A DNA stretch of 43,502 nt, from NCBI GenBank assembly GCA_019112765.1, contig DXIU01000060.1, positions 1 to 43,502 of the forward strand, in the 5' to 3' direction. Within the stretch, counting starts at the first letter, position 1. Every line of letters starts with the position of its first letter. Under the pieces are notes generated by a model. That model saw nothing but the letters and a program-made list of their open reading frames with translations, searched no databases and was not told the DNA's origin. The translations under genes were made by a program, and so were the position numbers. This stretch comes from Candidatus Mediterraneibacter norwichensis. Its GTDB lineage: Bacteria > Bacillota > Clostridia > Lachnospirales > Lachnospiraceae. Shown piece after piece: positions 1 through 43,502 of this stretch.

Positions 1-250
1 CCCCCCACAATTTCAAATTCAAACAAGAAGAAACGAAGACAGAACTTTATCGGCTGACACAAGACTGTGTTCTGCGCTGCTGTTTGAAAGCAGGTGTATT
101 TTCCTGCTTCAAAAGCGGAAACCGGATAAACAGTCAGCCGTAGTTGAAATAGTTCTGTCTTTGTTTTTGTTTGTTGAATTTGAAATTATCTGTGACAGTG
201 TCGATTGGAAAAGAGCAGAAAATGGCGGAATACGGACGATGGGATGCGCC
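1..250. repeat. MITE-like repeat, copy A (cut by window start)
   Basis: An inverted-repeat element that runs off the left edge of the window. Positions 8-55 (AATTTCAAATTC, then GACAGAACTTTATCGG) face a near-complementary stretch at about 145-197 (AGTTCTGTCTTTG, then GAATTTGAAATTATC). The same sequence, reverse complemented and roughly 80% identical by eye, occurs at 30975-31262, including the interior (GAAACCGGATAAACAG near 116-131) and the outer arm AGAGCAGAAAATGGCGG near 211-227. It has no convincing gene, since ORFs across it lack ribosome sites. It lies downstream of the debranching enzyme gene. Most likely a non-autonomous mobile element. Confidence 0.7.
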
Positions 251-463
251 TTTCGGATAGCGGCTGCGGGAAATTTCTGCGACTTGAAGCGTAATTTAGT
301 AAAACTTAAAACCCTGAGTACAGGCGTTAGGATTTTCAATGGAGCTGTCCGACCGGAACGTGAGTTTCCATTGAAAATCCTGCTTTTAGCCTGTGCTCAG
401 GGTTTTGTAGTTTTAATTATTATGCGGAACGGAGCTGAAATTTCCCGCAGCCGCTATCCGAAA
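251..463. repeat. Palindromic element with perfect 27-bp terminal inverted repeats
   Basis: Bases 251-277 (starting TTTCGGATAGCGGCTGCGGG) are the exact reverse complement of 437-463. Inside them a second pair of arms, about 304-345 and 365-415 (AAACCCTGAG...CAGG...ATTTTCAATGGA), is also largely complementary, so nearly the whole 213 bp could fold into one long hairpin. It sits within what looks like the end of repeat copy A: the other copy, at 30975-31262, lacks it but has similar sequence on both sides. That suggests a small element inserted into another. No gene is seen inside it. Confidence 0.7.
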
Positions 464-507
464 ACGATTTATTCTTACTTCGTATTCTGACATTTTCGGA
501 CTTTTTT

Positions 508-2640
508 TCAATCGCATGCCACAGGTAAATTCAAATCTTCCCCCACAAATATAATTACGGATCTTTCTCCCAGGAGCAGTGTTTTTTCCGCTGCAGGCAT
601 TTCTTCAGCGGAGAATGTCTGCTGCTTCGGATCACCGGTGTTTACGGCGATTTTCCAGCGATAGCCTTCCGGAAGATCGGGAAGGGTGAGATGGGCTGCA
701 TTCCAGTGGGCGTTTACAGCGACATATACAAGATCTTCCTGTTTCTTCTCCTCGTCATATCCGGCAAACAGAACACAGGCGGCATACTGGCTTTCCGGCG
801 CATCCGGCTCCCAGGGAACAAGACCGTGAAGGCTCATGGAGGGGAATCCGATATAGCTGGGTTCCAGGTCTTTCCGTATGGCCGGGTGTTCCATGCGAAA
901 CGCGATCATAAACCGGAAAAAGTCAAAAATATCCTGATTTTTCTCAAGAAGCGACCAGTCCAGCCAGGAAATTTCGTTGTCCTGGCAGTAGGGATTGTTG
1001 TTCCCGTATCGGGTATCGCCGAATTCATCACCGGAGAGAAACATGGGCGTTCCTCTGCTGCACATCAGTACCGTACAGGCATTCTTAATCATTTTCCAGC
1101 GGAGGGACAGAATTGCCTCATCGTCTGTATCCCCTTCCTGTCCGCAGTTCCAGCTGTTGTTGTCGTCGAATCCGTCGGTATTTCCCCACCCGTTGGCTTC
1201 ATTGTGTTTCTGATTGTAGCTGTACAGATCATACAGCGTAAATCCGTCATGGCAGGTGATAAAGTTAACAGATGCGTTGCCGCCCCGGTAAACCGGATCA
1301 TACAGGTCAGGGGAGCCGATCATCCGCTGGGCCGCGATGCGGGCCATATTCGGATCGCCTTTCAGAAAACATCTCATATCATCCCGGTAACGTCCGTTCC
1401 ATTCTGCCCAGCGCTTCCAGGCCGGGAAAGAGCCTACCTGGTAGAGACCGCCGGCATCCCAGGCTTCCGCAATGAGTTTTACGCCGCCCAGAATAGAGTC
1501 AAAGGCAAGGTTGCGCAGAAGAGGAGGCTGGTTCATGGGTACGCCGTCTTCATTCCGTCCGAGAATAGACGCCAGGTCAAAGCGGAATCCATCCACACGG
1601 TACTCAATCACCCAGTATTTCAGACAGTCCAGAATCAGCTCCTGTACCACAGGGTGGTTGCAGTTCAGAGTATTTCCGCATCCGCTGAAATTATAGTATT
1701 GCCCGTCGGGAGTGAGCATATAATAAATGTTATTGTCAAATCCTTTGAAAGAAAAGCAGGGGCCAAGTTCATTCCCTTCTGCCGTATGGTTAAAAACCAC
1801 GTCCAGAATTACTTCAATCCCGTTGTCGTGAAGGGTCTTGATCATTTTTTTCAGCTCCAGGCCTTCCCGGTTATATTCGACAGAGGAACAGTAACTGGTA
1901 TTGGGGGCGAAGAAACAGACCGGATTGTATCCCCAGTAATCCAGAAGCTGGTTTTCATCGATAAGGCGTGCGTCACGCATTTCGTCAAATTCAAAAATCG
2001 GCATCAGTTCTACCGCATTGATCCCCAGTTTTTTCAGATAAGGAATTTTCTCCTCCAGTCCGTGAAAGGTGCCCGGACATGTTACGCCGGATGAAGAATC
2101 CATAGTATAGCCACGGACATGCAGTTCATAGATGATCAGATCCTCCATGGGAATCTGCGTGTGCCGTTCCGGTCCCCAGTCAAAATTGGAGCGGACGACC
2201 CGGGCGCGGTATCCGTGGGAGGCGCTGTTTGTATGGCCCCAGCGGCTCTGTCCGGTAACGGCGCGGGCGTAGGGATCCAGAAGAATTTTTGTGCGGTCGA
2301 AGCGAAGCCCCTTCTTTTCATCAAAAGGGCCGTCCAGGCGGTACGCATATTCAAATTCTTCGATATCCAGTCCGAATACAATCATGGAATAGACAAAACC
2401 GATCCGGTAATTGTCCGGAAACTTCAGCACTGCGAAGGGTTCCTCCGCCTCTCTGTGAAACAGGAGAAGTTCGCAGGAGACAGCGCCGTGAGACTGTATG
2501 GTAAAGTTGACTCCGCCGGGAATAATTGTGGCTCCGAAATCCCGGAAAAACCCGGGGCGCACCTGGAAACCGCTGATCTCATCAATCGGTTTCAGCTGCT
2601 GTGCAGAGACAAGTACCAGGTCAGATGCATGCATTGACAT
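508..2640 (-). CDS. glgX: Glycogen debranching enzyme / isoamylase-type GH13 protein
   Basis: Predicted cytoplasmic alpha-1,6-glucosidase that removes branches from glycogen or limit dextrins. The 710 residues read as an N-terminal CBM48-like beta domain (about 20-130), a GH13 barrel (about 165-590) and a C-terminal beta domain. GH13 signatures are intact: DVVFNH at 280-285, nucleophile Asp355 in GFRFD, acid/base Glu392 in AEAW and transition-state His464-Asp465 in TCHDG. There is no signal peptide. The first ATG is used because AGGAGGT lies five bases upstream; a second ATG two codons later is possible. No other glycogen genes adjoin it. The length fits GlgX/TreX-like enzymes, so the family is firm and the exact substrate is inferred. 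Confidence 0.9.
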   Translation of the reverse strand: MSMHASDLVLVSAQQLKPIDEISGFQVRPGFFRDFGATIIPGGVNFTIQSHGAVSCELLLFHREAEEPFAVLKFPDNYRIGFVYSMIVFGLDIEEFEYAYRLDGPFDEKKGLRFDRTKILLDPYARAVTGQSRWGHTNSASHGYRARVVRSNFDWGPERHTQIPMEDLIIYELHVRGYTMDSSSGVTCPGTFHGLEEKIPYLKKLGINAVELMPIFEFDEMRDARLIDENQLLDYWGYNPVCFFAPNTSYCSSVEYNREGLELKKMIKTLHDNGIEVILDVVFNHTAEGNELGPCFSFKGFDNNIYYMLTPDGQYYNFSGCGNTLNCNHPVVQELILDCLKYWVIEYRVDGFRFDLASILGRNEDGVPMNQPPLLRNLAFDSILGGVKLIAEAWDAGGLYQVGSFPAWKRWAEWNGRYRDDMRCFLKGDPNMARIAAQRMIGSPDLYDPVYRGGNASVNFITCHDGFTLYDLYSYNQKHNEANGWGNTDGFDDNNSWNCGQEGDTDDEAILSLRWKMIKNACTVLMCSRGTPMFLSGDEFGDTRYGNNNPYCQDNEISWLDWSLLEKNQDIFDFFRFMIAFRMEHPAIRKDLEPSYIGFPSMSLHGLVPWEPDAPESQYAACVLFAGYDEEKKQEDLVYVAVNAHWNAAHLTLPDLPEGYRWKIAVNTGDPKQQTFSAEEMPAAEKTLLLGERSVIIFVGEDLNLPVACD

Positions 2641-2661
2641 GAAATTACCTCCTTTTCAAAA

Positions 2662-3288
2662 TTACGGGTCTATGTTCTGGTAATAAAAGATAGCGACCTG
2701 GGTGCGGTCCCTCAGATCCAGCTTATCCAGAATCGTGCTTAAATAGTTTCTCACCGTGCCTTCACTTAAATACAGCCGGGAAGCAATTTCTTTATTGCTC
2801 AGTCCTTCCGCTATAAGACGGATGATATCAAGTTCCCTTTCACTGATCCCATAGTCAGGACAGTGGAAATCTTTCTTTTTGTTAAGAAGCTCGGGAATGC
2901 GTGAAACGATTTTTTCTCCGAAAACAGTCTGTCCGGAGTACACTGCCCGCACGGCGGGGATAATGTTCTGGTAGTCCTGTTTTAAAAGATAGCCTTTTGC
3001 GCCCAGTTTCAGTGACTTTACAATGTATTCATCATCTGAGAATGTAGTGAGCAGAAGAATCCGGGCATCCGGAAACGTCTCCAGAATCTGTGCCGCCGCA
3101 TCCAGTCCGTTCTTTCCTTTCATGCGAATATCCATCAGAAGTACATCGGGTCTGTGTTCTCTGTACAGATTGAAAGCCAGACTTCCGTCATCTGCAGTAG
3201 CCGCTACTGTAAGATCGGGCTGAGACTCCAGAATGGTTTTCAGGGCATTTACGACAAGGCAGTCGTCATCTACGAGCATCAGTTTCAT
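2662..3288 (-). CDS. NarL/FixJ-family response regulator
   Basis: A 208-residue DNA-binding response regulator. The receiver domain (about 1-118) has the acidic pocket Asp7-Asp8, phospho-acceptor Asp53 in LLMDIRM, Thr81 or Thr82, and Lys103 in GYLLK. The LuxR-type helix-turn-helix is at about 145-200 (ISERELDIIRLIAEGLSNKEIA). The longer reading frame starting at 3330 lacks a ribosome site; the ATG at 3288 follows AAAGGAGG and gives a normal receiver N-terminus. It overlaps the end of the upstream kinase gene by 23 bases, so the two are co-translated partners. It very likely controls the divergent ABC exporter at 4590-7843; that target is inferred from position. Confidence 0.92.
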   Translation of the reverse strand: MKLMLVDDDCLVVNALKTILESQPDLTVAATADDGSLAFNLYREHRPDVLLMDIRMKGKNGLDAAAQILETFPDARILLLTTFSDDEYIVKSLKLGAKGYLLKQDYQNIIPAVRAVYSGQTVFGEKIVSRIPELLNKKKDFHCPDYGISERELDIIRLIAEGLSNKEIASRLYLSEGTVRNYLSTILDKLDLRDRTQVAIFYYQNIDP

Positions 3289-4366
3289 GTTTTGCCTCCT
3301 TTGGAACTGTAATCCATATCTGAAATCCATTCTCTGTATGAAAATGAATCTGTCCGTTTAATTTAATAATACGCTCTTTCATGTTGGCCAGCCCCATTCC
3401 GCTTTCTGATGAGGCCTTGCATGAACCCGTCCCGTTATCTGAAATGCACAGCTGATACAGGGCCGGATGTTCACGAAGCCGGATGGTGACCTTTGTGGCA
3501 TTGCTGTGCCGGATTACGTTGGCAAGCGCTTCTTTTGTAATGCTGATAAAGCTGTATTTGACATCCTTTGGTACGGCAGGGGAACAGTCAAAGGAAAAGT
3601 CTACCGGACAGAAGGTAAAATCTTTGATCAGCATACGGATGGCATCTTCCATGTTTACGGCGTCATCCCGCAGGTCATGGACACTTTTCCGGATGCTGTC
3701 CATTGCCAGATTCAGGCTGTCGTCCAGAGAGTTCAGGGCCGGAGTCAGAGCAGTGTCCTTATTTACTGTCTTTGCGGCTCCCACCAGAAGGATGGAACGG
3801 GAAAGCAGGTGTCCCACATTGTCGTGGATTTCTCTGGCAATCCGGTTCCGTTCCCGGAGCGTTGCGTTATATATTTCGTAATCCTGCTTTTCCAGAAGGG
3901 TACGGTTCTTTTCTGTTAAAAGGATATCCCGTTCCTTACTGTCATCCTGGGTGCGGCGCAGCTCCTCTTCAAGAAATTCGCAGCGGTCTGTATTTTTCTC
4001 AAGAAAAAAAGCAGCCAGAAAACAGAACAGTTCCAGAAATATAAGAACCGGGGAAAGATGGCCGTACACAGAGCCCAGCAGAAGAAAGAGGATTCCCCCG
4101 GGAATCAGCACAGCATATTTCCGGCTCCTTAATACTGTATAAACTGCCGCAGGATAAAAGTACAGAAATGAGGGGCAGAATACTGCGGCGGCAAAATAAC
4201 AGAAGCCGCCTAAGGCGGGAAGCAGGGAATCTCTTTGTGTGTATATGGAACAACAGAGAATTACTGCTCCCAGAAAGGCCAGTATAAACCAGATATCAGG
4301 CTGTACATAGAAAAGGCAGAACATGCTGAAAAGCATAAGCGCTGCAAGGTTCATCAGGTGATTCAT
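3266..4366 (-). CDS. DesK/LiaS-type sensor histidine kinase (HisKA_3)
   Basis: A 366-residue membrane sensor kinase. The first 125 residues are strongly hydrophobic with about five membrane segments and almost no extracellular loop, so the signal is probably sensed in or at the membrane. A short coiled segment (about 125-165) leads to the HisKA_3 dimerisation domain with phospho-acceptor His181 in the motif EIHDNVGHLLSRS. The ATPase domain shows the N box (about 276-290, EALANVIRHSNA) and G boxes (SDNGTGS 309-315, GMGLANMKER 323-332). The ribosome site before 4366 is poor, and the ATG at 4354 is an alternative. It is the first gene of the kinase-regulator pair. Confidence 0.92.
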   Translation of the reverse strand: MNHLMNLAALMLFSMFCLFYVQPDIWFILAFLGAVILCCSIYTQRDSLLPALGGFCYFAAAVFCPSFLYFYPAAVYTVLRSRKYAVLIPGGILFLLLGSVYGHLSPVLIFLELFCFLAAFFLEKNTDRCEFLEEELRRTQDDSKERDILLTEKNRTLLEKQDYEIYNATLRERNRIAREIHDNVGHLLSRSILLVGAAKTVNKDTALTPALNSLDDSLNLAMDSIRKSVHDLRDDAVNMEDAIRMLIKDFTFCPVDFSFDCSPAVPKDVKYSFISITKEALANVIRHSNATKVTIRLREHPALYQLCISDNGTGSCKASSESGMGLANMKERIIKLNGQIHFHTENGFQIWITVPKEAKHETDARR

Positions 4367-4459
4367 ATAGATTCAGGCATAAGCCGGCTCCTTCCGTTTC
4401 GTTTTAATATATTTATTATACATGAAAACCTTACCCGGGGCAAAAGAATTCATAAGCAG

Positions 4460-4524
4460 ATGACAATTGTCATGTAACAATCTGACACAGGACACTACAG
4501 AAAACAGGTTCTGTAAAGTAGAAT
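4460..4524. promoter_or_regulatory. Candidate response-regulator operator and exporter promoter
   Basis: The 220-bp gap between the kinase gene (-) and the ABC operon (+) holds two palindromes: a perfect 14-bp ATGACAATTGTCAT at 4460-4473, and TACAGAA-N6-TTCTGTA at 4496-4515. The second ends four bases before a -10-like TAGAAT (4519-4524) and covers the place where a -35 box should be, which itself is weak. That is the layout expected of an activator-dependent promoter. Binding by the adjacent NarL-type regulator is an inference. Confidence 0.45.
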
Positions 4525-4589
4525 AAATACAGTGAAATCATAATGCGTTGATACCGGTATTGACCGGAAGACAATAAGGAGGAAACAGG

Positions 4590-5519
4590 ATGATTGAGAT
4601 CAAGAATCTGGTAAAGAGATATGGAAGCCTGGTGGCCCTCGACCACCTGAATCTCCACATAAAAGAGGGGGAGATATTCGGACTGCTGGGGCCGAACGGC
4701 AGCGGAAAAACAACGGCGATCAACTGCATGCTCGCTCTGCTGAAGTTTGACAGGGGAAGTATACGTATTATGGGCGAGGAGATGAGCCCGGATAATTATC
4801 GGATAAAAAAAGAGATAGGTGTTGTTATGCAGGATGTAGCGGTATTCAATGAACTTACCGTACATGATAACATTGATTATTTCTGCAGCCTGTACATAAA
4901 AGACCGGAAAAGATGCAGGGAACTTGTGGAGGATGCCATCCGTTTTGCCGGACTGGAGGAATACAGAAAAGTATATCCGAAAAAGCTTTCGGGAGGACTT
5001 CTGAGACGTCTGAATATTGCCTGCGGCATCGCCCACAGGCCCAGACTGATCTTTCTGGATGAACCGACCGTTGCTGTTGATCCTCAGAGCAGAAATCAGA
5101 TACTGGAAGGCATCTGCGAGCTGAACAGGCAGGGATCCACAATTATTTATACATCCCATTATATGGAAGAAGTGGAACAGATCTGTACCAGAATTGCAAT
5201 AATGGATCACGGAAGATGCATTGCCTCCGGAACAAAGGAGGAACTGAAGAAAATGATAAGAACCGGGGAGACGGTTGTCATTGAAGCTGTTTCTCTGGAG
5301 GAAGAACAGCTGGAGCAGATCCGGAGTCTTCCGGGTGTGTTCACTGTAGAATACGAGGAGCAGGTGCTTACGGTGCGCTGCACGGGAACAAAACATAATC
5401 TGCTTAGAATTCTCGGCTGGCTGCAGGAGAGAGAGATCCCCTTCGGACAGGTCTTTTCCCAGCTGCCGACTCTTAACGACGTGTTCCTGGAGATCACAGG
5501 GAAACAGCTTCGGGACTGA
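4590..5519 (+). CDS. ABC-2-type exporter, ATP-binding subunit
   Basis: A 309-residue ABC ATPase that powers the two permeases encoded next. Walker A GPNGSGKT is at 34-41, Q-loop Gln81, Walker B LIFLDE at 153-158 and H-loop His190. The signature region reads LSGGLLRR (133-140) where LSGGMRQR or LSGGQ is usual. A roughly 90-residue C-terminal extension (220-309) is typical of drug, lantibiotic and Nat-type exporters. AGGAGG lies upstream of the ATG. As first gene of the operon and divergent from a sensor pair, it fits a stress-induced efflux or membrane-defence pump; the substrate cannot be read from sequence. Confidence 0.92.
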   Translation: MIEIKNLVKRYGSLVALDHLNLHIKEGEIFGLLGPNGSGKTTAINCMLALLKFDRGSIRIMGEEMSPDNYRIKKEIGVVMQDVAVFNELTVHDNIDYFCSLYIKDRKRCRELVEDAIRFAGLEEYRKVYPKKLSGGLLRRLNIACGIAHRPRLIFLDEPTVAVDPQSRNQILEGICELNRQGSTIIYTSHYMEEVEQICTRIAIMDHGRCIASGTKEELKKMIRTGETVVIEAVSLEEEQLEQIRSLPGVFTVEYEEQVLTVRCTGTKHNLLRILGWLQEREIPFGQVFSQLPTLNDVFLEITGKQLRD

Positions 5520-5586
5520 ATACAGAATATGGAGACGCTGTCTGCAGGAAAAGACGGCGCCGTAAGTAATATGCAAGGAGGATAAT

Positions 5587-6714
5587 ATGCTGAAACAGAT
5601 GAAATATGCGCTTCTGACAAAACTGAGAAATCCCAGCATAGTATTCTGGCCTTTCCTCTTTCCGCTGGCTCTTGCGACTTTGATGTATTTTGCTATTGGA
5701 CAGATGGATCAGGCCGACTTTGAGACTGTGCCCGCTGCTGTGGTTGTGGAGGAGGAAGGGGAAGCAGTGGACAGTTTTCTCCCTTTTGTTGATGCCATGG
5801 ATGAAAGCTCCGGCCTGATCCGTGCCGAAAAGATGACGGAAGAAGCGGCCCTTAAGGCTCTGGAAAAAGGTGAAGCTGAAGGAATCTTTTATGTGGGAAA
5901 CGATGTCCGCCTGACAGTTTCCGGAAACGGATTTCCGGAAAGCATTCTCCAGTCGGTACTCGCGTCATATCAGTCCGGGGAGGAAGCTGTAAAGGACATT
6001 GCCAGGCTTCACCCGGAGGGAATGCAGGATGCACTTGAAAAAATGAAAGAATATGACACTGCTGTGAATCAGGTAAGCCTCGGCGGCACGACGATTGACG
6101 GCAATGTACAGATTTTTTATGCGCTGATCGGAATGGCATGCCTTTACGGATGCTTCATCGGGTTCGGATGCGCGCTCTGGCTTCAGGCGAATCTGACTGC
6201 TTTGGCAGCCCGCAGATGTGTGGCGCCGGTACACAGGCTGAAGCTGATCCTGACTGAGTTCGGAGCAGGATTCCTGGTGCATTTCGCAAATATGATTGTT
6301 CTGCTGGCATATATGAGGTATGTTCTGAAACTGGAGTTTACGGGCTCTTTTGCGGAAATGACAGGTCTGGTTCTTGTGGGAAGCATGTTTGGTGTATCCA
6401 TGGGGATTTTTGTGGGCAGTCTGGGAAAGGTGGGAGAAGGAATCAGAATCGGCATTCTCCTTGGCATTTCGATGTCGCTGAGTTTTCTGGCCGGACTGAT
6501 GGACGCTTCAGTCAAGGATGCTGTAGAGCAGCATGCGCCTGTACTCAGCCGTGTTAACCCGGCTGCCCTGATTTCGGACGCTTTGTATTGTATTAATGTA
6601 TATGACGCGCCGGAAAGATTTGCGGATAATATGGTAATTCTGATTATAATGAGCGCTCTTATGGTCGGCGGCGCGTTTCTGATCGTGAGGAGGGAGCGGT
6701 ATGGCAGTATTTAA
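5587..6714 (+). CDS. ABC-2-type exporter permease, first of two
   Basis: A 375-residue membrane protein with the ABC-2 layout: one N-terminal membrane helix (about 17-37), an extracytoplasmic domain (about 40-170), then five helices (about 175-198, 222-245, 255-278, 287-305, 348-367). Ribosome site AAGGAGG lies just before the ATG. It follows the ATPase gene by 67 bases and its last 14 bases overlap the next permease gene, so the two permeases are probably made in equal amounts and form a heterodimer. The substrate is unknown; a lipid-active compound or peptide is plausible for this class. Confidence 0.85.
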   Translation: MLKQMKYALLTKLRNPSIVFWPFLFPLALATLMYFAIGQMDQADFETVPAAVVVEEEGEAVDSFLPFVDAMDESSGLIRAEKMTEEAALKALEKGEAEGIFYVGNDVRLTVSGNGFPESILQSVLASYQSGEEAVKDIARLHPEGMQDALEKMKEYDTAVNQVSLGGTTIDGNVQIFYALIGMACLYGCFIGFGCALWLQANLTALAARRCVAPVHRLKLILTEFGAGFLVHFANMIVLLAYMRYVLKLEFTGSFAEMTGLVLVGSMFGVSMGIFVGSLGKVGEGIRIGILLGISMSLSFLAGLMDASVKDAVEQHAPVLSRVNPAALISDALYCINVYDAPERFADNMVILIIMSALMVGGAFLIVRRERYGSI

Positions 6715-7843
6715 GGTATACATGAAAATTACAAAAAAGAATATCTGGCTGGTCTGCCTTTATGTGGTGATTTTTTTCATCCTGGCGCTGCTTTTTCAGG
6801 GAGTCGCGGGAAGAAACGCAGAGCAGGAGTATGCGGCAGAGAGTATATCCATCGGAGTTGTGGATGAGGACGGCGGCCCGGCGGCGGCCGCTTTGACTGA
6901 TACACTCAGGCAGACAAACCAGGTCACGGTTCTTGAAGATAACAGAGAAATGATCCAGGAAAATCTGTATTACGGAAATATAAAATATGTGGTCCGCATT
7001 CCGGAGCATTTTATGGAGAACTGTATTCTGGGGGAGGAGGCTCTTCCGGTTACCACAATGCCCGGTACTTATACCGGAAGTTATGTGGATCAGCAGATCA
7101 GCAGCTTCATAAATTCCGCCAGAGTCCGGGCGGCGGCAGGCTTTACCGAGGAAGAGATCGCGGATGCTCTGGAGAAGCAGGAAAAGCCTCAGGTGGAGCT
7201 TGCAGATCTCCGGGGCAACGCGGGAGAGATGCCGGCGTTTTCCTTCTATTACAGATATCTGGCTTATCTGGTACTGTGTGTTATGTGCTATGTCCTGGGA
7301 TATATTCTGATTGCTTTTGGCAGAGGACAGATTTCCCGGCGAATGTGTGCTTCTGCAGTTCCGCTCAGGAGACAGAGGGCAGAAGGACTTCTGGCATCCG
7401 GGGTTCTGGCTCTGGCACTCTGGATCTTCTGTACAGCTGCCGCGTTTCTTCTGTATGGAAGAGAAATTTATGAAAGCGGCTCTCTGGGATATCTGCTCCT
7501 GAATTCCGGAGCAGTTGTACTGGTATCTGTGACTATCGCTTATCTGATCGGGATGTTTGTTAAAAACCCGGAAGCCTTAAGCGGAATTGTAAATATAGTT
7601 TCCCTGAGTATGAGTTTCATCTGCGGTGTATTTGTAGATCTGGATTATCTGAGCAGCGGAGTCAGAAAAGCTGCACAGTTTCTGCCCGTTTACTGGTATG
7701 AGAGAGTCAATAACCTGGTGGCGGAGTACGGGGCTTCCGCGGATCTTGTAAAGGAGGAGATTCTGCAGGGCATAGGAATTCAGCTTGTGTTTGCCGCCGC
7801 CTTTCTCTGTATAACAATGGCAGCCTCCCGGGAGCGTACATGA
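6701..7843 (+). CDS. ABC-2-type exporter permease, second of two
   Basis: A 380-residue paralogue-like partner of the preceding permease: an N-terminal helix (about 15-33), a large extracytoplasmic domain (about 35-180), and five more helices (about 184-206, 230-252, 263-287, 293-312, 358-375). Its ATG lies 14 bases inside the upstream gene, with GGAGGGAG as ribosome site within that gene's end. It completes a three-gene exporter (ATPase, permease, permease) facing the sensor pair. It ends just before an independent promoter at 7886. The fold is clear; the function beyond export is not. Confidence 0.85.
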   Translation: MAVFKVYMKITKKNIWLVCLYVVIFFILALLFQGVAGRNAEQEYAAESISIGVVDEDGGPAAAALTDTLRQTNQVTVLEDNREMIQENLYYGNIKYVVRIPEHFMENCILGEEALPVTTMPGTYTGSYVDQQISSFINSARVRAAAGFTEEEIADALEKQEKPQVELADLRGNAGEMPAFSFYYRYLAYLVLCVMCYVLGYILIAFGRGQISRRMCASAVPLRRQRAEGLLASGVLALALWIFCTAAAFLLYGREIYESGSLGYLLLNSGAVVLVSVTIAYLIGMFVKNPEALSGIVNIVSLSMSFICGVFVDLDYLSSGVRKAAQFLPVYWYERVNNLVAEYGASADLVKEEILQGIGIQLVFAAAFLCITMAASRERT

Positions 7844-7885
7844 CAGTTCTTCCTTTTTATAAGGCAGCAAAAAATTATTCAGGTA

Positions 7886-7915
7886 TTGACTTTTTTATCC
7901 GGTTTCCCTTATGCT
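7886..7915 (+). promoter_or_regulatory. Sigma-A-like promoter of the PurF-like gene
   Basis: TTGACT at 7886-7891 and TATGCT at 7910-7915 with an 18-base spacer, 45 bases before the start codon. It separates this gene from the ABC operon. Confidence 0.5.
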
Positions 7916-7959
7916 GTATGAGGTAATATGCATTGGGAAAAAGACAGGAGGATAATATA

Positions 7960-9372
7960 ATGGGTGGTTTTTTTGGTGTGGCGTCAAAGACGGACTGTAT
8001 TCTTGAACTGTTTTACGGAGTAGACTATCACTCTCATCTGGGAACAAGAAGAGGCGGAATGGCCGCATACGGGGACGGTGAATTCTGCCGCGCGATTCAT
8101 AATATAGAAAACTCTCCTTTCCGAACAAAGTTTGAACATGATGTGGAGGAAATGAAAGGAAATATCGGTATTGGCTGTATATCAGACTACGAGCCTCAGC
8201 CACTTCTGATTCAGTCTCATCTGGGGAGTTTTGCCATTACAACAGTGGGAAAGATCAACAACCAGGCGGAGCTTCTTGAAAAGGCATACAGGGACGGACA
8301 TTCTCACTTCCAGGAGATGAGCGGAGGCCAGATTAATGCCACAGAGCTGATTGCTTCACTGATCTGCAGAAAGGATTCCATCGTAGAAGGAATCCGGTAT
8401 GCGCAGGAGATTGTGGATGGTTCTCTTACACTTCTGGTTATGACAAAGGACGGGATTTATGCCGCCAGGGACCGTCTTGGAAGAACTCCTGTAGTGGTTG
8501 GCAGGAAAGAAGACGCGTACTGTGTGTCCTTTGAAAGTTTTGCGTATATTAACCTGGGCTATACGGACTACCGGGAGCTTGGACCGGCGGAGATTGTGCT
8601 TGTCACGCCGGAAGGAGTAGAGCAGATGTCGCCTCCGGGAGAGAAAATGAAGATCTGCTCTTTCCTGTGGGTATACTATGGATATCCGACCTCTTCCTAT
8701 GAGGGAGTAAATGTAGAGGAAATGCGGTACAAATGCGGCAGTATGCTTGCAAAGCGGGATAAAGATTCCGTACATCCGGATATTGTGGCCGGAGTGCCGG
8801 ATTCAGGCGTGGCTCATGCCATTGGATATTCCAATGAGTCGGGAATTCCGTATGCCAGACCGTTTATCAAATACACTCCGACCTGGCCCCGCTCATTCAT
8901 GCCTACAAACCAGAGCCAGAGAGATCTGATTGCCAGAATGAAGCTGATCCCTGTACAGGCGCTGATTGAGAATAAAAAGCTGCTGCTGATCGATGATTCT
9001 ATTGTCCGGGGCACGCAGCTTCGGGAAACAACAGAATTTCTTTACAGAAGCGGCGCAAAGGAAGTGCACGTAAGACCGGCATGTCCGCCGCTTGTATATG
9101 GCTGTAAGTTTCTGAACTTTTCACGGTCAAAATCAGATCTTGATCTGATTACCAGACGGGTGATTCAGGAGAAAGAAGGGGAGAACTGTCCGGAGGAAAT
9201 CCTGGAAGAGTATACGGATCCGGACAGCTGCCGCTATGCAGAGATGGTGGAAGAGATCCGGAAGATTCAGAACTTTACGACCCTGCGTTTCCATCGTCTG
9301 GATGATCTGCGGGCATCTATTGATATTGATCCGTGCAGGCTCTGTACGTATTGCTTTGACGGAAAAGAATAA
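7960..9372 (+). CDS. Amidophosphoribosyltransferase-like protein lacking the catalytic N-terminal cysteine
   Basis: A 470-residue homologue of PurF, the first enzyme of purine synthesis. It has an N-terminal Ntn-type glutaminase-like domain (about 1-225) and a phosphoribosyltransferase domain with the PRPP loop LLLIDDSIVRGTQ at 341-353. Cysteines at 233, 375, 459 and 462 match in position the four iron-sulphur ligands of the Bacillus-type enzyme. The start, fixed by AGGAGG seven bases before 7960, gives MGGFFG where active PurF has MCG.FG, so the cysteine that attacks glutamine is replaced by glycine. It may use ammonia, or have a regulatory or other role. No purine genes are nearby, so this is probably a paralogue and not the main PurF. 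Confidence 0.85.
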   Translation: MGGFFGVASKTDCILELFYGVDYHSHLGTRRGGMAAYGDGEFCRAIHNIENSPFRTKFEHDVEEMKGNIGIGCISDYEPQPLLIQSHLGSFAITTVGKINNQAELLEKAYRDGHSHFQEMSGGQINATELIASLICRKDSIVEGIRYAQEIVDGSLTLLVMTKDGIYAARDRLGRTPVVVGRKEDAYCVSFESFAYINLGYTDYRELGPAEIVLVTPEGVEQMSPPGEKMKICSFLWVYYGYPTSSYEGVNVEEMRYKCGSMLAKRDKDSVHPDIVAGVPDSGVAHAIGYSNESGIPYARPFIKYTPTWPRSFMPTNQSQRDLIARMKLIPVQALIENKKLLLIDDSIVRGTQLRETTEFLYRSGAKEVHVRPACPPLVYGCKFLNFSRSKSDLDLITRRVIQEKEGENCPEEILEEYTDPDSCRYAEMVEEIRKIQNFTTLRFHRLDDLRASIDIDPCRLCTYCFDGKE

Positions 9373-9380
9373 ATAAAGGG

Positions 9381-9409
9381 TTTTCATTTGAAGAAAACTC
9401 TGGTATAAT
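9381..9409 (+). promoter_or_regulatory. Promoter of tRNA-Ser
   Basis: TTTTCA (9381-9386), 17 bases, then TATAAT (9404-9409) with the extended -10 form TGG-TATAAT. It lies about 60 bases upstream of the mature tRNA. Confidence 0.5.
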
Positions 9410-9467
9410 AAAAAAGCTGTGGACAGCACAGATAAAAGGTGTTATTTCCACAACTTTATACAGAACA

Positions 9468-9553
9468 GGAGACGTATCGAAGTGGTCATAACGGGGCGCA
9501 CTCGAAATGCGTTTGCCCTCCGGGGCACGAGGGTTCGAATCCCTCCGTCTCCG
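9468..9553 (+). tRNA. tRNA-Ser, anticodon CGA
   Basis: A complete class II tRNA. Acceptor GGAGACG (9468-9474) pairs with CGTCTCC (9546-9552), with G as discriminator. The anticodon stem GCGCA/TGCGT closes the loop CTCGAAA, giving anticodon CGA (reads UCG). A long variable arm follows, as expected for serine, then the T arm with GGTTCGAATCC. CCA is not encoded. Confidence 0.95.
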
Positions 9554-9559
9554 TGTCAG

Positions 9560-9605
9560 CAGAAAGCGGAATACCTTAATGAAGTGGTATTCCGCTTTCT
9601 GCTTT
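9560..9605 (+). terminator. Terminator after tRNA-Ser
   Basis: Stem AGAAAGCGGAATACC / GGTATTCCGCTTTCT (15 bp) followed by GCTTTTT. Strong Rho-independent signal. Confidence 0.9.
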
Positions 9606-9663
9606 TTAACAGCAGCGGAGCGTGAATACAGCCGGATACAGCGGCGGCGCAATATAACTCTGA

Positions 9664-9682
9664 TTCGACTTTTAAGGTCGAA
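9664..9682. promoter_or_regulatory. Inverted pair of Spo0A-box-like sites
   Basis: TTCGAC (9664-9669), seven bases, GTCGAA (9677-9682). Each half matches the core of the Spo0A box (TTCGACA / TGTCGAA). The pair lies about 100 bases before the gene for a Spo0A-type DNA-binding domain and just ahead of a possible -10 (TATAAA, 9691-9696). It could also form a short hairpin followed by ATTTTT, so a weak terminator is an alternative reading. Confidence 0.4.
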
Positions 9683-9782
9683 ATTTTTCCTATAAAATTT
9701 CTTGTGTGCTATATTTCACCAATTTACCATAGGTGTGTGTTTTCCGTGCAGGTTATCTCAATGGAGGAATGAGGTAATACAA

Positions 9783-10229
9783 ATGAATTATGAAAAAACA
9801 ATTAAAGACATCCTGGATTCTTTTGGAGTGCACCGGTCATACACAGGATACAGTTATGTGACGCAGGGGCTGCTGCTCATTATTGAGGATAAAGACAGAC
9901 TGGACTGTATAACAAAACTGATTTATCCGGACATAGCATCTCTCTTTCATACATCCTGGAATTGTGTAGAGAAAAACATCAGAACTGTTGTAAACTCTAT
10001 CTGGGAATCCCATAACACGGAACTTCTGAAACTCATTTTCAACAAATCTGCCAAAGATAAAAAGCCCACAAACAAAGAATTTTTTAAATATATGTATGAC
10101 TATATTATCAGTCTGTCAGATGAGAGTCTGGTGCCGGACAGCAGAGTATGTATCAGATGTCCGATTTCAAACGAGTATTGTGAAACACTGGAATTATTCT
10201 GCAGAAAACTTCTGCAGACGATGAAATAA
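9783..10229 (+). CDS. Stand-alone Spo0A C-terminal effector-domain protein
   Basis: A 148-residue protein that resembles the DNA-binding half of the sporulation master regulator Spo0A but has no receiver domain. Diagnostic stretches are TGYSYVTQGL (about 20-29), ITKLIYPDIA (about 44-53, Spo0A has ITKVLYPDIA), a recognition-helix region with CVEKNIR (Spo0A RVERAIR), and KPTNKEF (Spo0A KPTNSEF). A C-terminal tail (about 120-148) adds several cysteines. The ATG at 9783 follows GAGG; the longer frame from 9702 has no ribosome site. Expected to bind 0A-like DNA without phosphorylation control. Whether it acts in sporulation or elsewhere is unknown. Confidence 0.82.
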   Translation: MNYEKTIKDILDSFGVHRSYTGYSYVTQGLLLIIEDKDRLDCITKLIYPDIASLFHTSWNCVEKNIRTVVNSIWESHNTELLKLIFNKSAKDKKPTNKEFFKYMYDYIISLSDESLVPDSRVCIRCPISNEYCETLELFCRKLLQTMK

Positions 10230-10253
10230 AAATGTAAATGCGGTTTTACGCAG

Positions 10254-10281
10254 AAAAACAGAGCCCTGGCGAGGCTCTGTT
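10254..10281 (-). terminator. Terminator of the minus-strand gene at 10294-10773
   Basis: Stem AACAGAGCC / GGCTCTGTT with an 8-base loop. Read on the minus strand it is followed by TTTTT, which serves the leftward gene. On the plus strand there is no T-run. Confidence 0.65.
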
Positions 10282-10293
10282 CTGGTATAGTGA

Positions 10294-10773
10294 TCAGTAT
10301 TCGCACAGGACAACAACTTTTTGCGGTGTTGTCTGGGCCGGAATGCTGAAAGTAGAGGTTGTGTAGTATACGAGCAGCTCTGAGTTTTCCGGACTGCACA
10401 TATATGGCTGGCCGTTTGCGGTGACCACATTGGTAGTGGGACCGATGTTCAGCTGAAGTGTATTGTCATCGGATGTCAGGCTGTCGTCAAAGTAGGACAG
10501 CATAACCTGCTGATTTCTGCGCAGTGATGTAATCAGTTCTGCCCGGTATTGGGGCGGATAAACAGCCGGTACGGGAAGATTGGTGTCATAGAACGCGGCA
10601 ATCCGCATTCCGGTACGGAGCCTGACATTATCAATAATTACTGTTTCACCGGTCACTACTACATTGATGATATCGGAGCCGCTGATTACTGACAGCATCA
10701 TAGAGCAGCAGGAGTCGCCCCGGTTGATTCCCTGTATAATACCTTCTACCTTTTCAAATGTTTCATACGCCAT
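10294..10773 (-). CDS. Unrecognised conserved-looking beta-rich protein
   Basis: A 159-residue protein I do not recognise. It starts MAYETFEKVEG after an AAAGGA site; the upstream ATG at 10806 has no ribosome site. It has no signal peptide or membrane segment. The alternation of short hydrophobic strands and turns (EGIIQGIN, INVVVTG, TVIIDNVRLRTGMRIAAFYD, then VPAVYPPQYRAELI) looks like a small beta-barrel, possibly OB-like, in about residues 7-95. The C-terminal third is rich in T, S and N and ends in strand-forming VVVLCEY. It has its own terminator and no functional partner nearby. Composition matches the neighbours, so there is no sign of recent transfer. Confidence 0.7.
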   Translation of the reverse strand: MAYETFEKVEGIIQGINRGDSCCSMMLSVISGSDIINVVVTGETVIIDNVRLRTGMRIAAFYDTNLPVPAVYPPQYRAELITSLRRNQQVMLSYFDDSLTSDDNTLQLNIGPTTNVVTANGQPYMCSPENSELLVYYTTSTFSIPAQTTPQKVVVLCEY

Positions 10774-10890
10774 AGCTAAAAGTCCTTTTTCTTTTATACT
10801 ATGCATATAAGTGTAAAAACGACCGCGGCGGATTCCCTCCGCTGAGAAGTATTCCAGACAGACGGACGGAAATAACGGGGAGCCGCATGC

Positions 10891-11883
10891 TTATAAATTC
10901 AGCTCTCCCCGAAGCCACTTTACTGCCAGTTCTGTCCATATGCCTACTTCATCCAGCAGACCTTTCAGCCACGCTTTGATTTCGGGATCCCATTTTTTCC
11001 CTCCGTCCCTCTTTCCGGAAAAATCTTTTCGGATTTCGTCTGCCTTTTCCTTCGGCCAGGGAGTTTTTCCCTGCTCTATAGCCAGGATAAGCCTGTCAAT
11101 CTGTTCCAGTGTGTAGGATTCACCGTAACAGCCTTCCAGCCATTCTTCCGTAGCGATGGACATGCCATGGATTCCCTCTGAGAAGACATGATGCGCAAAG
11201 GGCACCCCGGCTTTTCTGCAGGCCATTGCAAACAGATAACTGTTTTCCACGGGAACGGAATCATCTGTGGCTGTCTGCCAGAGAAAACAGGGGGGCATAT
11301 CATCTGTCACATGATTTTCCAGAGACATATATTCCAGTTCTTTTTCATCCGCGTCTTTTCCGAGAAGTGCGGTAAAGGAGTCTCTGTGCGCATATTTTCC
11401 CGCTGTAATTACCGGATAGGAAAGGATAGCGGCATCCGGCCGGGCAGATATGGAGCTGTATTCTGGATCCGGATCAGAAATGTCTGCGTAGTGGACGCAG
11501 AGTGAAGCGCACAGATGGGCGCCGGCAGAGAAGCCGCACACAGCCAGCCGGGATGGATCAATGCGGCACGCTCCGGCATGATACCGGAGAATACGCACTG
11601 CTCTTGCAATATCCATCAAAGGCTGCAGTTTCAGAGGTTCATCCAGGTAGTTTACCGTGTATGCCAGAACGAATACATTGTAGCCGGCACTGTAAAAAGT
11701 CCGTGCGGCCGGATCTGCTTCTGAGGAAGATACATAACGGTAGCCGCCTCCCGGGACAACAAGCATACACGGATGAATGTCCTCGTCTTCATGGACATAA
11801 CTTACAATAATCGGCGTAAAGCCATATGCTGCGGGGTAGGAGTATTCTCCTTCCTTCCATATTTCTGATCTGAGTCCTATCAT
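10891..11883 (-). CDS. Alpha/beta-hydrolase esterase (BD-FAE / acetyl-esterase-like)
   Basis: A 330-residue predicted cytoplasmic serine esterase. The oxyanion-hole segment VVPGGGY is at 42-48, nucleophile Ser119 lies in GFSAG, the likely acid is Asp208 in TDDSVP and the catalytic histidine is His239 in GIHGMS. The core (about 20-265) resembles carbohydrate or xylan acetyl-esterase-like hydrolases; an approximately 60-residue basic/acidic tail (270-330) with a predicted helix follows. AAGGAGA precedes the ATG. Secretion is not indicated, so it probably deacetylates imported sugars or small esters. The substrate is inferred from family only. Confidence 0.85.
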   Translation of the reverse strand: MIGLRSEIWKEGEYSYPAAYGFTPIIVSYVHEDEDIHPCMLVVPGGGYRYVSSSEADPAARTFYSAGYNVFVLAYTVNYLDEPLKLQPLMDIARAVRILRYHAGACRIDPSRLAVCGFSAGAHLCASLCVHYADISDPDPEYSSISARPDAAILSYPVITAGKYAHRDSFTALLGKDADEKELEYMSLENHVTDDMPPCFLWQTATDDSVPVENSYLFAMACRKAGVPFAHHVFSEGIHGMSIATEEWLEGCYGESYTLEQIDRLILAIEQGKTPWPKEKADEIRKDFSGKRDGGKKWDPEIKAWLKGLLDEVGIWTELAVKWLRGELNL

Positions 11884-12014
11884 TTATTTTCTCCTTGCGG
11901 TTTCCTGTTTATCTACAGATACATTTTTGCCTGTTTTTCCTGCAGTCCGGCGCTTTTTCAGCGGAGGACCGCAGGAAGACTCCGGAAGCAGAAAGATTCC
12001 GGAATCAGAATATA

Positions 12015-12845
12015 CTACAGCTGGATTTCTTTCAGATAAGGATTCTCTGTTTCGTAGAACTTCTCCTCTTCGACAGCGCGCGCAAGATCCATATCAATCG
12101 GCATACGCGCAAGTACCGGAATGCCCATCTGTGCCGCGGCATCATCTACATGACTTTCACCGAAGACCTTGATTTCTTTTCCGCAGTCCGGACATTTTAC
12201 ATAGCTGTAGTTTTCTATAATTCCCAGTACAGGGATATTCATCTGCTTTGCCATGCTGCAGGCTTTTTTGACAATCATCTGGACCAGATCCTGGGGCGAA
12301 GTTACAATTACGACTCCGTCAACAGGCAGAGACTGAAATACAGTCAGGGGAACATCTCCGGTTCCCGGGGGCATATCCACAAACAGGTAGTCCAGATCTC
12401 CCCACATTACATCAGTCCAGAACTGTTTTACAACGCCTGCGATGATAGGACCTCTCCAGATAACCGGAGCTTCCTCATCCGGCAGCAGGAGATTCACGGA
12501 CATAATCTCTGTTCCGTCCTGTGCGGTACACGGGAAAATACCTTCCTCTGTACCCTGGGCTTTTGTATGGACACCGTACATTTTCGGAATGGACGGTCCC
12601 GTAATATCTGCATCCAGGATTCCTACACTGAATCCTTTTTTCCTTGCCATGCGGGCCAGGGAGGCTGTAACGAAAGATTTCCCCACGCCGCCTTTTCCGC
12701 TGACGACACCGATTACTTTCTTTATGTGGGAATATTTGTTTGCCGGTTCACGGAAGTCTGTCTTTTTGCTGCTGCATGAGTCCGCATGTGCGCATCCGGC
12801 ACAGGATTCCTCCGTGCATTCATTATTCTTCTGTTCTTCTGACAT
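12015..12845 (-). CDS. mrp: Mrp/NBP35-family P-loop ATPase (iron-sulphur carrier)
   Basis: A 276-residue ParA-like ATPase of the Mrp/NBP35 group, which carry iron-sulphur clusters to target proteins in the cytoplasm. The deviant Walker A GKGGVGKS is at 50-57, switch I in LDADITGPS (78-86), Walker B region VDMPPGTGD (156-164), and the cluster-binding pair Cys218-x2-Cys221 (CPDC). An N-terminal cysteine patch (Cys10, 15, 18, 24) resembles the NBP35-type extension, which many bacterial Mrp proteins lack or have in altered form. It stands alone with its own start region. Confidence 0.9.
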   Translation of the reverse strand: MSEEQKNNECTEESCAGCAHADSCSSKKTDFREPANKYSHIKKVIGVVSGKGGVGKSFVTASLARMARKKGFSVGILDADITGPSIPKMYGVHTKAQGTEEGIFPCTAQDGTEIMSVNLLLPDEEAPVIWRGPIIAGVVKQFWTDVMWGDLDYLFVDMPPGTGDVPLTVFQSLPVDGVVIVTSPQDLVQMIVKKACSMAKQMNIPVLGIIENYSYVKCPDCGKEIKVFGESHVDDAAAQMGIPVLARMPIDMDLARAVEEEKFYETENPYLKEIQL

Positions 12846-13026
12846 GATTCATATACCTTCTCTCTGATTATTTTCTGCTCTCTCTGCCGGATGTAGTATT
12901 ACTTCTGATCCGCGGGGCGGATTCAAAATCAGAAACCGGGATGAAAAGAGAGCGCTGCCATAACAGTATAACACATTTTTCCTTGCCTGATTCGGTTAAA
13001 TATGGAAAAAAATACCGTAAAATATC

Positions 13027-13091
13027 TTGCTTTCTTCTGGAAATAGTATATAATAAAGACAGAAATAATTCCTAGTTTTTTACTAGGAATT
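13027..13091 (+). promoter_or_regulatory. ldh promoter and leader hairpin
   Basis: TTGCTT (13027-13032), 16 bases, TATAAT (13049-13054). The transcript would begin just before a perfect 9-bp inverted repeat, AATTCCTAG (13067-13075) and CTAGGAATT (13083-13091), which ends six bases before the ribosome site. The hairpin could stabilise the mRNA 5' end or be an operator. It does not match the Rex consensus. Confidence 0.5.
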
Positions 13092-13111
13092 AAAAAAGGA
13101 GGAGATTGACT

Positions 13112-14053
13112 ATGATAAATATACAGAAAGCTGCTGTAGTCGGCTGTGGATTTGTGGGAGCAAGCATCGCTTATGCGCTGATGCAGAAGGGAACATTTTC
13201 GGAGCTGGTGCTTCTCGATGCGAACCATGCCAAGGCAGAAGGAGAGGCAATGGATATCAGTCACGGTCTGCCTTTTGCTCATTCCATGGAGATTTATGCA
13301 GGGGACTACGAGGATATCGCGGATGCTTCCGTTGTAATTATCACAGCAGGCGCAAATCAGAAACCAGGGGAGACAAGACTGGATCTGGTGCAGAAAAATG
13401 CCCGGATTATGCGGTCTGTTATAGGAGAAATCAAGAGGGTAAAATGTGAGGGAATTCTTCTGGTTGTATCAAACCCTGTAGACATTCTTACCGAGATTGC
13501 CCTGGAAGAATCCGGTTTCCCGAAAGAAAGGGTGATCGGATCAGGAACAGTTCTGGATACTGCCAGATTAAAATATCTGCTCAGCGAGAAACTGGATGTG
13601 GACAGCAGAAACGTACATGCGTTTATTGTAGGAGAACATGGGGACAGCGAACTGGCGGCGTGGAGCTGCGCAAATATTTACGGCATCAGCATGGAAGAGT
13701 TCGCGAAACTTCGAGGTTTCAGCACATTTCACAAAGAGATGGACGAGATCTACCATGCCGTCCGGGACAGCGCTTATGAGATAATAGAACGAAAAGGGGC
13801 AACTTATTACGGAATCGGCATGGCGGCGGCAAGAATTGCCGAGGCAATCGTGAGAGACAGCCATACTGTAATGCCGGTATCTGTTTCCCTGAACGGAGAA
13901 TACGGCCTGTCCGGCCTGTGCCTGAGTATACCGGCGATTGTAGGAAAGGGAGGAGCCGAACAGATCCTTGAGATCAGTTTCAGTGATGAAGAGATGGAAA
14001 AACTGGAAAAATCAGCAAATGAGCTGAAATCGGTTCTCGAAAATGTAAAATAG
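13112..14053 (+). CDS. ldh: L-lactate dehydrogenase
   Basis: A 313-residue NAD-dependent dehydrogenase reducing pyruvate to L-lactate to regenerate NAD+ in fermentation. The nucleotide-binding motif GCGFVG is at 11-16. GANQKPGETR (80-89) carries Gln83, the lactate-type specificity residue (malate enzymes have Arg). Arg152 lies in DTARLK and catalytic His176 in GEHGD. The ATG at 13112 is eight bases after AAGGAGG; a TTG two codons earlier is too close to it. It is a monocistronic unit with its own promoter and terminator. Confidence 0.94.
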   Translation: MINIQKAAVVGCGFVGASIAYALMQKGTFSELVLLDANHAKAEGEAMDISHGLPFAHSMEIYAGDYEDIADASVVIITAGANQKPGETRLDLVQKNARIMRSVIGEIKRVKCEGILLVVSNPVDILTEIALEESGFPKERVIGSGTVLDTARLKYLLSEKLDVDSRNVHAFIVGEHGDSELAAWSCANIYGISMEEFAKLRGFSTFHKEMDEIYHAVRDSAYEIIERKGATYYGIGMAAARIAEAIVRDSHTVMPVSVSLNGEYGLSGLCLSIPAIVGKGGAEQILEISFSDEEMEKLEKSANELKSVLENVK

Positions 14054-14066
14054 CAGAAAACAAAAA

Positions 14067-14106
14067 CCAGTATGTTCTGATATACGGAACATACTGGCTG
14101 TTTTTT
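14067..14106 (+). terminator. ldh terminator
   Basis: Stem CCAGTATGTTC / GAACATACTGG (11 bp) then CTGTTTTTT. The T-run overlaps the last codons of the convergent repressor gene. Confidence 0.92.
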
Positions 14107-14464
14107 ATCCTACATGCTTTTTGATAGCAGCAAAACTTTCCGCACTGATTACATGTTCAATCCGGCAGGCGTCTTCTGCGGCTACTTTCGGATCTACTCC
14201 GAGTCTTTCCAGCCAGCAGGAGAGAAGAGTATGCCTTTCGTAAATGCAGTCGGCAATTGCCTTCCCTGATTCTGTAAGTGTGATATATCCTTCCGGAGAA
14301 ACGATAATATGGCCGCTTTCTCTTAACTTTTTCATGGCGACGCTGACACTGGACTTTTTGAAATCCAGCTCTGTCGCAATGTCTACAGACCGTACTACGG
14401 GGAGACGCCGGCTTAAGACCAGGATTGTTTCCAGATAATTTTCAGCAGATTCATTTCCATGCAT
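14105..14464 (-). CDS. IdeR/DtxR-family metal-dependent repressor
   Basis: A 119-residue iron- or manganese-responsive repressor, divergent from feoA. A winged helix occupies about 5-65 (VRSVDIATELDFKKSSVSVAMKKL), the dimer/metal domain 66-119. The metal site reads His78 (YERH) and Cys100-x2-Glu103-His104, which has the cysteine typical of iron-type DtxR/IdeR at the place where MntR has glutamate. The early Met/Asp ligand position is Asn9. There is no SH3-like third domain. The ATG at 14464 follows GAGGTGA; the longer frame from 14530 has no ribosome site. The likely target is the feo promoter region next door (inferred). Confidence 0.88.
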   Translation of the reverse strand: MHGNESAENYLETILVLSRRLPVVRSVDIATELDFKKSSVSVAMKKLRESGHIIVSPEGYITLTESGKAIADCIYERHTLLSCWLERLGVDPKVAAEDACRIEHVISAESFAAIKKHVG

Positions 14465-14542
14465 AAATTTCACCTCGATCAAAATACAATATTTATACAT
14501 AAGTATAACATAGAGAAAACATAACGGCAAAAGGTATTTTCT

Positions 14543-14595
14543 TGAAAATTTATCTCAAAAAGCATTGACAAAAACAGAATGTTAGTTTAAACTAT
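14543..14595 (+). promoter_or_regulatory. feoA promoter with Fur-like box and GTTAG-type operator
   Basis: TTGACA (14565-14570), 17 bases, TAAACT (14588-14593). A Fur-like 15-mer TGAAAATTTATCTCA lies at 14543-14557, 22 bases before the -35. A GTTAG-N6-CTATC element at 14581-14596 (one mismatch to GTTAG-N6-CTAAC) overlaps the -10, which suits repression. A further imperfect repeat TAGAT-N6-ATCTA is at 14603-14618. Confidence 0.6.
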
Positions 14596-14663
14596 CAGCT
14601 GTTAGATGAAACAATCTACGATATTACGATTATTGAATTTTAAAAATGAGAGGATCAGAAACT

Positions 14664-14876
14664 ATGAATTTACTGGACGCTGAAGAAGGCAGGGAATATA
14701 TCATAAAAAATATTGTGACAGATGATGAGGAGATGGAGGCGTTCCTGTTTTCTCTGGGCTGCTATAGCGGTGAACCGATTACTGTGGTCTCCCGGGTGAG
14801 AGGCGGCTGCGTGGTTTCCATTAAGGATGGAAGATACAATATTGATACTGATTTAGCGCAAGCTATTTCAATATAA
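14664..14876 (+). CDS. feoA: FeoA, ferrous-iron uptake accessory protein
   Basis: A 70-residue SH3-like cytoplasmic protein that works with the FeoB iron transporter. It shows the FeoA pattern: EGREYIIKNI near the start, a central LGCYSGEPITVVSR (FeoA-type L/G-G...I.V), then GGCVVSIKDGRYNIDTDLAQAI. The ATG at 14664 follows GAGGATC; an ATG six codons earlier has no ribosome site. It is first in the feo cluster, separated from feoB by 87 bases that include a terminator-like hairpin, so feoA may also be read alone. Confidence 0.9.
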   Translation: MNLLDAEEGREYIIKNIVTDDEEMEAFLFSLGCYSGEPITVVSRVRGGCVVSIKDGRYNIDTDLAQAISI

Positions 14877-14886
14877 AACAAAGAAA

Positions 14887-14915
14887 AAATAGTAATTCTA
14901 TTTACTATTTTTTTT
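14887..14915 (+). terminator. Hairpin with T-run between feoA and feoB
   Basis: AAATAGTAA (14887-14895) and TTACTATTT (14902-14910) with a 6-base loop and a run of eight T. It is AU-rich and so probably partial, which would give more feoA than feoB transcript. Confidence 0.65.
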
Positions 14916-14923
14916 ACACCAAG

Positions 14924-14939
14924 GTTAGTTTATTCTAAT
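14924..14939 (+). promoter_or_regulatory. GTTAG-type operator before feoB
   Basis: GTTAG-TTTATT-CTAAT at 14924-14939, one mismatch from GTTAG-N6-CTAAC, 24 bases before the feoB start. No strong promoter is seen here; TATTCT inside the element could be a -10. Confidence 0.5.
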
Positions 14940-14963
14940 CGGAATGAAGGAGGAGAATTGCAG

Positions 14964-16967
14964 ATGAGAATTGCTTTTGCAGGAAATCCGAACAGCGGTA
15001 AAACTACCATGTATAATGCGCTGACAGGAAGAAATGAGCGCGTTGGAAACTGGGCCGGTGTTACGGTAGAGCGAAAGGAAAGCCTTATTAAAAAGGCGTA
15101 TTATGGCGGAGCGGAGGAACTGACAGCGGTAGATTTGCCGGGCGCTTATTCCATGTCTCCCTTTACTTCAGAGGAGAGTATCACCAGCAGCTATGTTAAA
15201 AATGAACATCCGGATGCGATCGTTAATATTGTTGACGCGACGAATCTGAGCCGGAGTCTGTTTTTTACCACACAGCTTCTGGAACTGGGGATCCCGGTAG
15301 TTGTGGCTCTGAATAAAAGCGATATTACAGATAAGAAACAGACAGAGATTGATGAAAATCTCCTGTCAGAGAAACTGGGATGCCCGGTGATCAAGACGAT
15401 TTCGACTTCCTCAGGTCATACAGGCCTGAAAGAGGTTGTCGCCGCGGCGGTTTCCTTAAAAGGAAAAGGGCAGCAGGCGCCTTATGTACAGGCGGATATT
15501 GACCTGCATGATAAAAACGCGGTAGAAGCCGCTGACAGAAAGCGCTTTGAGTTTGTAAACAGCATTGTAAAACAGGTGGAAAAGCGGAAAGTCTTTACAA
15601 AAGATAAGAATATACAGGATAAGATTGACGCGGTAATCACACATAAAATTATCGGTATTCCGATTTTCGCGGCTGTTATCTTCCTTGTATTCTACATATC
15701 CCAGACGACACTGGGAACATGGATTGCCGACTGGCTCGTGGCATGGATTGAGACCTTCCAGGGATGGGTCGGCGGACTTATGGAAAACGCGAACCCGCTG
15801 CTGTATGCGCTTCTGGTTGACGGAATTATCGGCGGCGTCGGAGCGGTAGTCGGATTCCTGCCGCTGGTAATGGTAATGTATTTCCTGATTGCCCTTCTGG
15901 AGGACTGCGGATATATGGCCCGCGCGACGGTTGTGCTGGATCCGATTTTCAAAAGAGTAGGACTTTCCGGTAAATCGGTTATTCCTATGGTTATCGGAAC
16001 CGGATGCGCCATTCCGGGAGTTATGGCTTCCCGTACGATCCGCAACGAAAGAGAGCGGAGAACAACAGCGATGCTTACACCGTTTATGCCGTGTGGAGCA
16101 AAGATTCCCGTAATCGCATTATTTGCGGGAGCATTCTTTGCGGACGCGTGGTGGGTGTCAGCTACAATGTATCTTGTAGGTATTGTACTGGTTCTGCTGG
16201 GAGCTCTTCTTGTAAAGAGAATTACAGGCCAGAAATACCGTAAGTCATTCTTCATCATTGAGCTTCCGGAATATAAACTGCCCAGCCTGAAGAGAGCCTG
16301 CGTATCCATGCTTGAGCGTGGAAAGGCTTATATCGTAAAAGCAGGAACCATTATTCTGGTATGCAATACGGTTGTCCAGATCATGCAGAGCTTTAACTGG
16401 CAGTTCCAGCTTGTGGAAGAAGGCGCAGAAAGCACTTCGATTCTGGCAAGCATCGCTCATCCGTTTGCGATTCTGTTTATCCCGCTTGGATTCGGCGTAT
16501 GGCAGCTGGCGGCGGCAGCCATTACAGGCTTTATCGCAAAGGAAAATGTAGTAGGTACTCTGGCAGTTGTTTATGGCGTTACAAATCTTATTGATACAGA
16601 TGAACTGGCACTGGTAGGAAGCGGAAGCGAAGTGGCGACGATTATGGGGCTTACAAAAGCAGCAGCTCTTGCCTACCTGATGTTTAATCTTTATACTCCG
16701 CCGTGTTTTGCAGCTCTCGGAGCTATGAATTCAGAAATGAAGAGCGGAAAATGGCTGTTCGGCGGTATATGCCTGCAGCTGGCGACGGGTTATACAGTGG
16801 CGTTCCTTGTATACCAGATCGGCACACTTGCGACGACAGGGGCTCTTGGAACCGCATTTGTTCCCGGACTGATTGCTATTCTGGTATTTGCAGCTATCAT
16901 TATATGGAGAATCCGCAAGTCGGATAAAGAATTTACTGCAGAATACAGCTTACATGCGAAAGCATAA
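14964..16967 (+). CDS. feoB: FeoB, ferrous-iron transporter
   Basis: A 667-residue inner-membrane Fe(II) permease with a fused G protein. G1 is GNPNSGKT (7-14), G3 DLPG (57-60), G4 NKSD (117-120). A helical insertion domain (about 170-225) leads to the membrane part with two Gate repeats, including GTGCAIPGVMASRTI and TPFMPCGAKIPV in the first and FIAKENVVGTL in the second. The C-terminus is short, without the cysteine-rich tail of enterobacterial FeoB; that role is probably taken by the separate proteins encoded next. The ATG at 14964 is eight bases from AAGGAGGAG. Confidence 0.95.
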   Translation: MRIAFAGNPNSGKTTMYNALTGRNERVGNWAGVTVERKESLIKKAYYGGAEELTAVDLPGAYSMSPFTSEESITSSYVKNEHPDAIVNIVDATNLSRSLFFTTQLLELGIPVVVALNKSDITDKKQTEIDENLLSEKLGCPVIKTISTSSGHTGLKEVVAAAVSLKGKGQQAPYVQADIDLHDKNAVEAADRKRFEFVNSIVKQVEKRKVFTKDKNIQDKIDAVITHKIIGIPIFAAVIFLVFYISQTTLGTWIADWLVAWIETFQGWVGGLMENANPLLYALLVDGIIGGVGAVVGFLPLVMVMYFLIALLEDCGYMARATVVLDPIFKRVGLSGKSVIPMVIGTGCAIPGVMASRTIRNERERRTTAMLTPFMPCGAKIPVIALFAGAFFADAWWVSATMYLVGIVLVLLGALLVKRITGQKYRKSFFIIELPEYKLPSLKRACVSMLERGKAYIVKAGTIILVCNTVVQIMQSFNWQFQLVEEGAESTSILASIAHPFAILFIPLGFGVWQLAAAAITGFIAKENVVGTLAVVYGVTNLIDTDELALVGSGSEVATIMGLTKAAALAYLMFNLYTPPCFAALGAMNSEMKSGKWLFGGICLQLATGYTVAFLVYQIGTLATTGALGTAFVPGLIAILVFAAIIIWRIRKSDKEFTAEYSLHAKA

Positions 16968-16979
16968 CGAAAAAATCAG

Positions 16980-17012
16980 CGGCGGACAGGGTGCGTACTT
17001 TGTCCGCCGTTT
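16980..17012 (+). terminator. Terminator-like hairpin after feoB
   Basis: CGGCGGACA (16980-16988) and TGTCCGCCG (17001-17009) followed by only TTTAA. Possibly a partial terminator or mRNA-processing hairpin. Confidence 0.55.
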
Positions 17013-17109
17013 AATATGAAAAGCAGAGAAGCGCGGCGGAATTTCCGGAAGTATGCTTTACAGAAGAGCGGATCCTGTGTATTGTTTATCATAGAAAGGG
17101 TGATGTTTT

Positions 17110-17484
17110 ATGGCAAATGTAATAGCAGTTCTTGTTCTGGCGGTTTTAGTCGGAAGCGCGTCTGCGTATATAGTAAAGGCAAAGAAAAGCGGCGTGAAAT
17201 GTATCGGATGCCCTGCCGGCGGAAGCTGCCCGGGCAGCGCCAGACTTCCGAAAAAGAAGCTGGACGGACGGGTGATTGGCAGAAAAACAATAAAAATATC
17301 CGGGATGCACTGTGCGCACTGCGCCGCGGATGTGGCAAAAACACTGAATCAGATTGAGGGAGTCCGGGCAGAGGTGAATCTTTCAAAAAACAGTGCCAGG
17401 ATTTCCTATGACAGAAAAATCGAAGACAGTGTTTTAAAAAATGCAGTAGAAAAGACAGGGTATCATGTCATCAGTATTTCATAA
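17110..17484 (+). CDS. FeoB-associated membrane-anchored HMA-domain protein 1
   Basis: A 124-residue two-part protein. Residues 1-20 form a single membrane anchor followed by KAKKSG and a cysteine patch CIGCPAGGSC (31-40), as in the small FeoB-associated Cys-rich membrane proteins. After a linker containing KKKLDG, residues about 57-124 are a heavy-metal-associated (HMA) domain with GMHCAHC. Such domains bind metal through the CxxC pair, mostly Cu(I) in known cases. The position directly after feoB suggests iron handling, so the metal is uncertain. AAAGGGTG precedes the ATG. Its downstream neighbour has the same architecture, implying duplication. Confidence 0.85.
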   Translation: MANVIAVLVLAVLVGSASAYIVKAKKSGVKCIGCPAGGSCPGSARLPKKKLDGRVIGRKTIKISGMHCAHCAADVAKTLNQIEGVRAEVNLSKNSARISYDRKIEDSVLKNAVEKTGYHVISIS

Positions 17485-17519
17485 ACAGAAAATGAGAAAT
17501 GCGAAAAAGAGGGATTCAT

Positions 17520-17888
17520 ATGGTTAATGGAATCATCATTCTGATTTTAGTTGTATTACTCTGTTTCGGGATTAAAAGCTCGATTAAACATTTTAAAGGA
17601 GAGGGCGCGTGCTGTGGAGGCGGATCCGGTTCAGTAAAGAGCAGAAAGCCAAAGAAAAAGAAACTGGACGGTCCGGTGACGGGGCATTATACACTCAGAA
17701 TCCCGGGGATGCACTGTCAGAACTGTGTTAATAGTGTAACGAGGGGGATTAATTCGATTGACGGAGCATCAGCGAAGGTCAGTTTAAGAAAGAAAAGCGC
17801 GGAAGTATCCTGTGACCGTGATATTGATAAGGCTGACCTGATACGTGCGGTAGAAAGCGCCGGGTTTGAGGTTGAGAGCATATCATAA
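17520..17888 (+). CDS. FeoB-associated membrane-anchored HMA-domain protein 2
   Basis: A 122-residue paralogue of the previous protein. An N-terminal membrane helix (1-20) is followed by GIKSSIKHFKGEG and a CCGGG patch, typical of another branch of FeoB-associated proteins. A lysine-rich linker (KKKKLDG) leads to an HMA domain (about 55-122) with GMHCQNC. The linkers and HMA halves of the two proteins match closely while their N-terminal tags differ. The ATG at 17520 follows AGAGGGA; the frame from 17499 has a worse site. It lies 35 bases after its paralogue and 67 before the Fur-family gene, in one likely operon. Confidence 0.85.
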   Translation: MVNGIIILILVVLLCFGIKSSIKHFKGEGACCGGGSGSVKSRKPKKKKLDGPVTGHYTLRIPGMHCQNCVNSVTRGINSIDGASAKVSLRKKSAEVSCDRDIDKADLIRAVESAGFEVESIS

Positions 17889-17955
17889 CAGCGCCGGGCG
17901 GAGCAGATCATGAATCTGCATCTGTGACGGAACTGAGAAGCAACAGGAGGCGGCT

Positions 17956-18393
17956 GTGACTAAAAAGGAACAGATTATTGAGAAATTGAAAGAAAACGGA
18001 TGCCGCATCACGAAGCAGCGCCTTATGCTCATAGATATTATTCTTGAAAACGACTGTTCAAGCTGTAAGGAAATATTCTATAAAGCGTCAAAAACAGATA
18101 ACAGAATCGGTGTTGCGACGGTATACCGCATGATCAACGCGCTGGAAGAGATCGGCGCAATCAGCAGAAAGAACATGTACCGGGTGGAGTGCTCTGATGA
18201 GTGTGCCCAGTCGGGCGGATGCGAGATTATCCTGGACGACAATACCACATATCACCTGTCTCCGCTGAAATGGAACAAGGTAGTCCAGGAAGGAATGAAA
18301 CGGTGCGGTTATCTGAAAGATCAGAAAGTAGCCGGAATACGCCTGCAGAGCAGCGGCATTAAAACGGTAAAAACAGAACAGACTGAAAATTGA
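17956..18393 (+). CDS. Fur-family regulator with cysteines in place of the usual histidine metal site
   Basis: A 145-residue Fur-type repressor. The winged helix is standard (GCRITKQRLMLIDII, then ATVYRMINALEEIGAI at 54-69). The dimerisation half lacks the usual His-rich metal motif and CxxC pairs. Instead it has Cys79-x3-Cys83-x5-Cys89, and Cys34-x2-Cys37 falls where Fur usually has a sensing histidine. It may therefore sense Fe(II), an Fe-S cluster, or redox through cysteines. The start is GTG at 17956 after AGGAGG. As the last gene of the feo operon it probably regulates its own cluster. Confidence 0.88.
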   Translation: MTKKEQIIEKLKENGCRITKQRLMLIDIILENDCSSCKEIFYKASKTDNRIGVATVYRMINALEEIGAISRKNMYRVECSDECAQSGGCEIILDDNTTYHLSPLKWNKVVQEGMKRCGYLKDQKVAGIRLQSSGIKTVKTEQTEN

Positions 18394-18414
18394 AAAGAAT
18401 TTATTAAACGGAAG

Positions 18415-18441
18415 AACGCCCGGAAACAGCAGGCGTTTTTC
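18415..18441 (+). terminator. Terminator of the feo-fur operon
   Basis: AACGCC / GGCGTT stem with an 11-base loop followed by TTT and pyrimidines. Confidence 0.7.
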
Positions 18442-18500
18442 CTGCTTTCTGCGGGTTCCGGCACTTTTTGTAAAGAGTTCTTCAGCTTTTACAGGAGTAA

Positions 18501-18561
18501 TGATAAAATTTCTCACCAGCTGCTGTTAGAATTGACTACCTTAAAATCAGGTTGTTATGAT
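18501..18561 (+). promoter_or_regulatory. Promoter of the P-type ATPase unit with Fur-like box and GTTAG-type operator
   Basis: TTGACT (18532-18537), 18 bases, TATGAT (18556-18561). A Fur-like 15-mer TGATAAAATTTCTCA (12 of 14 fixed positions of TGATAAT-N-ATTATCA) is at 18501-18515. GTTAG-AATTGA-CTACC at 18525-18540 (one mismatch) covers the -35 box. This mirrors the feoA control region and suggests joint metal control. Confidence 0.55.
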
Positions 18562-18612
18562 GTGACAGAAGGCAATTATTTTACATATTATTAACAAGGG
18601 AGTGATAGAGCT

Positions 18613-18693
18613 GTGAAGCAGCACAGATTCTGGGCATGGGCTTCGGTCTTTTGCTTTTTCATGGTATTTTATACCGGCTATAAACACAAATAA
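18613..18693 (+). CDS. 26-residue putative membrane peptide
   Basis: GTG start after AAGGGAG (18596-18602). The peptide begins MKQHRFWAWASVF, runs through one hydrophobic segment (about 6-20, rich in Phe, Trp and Val) and ends YTGYKHK. Basic ends around a single short membrane helix are typical of small bacterial membrane peptides, some of which modulate transporters. It is the first gene of the unit that continues with the anchored protein at 18731 and the P-type ATPase, so it may be a small subunit or regulator. Function is not known and no domain was recognised. Confidence 0.6.
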   Translation: MKQHRFWAWASVFCFFMVFYTGYKHK

Positions 18694-18730
18694 TGCGGCA
18701 TAACAAACAATAACAGGAGGTACTTAAATT

Positions 18731-19039
18731 ATGATCAGTGTTTCAACATTAAAGAAAATCGGTTTATTTGCAGGAGGTGTTCTGTTCGGAACAGCAGGCG
18801 TGAAAGTTCTCTCCAGCAAGGACGCCAAGAAAGTATATACAAACTGTACAGCAGCAGCTCTGCGCGCGAAGGACTGTGTGATGAAAACGGCTACTACCGT
18901 TCAGGAGAACGCAGAGGATATTCTGGCTGAGGCTCAGCAGATCAACGAGAGAAGAGCGGCAGAGGAAGCTGCGGCTGTTCAGGAAGACGCGGAAACAGAA
19001 AATGCAGGTGCGGAAGATTTTAAAGAAGAGACAGTATAA
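18731..19039 (+). CDS. Small membrane-anchored companion of the P-type ATPase (possibly DUF6110-like)
   Basis: A 102-residue protein with a glycine-rich hydrophobic N-terminus (about 9-27, IGLFAGGVLFGTAGVKVL) acting as an anchor or signal-like helix. A conserved-looking middle follows (SSKDAKKVYTNCTAAALRAKDCVMKTATTVQ, 28-58), then a long acidic, alanine/glutamate-rich helix or coil (60-102). Two cysteines (39 and 48) are the only ones. AGGAGG lies upstream. The next gene, the P-type ATPase, begins seven bases after it ends, so they are almost certainly co-translated. I believe this resembles a domain of unknown function seen beside such ATPases, but I cannot verify the family. Confidence 0.8.
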   Translation: MISVSTLKKIGLFAGGVLFGTAGVKVLSSKDAKKVYTNCTAAALRAKDCVMKTATTVQENAEDILAEAQQINERRAAEEAAAVQEDAETENAGAEDFKEETV

Positions 19040-19045
19040 TAAGCT

Positions 19046-21139
19046 GTGAAATTTATTATAAAGCATGAGATCAAGGGCCGTCTGCGTATTCATGTTGTTC
19101 AGGGAAGAATGACATGTGCGCAGGCGGATACTCTTTGCTGGTTTCTTGAAAAGCAGGAATATGTAACAGATGCAAAGGTTTATGAGCGCACCGCAGATGC
19201 CGTCATCTGTTATAAAGGAGACCGGGAAGAGATTGTGGCTGTGCTCAGAAGCTTCAGCTACGAAAAAGCAGATGTGCCGGAAAATGTACTGGCAGGCTCC
19301 GGAAGGGAGCTGAACTCCACCTATCGGGAGAAGCTGATCACAAAGGTGATCCTGCATTATGGAGGAAAGCTTATCGTCCCCTATCCGGTAAGGAAGGTCT
19401 GGATGACGCTGAAGGCCATCCGCTATATCTGGCAGGGAATCCGGTGCCTGGCAAAACGCAGGATTGAAGTTCCTGTACTGGATGCCACTGCGATCGGGGT
19501 GTCTGTATTCCGGGGTGATTTTAATACTGCGGGATCGGTGATGTTCCTGCTCGGCGTGGGAGAACTTCTGGAGGAGTGGACGCATAAAAAGTCCGTGGGA
19601 GATCTTGCCCGGAGTATGTCCCTGAATGTAAAGAAAGTCTGGCTTAAAAAGGATGAGCAGGAAGTGCTGGTCCACGCGTCCCGGATTCAGCCGGGGGATG
19701 TGGTAGTTGTGCATATGGGCAATGTGATTCCTTTTGACGGGGAAGTCTGCGGCGGGGAGGGCATGGTCAATCAGTCCTCGCTGACAGGCGAGCCCCTTCC
19801 GGTACAGAGAGAAAAAGGAAAAACAGTTTATGCAGGCACAGTCCTGGAAGAAGGAGAACTGGAGATTCTGGTCAAGGCTGTGTCCGGTTCCACGCGGTTT
19901 GAGAAAATCGTGACTATGATTGAAGATTCAGAAAAGCTGAAGTCTGCTCTGGAGAGCAAGGCAGAGCATCTGGCAGACCGGCTTGTGCCGTATACACTGG
20001 CAGGAACCGGCATTGCAGGCCTGGTGACCCGCAGTGCCACGAAAGCATTATCTGTGCTTATGGTGGACTTTTCCTGCGCGCTGAAACTTGCTATGCCGAT
20101 TGCCGTGCTTTCGGCTATCCGCGAAGCAGGACAGCGCGGCATTACCGTAAAAGGCGGAAAATATCTGGAAGCCGTAGCAGAGGCGGATACGGTTGTATTT
20201 GACAAAACAGGCACCCTTACGAAGGCAAAACCTACAGTAAAGGACGTTGTTGTTTTTGGTGATTATCCGGCAGATGAGGCGCTGCGTATTGCTGCCTGTC
20301 TGGAGGAACATTTTCCACATTCCATGGCCAAGGCAGTGGTGGATGCGGCAAAGAAGAAAAAACTGTATCATGAAGAGATGCATTCAAAAGTGGAGTACGT
20401 AGTTGCTCACGGAATCTCCTCTTATATAGAGGAAAAGAAAGTTGTCATAGGAAGCAGTCATTTTGTCTTTGAGGATGAAAAGTGCACGGTACGTCCTGAA
20501 AAGAAGGACGCGTTTGATGCGCTTCCGGCAGAGTATTCCCACCTTTATCTTGCAATTGACGGGGAACTGACGGCGGTAATCTGCATTGAAGATCCCCTGC
20601 GTGAAGAAGCTGCGGACATGGTGCGCCTGTTAAAGGCAGAAGGCATATCCAGGGTAGTTATGATGACAGGGGACAGCGAGCGGACCGCTGCTTCTGTTGC
20701 CGGACGGGTAGGAGTGGATGAGTACCATGCGGAAGTTCTTCCGGAAGATAAGGCCCGTTTTGTAGAAAATGAAAAAGCATCCGGAAGAAAAGTCATCATG
20801 ATCGGCGACGGGATCAATGATTCACCGGCGCTTTCCGCCGCGGACGCAGGCATTGCCATAAGCGATGGAGCGGAAATTGCCAGGGAGATCGCAGATATTA
20901 CCATTGCCGCGGATGATCTGCGGGAGCTGGCTACGCTGAAACATCTGTCCAATCAACTGATGAAACGGATTCACAGAAATTACCGGGCAATTGTAGGTAT
21001 CAATGCCGGACTGATCGGCCTGGGCGTGGGAGGAGTCATACAGCCTGCAACATCGGCTCTCCTTCACAATACATCAACCATTGCCATCAGTCTGAAAAGC
21101 ATGCAGAATCTGCTCCCGGAAGAAGCCCGGACAAAATAG
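19046..21139 (+). CDS. Atypical heavy-metal P-type ATPase (FSC in place of CPC)
   Basis: A 697-residue P1B-like ion pump. Residues 1-75 form a degenerate HMA-like domain without CxxC. The actuator has SLTGEP (245-250); phosphorylation Asp386 lies in DKTGT; TGD is at 541-543 and GDGIND at 588-593. In helix M4, where heavy-metal pumps have CPC, SPC or TPC, the sequence is Phe342-Ser343-Cys344 followed by ALKLAMP, adding a lysine. The HP motif is EHFP (421-424). About six membrane helices are visible instead of eight. The ion is uncertain; iron-linked promoter elements and the feo neighbourhood suggest Fe(II) or a related metal. The start is GTG seven bases after the upstream gene. Confidence 0.88.
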   Translation: MKFIIKHEIKGRLRIHVVQGRMTCAQADTLCWFLEKQEYVTDAKVYERTADAVICYKGDREEIVAVLRSFSYEKADVPENVLAGSGRELNSTYREKLITKVILHYGGKLIVPYPVRKVWMTLKAIRYIWQGIRCLAKRRIEVPVLDATAIGVSVFRGDFNTAGSVMFLLGVGELLEEWTHKKSVGDLARSMSLNVKKVWLKKDEQEVLVHASRIQPGDVVVVHMGNVIPFDGEVCGGEGMVNQSSLTGEPLPVQREKGKTVYAGTVLEEGELEILVKAVSGSTRFEKIVTMIEDSEKLKSALESKAEHLADRLVPYTLAGTGIAGLVTRSATKALSVLMVDFSCALKLAMPIAVLSAIREAGQRGITVKGGKYLEAVAEADTVVFDKTGTLTKAKPTVKDVVVFGDYPADEALRIAACLEEHFPHSMAKAVVDAAKKKKLYHEEMHSKVEYVVAHGISSYIEEKKVVIGSSHFVFEDEKCTVRPEKKDAFDALPAEYSHLYLAIDGELTAVICIEDPLREEAADMVRLLKAEGISRVVMMTGDSERTAASVAGRVGVDEYHAEVLPEDKARFVENEKASGRKVIMIGDGINDSPALSAADAGIAISDGAEIAREIADITIAADDLRELATLKHLSNQLMKRIHRNYRAIVGINAGLIGLGVGGVIQPATSALLHNTSTIAISLKSMQNLLPEEARTK

Positions 21140-21155
21140 CAGGAGATACAAAAAG

Positions 21156-21194
21156 AAGGAAGAAATCCGGAAACGGGAGGATTTCTTCCTTTTC
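21156..21194 (+). terminator. Terminator after the P-type ATPase
   Basis: AAGGAAGAAATCC (21156-21168) pairs with GGATTTCTTCCTT (21179-21191), then TTTT. Confidence 0.88.
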
Positions 21195-21237
21195 TGCTTT
21201 CCGGCGTCAGAGTACTGCCTGTTCACTGCGGAGTATG

Positions 21238-21587
21238 TCAGGAGTATCTTTTTTTATAGATCTGTATGGACAGCAGACAGCTCAGAGCAAAGAGTATAAA
21301 GGCAGCCGGTATGACAATCAGAAGGATCTGAGTTTTATCCATTGCAATAAAACCGTCCAGACCGAAAATCGTGGAAGATGCCCCGTACATACCGGCAAAA
21401 ATCACGGCAAGAATTACGTACAGAATGGTGCCAATTTTTTTGCCAAAGAGAAAGTACATAACGTATACCACGGAAGCAAAGGTAACGGAGAGACCGATAC
21501 CGGATCCAGCCCGCTGGTAGCCTCATCCAGAATGAGAAGCTTCGGCTGGTGGCTTAAAGCCGCGGCAAATTCCAGCTTTACCCGCAT
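21238..21587 (-). pseudogene. Remnant of a second ABC ATPase fused to the tail of an ABC-2 permease
   Basis: On the minus strand an ABC ATPase piece runs from about 21587 to 21503 (VKLEFAAALSHQPKLLILDE then ATSGLDP, i.e. the signature helix and Walker B only). At about 21505 it changes, with a frame shift, into the last roughly 85 residues of an ABC-2 permease (GIGLSVTFASVVYVMYF, two membrane helices, end at 21238). The ATPase N- and C-terminal parts and most of the permease are missing. This looks like a deletion joining two neighbouring genes of a lost exporter. Confidence 0.75.
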
Positions 21588-22190
21588 TCTTCTAAAAATA
21601 CAGTTTCCAGTGTGGGCTCACAGGAGTGAATCGTCTCAATTCTCCCTTCCCTGAGCCATAAGGTAATACGGCCGGCCGCGTCAGTTCCCTGCAGCAGGAC
21701 ATGTTTCGTGCCGTCGGTAAGCTGTATTTTATACTTTTTGATTTTATTGTACTTCAGGCAGATCTCTTCCGGAGTGCCGTACTCTACGATGACGCCTTCA
21801 TTCAGCAACGCAACATGGTCGCAGAGCTTTGTGGCTTCTTCCATATTGTGGGTGGTGAGGAAAACAGCCATTCCTTCATCCCGGAGTTCCTTCAGCAGCT
21901 TATGGATCTCGCAGGCAGTGGACGGATCCAGACCGCTTGTAGGTTCGTCGAGAAAGAGAACCTTTGGCCTGTGGAGAATGGCTCTTGCCAGAATCAGCCT
22001 CTGAGTCTGTCCCCGGGAGAGTCTGGCGGCCGGCTTTTTTCTATGTTCATAAAGTCCGATCCGCTTCAGAAGAGGGTCTATGTTCTCAAGAGGTGCATTC
22101 AGCAGCCGTGCAAAATACTTCAGGTTGTCATAGACGCTCATTCTTTCGTATACTCGTGACTGATGGAAATATATTCGTCGCTCATTTTTC
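21578..22190 (-). pseudogene. N-terminally truncated ABC-transporter ATPase
   Basis: Homology to ABC ATPases starts around YFHQSRVYERMSVYDNLKYF (near 22180) and runs to a stop at 21578: signature LSRGQTQRL, Walker B VLFLDEPTSGLDP and H-loop TTHNMEE are present. The Walker A segment and about the first 85 residues are absent, so it cannot bind ATP normally. The open frame upstream crosses the neighbouring gene's terminator in nonsense sequence. Its end overlaps the second ATPase remnant at VFLEE-CG, another deletion scar. All pieces belong to one decayed exporter operon. Confidence 0.75.
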
Positions 22191-22195
22191 TGCAC

Positions 22196-22235
22196 ATAAA
22201 AAACCATCGCCTCAGATAATACTGTCAGGCGATGG
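22196..22235 (-). terminator. Terminator of the CmpB-type membrane protein gene
   Basis: CCATCGCCT (22204-22212) and AGGCGATGG (22227-22235). On the minus strand the stem is followed by TTTTTT. Confidence 0.88.
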
Positions 22236-22250
22236 AAAACAACAGATTTT

Positions 22251-23603
22251 TTACTTTGCCGGCTTTGCTTTGGGGTAGATACGCTCCATTCTTTCATCCG
22301 GGAAATGTGTATCTATAAATTCCGTATATGCATTGGTTTCAGCGGAGCTGTCGGTCTGTCTCTGATTGTACCGGTACAGTGCCAGACTGGATATAAGCAT
22401 ATTAAAACACATAAAGACAACCATAATCCATGTCAGCCATTTTCCTGGTTTTACGGGGATCCGTTCAATAAGGGCAGATAGTCTGGGATATAAAATTTTC
22501 ATCCACACTACGGCGGCAATTCCCCAGAAAAAGCAGTACAGCAGATTGATACGGCCGGCCAGGTTAAAGGGAATCCCGCTGTAATCCCAGAATATGGTGC
22601 CGAAGACCAGTTCCGTGACAACGCTGCAGATATATTCATAAGCTCCGCCGAGGAAGGTGCCGAACAGAAAGATAAAACTGTCGCTGCGTTCCCGGTACTG
22701 ATACAGAATAAGCGTCAGCAGGACACAGCCCATACCCCAGACAATGCTGAACGGGCCGTAGACAAGGCTGCTGCGGCTCATCAGTTCTCCCATTGTAAAA
22801 TAGCAGAAAATGGTTTCTACTATATCTCCAAGAAGAGAACCGAGAAAGAACAGCCAGGCAAGCTTGTAAAAGCTGCAGCCCCGGGCAAATATTTCCGGTT
22901 TGCCGGCCTCTGCGTCCCGATGCAGTTTTTCTTCTCTCCGGACTTTGACCAGTTCTTTGCGGTCCAGACCGGAATATGCCTTTTCCAGATGCTTCAGAAC
23001 CCAGCCGGTCAGTCCCTCTCCCATAGTATCCGCGGCTTTCTGAAGGCTTTCGGATACATCACCTATAAGTACAATCCGTTTAATCCGGGAACGGACTAAT
23101 GTAATACCGCTGATGGTTCCGATCAGGTCAATGAGCATGGTCAGACATATAACAAAAAGGATGATGATACCTGCCAGTTCAGGAATAAGCGCAATCAACT
23201 CTGTAAATAAAGGATTGAGGAAAAGAATACAGACCACCGCGACGGCACCCCATAAAAGAACGGAGATCAGGCTTACATAGCCTCCGAACTGCATCCTTTT
23301 ATCAGAATAATCCCACCATTTTCGGTGAAATATTTTTTCCAGAATCAGTCCTGTCATTACACTGAGGAAGAAAGTCAGGATGACTCCTCCGAGGAACAGA
23401 AAGAAAAGCTGATCCTTCAGTTCTGACAGAAAAACTGCAAAGCATACGCCGCCAAGGCCGTAAGAAGGACAGTAAGGGCCGAAAAGAGCGCCTACATCAA
23501 TAAACTTCCTTTTTCGAAGAGCGGCAGAAGAAGTGCCAATCACCCAGCCGATAAAAGAGTAAAGAATAAAAAGCCAGGTAAGCTGATAGAGCGAATAGTG
23601 CAT
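22251..23603 (-). CDS. Duplicated CmpB/ABC type IV-like integral membrane protein
   Basis: A 450-residue membrane protein made of two related halves, each like the CmpB (DUF1113) family of putative ABC-transporter membrane proteins. Half one is about 1-185 (LTWLFILYSFIGWVIGTS, VGALFGPYCPSYGLGG, RKWWDYSD), half two about 245-410 (LAWLFFLGSLLGDIVET, SLVYGPFSIVWGMGCV, TIFWDYSGIPFNLAGRI). They are joined by a charged cytoplasmic segment (about 190-240). Both halves keep the WDYS motif. GGAGAA precedes the ATG. No intact ATPase partner is adjacent, only decayed ABC remnants downstream. Function is unknown. Confidence 0.8.
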   Translation of the reverse strand: MHYSLYQLTWLFILYSFIGWVIGTSSAALRKRKFIDVGALFGPYCPSYGLGGVCFAVFLSELKDQLFFLFLGGVILTFFLSVMTGLILEKIFHRKWWDYSDKRMQFGGYVSLISVLLWGAVAVVCILFLNPLFTELIALIPELAGIIILFVICLTMLIDLIGTISGITLVRSRIKRIVLIGDVSESLQKAADTMGEGLTGWVLKHLEKAYSGLDRKELVKVRREEKLHRDAEAGKPEIFARGCSFYKLAWLFFLGSLLGDIVETIFCYFTMGELMSRSSLVYGPFSIVWGMGCVLLTLILYQYRERSDSFIFLFGTFLGGAYEYICSVVTELVFGTIFWDYSGIPFNLAGRINLLYCFFWGIAAVVWMKILYPRLSALIERIPVKPGKWLTWIMVVFMCFNMLISSLALYRYNQRQTDSSAETNAYTEFIDTHFPDERMERIYPKAKPAK

Positions 23604-23690
23604 TATGAATTCTCCTTATCTTTTGTATTCTTTAGAACATGTAACAATATATCACATATGACTGAAACTGCCTAGCTTATCGGAAAAATC

Positions 23691-23772
23691 TTTAGAAATT
23701 AATTCTAAAAAATTTGCTATGCAGGAACTGTGGCAGTTAGGTCTGTCATCCTGGAAAAATATGTGCTATAAT
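23691..23772 (+). promoter_or_regulatory. Promoter and inverted repeat upstream of the PLP enzyme
   Basis: CTGTCA (23743-23748), 18 bases, TATAAT (23767-23772) with extended TGC-TATAAT. A 7-bp inverted repeat TTTAGAA-N5-TTCTAAA at 23691-23709 lies upstream and could be an operator. The 270-bp gap otherwise holds nothing recognisable. Confidence 0.5.
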
Positions 23773-23872
23773 TCTAATGATCGCGTTTTTCCGACGCAGG
23801 AACATCAGCGTACGAAGGCGCTGCCGCCGGCATACACTGATATTAAAATACATTTTAGATGGGATGAGTTTT

Positions 23873-24805
23873 ATGGTATACAATAACATTTTAGAAGCTG
23901 TGGGCCATACACCTATGGTGCGCTTAAATCATATGGTTCCGGAAGGCTGTGCGGAAGTACTTGTAAAATTTGAAGGATTAAATGTCGGAGGGTCCATTAA
24001 GACCCGGACGGCGCTGAATATGCTGGAAGATGCGGAAAAGAAAAATCTGATTTCGCCTTCCAGAACAATTATCGTTGAGCCTACCAGCGGGAATCAGGGG
24101 ATTGGTCTTGCTCTGTGCGGATCTGTAAAAGGATATAAAGTAAAGATTATCATGCCGGATTCTGTTTCTGAAGAAAGACGTCTTCTGGTCACCCACTACG
24201 GAGCAGAGGTTATTCTGGTTCACGATGCGGGCAATATCGGAGACTGTATTGAGGAATGTCAGAGAATTGCAGATCAGATGGCAGCAGAAAATCCGGATGT
24301 ATTTGTACCGGGACAGTTTGATAATCCGGCGAATCCGGAGGTGCACCGCAAATATACGGCTGCAGAGATTTTAGAGCAGGTTGACGGGACGATTGACGGA
24401 TTCTGTTCCGGATTCGGAACCGGCGGAACGATCAGCGGAATCGGGGAAGTGCTGAAAGAGCACAACCCGGATATGGAAATCTGGGCAGTAGAACCGGAAA
24501 ATGCCGCAATTCTTTCCGGCGGATCGATCGGAACCCATCTTCAGATGGGAATCGGCGATGGCCTTGTGCCGGGCAATCTGAACAATCAGATTTATGATGA
24601 TATTTATATTGTAACCGATGAGGAAGCGCTGACAACCGCGAAGAATCTGGCTTCTATGGAGGGGCTGATGTGCGGAATTTCCAGTGGAACCAATGTAGCC
24701 GCGGCAATTCAGCTTGCCAGAAAACTGGGACCCGGAAAAAGGGTAGTTACTGTGCTGCCTGACACTGCAGAGAGATATTTCTCAACTCCATTATTTGACC
24801 GTTGA
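23873..24805 (+). CDS. Cysteine synthase-like PLP-dependent enzyme
   Basis: A 310-residue fold-type II PLP enzyme of the O-acetylserine sulfhydrylase group. PLP-binding Lys43 lies in GGSIKTR, the phosphate cradle GTGGTISG is near 181-188, and the C-terminal SSGTNVAAA segment is present. The substrate loop reads TSGNQG (71-76) where cysteine synthases have TSGNTG, so Thr75 is replaced by Gln, which may alter the substrate. The ATG at 23873 was chosen by homology to family N-termini and a weak GGGATGA site; an in-frame ATG nine bases earlier is an alternative. Monocistronic, with its own promoter and terminator. Confidence 0.85.
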   Translation: MVYNNILEAVGHTPMVRLNHMVPEGCAEVLVKFEGLNVGGSIKTRTALNMLEDAEKKNLISPSRTIIVEPTSGNQGIGLALCGSVKGYKVKIIMPDSVSEERRLLVTHYGAEVILVHDAGNIGDCIEECQRIADQMAAENPDVFVPGQFDNPANPEVHRKYTAAEILEQVDGTIDGFCSGFGTGGTISGIGEVLKEHNPDMEIWAVEPENAAILSGGSIGTHLQMGIGDGLVPGNLNNQIYDDIYIVTDEEALTTAKNLASMEGLMCGISSGTNVAAAIQLARKLGPGKRVVTVLPDTAERYFSTPLFDR

Positions 24806-24847
24806 AACAGCCGGCAGGCATAATTGAATTTATTACTGAATGAATAA

Positions 24848-24894
24848 AATGTCCGTCAGAGATTTCACAGAGAATCTCTGGCGGACATTTTATT
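24848..24894. terminator. Bidirectional terminator between the PLP enzyme gene and carB
   Basis: AATGTCCGTCAGAGATT and AATCTCTGGCGGACATT form a stem of about 16 bp, followed by TTATTT on plus; an A/T-rich run on the other side also suits the convergent gene. Confidence 0.85.
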
Positions 24895-24943
24895 TATATT
24901 GCTTTCAGATTCAGAGAATCAGTTCTGCATTCGGGAAAGAAAT

Positions 24944-27900
24944 CTACGGTATCTCTTTTATTTCACTGTGAAGCTGCTGAAGGGATTTTACATCTCCGCT
25001 GCCGTGCTCTTTGACGTAGCGGATCCCTGTGACAGCAGCTTTTGCGGCAGCCATTGTAGTCATATAAGGGATCTTTGCCTTGATCGCAGCTTTTCTCAGA
25101 TAGCTGTCGTCATGAATACTTTCCTTGCCGGAGGGAGAGTTGACGATCAGATCAATCTGCCCGTTGGTAATCATATCCAGAATATTCGGCCGTCCCTCAT
25201 ACAGCTTTTTCACGCGTTCAGCAGGAATTCCTGCCGCCTGAATCAGGCTGCAGGTCTCTCCGGTGGACAGAATCCGGAATCCGCAGTCAGCGAATCCTTC
25301 TGCTATTTCAGCAGCTTCCGGCTTGTCACGCCTGTTGACGGAGATAAGGACCGTACCTTCCAGAGGAAGACGGGTCTGTGTGGCTTCCTGAGCCTTGCAG
25401 AATGCTTCGCCATAATTGTCGGAAAGTCCGAGGACCTCGCCTGTAGACCGCATTTCCGGTCCGAGAAGCGGATCTACCTCCGGGAACATATTAAAGGGGA
25501 AGACCGCTTCTTTTACTCCGTAATAGGGGATATCCTGCTCTTTCAGGGCAGGAACGGGAGAGGGATTGCCGGTAAATTCCGAGGTAATAATCTCTATAGA
25601 AAGCGGCACCATGCGAATGTTGCATACTTTTGACACCAGGGGAACGGTTCTCGATGCACGGGGATTTGCTTCCAGTACATATACGGTTCCGTTTTCAATG
25701 GCATACTGCATGTTCATCAGACCTTTCACATGCATTTCTTCCGCGATTTTTCTTGTATATTCCTTAATCGTGCGTACATGCTCTTCAGAGATATGAACCG
25801 ATGGAATGATACATGCAGAGTCGCCGGAATGTATGCCGGCAAGCTCAATATGTTCCATTACGGCAGGAACAAATGCATGGGTGCCATCGCTGACAGCGTC
25901 TGCCTCACATTCCAGTGCATGATTCAGAAAACGGTCAATCAGAATCGGCCGGTCCGGTGTGACTCCTACAGCGGCCTCCATATATCCGGTCATGCTTTCT
26001 GCGTCATATACGACTTCCATTCCTCTGCCGCCCAGTACATAGGAGGGACGGACCATTACCGGATATCCGATCTGCTCTGCAATGACAAGTGCTTCCTGCA
26101 CGGTGGAGGCCATACCGGATTCCGGCATGGGAATACCGAGTCTGTCCATCATGGCACGGAACTGATCCCTGTCTTCAGCCAGATCGATAACAGACGGAGA
26201 AGTACCCAGGATACGGACCCCGTTTTTCTCAAGCTCTGAGGCAAGATTGAGCGGTGTCTGTCCGCCGAACTGTGCGATTACTCCCAGAGGCTGTTCTTTT
26301 TCGTAGATACTCAAAACATCTTCCAGTGTCAGAGGCTCAAAATACAGTTTGTCGGAAGTATCGTAATCTGTAGATACCGTTTCCGGATTGCAGTTTACAA
26401 TAATCGTCTCAAATCCCAGTTTCTTTAACGAAAGCGCGGCATGGACACAGCAGTAGTCGAATTCAATTCCCTGCCCGATCCGGTTTGGTCCGCCGCCCAG
26501 AATCATGATCTTGGGCCGGTCAGAGTTTACCGGATTTTTATCTTCCGCATTATAAGTAGAGTAATAGTAGGAGCTGTTTTCTGTACCGCTGACATGAACG
26601 CCTTCCCAGGCTTCTGTTATGCCGAGTGAGATTCGGCGCTGCCGGATCTGATCTTCCGGAATCTCCAGAAGCATACTCAGATATCTGTCGGAAAAACCGT
26701 CCTTTTTCGCAGAGACAAGGAGTTTGTCGGAGGGAAGTCCGCCCCGGTATTCCAGAAGGTTTTCCTCTTCTTCTACCAGTTCTTTCATCTGACGGATGAA
26801 CCAGACTTTTACTCCTGTAAGCTCATGAATCTCTTCTACGGAAGCTCCTTTTCTCAGCGCCTCATACATAATGAAATGGCGGTCGCTGGAAGGAACAGCA
26901 AGTTTATACAGGAGTTCCCGGCAGCTCAGATCATTGTAATTCCGGGCAAAACCCAGCCCGTACCGGCCGGTTTCAAGACTGCGGATGGCCTTCTGGAAGG
27001 CTTCCTTGTATGTCTTTCCGATACTCATGACCTCGCCTACAGCCCGCATCTGTGTGCCGAGTTTATCCTCTACACCTTTAAATTTCTCAAAAGCCCAGCG
27101 GGCGAATTTGATTACTACATAATCCCCGTCAGGAACATATTTATCCAGTGTGCCGTATTTGCCGCAGGGAATGTCCTTCAGAGTCAGTCCGGCTGCCAGC
27201 ATAGAGGATACAAGAGCAATGGGAAAGCCGGTGGCCTTGGACGCCAGAGCAGAGGAACGGGAGGTTCTTGGATTGATTTCAATTACAACAATGCGGTCGC
27301 TGACCGGATCGTGTGCAAACTGTACATTCGTTCCGCCGATAACCTGAACAGATTCTACGATACGGTAAGCCTGCTCCTGCAGCCGTTTCTGGACGTCTTC
27401 TGAGATAGTCAGCATGGGAGCGGAACAGAAAGAGTCCCCTGTATGAACGCCCATGGGATCGATATTTTCGATAAAGCAGACTGTGATCATATTGTTGTCC
27501 GCGTCCCGGACGATCTCCAGTTCCAGTTCCTCCCATCCCAGGACGGATTCTTCTACCAGAACCTGTCCCACAAGACTGGCCTGCAGTCCTCTTGCGCATA
27601 CGGTTTTCAGTTCTTCCTTATTGTATACCAGGCCGCCGCCGGCTCCGCCCATTGTGTAGGCCGGACGGAGTACAACAGGGTATCCCAGCTGATCTGCGGT
27701 CTCCAGAGCTTCGCCTACGCTGTAGGCAACCTGGCTCCTTGCCATTTCAATACCGATGGCATCCATGGATTTCTTGAACTCAATCCGGTCTTCGCCCCGT
27801 TCAATGGCGTCCACCTGAACTCCGATAACCTGAACGTTATATTTGTCCAGAACTCCTTTCTTTGAGAGCTCTGCGCAGAGATTAAGCCCGGACTGGCCGC

Positions 27901-28171
27901 CCAGATTCGGAAGCAGTGCATCCGGGCGTTCTTTTGCGATAATCTGCTCAAGACGTTCAGCGTTAAGCGGCTCGATGTACGTCGCGTCAGCGGTCTCCGG
28001 ATCGGTCATTATAGTAGCCGGATTGGAGTTGACCAGCACAATTTCGTAGCCCAGCTTACGCAGAGCTTTGCATGCCTGGGTGCCGGAATAGTCAAACTCA
28101 CAGGCCTGGCCGATAATAATGGGACCGGAACCTATAATAAGGATTTTATTGATATCTGTTCTTTTTGGCAT
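24944..28171 (-). CDS. carB: Carbamoyl-phosphate synthase large subunit
   Basis: A 1075-residue enzyme making carbamoyl phosphate for pyrimidines and arginine (E. coli CarB has 1073). Two homologous ATP-grasp halves are visible: the first opens with ILIIGSGPIIIGQACEFDYS (10-29), the second with IMILGGGPNRIGQGIEFDY (around residue 555). Grasp motifs include RPAYTMGGAGGG and RPSYVLGGRGME, and the IEINPR / LEANPR metal-binding stretches. The last approximately 140 residues form the MGS-type allosteric domain. The small subunit gene carA, normally adjacent, is not on either side. The gene has its own promoter (28214-28242) and an AGGAGG site. Confidence 0.96.
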   Translation of the reverse strand: MPKRTDINKILIIGSGPIIIGQACEFDYSGTQACKALRKLGYEIVLVNSNPATIMTDPETADATYIEPLNAERLEQIIAKERPDALLPNLGGQSGLNLCAELSKKGVLDKYNVQVIGVQVDAIERGEDRIEFKKSMDAIGIEMARSQVAYSVGEALETADQLGYPVVLRPAYTMGGAGGGLVYNKEELKTVCARGLQASLVGQVLVEESVLGWEELELEIVRDADNNMITVCFIENIDPMGVHTGDSFCSAPMLTISEDVQKRLQEQAYRIVESVQVIGGTNVQFAHDPVSDRIVVIEINPRTSRSSALASKATGFPIALVSSMLAAGLTLKDIPCGKYGTLDKYVPDGDYVVIKFARWAFEKFKGVEDKLGTQMRAVGEVMSIGKTYKEAFQKAIRSLETGRYGLGFARNYNDLSCRELLYKLAVPSSDRHFIMYEALRKGASVEEIHELTGVKVWFIRQMKELVEEEENLLEYRGGLPSDKLLVSAKKDGFSDRYLSMLLEIPEDQIRQRRISLGITEAWEGVHVSGTENSSYYYSTYNAEDKNPVNSDRPKIMILGGGPNRIGQGIEFDYCCVHAALSLKKLGFETIIVNCNPETVSTDYDTSDKLYFEPLTLEDVLSIYEKEQPLGVIAQFGGQTPLNLASELEKNGVRILGTSPSVIDLAEDRDQFRAMMDRLGIPMPESGMASTVQEALVIAEQIGYPVMVRPSYVLGGRGMEVVYDAESMTGYMEAAVGVTPDRPILIDRFLNHALECEADAVSDGTHAFVPAVMEHIELAGIHSGDSACIIPSVHISEEHVRTIKEYTRKIAEEMHVKGLMNMQYAIENGTVYVLEANPRASRTVPLVSKVCNIRMVPLSIEIITSEFTGNPSPVPALKEQDIPYYGVKEAVFPFNMFPEVDPLLGPEMRSTGEVLGLSDNYGEAFCKAQEATQTRLPLEGTVLISVNRRDKPEAAEIAEGFADCGFRILSTGETCSLIQAAGIPAERVKKLYEGRPNILDMITNGQIDLIVNSPSGKESIHDDSYLRKAAIKAKIPYMTTMAAAKAAVTGIRYVKEHGSGDVKSLQQLHSEIKEIP

Positions 28172-28213
28172 GAAATCTCATTCCTCCTGAATATTTATTA
28201 GAATTTAAGTATT

Positions 28214-28242
28214 ATTATACAATGGAATGCGTGTAAGGAAAA
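28214..28242 (-). promoter_or_regulatory. carB promoter
   Basis: On the minus strand TTTTCC (28242-28237), 17 bases, TATAAT (28219-28214), about 40 bases before the start codon. No PyrR-type leader was recognised between promoter and gene. Confidence 0.5.
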
Positions 28243-28337
28243 GAAAAATGTACGAATGGCCATGCCTTTTTTATGGCTGAATTATCATGGCAGAAAAAGA
28301 AGAAAGATTTCAGAATCAGACAAATCAGACGAGCCGG

Positions 28338-28427
28338 AGAAAAAAGCCCGCCGGAACATGCCGCGCAGGAAGCAGAGAAGAGGGCTCTTCTGTAAACTGT
28401 CCTGCGAGGCTGTACCCGCGGGCTTTA
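28338..28427 (-). terminator. Long structured terminator after the malic enzyme gene
   Basis: Read on the minus strand, AAGCCCGC (about 28425-28418) pairs with GCGGGCTT (about 28351-28343), followed by TTTT. Nested inside are CGCAGGA / TCCTGCG and an inner GAAGAG / CTCTTC hairpin, giving a three-step rod of about 80 bases. It ends the malic enzyme transcript; carB has its own promoter further on. The 28172-28464 gap holds no gene with a ribosome site. Confidence 0.6.
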
Positions 28428-28464
28428 TCAGCAATTGTTTCTGTCTGAAGAACGGCTGGCGCGC

Positions 28465-29637
28465 TTAGATGCGTGCAACACCGCTCTTACGTGCAGCTTC
28501 GGCTACAGCGCTTGCTACCGCGTCTTTTACACGGGGATCAAATGCAGCCGGAAGGATATAATCCGGATTCAGCTCGTCATCACTTACCAGTCCTGCAATT
28601 GCGTAGGCAGCTGCAATCTTCATCTCGTCGTTGATGTCAGTTGCGCGTACATCCAGTGCGCCGCGGAAAAGTCCCGGGAAGCAGAGTACGTTGTTTACCT
28701 GGTTCGGGAAATCGGAACGTCCGGTGGATACAACCGCAGCTCCGGCTTCTTTTGCCTCATCCGGGAAGATCTCCGGTGTCGGATTCGCGCAGGCAAAGAT
28801 AACCGGATCTTTCGCCATTGTACGTACCATATCGCCTGTTAATGTACCAGGTGCCGATACACCGATAAAGACATCAGCGCCCTTTAATACATCAGCCAGA
28901 GAGCCTTTCTCGTGGTTCTGGTTTGTAATTTTTGCCATTTCTTCCTTGATCGGATTCAGACCGTCACGTCCTTCATAGATTGCACCCTTGCGGTCAGTCA
29001 TGATTACGTTTTTCAGTCCCATGGAGATGAGCAGTCTGATAATTGCGATTCCGGCTGCTCCGGCTCCGGATGTGACAATCTTGACGTCAGACAGCTTCTT
29101 TCCTACAAGCTTCAGAGCATTGATGACGCCGGCCAGTGTAATAACGGCTGTTCCGTGCTGATCATCATGGAAGATCGGAATGTCACAGCATTCTTTTAAT
29201 CTTTTTTCAATTTCAAAGCAGCGGGGAGCGGAAATATCTTCCAGGTTTACTCCTCCGAAACTTCCGGCCAGGAGACGTACTGTTTCGACAATGTCATCCA
29301 CCTCTTTGCTGCGGATGCACAGCGGAATCGCGTCAACGTCGCCGAATTCCTTAAAGAGCACACACTTTCCTTCCATAACCGGCATGCCTGCTTCCGGGCC
29401 GATATCTCCCAGGCCAAGTACAGCGGTACCATCTGTGACAACAGCCACTGTATTCCAGCGGCGGGTCAGGTCAAAGCTCTTGCTGACATCCTTCTGGATC
29501 TCGAGGCAGGGCTGAGCTACACCAGGAGTGTAGGCAAGACTTAAAGCCTCCTTGGAATTTACAGAAGCCCTTGATTTGATTTCAATTTTTCCTTTCAGTT
29601 CATAATGCATTTTTAATGATTCTGATGCATAATCCAT
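28465..29637 (-). CDS. NAD(P)-dependent malic enzyme (decarboxylating)
   Basis: A 390-residue short-type bacterial malic enzyme converting L-malate to pyruvate and CO2. Catalytic Tyr36 is in AYTPGVA, the lysine lies in VMEGKCVLFKEFGD (about 88-101), metal-binding residues are in the HDDQHGTA segment (about 157-164), and the dinucleotide site is GAGAAGIA (about 192-199). It has no phosphotransacetylase-like extension. AGGAGGG precedes the ATG. It is divergent from a Crp/Fnr-family regulator, which could control it. Cofactor preference cannot be decided by eye. Confidence 0.93.
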   Translation of the reverse strand: MDYASESLKMHYELKGKIEIKSRASVNSKEALSLAYTPGVAQPCLEIQKDVSKSFDLTRRWNTVAVVTDGTAVLGLGDIGPEAGMPVMEGKCVLFKEFGDVDAIPLCIRSKEVDDIVETVRLLAGSFGGVNLEDISAPRCFEIEKRLKECCDIPIFHDDQHGTAVITLAGVINALKLVGKKLSDVKIVTSGAGAAGIAIIRLLISMGLKNVIMTDRKGAIYEGRDGLNPIKEEMAKITNQNHEKGSLADVLKGADVFIGVSAPGTLTGDMVRTMAKDPVIFACANPTPEIFPDEAKEAGAAVVSTGRSDFPNQVNNVLCFPGLFRGALDVRATDINDEMKIAAAYAIAGLVSDDELNPDYILPAAFDPRVKDAVASAVAEAARKSGVARI

Positions 29638-29826
29638 GGTAGTTCCCTCCTGTTAAAAAATATGTATTGTCAGGGGAAAAATATCCCGGCAATTTTACCA
29701 TATGTCTATTTTACACAATTTCTTCCGGCATGTAAACCCGGAATTCAAAAACATAGACAGAATCCTAACAGCTTGTGTATTTTCCGGACTTGTGTTACAT
29801 TTGGAAAAACAGGAGGTACTGACTCT

Positions 29827-30492
29827 ATGCGGGTATCTGAATACTTCCCGGTCTGGGATGAACTGTCAGCGGAACAGCAGAACAAACTGAACAGTGCAGC
29901 CATTTGGCACAGCGTAAAAAAAGGAGCTATGATTCACGGAGGAACAGAAGAGTGTCTCGGACGCCTTCTGATCTGTTCCGGACAGCTCCGGGCATATATC
30001 TGCTCGGAAGAAGGGCGGGAAATCACTCTTTATCGTCTGTTTGAACGGGATATCTGTCTGTTTTCCGCATCCTGTGTGATGAACAATATTCAGTTTACCC
30101 TTAGTATAGAAGCGGAAAAGGATACGGACTTCCGGGTGATTCCTCCGGGTATATATAGAAGTATGATGGAGAAATCCGCGCCCCTGGCGAATTACACAAA
30201 TCAGATTATGTCGGCCAGGTTTTCTGAAGTTATGTGGCTGATGGAACAGATTATGTGGAAAAGCTTTGACCGGAGACTGGCGGAATTTCTTCAGGAGGAA
30301 AGTATTCTGGAAGAGACCAGCACTCTTACAATTACCCACGAAAAAATCGCGAATCATATGGGAACGGCAAGAGAAGTCGTTACCCGTATGCTGAAATATT
30401 TTCAGCAGGAAGGACTTGTAGTATTGTCACGGGGAAAAATACAGATTACAGATCTGAAAAAACTGGCAGAATACAACAAAAATGAGAATTGA
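29827..30492 (+). CDS. Crp/Fnr-family transcriptional regulator
   Basis: A 221-residue regulator: cyclic-nucleotide-type beta-roll (about 15-125) and a Crp-type winged helix (about 150-215) with recognition helix GTAREVVTRMLKYF (169-182). It lacks the N-terminal cysteine cluster of oxygen-sensing FNR. Cys43, 50, 59, 77 and 83 are scattered through the sensor domain, so redox sensing is possible but not shown. The ATG at 29827 follows AGGAGGT; the longer frame from 29662 has no ribosome site. It is divergent from malic enzyme across a 189-bp gap, so reciprocal control is plausible. Confidence 0.9.
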   Translation: MRVSEYFPVWDELSAEQQNKLNSAAIWHSVKKGAMIHGGTEECLGRLLICSGQLRAYICSEEGREITLYRLFERDICLFSASCVMNNIQFTLSIEAEKDTDFRVIPPGIYRSMMEKSAPLANYTNQIMSARFSEVMWLMEQIMWKSFDRRLAEFLQEESILEETSTLTITHEKIANHMGTAREVVTRMLKYFQQEGLVVLSRGKIQITDLKKLAEYNKNEN

Positions 30493-30560
30493 TTTCAAAA
30501 TACTCTTGAAAAAGTTATACTGATCGTGTAATATATCAGTATGAGTTAGAAATAACTAAC
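30483..30560 (+). promoter_or_regulatory. Promoter of the DUF2325 gene with Fur-like box and perfect GTTAG-N6-CTAAC
   Basis: TTGAAA (30506-30511), 17 bases, TAATAT (30529-30534). The 15-mer TGAGAATTGATTTCA (30483-30497) lies 23 bases before the -35 and overlaps the end of the regulator gene. A perfect GTTAGAAATAACTAAC is at 30545-30560, just after the -10. The layout is almost the same as before enolase (34649-34730). Confidence 0.6.
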
Positions 30561-30614
30561 CAGAAAACGGAAAAATAAAAGTCATTTATTATTGTATGAT
30601 TTCAGGAGGTTGTT

Positions 30615-30896
30615 ATGAGTGTTGTGATTATAGGCGGCCATGACAGAATGGTATGTCAGTATAAGAAGATCTGTAAGCAGTTTAAATGTAAGGCAAAGGT
30701 ATTTACACAGATGCCGGCGAGTTTGGGCAAACAGATCGGCAGTCCGGATCTGATTGTACTTTTTACCAATACCGTTTCACATAAGATGGTCCGCTGCGCC
30801 GTAGAAGAGGCAGAACGCTGCAACGCAGATGTAATCCGATGCCACAGCAGCAGCAAGAATGCATTAGAAGAAATTCTTGGAAATGTATGTGCATAA
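30615..30896 (+). CDS. DUF2325 domain protein
   Basis: A 93-residue protein matching the DUF2325 pattern: MSVVIIGGHDRM at the start, then a Rossmann-like alternation with DLIVLFTNTVSHKMV (44-58) and DVIRCHSSSKNALEEIL. Cysteines at 14, 20, 25, 61, 69, 76 and 92 give an unusually Cys-rich small protein that could bind metal. AGGAGG precedes the ATG. Family members have no firmly known function. The metal-type operator in front suggests a role in iron or redox homeostasis; that is inference. Confidence 0.85.
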   Translation: MSVVIIGGHDRMVCQYKKICKQFKCKAKVFTQMPASLGKQIGSPDLIVLFTNTVSHKMVRCAVEEAERCNADVIRCHSSSKNALEEILGNVCA

Positions 30897-30974
30897 AGAT
30901 TCGAATTTATCTGCAGCATGTGACTGAATAAAGGTTCGAAAATACTTTGATACAGAGTAAGCAGAAATCGTATT

Positions 30975-31262
30975 CAGCTGTCTGTATCATAAGTATTTTC
31001 TGCGCTCATCCATCCGGCACTGCTGCCGATAATTTCAAATTCAACAAACAAAAACAAGACAGAACTTTTTCGACTACGGCTAACTGTTTATCCGGTTTTC
31101 GCTTTTCAAACAGGAAATGCACCTATTTTCAAACATCAGCAGAGAATACAGTTTCCATATCAGCCGATAAAGTTCTGCCTTCGTTTTTTCTTGTCTGCAT
31201 TTGAAATTATCGGAGACAGTGCTTGCTGGATGAGCGCAGAAAACAGCGGGATACAGACGGAT
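30975..31262. repeat. MITE-like repeat, copy B (complete, inverted relative to copy A)
   Basis: About 288 bp with imperfect terminal inverted repeats of about 95 bp: the left arm (CTGTCTGTAT, TTTTCTGCGCTCATCC, CCGATAATTTCAAAT, then GACAGAACTTT) is mirrored by the right arm ending CAGCGGGATACAGACGG. The interior matches copy A in reverse complement (GTTTATCCGGTTTTCGCTTTT). It lies between two convergent genes, where insertion is harmless. The rest of the 30897-31364 gap shows nothing else. No coding capacity; a transposase acting in trans would be needed. Confidence 0.75.
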
Positions 31263-31364
31263 GGATGTGCCACCCCACTTTTTCCGGAATACGATTTTCA
31301 TTCCATTGTATCCGGATGTTTTCGAATCTTTTCTCCAGCCCCACGTCCACGGCAAATTCAAAGC

Positions 31365-32078
31365 TTACAGTTTCAGATTCTTGAAGAGTTCTCCCAGACT
31401 GGTTCCGATATTTTCGCTCTTCGGGATTACGACTTTTTCTTCCGGCTCTTCTTTTACTTCCTCCAGAGCTTTCATGCTCAGGCTGACTTTGCCGTCTTTT
31501 ATTCCGATGACTTTAACTTTGACTTCATCTCCGACATTCAGTACATCAGAAGGAAGTTTTACGCGCTTCTGTGAAATCTGGGATACGTGAACGAGACCGG
31601 ACAGTCCGTTTTCCAGTTTGACGAATGCACCGTAATTCTGAAGAGTCTCAACTTTGCCGTTGAGTACCGTGCCGATTTTAAGGCTGGCGATCTGCTCTTC
31701 TCTGGCTTTTTTCTCTTTCTCCTTGAGAATCTCTCGTGCGGAGAGAACGAGACGGTTGCTTGCCTGATCAACGTCGATTACACGTACTTCGATATCTTTT
31801 AAAAGATAGGTTTCAAGATCCTCGATATAGGAAAGGGAAAGTTTGGAAGCGGGAACAAATCCCCGGAGACCTTCCACCATAACGATAACTCCGCCGTTGA
31901 CAACACCTTCTACTTTTACTGGAAGAATGGTCTGTTTTTCCATATATTCCGTAACTCTGTTCCAGGGATTGGCGTCATCAAAATGTTCCTCGTAGTCAGC
32001 CATAGTTTCTTCCGGCTTCTCTGCTGTTGTTTCTTCAGCTTCATTTGTCTGTAATTCTTCCTTTAATTCTTCGCTCAT
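31365..32078 (-). CDS. Two-S1-domain RNA-binding protein
   Basis: A 237-residue cytoplasmic RNA-binding protein. A glutamate-rich N-terminus (1-35) precedes an S1 domain (about 51-115, GVVNGGVIVMVEGLRGFVPASKL, ending RLVLSAREI), a charged helix (116-132), and a second S1 domain (about 133-203, GTVLNGKVETLQNYGAFVKL, GLVHVSQIS, VSLSMKAL). This resembles a short ribosomal protein S1-like or general-stress S1 protein and is too short for full S1. The ATG at 32078 follows GAGGTG; the frame from 32150 has no ribosome site. It is convergent with the DUF2325 gene across the repeat. Confidence 0.9.
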   Translation of the reverse strand: MSEELKEELQTNEAEETTAEKPEETMADYEEHFDDANPWNRVTEYMEKQTILPVKVEGVVNGGVIVMVEGLRGFVPASKLSLSYIEDLETYLLKDIEVRVIDVDQASNRLVLSAREILKEKEKKAREEQIASLKIGTVLNGKVETLQNYGAFVKLENGLSGLVHVSQISQKRVKLPSDVLNVGDEVKVKVIGIKDGKVSLSMKALEEVKEEPEEKVVIPKSENIGTSLGELFKNLKL

Positions 32079-32279
32079 TGTGCAGCACCTCAACTTACTT
32101 TCTTTTTGTTCAATGGCAACAGTATACCATATTCCGGGCAGAAAAAACAACAGTCAGCCGCAATCCCGGCTTAAAATCTTATAATTTTTATTGACGAAAC
32201 TGCAAAAAAATGGCAATCTGATAGATAATAATGAATGAAATGCTGCCGGAAGGGCAGTTTTTGTGAATGGAGAGAGAAG

Positions 32280-33929
32280 ATGAATAAGGAAAAAGAGAGA
32301 AAAATATATGTGGTAGGACATAAGAACCCGGATACAGATTCCATTTGTTCTGCGATTGCCTATGCTGCTTTGAAAACTGCTGTGACGGGGAAAAAATATG
32401 AACCACGGCGCGCAGGACAGCTGAATGAGGAGACGCAGTATGTGCTGGAACGTTTTCATGTGAAGACCCCGGCGCTGCTGTCAGATCTGCGGGAGCAGAT
32501 CAAGGATCTGGAACTGAAAGAAGTAGAAGGGTTAAAAGACAGCATCTCCATCCGTACGGCATGGGAAAAGATGAGAGAGTCGAATATCCATACACTTCCG
32601 GTTACAAGAGACGGAAAACTGGAGGGTCTGATTACGATCGGAGACATTGCCATGACTTATATGGAAGTTTATGACAGCACAATTCTGTCAAAAGCGAGGA
32701 CTCAGTACAGAAACATTGCCCGGGCTGTGGATGGAGAGATTATTACCGGAAATGAACACGGATATCTGCTGAAGGGCAAATCCGTTATTGCCGCTTCCAG
32801 CAAAATTCTGATGTCAGATTTTATTAATAAAGATGATCTTGTTATCATGGGAGACAGAAAGGATGCCCAGCAGTGTGCGGTTGATATGGATGCAAGCTGC
32901 ATGGTGGTATGCCAGAACGCTCATATTTCGGAGAAAATTATAAAGCAGGCTGAAGAAAAAGAGATTGTGATTATCCGTACGCCTCACGACACTTTTACAG
33001 CTGCGCTTCATATTAATCAGAGTATTCCGGTGAAATATTTCATGACAAAAGAAAACCTGGTTACATTCCGGATGCGGGATTATGTGGATGATGTAAAAGA
33101 AGTAATGGCCAAAAAACGGTTCCGTGATTTCCCTATTGTAGACAATAAAGGAAAATTTCTGGGACTTATTTCGAGGCGAAGACTTCTTAATGTGCACAAA
33201 AAACAGGTTATTCTGGTTGATCATAACGAGAAGAGCCAGGCTGTTGACGGAATTGACGAAGCAGAGGTTCTGGAGATTATTGATCATCACAGGCTGGGCA
33301 GCATTCAGACGATGGGACCGGTATTTTTCCGCAACCAGCCGGTGGGCTGTACAGCAACGATCATATACCAGATGTATCAGGAGTCAGGCGTAGAAATAAG
33401 CCCGGTAAATGCTGCGCTCCTTTGTGCGGCAATTATCTCGGACACTCTGATGTTCCGGTCCCCGACCTGCACGCCGCTGGATGAGAATACAGCAAAGACA
33501 CTGGCGGACATCGCAGAGATTGATATTGAAAGTCTGGCGCAGGAAATGTTCAATGCAGGAAGTAACCTGAAGGGAAAAAGTGCGGAGGAGATCTGTTTCC
33601 TGGATTTCAAGCAGTTTACGGTCAATGATACGGTATTCGGAGTGGGTCAGGTGAATTCTATGAGTGCTGATGAGCTGAAGGATATCAAAAAAATTGTAGA
33701 ACCTCATCTGGAGAAAGCACGCAGCGCCCACGGGCTGAATATGATCTTCTTTATGCTGACGAATATTCTGACCGAATCTTCGGAACTGCTGTGCTGCGGA
33801 CCGGAAGCCAGAGAGAAGCTGATCGGAGCCTATGATCTTCCGGAAGATACAGAAGAACTGATGCTGAAGGGTGTGGTTTCCCGTAAAAAACAGCTTGTGC
33901 CGGCTCTTGTCGCGGCTCTGCAGCAGTAG
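32280..33929 (+). CDS. CBS/DRTGG-domain manganese-dependent inorganic pyrophosphatase
   Basis: A 549-residue family II pyrophosphatase hydrolysing PPi. The DHH core starts with GHKNPDTDS (13-21) and is split by a regulatory insert of CBS (about 85-132), DRTGG-like (about 135-245) and CBS (about 252-305) domains; it resumes with VDHNE (313-317), the DHH motif at 335-337 and the DHHA2 C-terminal domain (about 410-549). Known CBS-pyrophosphatases are controlled by adenine nucleotides or diadenosine polyphosphates through this insert. The ATG at 32280 follows GGAGAGA. It is followed 23 bases on by the flavin reductase-like gene, so they are probably co-transcribed. Confidence 0.93.
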   Translation: MNKEKERKIYVVGHKNPDTDSICSAIAYAALKTAVTGKKYEPRRAGQLNEETQYVLERFHVKTPALLSDLREQIKDLELKEVEGLKDSISIRTAWEKMRESNIHTLPVTRDGKLEGLITIGDIAMTYMEVYDSTILSKARTQYRNIARAVDGEIITGNEHGYLLKGKSVIAASSKILMSDFINKDDLVIMGDRKDAQQCAVDMDASCMVVCQNAHISEKIIKQAEEKEIVIIRTPHDTFTAALHINQSIPVKYFMTKENLVTFRMRDYVDDVKEVMAKKRFRDFPIVDNKGKFLGLISRRRLLNVHKKQVILVDHNEKSQAVDGIDEAEVLEIIDHHRLGSIQTMGPVFFRNQPVGCTATIIYQMYQESGVEISPVNAALLCAAIISDTLMFRSPTCTPLDENTAKTLADIAEIDIESLAQEMFNAGSNLKGKSAEEICFLDFKQFTVNDTVFGVGQVNSMSADELKDIKKIVEPHLEKARSAHGLNMIFFMLTNILTESSELLCCGPEAREKLIGAYDLPEDTEELMLKGVVSRKKQLVPALVAALQQ

Positions 33930-33952
33930 AGGGTAAAGGAGAAAGAGAAAAG

Positions 33953-34636
33953 ATGACAAAACAGATCTGGAAACCGGGAAATATGCTTTATCCGCTGCCG
34001 GCGGTTATGGTCAGTACTGCAGACTGCGGCGGCAATGCAAATATTATTACAATTGCATGGACGGGAACGGTATGCACCAATCCGCCTATGATATATATTT
34101 CGGTCCGGCCGGAACGGTATTCTTATAATATGATAAAGGAAAGCGGTGAGTTTGTGATCAATCTGACCACGCGGGAACTGATGAAGGCGGCTGACTTCTG
34201 CGGGGTCCGTTCCGGAAGAGATACCGACAAATGGAAACAGTGCGGTCTGACTCAGAAACCAGCTTCTTCTCTGAAGTATGCACCTGTGATTGCGGAAAGT
34301 CCTGTAAACATTGAGTGCCGTGTAGAGAAAATTGAGGAACTGGGAAGTCATCACATGTTCCTGGCCAGAGTTACTGCCGTTCAGACGGATGAAGCATATA
34401 TGGACAGAAACGGGCGGTTTGAGCTGAACAGAGCCGGACTTGTGGCTTATTCCCACGGTGAATATCTGGCACTGGGAAAGAAACTGGGAACATTCGGATG
34501 CAGCGTGAAGAAAAATTCTCAGGCGCATTCCGGAAGAGCTGAAAAGAGGACATATTCCGGGAAAATTACAGAAAAAAACAGACAGAAAAAGCGTATGAAA
34601 GGCCAGAACACAGGGAAAAATAGGAGAAGCAGATAA
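33953..34636 (+). CDS. Flavin reductase-like FMN-binding protein with basic tail
   Basis: A 227-residue protein of the flavin reductase / FMN-binding split-barrel family. The typical start PGNMLYPLPAVMVSTAD (8-24), the segment IITIAWTGTVCTNPPMIYISV (31-51) and SGEFVINL (64-71) identify the domain (about 10-180). Residues about 185-227 form a lysine/arginine-rich, probably disordered tail absent from the core family; it could bind nucleic acid or a partner. It follows the pyrophosphatase closely. GTAAAGGAGA precedes the ATG. The electron partner is unknown. Confidence 0.87.
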   Translation: MTKQIWKPGNMLYPLPAVMVSTADCGGNANIITIAWTGTVCTNPPMIYISVRPERYSYNMIKESGEFVINLTTRELMKAADFCGVRSGRDTDKWKQCGLTQKPASSLKYAPVIAESPVNIECRVEKIEELGSHHMFLARVTAVQTDEAYMDRNGRFELNRAGLVAYSHGEYLALGKKLGTFGCSVKKNSQAHSGRAEKRTYSGKITEKNRQKKRMKGQNTGKNRRSR

Positions 34637-34648
34637 TAAGAGTAAAAA

Positions 34649-34730
34649 TGAGAATAGATATCAATAAATAGCTTGAATTAAAAGAGGGACTCTGGTAAAA
34701 TACATATAGTTAGAAACGACTAACTATATG
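34649..34730 (+). promoter_or_regulatory. Enolase promoter with Fur-like box and extended GTTAG-N6-CTAAC palindrome
   Basis: TTGAAT (34673-34678), 17 bases, TAAAAT (34696-34701). The 15-mer TGAGAATAGATATCA (34649-34663) lies 24 bases before the -35. After the -10, CATATAGTTAG (34703-34713) and CTAACTATATG (34720-34730) form a perfect 11-bp-arm palindrome with a 6-base spacer, centred on the GTTAG-N6-CTAAC core. It covers the expected transcription start, so a bound protein would block initiation. A GCCCTGA / TCAGGGC hairpin follows in the leader. Confidence 0.65.
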
Positions 34731-34772
34731 TGAATAAATCATGGATACTCCTTATGCCCTGATATTACCTGA

Positions 34773-36107
<1,335 letters not shown>

Positions 36108-36138
36108 AGCAGAAAAATAACCGCTGAAGTTAAAATAC

Positions 36139-36227
36139 AGGAAGTCTGCCGGTATGATGCATGGACTGGAATCCCGCCGGAAAAATACGCGGGGCAGAAT
36201 ATGCAGCATATACCGACAGACTTCTGT
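36139..36227 (+). terminator. Long inverted repeat after enolase
   Basis: CAGGAAGTCTGCCGGTAT (36139-36156) pairs with ATACCGACAGACTTCTG (about 36210-36226) across a loop of about 54 bases, followed by TCTGTTTA. Probably the enolase terminator or a 3' stabilising structure. The remaining 36228-36360 leads into the next gene, with a possible -10 TATAGT at 36315-36320. Confidence 0.45.
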
Positions 36228-36360
36228 CTGTTTACGGGGTATGGATCCGGCTGCATAAAGCAGGGTTTTTTGCAAAAATAACGGGAAAGTCTGGAAGTGT
36301 TTCATAAAATAGAGTATAGTAGAAGAAGCGTATAAAACAAAAACAGAGGAGGATACTCAG

Positions 36361-37281
36361 ATGAAGAAACCGGTACTGGTTATTATGGCTGCAGGGATGG
36401 GATCCAGATACGGAGGATTGAAGCAGATTGATCCGGTGGATAAAGAAGGCCATATTATTATGGATTTCTCTATTTATGACGCAAAAAAAGCAGGATTTGA
36501 AAAAGTTGTGTTTATTATTAAGAAGGAAAATGAAAAAGACTTTAAAGCCGCGGTCGGACAACGCATAGAGAAGGTCATGGAGACTGCGTATGTATATCAG
36601 GAACTGGACAACATTCCGGAGGGATTTGCGGTCCCGGAAGGGCGTGTGAAACCGTGGGGAACGGCCCACGCAATACTGTGCGCGGCAGAAGAGATTGATT
36701 CACCGTTTGCTGTGATCAACGCAGACGATTATTACGGACGCAGTGCGTTTGATAAAATCTATCAGTACCTGACTGCTCATGAAGATGATGAGAAGTACAG
36801 ATATACGATGGTAGGTTACCGTCTGAAAAATACAGTGACAGATAACGGATATGTATCCAGAGGAGTATGTGCTCTCAATGAAAAGAATGAGCTGGTCAGT
36901 GTAACGGAGCGGACCAGGATTGAGAAGCGGGACGGGGGAGTTGCCTATTCCGAGGACGGCGGCAGCAGCTGGACAAGGATTGACGGCAATACGCTTGTCT
37001 CAATGAATATGTGGGGCTTTACAGAAAGTATCCTGAAAGAGATCCGTTCCGGATTCCCTGCATTTCTGGAAAAAGGACTGGCAGAGAATCCATTGAAATG
37101 TGAGTATTTCCTGCCTTCCGTTGTCAGCGGACTGCTGAGCGTCGGAAAGGCTGCGGTGGCAGTGCTGGAATCCGAGGATAAGTGGTATGGAATAACATAT
37201 AAGGAAGATAAACCGGCCGTTAGCGGGGCAATTCAGGCTATGAAAGATTCCGGGCTGTATCCGGAGCGGCTGTGGGAATAA
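36361..37281 (+). CDS. NDP-sugar pyrophosphorylase-like nucleotidyltransferase
   Basis: A 306-residue nucleotidyltransferase. The nucleotide-binding loop AAGMGSRYGGLKQ (10-22) is clear, followed by GTAHAILCAAEEI (about 100-112) and the metal/sugar motif INADDYYG (about 119-126). Such proteins transfer NMP to a sugar 1-phosphate. The next gene is galE, so a role in UDP- or other NDP-hexose supply is likely; the exact sugar and base are not determined. AGAGGAGG precedes the ATG. It may be co-expressed with galE, but galE also has a strong promoter of its own. Confidence 0.85.
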   Translation: MKKPVLVIMAAGMGSRYGGLKQIDPVDKEGHIIMDFSIYDAKKAGFEKVVFIIKKENEKDFKAAVGQRIEKVMETAYVYQELDNIPEGFAVPEGRVKPWGTAHAILCAAEEIDSPFAVINADDYYGRSAFDKIYQYLTAHEDDEKYRYTMVGYRLKNTVTDNGYVSRGVCALNEKNELVSVTERTRIEKRDGGVAYSEDGGSSWTRIDGNTLVSMNMWGFTESILKEIRSGFPAFLEKGLAENPLKCEYFLPSVVSGLLSVGKAAVAVLESEDKWYGITYKEDKPAVSGAIQAMKDSGLYPERLWE

Positions 37282-37305
37282 AAAACAACAGAATTATGCA
37301 ACATT

Positions 37306-37334
37306 TTTACAAAAAGATGAGAGAAAAATATAAT
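37306..37334 (+). promoter_or_regulatory. galE promoter
   Basis: TTTACA (37306-37311), 17 bases, TATAAT (37329-37334). A second possible -10, TATACT with TGC extension, lies near 37355-37360. Confidence 0.65.
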
Positions 37335-37442
37335 GTATTTTTCCGGATGTTATGCTATACTGTGCCTGCAGACAGAAAAAGGAAGCTTTTTGTGGATGCA
37401 GACTGAACTGCGGATAGTTATGCATGGTTAGGAGGAGATACT

Positions 37443-38459
37443 ATGTCAATTTTAGTAACCGGAGGAGCCGGTTTTATCGGAAGCCACACATGTGTTGAGC
37501 TGCTCAATGCAGGATTTCAGGTTGTTGTTGTGGATAATCTGTACAATGCGTCTGAAAAGGCACTTGAAAGGGTAAAAGAGATAACCGGAAAAGATCTGAC
37601 ATTTTATAAAGCGGATATCAGGGATAAAGAAGCAATGAACGCTGTTTTTGATAAAGAAGCAATTGAGTCTGTCATTCATTTTGCCGGACTCAAGGCAGTG
37701 GGTGAGTCCGTCGTCAAACCGCTTGAGTACTATGAGAATAATATCGGAGGCACCATTGCTCTTTGCGATGTGATGCGGAATCACGGAGTCAAGAACATTA
37801 TTTTCAGTTCTTCCGCAACTGTATATGGAGATCCGGCGTTTATCCCGATTACTGAGGAATGTCCGAAGGGAACATGCACCAATCCTTATGGATGGACCAA
37901 GTGGATGCTGGAGCAGATTCTGACCGATCTGCATACGGCGGATCCGGAGTGGAATGTGGTGCTTCTGCGTTACTTTAATCCGGTCGGGGCACACAAAAGC
38001 GGGAAGATCGGAGAGGATCCGAAGGGAATCCCGAATAATCTTATGCCGTATATTACACAGGTCGCAATCGGCAAGCTGGAGTGTCTCGGAGTATTCGGCG
38101 ATGATTATGATACACCGGACGGTACCGGCGTGCGCGATTATATTCATGTAGTTGACCTGGCGGTGGGGCATGTCCGGGCAGTGGAAAAGCTGAAGGAAAA
38201 AGCCGGCGTGTCAGTATATAATCTGGGAACAGGAAAAGGATATTCCGTACTGGATATGGTGAAAGCTTTCAGCAAAGCCTGCGGAAAAGAAATCCCGTAC
38301 CAGATTAAGCCGCGCAGGGCAGGAGATATCGCAACATGTTACTGCGACGCTGCAAAAGCCAAAAATGAACTTCACTGGACAGCAGAGCGCGGGCTGGATG
38401 AGATGTGTGAAGATTCCTGGAGATGGCAGAGCCAGAATCCGGATGGGTATAATGACTGA
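37443..38459 (+). CDS. galE: UDP-glucose 4-epimerase
   Basis: A 338-residue extended short-chain dehydrogenase interconverting UDP-glucose and UDP-galactose. The NAD loop GGAGFIGSH is at 7-15, catalytic Ser124 lies in SSSATVYG, and Tyr149-x3-Lys153 in YGWTK. Length and the C-terminal [15 protein letters not shown] region match bacterial GalE (E. coli 338). AGGAGG precedes the ATG. It follows the nucleotidyltransferase gene and ends at a strong terminator, forming a short nucleotide-sugar module for envelope polysaccharide or galactose use. Confidence 0.95.
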
Positions 38460-38488
38460 GCCTGCATTTAAAATCTGAATCAAAGACA

Positions 38489-38540
38489 AAAACCGCAGGA
38501 AGACAGTTTGGCTGGTGAACTGTCTTCCTGCGGTTTTTGT
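38489..38540 (+). terminator. galE terminator
   Basis: Stem AAAACCGCAGGAAGACAGTT paired with the exact complement at 38518-38537, followed by TTG. A 20-bp perfect stem. Confidence 0.92.
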
Positions 38541-38559
38541 GGCAGAGGGAGCAGACTCG

Positions 38560-38568
38560 TGGTATAAT
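38560..38568 (+). promoter_or_regulatory. Extended -10 promoter of the YkgJ-type gene
   Basis: TGG-TATAAT at 38560-38568 about 90 bases before the start codon; no good -35 box, as is usual for extended -10 promoters. Confidence 0.5.
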
Positions 38569-38658
38569 CACTGCGGTCGGATACAGAGAATCTGAGAGAA
38601 TTTCTGTTTCAGCTGATTGAGACAGAAGGAAATTAAGATAGGAGGAGAACAGGACTAG

Positions 38659-39327
38659 ATGAAACGTATGGTTGATTTAAAACAGGTATCGGACGGACGT
38701 CTCTATTCTTCCGGAGATATGGTAAAAGCAGACTGCAGAGACTGCGAGGGCTGTTCAGCCTGCTGTCGGGGCATGGGCAGCTCCATCCTCCTCGACCCTA
38801 TGGATGTGTGGCGCCTTCGCCGGGATCTGCACAAAGACTTCAGCACACTTATAGAAAAAGAAGCAGAGCTGGGCATGGCGGATGGTATGATTCTCCCGAA
38901 TATGAAAATGGATGTCCGGACAGATGCCTGTCCCTTTCTGGATGGAAATGGAAGATGCAGTATTCATGATTCAAGACCGGGACTTTGCCGGCTCTTTCCG
39001 CTCGGAAGATATTATGAGGAAAACGGATTCCGCTATTTTCTTCAGATTTATGAATGCAGGAAAAAAGACCGCGGGAAAATAAAGATAAAAAAATGGCTTG
39101 GGATACCGAATCTGAAGGCATATGAAGCCTATATTCTATCCTGGCATGATTTCCTGGAAAAGTGCCGGGAAGGAGCAGATACACTTGATGAAGAAAAGAG
39201 AAGAACCCTTGCCCTCTATGTACTGCGCAGGTTTTATGAGCTGCCGTATTACGCAGACAGTGAGGAAAATTTTTATGCAGAGTTTGCACAGAGACTGACT
39301 GAATCAGAAGAAAAGCTTGGGCTGTAA
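38659..39327 (+). CDS. YkgJ-family zinc/iron-chelating cysteine-cluster protein
   Basis: A 222-residue cytoplasmic protein with the YkgJ (CxxCxxxxCCxxC-like) cluster. Cysteines 26, 29, 32, 35 and 36 are packed at the N-terminus, followed by ACPFLDGNGRCSIHDSRPGLCRLFPL (about 90-115), the second metal-binding block typical of the family, and a further Cys near 132. Predicted to hold Zn or an Fe-S cluster; no firm enzymatic role is known. AGGAGGAGAACAGG lies upstream of the ATG. It is monocistronic by layout. Confidence 0.88.
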   Translation: MKRMVDLKQVSDGRLYSSGDMVKADCRDCEGCSACCRGMGSSILLDPMDVWRLRRDLHKDFSTLIEKEAELGMADGMILPNMKMDVRTDACPFLDGNGRCSIHDSRPGLCRLFPLGRYYEENGFRYFLQIYECRKKDRGKIKIKKWLGIPNLKAYEAYILSWHDFLEKCREGADTLDEEKRRTLALYVLRRFYELPYYADSEENFYAEFAQRLTESEEKLGL

Positions 39328-39479
39328 GGGGAGAATTCTTAAGCTTTTTTTAAGAAGATATAAGATTTACATACTTCTATTGTAATATGTGAAAAACAGT
39401 GCTATTTTATTGCCGTAATCAGTAAGGGCCCGGCCTGTAAGCGGCCGGCAGACAGCAATTATACAAAAGAGAGTGGGTT

Positions 39480-40949
39480 ATGCAGAGGAGTACAAATAAA
39501 ATACAAAGGGGAGACACTGTCCGCAGTCGGAGGATGTCCAGAAAACAGAGGATAAGACGGGCAAGAAGAAGGCGGAGGATTTTGATCGCAGTTCTGGCAC
39601 TGCTGATTCTTGCGCCCGCTGCAGCGGGACTTCTGGTTTACCAGTTCCATCCTGTGTTTTTAAAGAGCGGTGTAGTGGCGCAGGAATTGAAAGAAACATT
39701 TCAGCCGGAAAAGAATATCCGGTATGTACTGGGAGGATCTGCTTCTCAGGTAAAAGTGGAAGGCGATGTAGACACTTCCAGAGTTGGAGATTATTCCATA
39801 AAATACAGATTCCGAGGTCAGAGTAAAGAAGCAGAGGTTCAGGTCCGGGATACCAGAGCGCCGGAACTGACTGTCAGATCCTATACAACAGATCTGGCGG
39901 AAAAACTGAAACCTGAGTTTTTCGTACAGGAGATAAAAGACGCTTCTGAGGTATCGCTAAAATTCGAAAAGGAAGAGAGTTTCAGTAAGGCCGGAACATA
40001 TGATATAAATATTCTTGCTGAAGATGCAGCAGGAAATACAACAGTAAAGACGGCTCAGGTGACACTCATAAAGGATGAAACGGCTCCGGAAATACAGGGG
40101 GCAGATGACGTTACCATTCTTCAGGGAAAGACAATGGACTTCCTGAGCGGGATTACAGTGAAAGATGATATGGATCCCGAACCGGAATTCAAAGCAGATT
40201 ATAAACAGGTAGATCTGAACGTTCCGGGCACATATACAGTGGTCTATACGGCAAAAGACCGGTCGGGCAATGAAAACAAGCTGGAACGTAAAATTGTGGT
40301 AAAGAAAAATGAGGAGCTTGACCAGAAGATCGTATATCTGACATTTGACGACGGCCCGTCCGCGAATACAGAGAAGATTCTTGATATACTGAAGGAGTAT
40401 AACGCAAAAGCGACATTTTTTGTCACAGGAAACAATCAGAAATACGATAATCTGATGAAACGGGCTCATGATGAAGGACATGCTATTGGGCTCCATACAT
40501 ACAGCCATGACTATAAGGAAGTGTATGCTTCTGAAAAGGCATATTTTAAAGATCTGAAGAAGATTTCAGATCTGGTGGAAAAAATTACGGGAGAGAAATC
40601 CTATCTCATCAGATTTCCGGGCGGATCCAGCAATACGGTCAGCGCACAGTATTCAAAAGGACTGATGTCATTGCTTACAAAAAAAGTACAGGAAAAGGGA
40701 TATCAGTATTTTGACTGGAACTGTGATTCCACAGATGCCAGCGGCAATAATGTTCCTGTGAATGTATTGGTCAAAAATGCCACATCATGCACCAGTCAGC
40801 ATATTAACATTCTGATGCATGATACAGATGCGAAGGATACCACTGTAAAAGCTCTTCCGAAAATTATAGAGTATTATCGGGAAAAGGGCTACACTTTCAA
40901 GGCAATAACAGTAGATTCCTATGCGCCACATCATAATGTGAATAATTAG
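39480..40949 (+). CDS. Membrane-anchored polysaccharide deacetylase with Ig-like domains
   Basis: A 489-residue extracellular enzyme. An arginine-rich cytoplasmic start (1-33) and one membrane helix (about 34-54) anchor it. Two or more DUF5011-like Ig-type domains (about 60-275, with TAPEI, AGTYDI, VPGTYTVVYTAKDRSGN) act as a stalk. The NodB domain (about 283-475) has TFDDG (288-292), the metal histidines of HTYSHD (339-344), RFPGG (378-382) and catalytic-base region ILMHD with His447. It probably removes acetyl groups from peptidoglycan or another wall polymer, which can confer lysozyme resistance. The 39328-39479 gap before it holds only a GC-rich hairpin near 39427-39452 and a short A/T hairpin near 39337-39357. 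Confidence 0.92.
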   Translation: MQRSTNKIQRGDTVRSRRMSRKQRIRRARRRRRILIAVLALLILAPAAAGLLVYQFHPVFLKSGVVAQELKETFQPEKNIRYVLGGSASQVKVEGDVDTSRVGDYSIKYRFRGQSKEAEVQVRDTRAPELTVRSYTTDLAEKLKPEFFVQEIKDASEVSLKFEKEESFSKAGTYDINILAEDAAGNTTVKTAQVTLIKDETAPEIQGADDVTILQGKTMDFLSGITVKDDMDPEPEFKADYKQVDLNVPGTYTVVYTAKDRSGNENKLERKIVVKKNEELDQKIVYLTFDDGPSANTEKILDILKEYNAKATFFVTGNNQKYDNLMKRAHDEGHAIGLHTYSHDYKEVYASEKAYFKDLKKISDLVEKITGEKSYLIRFPGGSSNTVSAQYSKGLMSLLTKKVQEKGYQYFDWNCDSTDASGNNVPVNVLVKNATSCTSQHINILMHDTDAKDTTVKALPKIIEYYREKGYTFKAITVDSYAPHHNVNN

Positions 40950-40962
40950 TGAGGAATTCTGA

Positions 40963-41000
40963 AAGGCGGATCAGTCTGTATGACTGGCCCGCCTTTTTCA
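40963..41000. terminator. Bidirectional terminator between deacetylase and metal ATPase
   Basis: AAAGGCGG-A-TCAGTC / GACTGG-C-CCGCCTTTTT. T-rich on plus and A-rich on the other side, serving both convergent genes. Confidence 0.85.
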
Positions 41001-41009
41001 GATTCCATT

Positions 41010-42887
41010 CTATTCTGTTTTATCTTTTTTCCATCTGAGCAGAAATGCAGAGTTGATGATGACAAGAACGGAACCGGCATTGTGTACGAGAGCGCCGATG
41101 ACCGGATTGAGAATACCGGTGACTGCCAGAATGATGGCGATAAAATTCAGCGTCATAGAAAATGTCAGGTTCAGACGGATGACAGACATCATTCTTTTTG
41201 AGAGACGCAGAAGGTGGGGCAGTTCTTTTATGTCATCATCTACCAGAGCAATATCGGCAGCATCAACGGCAATGTCACTTCCGATTTTTCCCATAGCGAT
41301 GCCGACATAGGCTTTTTTCAGCGCCGGCGCGTCATTGATTCCGTCTCCGATCATGCAGACAGGCTGGCCGTTCTTCTGATATGTATCGATCCAGGAAAGT
41401 TTATCTTCCGGCAGACAGCCGGAGTGGACTTCCCGGATGTGAAGCAGTCCGGCGATATGTGAGGCGGCGTTTCTGTGATCTCCGGTAAGGAGAACGGGAG
41501 TAATGCCTGTCTGTTCCACCTGTCTGATCATTTCAGCCGCATCCGGCCGGAGGGTATCGGATAGAACAAGAAAACCGGCTGCCCGTCTGTCTACAGCCAG
41601 ATAAATAACAGTAGAACCATCTGCCAGACAGGAATTTGCTTTTGTACGGATCAGATCCGGCAGGTCAACACCATTCTCTTTAAGAAGTTCAGGATTCCCG
41701 GCCAGAACGGATTTGCCGTTTACAGCGGCCAGTACGCCGCGCCCGGGAATCATATGAAACTCTTCCGGACGCGGAGGAAGCTGTCCTTTCAGTTGTTTGT
41801 AGCACTGTACTACGGCTTTCCCAAGAGGGTGTTCGGAGCTGCTTTCTGCGCAGGCGGCATAGGAAAAGAGCTGGTCTTCTGTTATGTCTCCGGATATACT
41901 TTCTGCCGCTGTGACTACAGGTCTTCCGTAAGTAAGAGTTCCTGTTTTGTCAAAAGTAATTTTTCTGACTTCAGAAAGGCGCTCCAGCGCATCTCCTTCC
42001 CGGACAAGAAAACCATGTTTTGTGGCGTTGCCTATGGCAGCCATAATTGCTGTAGGCGTAGCAAGAACAAGGGCACAGGGGCAGAAGACGACAAGAATGG
42101 TAACTGCCCGGATGATCTCACCGGTAATCAGCCAGGTAAGTGCTGCAGCAGTCAGTGCTCCTGCTACAATCCATGTGGCCCAGCGGTCGGCGATACCGAC
42201 AATTTTGGCTTTCCCGGCATCTGCGGACTGGACAAGCCGGATCATTCTCTGGATAGAACTGTCTTCTCCGACTTTTTCGGCTTTCATAAGAAAAGCACCA
42301 AACTGGTTTACTGTTCCGCTGGATACATGGTCGCCGGGCCCCTTGTCTACAGGAAGAGATTCACCTGTCATAACAGCCTGATTGACAGAAGTTTCTCCGG
42401 ACAGAATGATTCCGTCAACCGGAATGGCTTCTCCAGGCAGAACACGGAGCATATCACCGATTTTTACATCTTCTGCGGAAACGACCTGTTCGGAATCCCC
42501 TGAAATCCGCCGGGCAGTGCGGGGAGTCAGGTGCACCAGTTTTTCAATGCCTGCGCGGGCTCTGGCTACCGTCAGATCCTCCAGAAGCGCGCCCAGCTGC
42601 ATGATAAATGCAACTTCGCCGGCGGCAAAGTCCTCACCGATAATAACAGAAGCGACTAACGCAATGGATACCAGCACATCGGCCTTAATGTCAAAAGCAG
42701 TGATGAGTCCAATCAGGGCTTCAAGAATAATCGGAATACCGCAGAGTATAATGGCAATCCAGGCCATGTTAAAGGAAAACGGGGAAAAATCAAGTATGCT
42801 GGAAAGAAGTGCGATACCTGAAAGTACAAGAAGCAGAATCTCTTTTTTTGTTCCGCCTAATTCAAGAAATTTTTCTAATTTATTCAC
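41010..42887 (-). CDS. CsoR-linked heavy-metal efflux P-type ATPase (CPC type)
   Basis: A 625-residue P1B pump with no N-terminal HMA domain. Actuator TGES (174-177), ion-binding CPC (269-271), phosphorylated Asp313 in DKTGT, SEHP (351-354), TGD and GDGIND are all present, with about eight membrane helices. The C-terminal helix reads HNAGSVLVIINS, unlike typical copper CopA ends, so the exported metal (Cu, Zn, Cd or other) is open despite the copper-type sensor upstream. The start is GTG at 42887, seven bases after AGGAGG; the longer frame to 42956 would translate the operator region. Its promoter lies within the CsoR-type palindrome. Confidence 0.92.
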   Translation of the reverse strand: MNKLEKFLELGGTKKEILLLVLSGIALLSSILDFSPFSFNMAWIAIILCGIPIILEALIGLITAFDIKADVLVSIALVASVIIGEDFAAGEVAFIMQLGALLEDLTVARARAGIEKLVHLTPRTARRISGDSEQVVSAEDVKIGDMLRVLPGEAIPVDGIILSGETSVNQAVMTGESLPVDKGPGDHVSSGTVNQFGAFLMKAEKVGEDSSIQRMIRLVQSADAGKAKIVGIADRWATWIVAGALTAAALTWLITGEIIRAVTILVVFCPCALVLATPTAIMAAIGNATKHGFLVREGDALERLSEVRKITFDKTGTLTYGRPVVTAAESISGDITEDQLFSYAACAESSSEHPLGKAVVQCYKQLKGQLPPRPEEFHMIPGRGVLAAVNGKSVLAGNPELLKENGVDLPDLIRTKANSCLADGSTVIYLAVDRRAAGFLVLSDTLRPDAAEMIRQVEQTGITPVLLTGDHRNAASHIAGLLHIREVHSGCLPEDKLSWIDTYQKNGQPVCMIGDGINDAPALKKAYVGIAMGKIGSDIAVDAADIALVDDDIKELPHLLRLSKRMMSVIRLNLTFSMTLNFIAIILAVTGILNPVIGALVHNAGSVLVIINSAFLLRWKKDKTE

Positions 42888-42925
42888 TGGTAATCCTCCT
42901 GCAATACAGGAAACACGGGTGGCAT

Positions 42926-42944
42926 TCCCTGATATTTTCAGGGA
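42926..42944 (-). other. Leader hairpin of the metal ATPase mRNA
   Basis: TCCCTGA-N5-TCAGGGA, perfect 7-bp stem between the operator and the ribosome site. Possibly an mRNA-stabilising element. Confidence 0.4.
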
Positions 42945-42956
42945 TATCGAATACAT

Positions 42957-43005
42957 ACCAATACCCCTATAGGTATTATATACCTATAGGGGTATTGGTT
43001 GTCAA
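42957..43005 (-). promoter_or_regulatory. CsoR-type operator covering the ATPase promoter
   Basis: Perfect 19-bp arms: 42957-42975 (ending TACCCCTATAGGTA) and 42981-42999 (starting TACCTATAGGGGTA) with a 5-base centre. Each arm contains the C-tract/G-tract pattern of CsoR sites. On the minus strand TTGACA (43005-43000) and a -10 TATATA (42982-42977), 17 bases apart, are overlaid by it, so bound repressor would block RNA polymerase. Confidence 0.8.
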
Positions 43006-43020
43006 GAAGGGAAATAAGAA

Positions 43021-43296
43021 TTACTTCATATTTGCAAAACGTTCAACCGCTTTTGTAAAGTTTGCGATTGTCTGTTCCACATCTCCATGTTCAATTCCAT
43101 CTTTTACACAGTGATTGATATGGCCTTCCAGTACGATCTGTCCTACTTTATGAAGGGCTGATTTTGCAGCGTTGATCTGGGAAAGAATATCTTCACAGGG
43201 AATGTCTTCATCAATCATGCGGTCAATCGCCTGCACCTGGCCTATGATCTTTTTCAGACGGCGGTGAAGATTGTCAGAATCCATGCATTGTTTCAC
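43021..43296 (-). CDS. csoR: CsoR-family metal-sensing repressor
   Basis: A 91-residue all-helical DUF156 repressor. Cys34, His59 and Cys63 form the C-H-C fingerprint of Cu(I)-sensing CsoR (Cys36-His61-Cys65 in the mycobacterial protein), distinguishing it from persulfide-sensing CstR and nickel/cobalt RcnR. Binding of Cu(I) would release it from the operator just downstream and switch on the ATPase gene, which follows in the same direction. The start is GTG at 43296 after AAGGAGG. Bases 43297-43502 contain its upstream region; no further gene is seen there. Confidence 0.92.
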   Translation of the reverse strand: MKQCMDSDNLHRRLKKIIGQVQAIDRMIDEDIPCEDILSQINAAKSALHKVGQIVLEGHINHCVKDGIEHGDVEQTIANFTKAVERFANMK

Positions 43297-43502
43297 AGTA
43301 ATGCCTCCTTAATTATGCCACGAAATTTATTCCAATTATCGTGTATTTACTATTTTTTGTCAAGAAACAATAGATTCGGATTTGCCGGGGAACTGTGAGT
43401 GAAGAGGCGTCCGAAAACACCTGGATACCAGGAGATTGGATAATCGGATCTGGAAATGAGGGATGTGTGCTTTTGTTTCCGTTCCGCAGATAAAGAAAAA
43501 CT

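Follow-up and report, generated by a model that had tools for sequence, protein, structure and literature searches.

In the DNA analysed here, the inverted repeat GTTAG-N6-CTAAC is quite probably the operator of a DtxR-family repressor, under which iron genes, a DUF2325 gene and the enolase gene (eno) would be repressed, with a Fur-type second input at some of them. The prediction rests on the sequence, spacing, conservation and gene context of the repeat and on its co-occurrence with the regulator. It amounts to a base-by-base prediction of an iron regulon in a major gut-bacterial family, with a strong candidate for the regulator.

A palindrome with a single preferred spacing

The window, i.e. 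the whole stretch of 43,502 nucleotides analysed, comes from Candidatus Mediterraneibacter norwichensis. An earlier, sequence-only reading had reported GTTAG-N6-CTAAC at five positions, all of which we recovered: with one mismatch each at 14581, 14924 and 18525, and perfect at 30545 and 34709. Five sites compare with 0.64 expected, and none of 100 dinucleotide shuffles reached five.

The first predicted operator (14581–14596, GTTAG-N6-CTATC) lies over the likely −10 element of feoA (14646–14876, plus strand; Pfam FeoA) and also faces the divergent regulator gene. A second, degenerate copy with two mismatches (14601–14616) follows 20 bp downstream; some relatives have it too, likewise with two mismatches. 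The next predicted operator (14924–14939, GTTAG-N6-CTAAT) sits between feoA and the ribosome-binding site of feoB (14958–16967, plus strand; Pfam FeoB_N, Gate and FeoB_C). That at 18525–18540 (GTTAG-N6-CTACC) includes the likely −35 element, TTGACT, of a unit made up of a DUF6110 gene (18731–19039, plus strand; Pfam DUF6110) followed by a heavy-metal P-type ATPase gene (19046–21139, plus strand; TIGR01525 above cut-off). The perfect site at 30545–30560 stands just downstream of the likely promoter of the DUF2325 gene (30615–30896, plus strand; Pfam DUF2325), and the predicted operator of eno (34791–36107, plus strand; TIGR01060 above cut-off) occupies 34703–34730, with its core at 34709–34724 and the 11-bp arms that had been described for it. 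Judged by eye from footprints, which is how the −10, −35 and start positions were located, the box covers the −10 at feoA, lies at the −35 of the ATPase unit and falls just past the start at DUF2325 and eno, a placement over or just after promoter parts that is typical of repressor sites.

Pattern searches across the whole genome returned eight perfect sites and six with one mismatch. Thirteen of these 14 are intergenic according to the ORF lists, the exception being C12:2656; this count ignores a mechanical 60-aa ORF that spans the site on contig C36. Besides those in the window, sites were found at a second DUF2325 copy (C36:1743, which also has a TGA-N9-TCA box at −61), in two TetR/ABC-exporter clusters, at a methyltransferase operon and in a class B sortase/surface-protein cluster. 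When gaps of 0–18 were scanned, perfect half-sites occurred eight times at N6, twice at N8 and never at the other 17 gaps. Two controls with the reversed pattern were unfavourable: it was found at 26 places against 14 for the palindrome when one mismatch was allowed, and 50 times against 10 when all gaps of 0–18 were pooled. With perfect matches at spacing 6, by contrast, the palindrome occurs eight times and the reversed pattern once. That the palindrome is not a chance occurrence rests on these perfect spacing-6 matches, on the single preferred spacing and on the placement of the sites.

In Mediterraneibacter, the palindrome is kept before the orthologues at all five places, and sites lie mostly outside coding regions. 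Two outcomes named beforehand as refuting the element, lack of conservation before orthologues and equal frequency inside coding regions, were not seen in the genus. A perfect site precedes DUF2325 in 30/30 loci (30 of the 44 matched places were fetched for this count, and some of the remaining 14 were read later). A site with at most one mismatch precedes feoA in 27 of 28 loci, the two most distant of 30, L107 and L108, having been set aside; neither has such a site before feoA, though feoB of L107 is preceded by a perfect one. The feoB site is kept in 25/28 loci. Before eno it is kept in 21 of 28 loci (two of 30 lacked the anchor and were dropped) and seven eno genes are without it; before the DUF6110/ATPase unit, a site with at most one mismatch is present in 17 of 28 loci (two short loci of 30 were dropped) and absent from 11. 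Over 37 genomes of the genus, which like all genomes compared here are related to one another, 190 perfect sites stand against 42 for the reversed pattern.

Outside the genus the enrichment is mild (61 perfect sites against 42 reversed in 24 genomes), and 6 of the 14 sites inspected fall within ORFs of at least 150 aa. Some ORF-internal sites belong to genomes or loci with a regulator homologue (L022, L027 and L030; also L307 and L312). In the four genomes outside the genus that have no regulator match (G038, G045, G048 and G055), all four of the sites examined, out of seven, lie inside ORFs. In G047 and G054, which have no feoA match, perfect sites stand 94–211 bp upstream of the regulator match. 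In other families there is a possible trend towards GTTAGC instead of GTTAGT together with other recognition-helix residues, too small to be claimed.

The predicted reader of the palindrome

The gene divergent from feoA (14105–14530, minus strand) encodes a two-domain DtxR-family regulator of MntR-like length (Pfam Fe_dep_repr_C and Fe_dep_repress, both above cut-off), and its sequence finds no match but itself in its own genome. The closest sequence with a solved structure is MntR 2h09, which matches E. coli MntR at every aligned letter; the regulator did not reach the cut-offs of the NCBIfam MntR equivalogs (76.2 against 153 bits and 63.4 against 138 bits). The RH and ACRIEH motifs align with the metal ligands of DtxR and MntR and are kept across relatives, and ACRIEH resembles the ACRWEH of DtxR, unlike the EGMEH of MntR. 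The Mn ligands of MntR are Asp8 and a Glu99-type residue; at the aligned positions the regulator has Asn and Cys, and all 16 homologues that could be parsed (17 were given, the regulator itself included) retain the metal-pocket Cys. The predicted operator is thus MntR-like in shape, but the regulator has the iron-type Cys of DtxR in its metal pocket.

We examined 80 loci around relatives of this regulator, at least 10 of which overlap the genus genome set. Among inverted repeats of all 5-mers with gaps of 0–14 (masked runs of N set aside), the GTTAG-N6 palindrome ranked first, with 61 repeats against 0.1 expected at N6 and a single one at the other 14 gaps combined. All 48 loci with a feo gene contain a site with at most one mismatch, upstream of the feo gene in 46. 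A site lies at most 350 bp upstream of the regulator homologue in 47/80 loci, 26 of these sites being perfect, and five of the 47 belong to loci devoid of a feo gene (L244, L252, L276, L289 and L298); 33 loci have no site within that distance and 20 have none at all. The partners of the sites include feoA, feoB, a DUF3793-flavodoxin, a Fur-like gene, exporters and a class B sortase, as named from a reference set picked from the window and the first sites; 10 of the 61 perfect sites have no partner from that set nearby. Two genomes depart from the co-occurrence: G027 (95 percent complete) has seven perfect sites, one of them at DUF2325, and a best DtxR match only 38 percent identical, but feoA and DUF6110 are also missing from it, so that the assembly may have a gap; in G014 (75 percent complete) the DUF2325 site is present and the regulator gives no match. 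Co-occurrence and conservation make the protein at 14105, already proposed as an IdeR-like reader, the most likely reader of the palindrome.

Other readers, or none, have to be weighed against it. The gene immediately before DUF2325 (29662–30492), next to the perfect site at 30545, encodes a protein of the Crp/Fnr family that matches HTH_Crp_2 and, weakly, cNMP_binding, and Crp sites share the 5-N6-5 geometry. We rejected this protein on account of its distribution among 60 other genomes: 58–59 percent identity was seen only in G001 and G008, where the homologue is respectively about 880 kb away from DUF2325 and on a different contig, all other matches at E 1e-20 or better were at most 43 percent identical, and the box is nonetheless perfect before DUF2325 in all 30 loci. 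Since no Crp/Fnr relative appeared in the 80 regulator-relative loci either, at the BLAST cut-off used, we regard this reader as highly improbable. Recognition by a TetR-family protein beside the exporters, with the feo and DUF2325 sites incidental, deserves equally little credence: two clusters of the genome do have sites next to TetR genes, but a relative of the C9 TetR protein is found in one of the 80 loci (L255), whereas the box stands just upstream of the DtxR-like gene in 47. The palindrome could also work at the RNA level, folding into a hairpin at the mRNA 5′ end, with an 11-bp stem and a 6-base loop at eno. At eno and DUF2325 it does lie near the likely transcript start, and its arms are kept while the loop bases vary; yet the DUF2325 site does not retain long arms like those at eno, and at feoA and the ATPase unit the palindrome spans the likely −10 and −35, respectively, and hence would not be wholly transcribed there, which leaves the hairpin a very slim chance.

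The Fur-like box

The second half of the element first proposed, TGA-N9-TCA, does occur at 14543, 18501, 30483 and 34649. As a stand-alone signal it had to be discarded, 19 copies being found in the window against 15.8 expected; its unusual feature is its position, 24–62 bases upstream of four of the five palindrome sites. The distance of 22–31 bases before the −35 given for it holds when measured start to start (22, 31, 23 and 24). The box upstream of feoA (14543–14557, TGAAAATTTATCTCA) is similarly placed in some, but not all, of the feoA loci, and that of the DUF6110/ATPase unit (18501–18515) leaves the footprint GAtAA.ATTTaTC in 16 aligned loci. Upstream of the DUF2325 promoter (30483–30497) TGA-N9-TCA recurs at −62 to −65 in 25/30 loci, and upstream of the eno promoter (34649–34663) at −60 or −61 in 17 of 20 loci (the 21st was too short upstream to be counted). 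The two-part architecture is therefore usual at DUF2325 and eno in the genus but is not general, the Fur-like box being missing at feoB and at the exporter and sortase genes of the same genome. Of 17 additional DUF2325 starts, the majority of them in other genera, 3 have TGA-N9-TCA, and in G056, whose only DtxR match is 30 percent identical, the DUF2325 gene has a Fur box scoring 13/14 and no GTTAG box within 200 bp.

The Fur box consensus is a 7-1-7 repeat, TGATAATNATTATCA-like. Scores of at least 11/14 against this consensus were obtained at 21/30 DUF2325 and 18/20 eno promoters, against 2–3 percent of shuffles. By this sequence criterion the TGA-N9-TCA boxes resemble Fur boxes, and binding of Fur to them is predicted. 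The sequence-only reading had proposed as their reader the Cys-rich Fur-family protein encoded at 17956, which might act as a thiol or Fe-S sensor. Its gene sits between feo and the ATPase unit, a similar gene precedes DUF2325 in G037 and stands beside feo in G018, and in some relatives the GTTAG box is found in its own promoter. However, the box looks like the ordinary Fur consensus, the protein covers only positions 1–64 of the 121 of the Fur profile, and the genome also encodes a full-length Fur (G000:C135:22437) and a PerR-like protein. The assignment to the Cys-rich paralogue thus appears rather unlikely, and the upstream box, on its sequence, better fits canonical Fur.

Proposed control scheme and known systems

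The findings support a recurring control element tied to iron genes; that the box is bound, that the effect is repression, which metal takes part and which protein reads the Fur-type box are inferred as follows. When ferrous iron is ample, a metal-loaded regulator dimer would occupy the box and block transcription of feoA, feoB, the DUF6110/ATPase unit, DUF2325, exporter and surface-protein genes and, in the genus, enolase; when iron is low, it would leave the box. The Fur-type box just upstream of the promoter would provide a second iron input at DUF2325 and enolase, and probably at feoA and the ATPase unit, an input that would most simply come from canonical Fur. Since several genes carry both the palindrome and a second iron-sensor site, they probably answer to two iron sensors. 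More tentatively, and with rather less than even confidence, we suggest that in Mediterraneibacter enolase and DUF2325 may be under the joint control of Fur and of a DtxR-type repressor whose operator is of MntR type, through one conserved promoter architecture, and that elsewhere in Lachnospiraceae the DtxR-type protein alone may be the principal iron regulator, a role so far assumed for Fur.

The scheme places enolase and DUF2325 within a predicted iron regulon and makes iron sensing in gut commensals testable; a 2021 review describes information on nonpathogenic bacteria as scarce (PMC7872071). In the open-licence literature the motif string matched no paper, none of the papers retrieved on DtxR/MntR iron regulons in Lachnospiraceae or clostridia describes this operator in its title and abstract, and nothing was found on enolase in an iron regulon, an absence that is weak evidence as only open-licence papers were covered. 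The excerpts consulted of PMC545781, PMC2628430 and PMC8754126 contain no matching box. The predicted structure of DUF2325 is a small Rossmann-like model (pLDDT 95) whose Foldseek matches are generic (Rossmann-like, PTS-IIB-like and receiver-like), the sole one at E 0.001 or better being a designed protein; a profile search likewise returned only a designed model (E 0.0055), and from such matches no function follows.

The spacing had been described as differing from the classic DtxR box. It does differ from the 19-bp DtxR box, in which one base separates GTTAG from CTAAC, and perfect GTTAG-N1-CTAAC, the iron-box consensus, is absent from the genome. It is nevertheless the spacing of the TAG-N6-CTA core in the MntR boxes of E. 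coli K-12 mntH and mntS/mntR, so that the operator is MntR-type in geometry; the outer half-site is CATAG there and GTTAG here. E. coli MntR further differs from the present regulator in its metal pocket, which here has the DtxR-type Cys, and the targets found here are iron genes, no Mn transporter having stood out next to the sites inspected. Dual repression of mntH by Fur and MntR was reportedly described by Patzer and Hantke in 2001. With DtxR/IdeR the regulator has in common the family domains, the ACR-x-EH metal motif and an iron-gene regulon; DtxR chains count 226 aa, whereas the 141-aa ORF here has only two DtxR/MntR domains, and Met10 of DtxR is replaced by Asn. In clostridia, feo and flavodoxin of C. 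acetobutylicum are under Fur control (PMC6311696) and the ferrosome proteins FezA and FezB of C. difficile are repressed by Fur (PMC12574912). Unlike in these Fur regulons, like genes here carry the DtxR-type box, with a Fur-type box at some of them only.

A palindrome of fixed spacing

All five GTTAG-N6-CTAAC sites of the sequence-only reading were found in the window at the coordinates it gave: 14581 (feoA), 14924 (feoB), 18525 (DUF6110/ATPase unit), 30545 (DUF2325) and 34709 (eno). Only 0.64 sites were expected, and none of 100 shuffles reached five. In the organism's own genome (2.6 Mb), we counted eight perfect and six one-mismatch sites, 13 of these 14 being intergenic by our reading of the ORF lists. 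When perfect half-sites were sought at all spacings from 0 to 18, ten pairs were recovered, eight at spacing 6, two at spacing 8 and none at any other spacing. The two spacing-8 pairs lie at 1255 on contig C22 and at 36860 on contig C45 of this genome (G000).

Support for the palindrome comes from its perfect matches, their one preferred spacing and their positions, because looser counts do not set it apart from a control: the same pattern read backwards occurs at 26 places with one mismatch allowed (versus 14) and 50 times over gaps 0–18 (versus 10), whereas it occurs perfectly at spacing 6 only once (versus eight). By our row sums, perfect sites outnumber the backwards pattern by 190 to 42 in the 37 genomes of the genus, probably Mediterraneibacter, and by 61 to 42 in 24 from other families, so that single sites outside the genus may in many cases be chance occurrences.

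Promoter placement and target genes

The palindrome was present upstream of DUF2325 in perfect form in 30/30 fetched loci, and upstream of eno in 21/28 (20 of them perfect). With at most one mismatch, it was found at feoA in 27 and at feoB in 25 of 28 loci, which include one from another family (genome G052), and the DUF6110 unit carried it in 17/28. Among 17 further DUF2325 starts, at least two of which are from the same genus (loci L188 and L247), ten had the palindrome within 200 bp. In the footprints, with promoter parts assigned by eye, the box covers the likely −10 of feoA, contains the likely −35 of the ATPase unit and stands right behind the likely transcript start of DUF2325 and eno; at feoB it precedes the ribosome-binding site. 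A fixed sequence at varied places, each able to hinder polymerase, looks like a repressor operator.

Further features lie near two of these sites. The feoA–feoB gap contains an AT-rich hairpin with a T-run behind it (14884–14916), terminator-like by eye and directly 5' of the 14924 operator; the feoB footprint, drawn from 25 loci, preserves a T-run at this position. At eno, a second inverted repeat separates the operator from the start codon (34750–34790); it reads CCTTTGCCCC ... GGGGCAGAGG in several relatives.

Beyond the five targets in the window, the own genome carries the palindrome in front of another copy of DUF2325, a methyltransferase operon, two clusters of TetR and ABC-exporter genes, and a class B sortase accompanied by a surface-protein gene. 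We also started from the pattern, taking one site per relative without choosing genes. Of 15 sites from the genus (L034–L048), 11 had a reference partner gene (DUF2325 for three sites, methyltransferase for two, and one each for eno, feoA, flavodoxin, sortase, exporter and the 160-aa protein of the surface cluster), and the other four are close to, by our reading, methyltransferase-, peroxiredoxin- and LysR/HAD-like genes; one of the 15 fell within an ORF of at least 150 aa. For 14 other-family genomes, the corresponding figures were six with a reference partner and six within such ORFs. In two other families, a GTTAG box lies upstream of a DUF3793 gene followed by what we read as a flavodoxin-like gene (locus L177, 3482–4536; locus L175, 1356–2398).

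The DtxR-family protein as candidate reader

The DtxR-family protein encoded at 14105–14530 (−), divergent from feoA, is its own sole match in the genome, and its nearest relatives in named records are from Mediterraneibacter (M. catenae, 93 percent). We examined the loci of the best 80 of at least 577 relatives (881 kb in all; at least ten overlap genus genomes already used). Among all 5-mers at gaps 0–14, masked N runs aside, GTTAG with gap 6 was the strongest inverted repeat in these 80 loci, seen 61 times versus 0.1 expected, with one occurrence at all other gaps together; 4/61 perfect sites lay inside ORFs of at least 150 aa, versus 77 percent of random positions. All 48 feo-bearing loci among the 80 had a site, upstream of a feo gene in 46. 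In 47 of the 80, the regulator gene had a site no more than 350 bp upstream of it, five of these loci having no feo gene, and 20 of the 80 had no site at all. In genomes G047 and G054, where feoA was not found, perfect sites stand 94–211 bp upstream of the regulator match. In the four other-family genomes without a regulator match, four of seven sites were checked and all four were within ORFs. Counting against this protein as reader, genomes G027 and G014 have palindrome sites without a close regulator; neither gave a feoA match.

Pfam and solved-structure searches place the regulator between MntR and DtxR, and it falls below curated MntR cut-offs. Its ACRIEH motif has the Cys of DtxR (ACRWEH) where E. 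coli MntR (EGMEH) has Glu; the N-terminal ligand position is Asn, with Asp or Met in a few relatives. Cys at the metal site is tied to an Fe(II) response, and this residue, together with the targets found, makes iron the likely metal sensed.

The Fur-like box and relation to known operators

The TGA-N9-TCA box was indeed present at the four window positions proposed for it (14543, 18501, 30483 and 34649), but as a pattern it is no commoner than expected (19 versus 15.8) and is notable solely for its position relative to the palindrome. In the genus, 25/30 DUF2325 promoters have it at −62 to −65 relative to the palindrome, with a second copy at −37 to −39 in 10/30, and 17/20 eno promoters have it at −60 or −61. 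At least 11 of 14 matches to the Fur consensus were scored in 21/30 DUF2325 and 18/20 eno promoters, versus 2–3 percent of shuffles. Only three of the 17 further DUF2325 starts had the box, one of them (L247) from the same genus. In genome G056, whose sole DtxR match is remote, the DUF2325 gene lacks a GTTAG box within 200 bp and has a Fur box matching 13 of 14, and locus L265 has both boxes at DUF2325; these cases fit two iron inputs that could replace each other in evolution.

The own genome encodes a full Fur, a PerR-like protein adjoining a rubrerythrin-like gene and a Cys-rich protein; Fur is the simplest predicted reader of the box.

The core spacing of the palindrome equals the one we read directly from the E. 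coli sequence at mntH and at mntS/mntR, where the element is called the MntR box. Repression of mntH by both Fur and MntR has been reported. No description of a GTTAG-N6-CTAAC operator or regulon was found in the open-licence literature, and we rate the palindrome as a putative iron operator for a DtxR-family protein, with the geometry of MntR sites, which in one genus is paired with Fur boxes and reaches enolase.

The Cys-rich protein (17956–18393) is an atypical Fur-family member that aligns with no more than the N-terminal portion of the profile, and similar genes accompany feo and DUF2325 in other families. In locus L070, two Fur-type boxes 5' of DUF2325 are exact reverse complements and together make up a large inverted repeat that encloses the likely −35.
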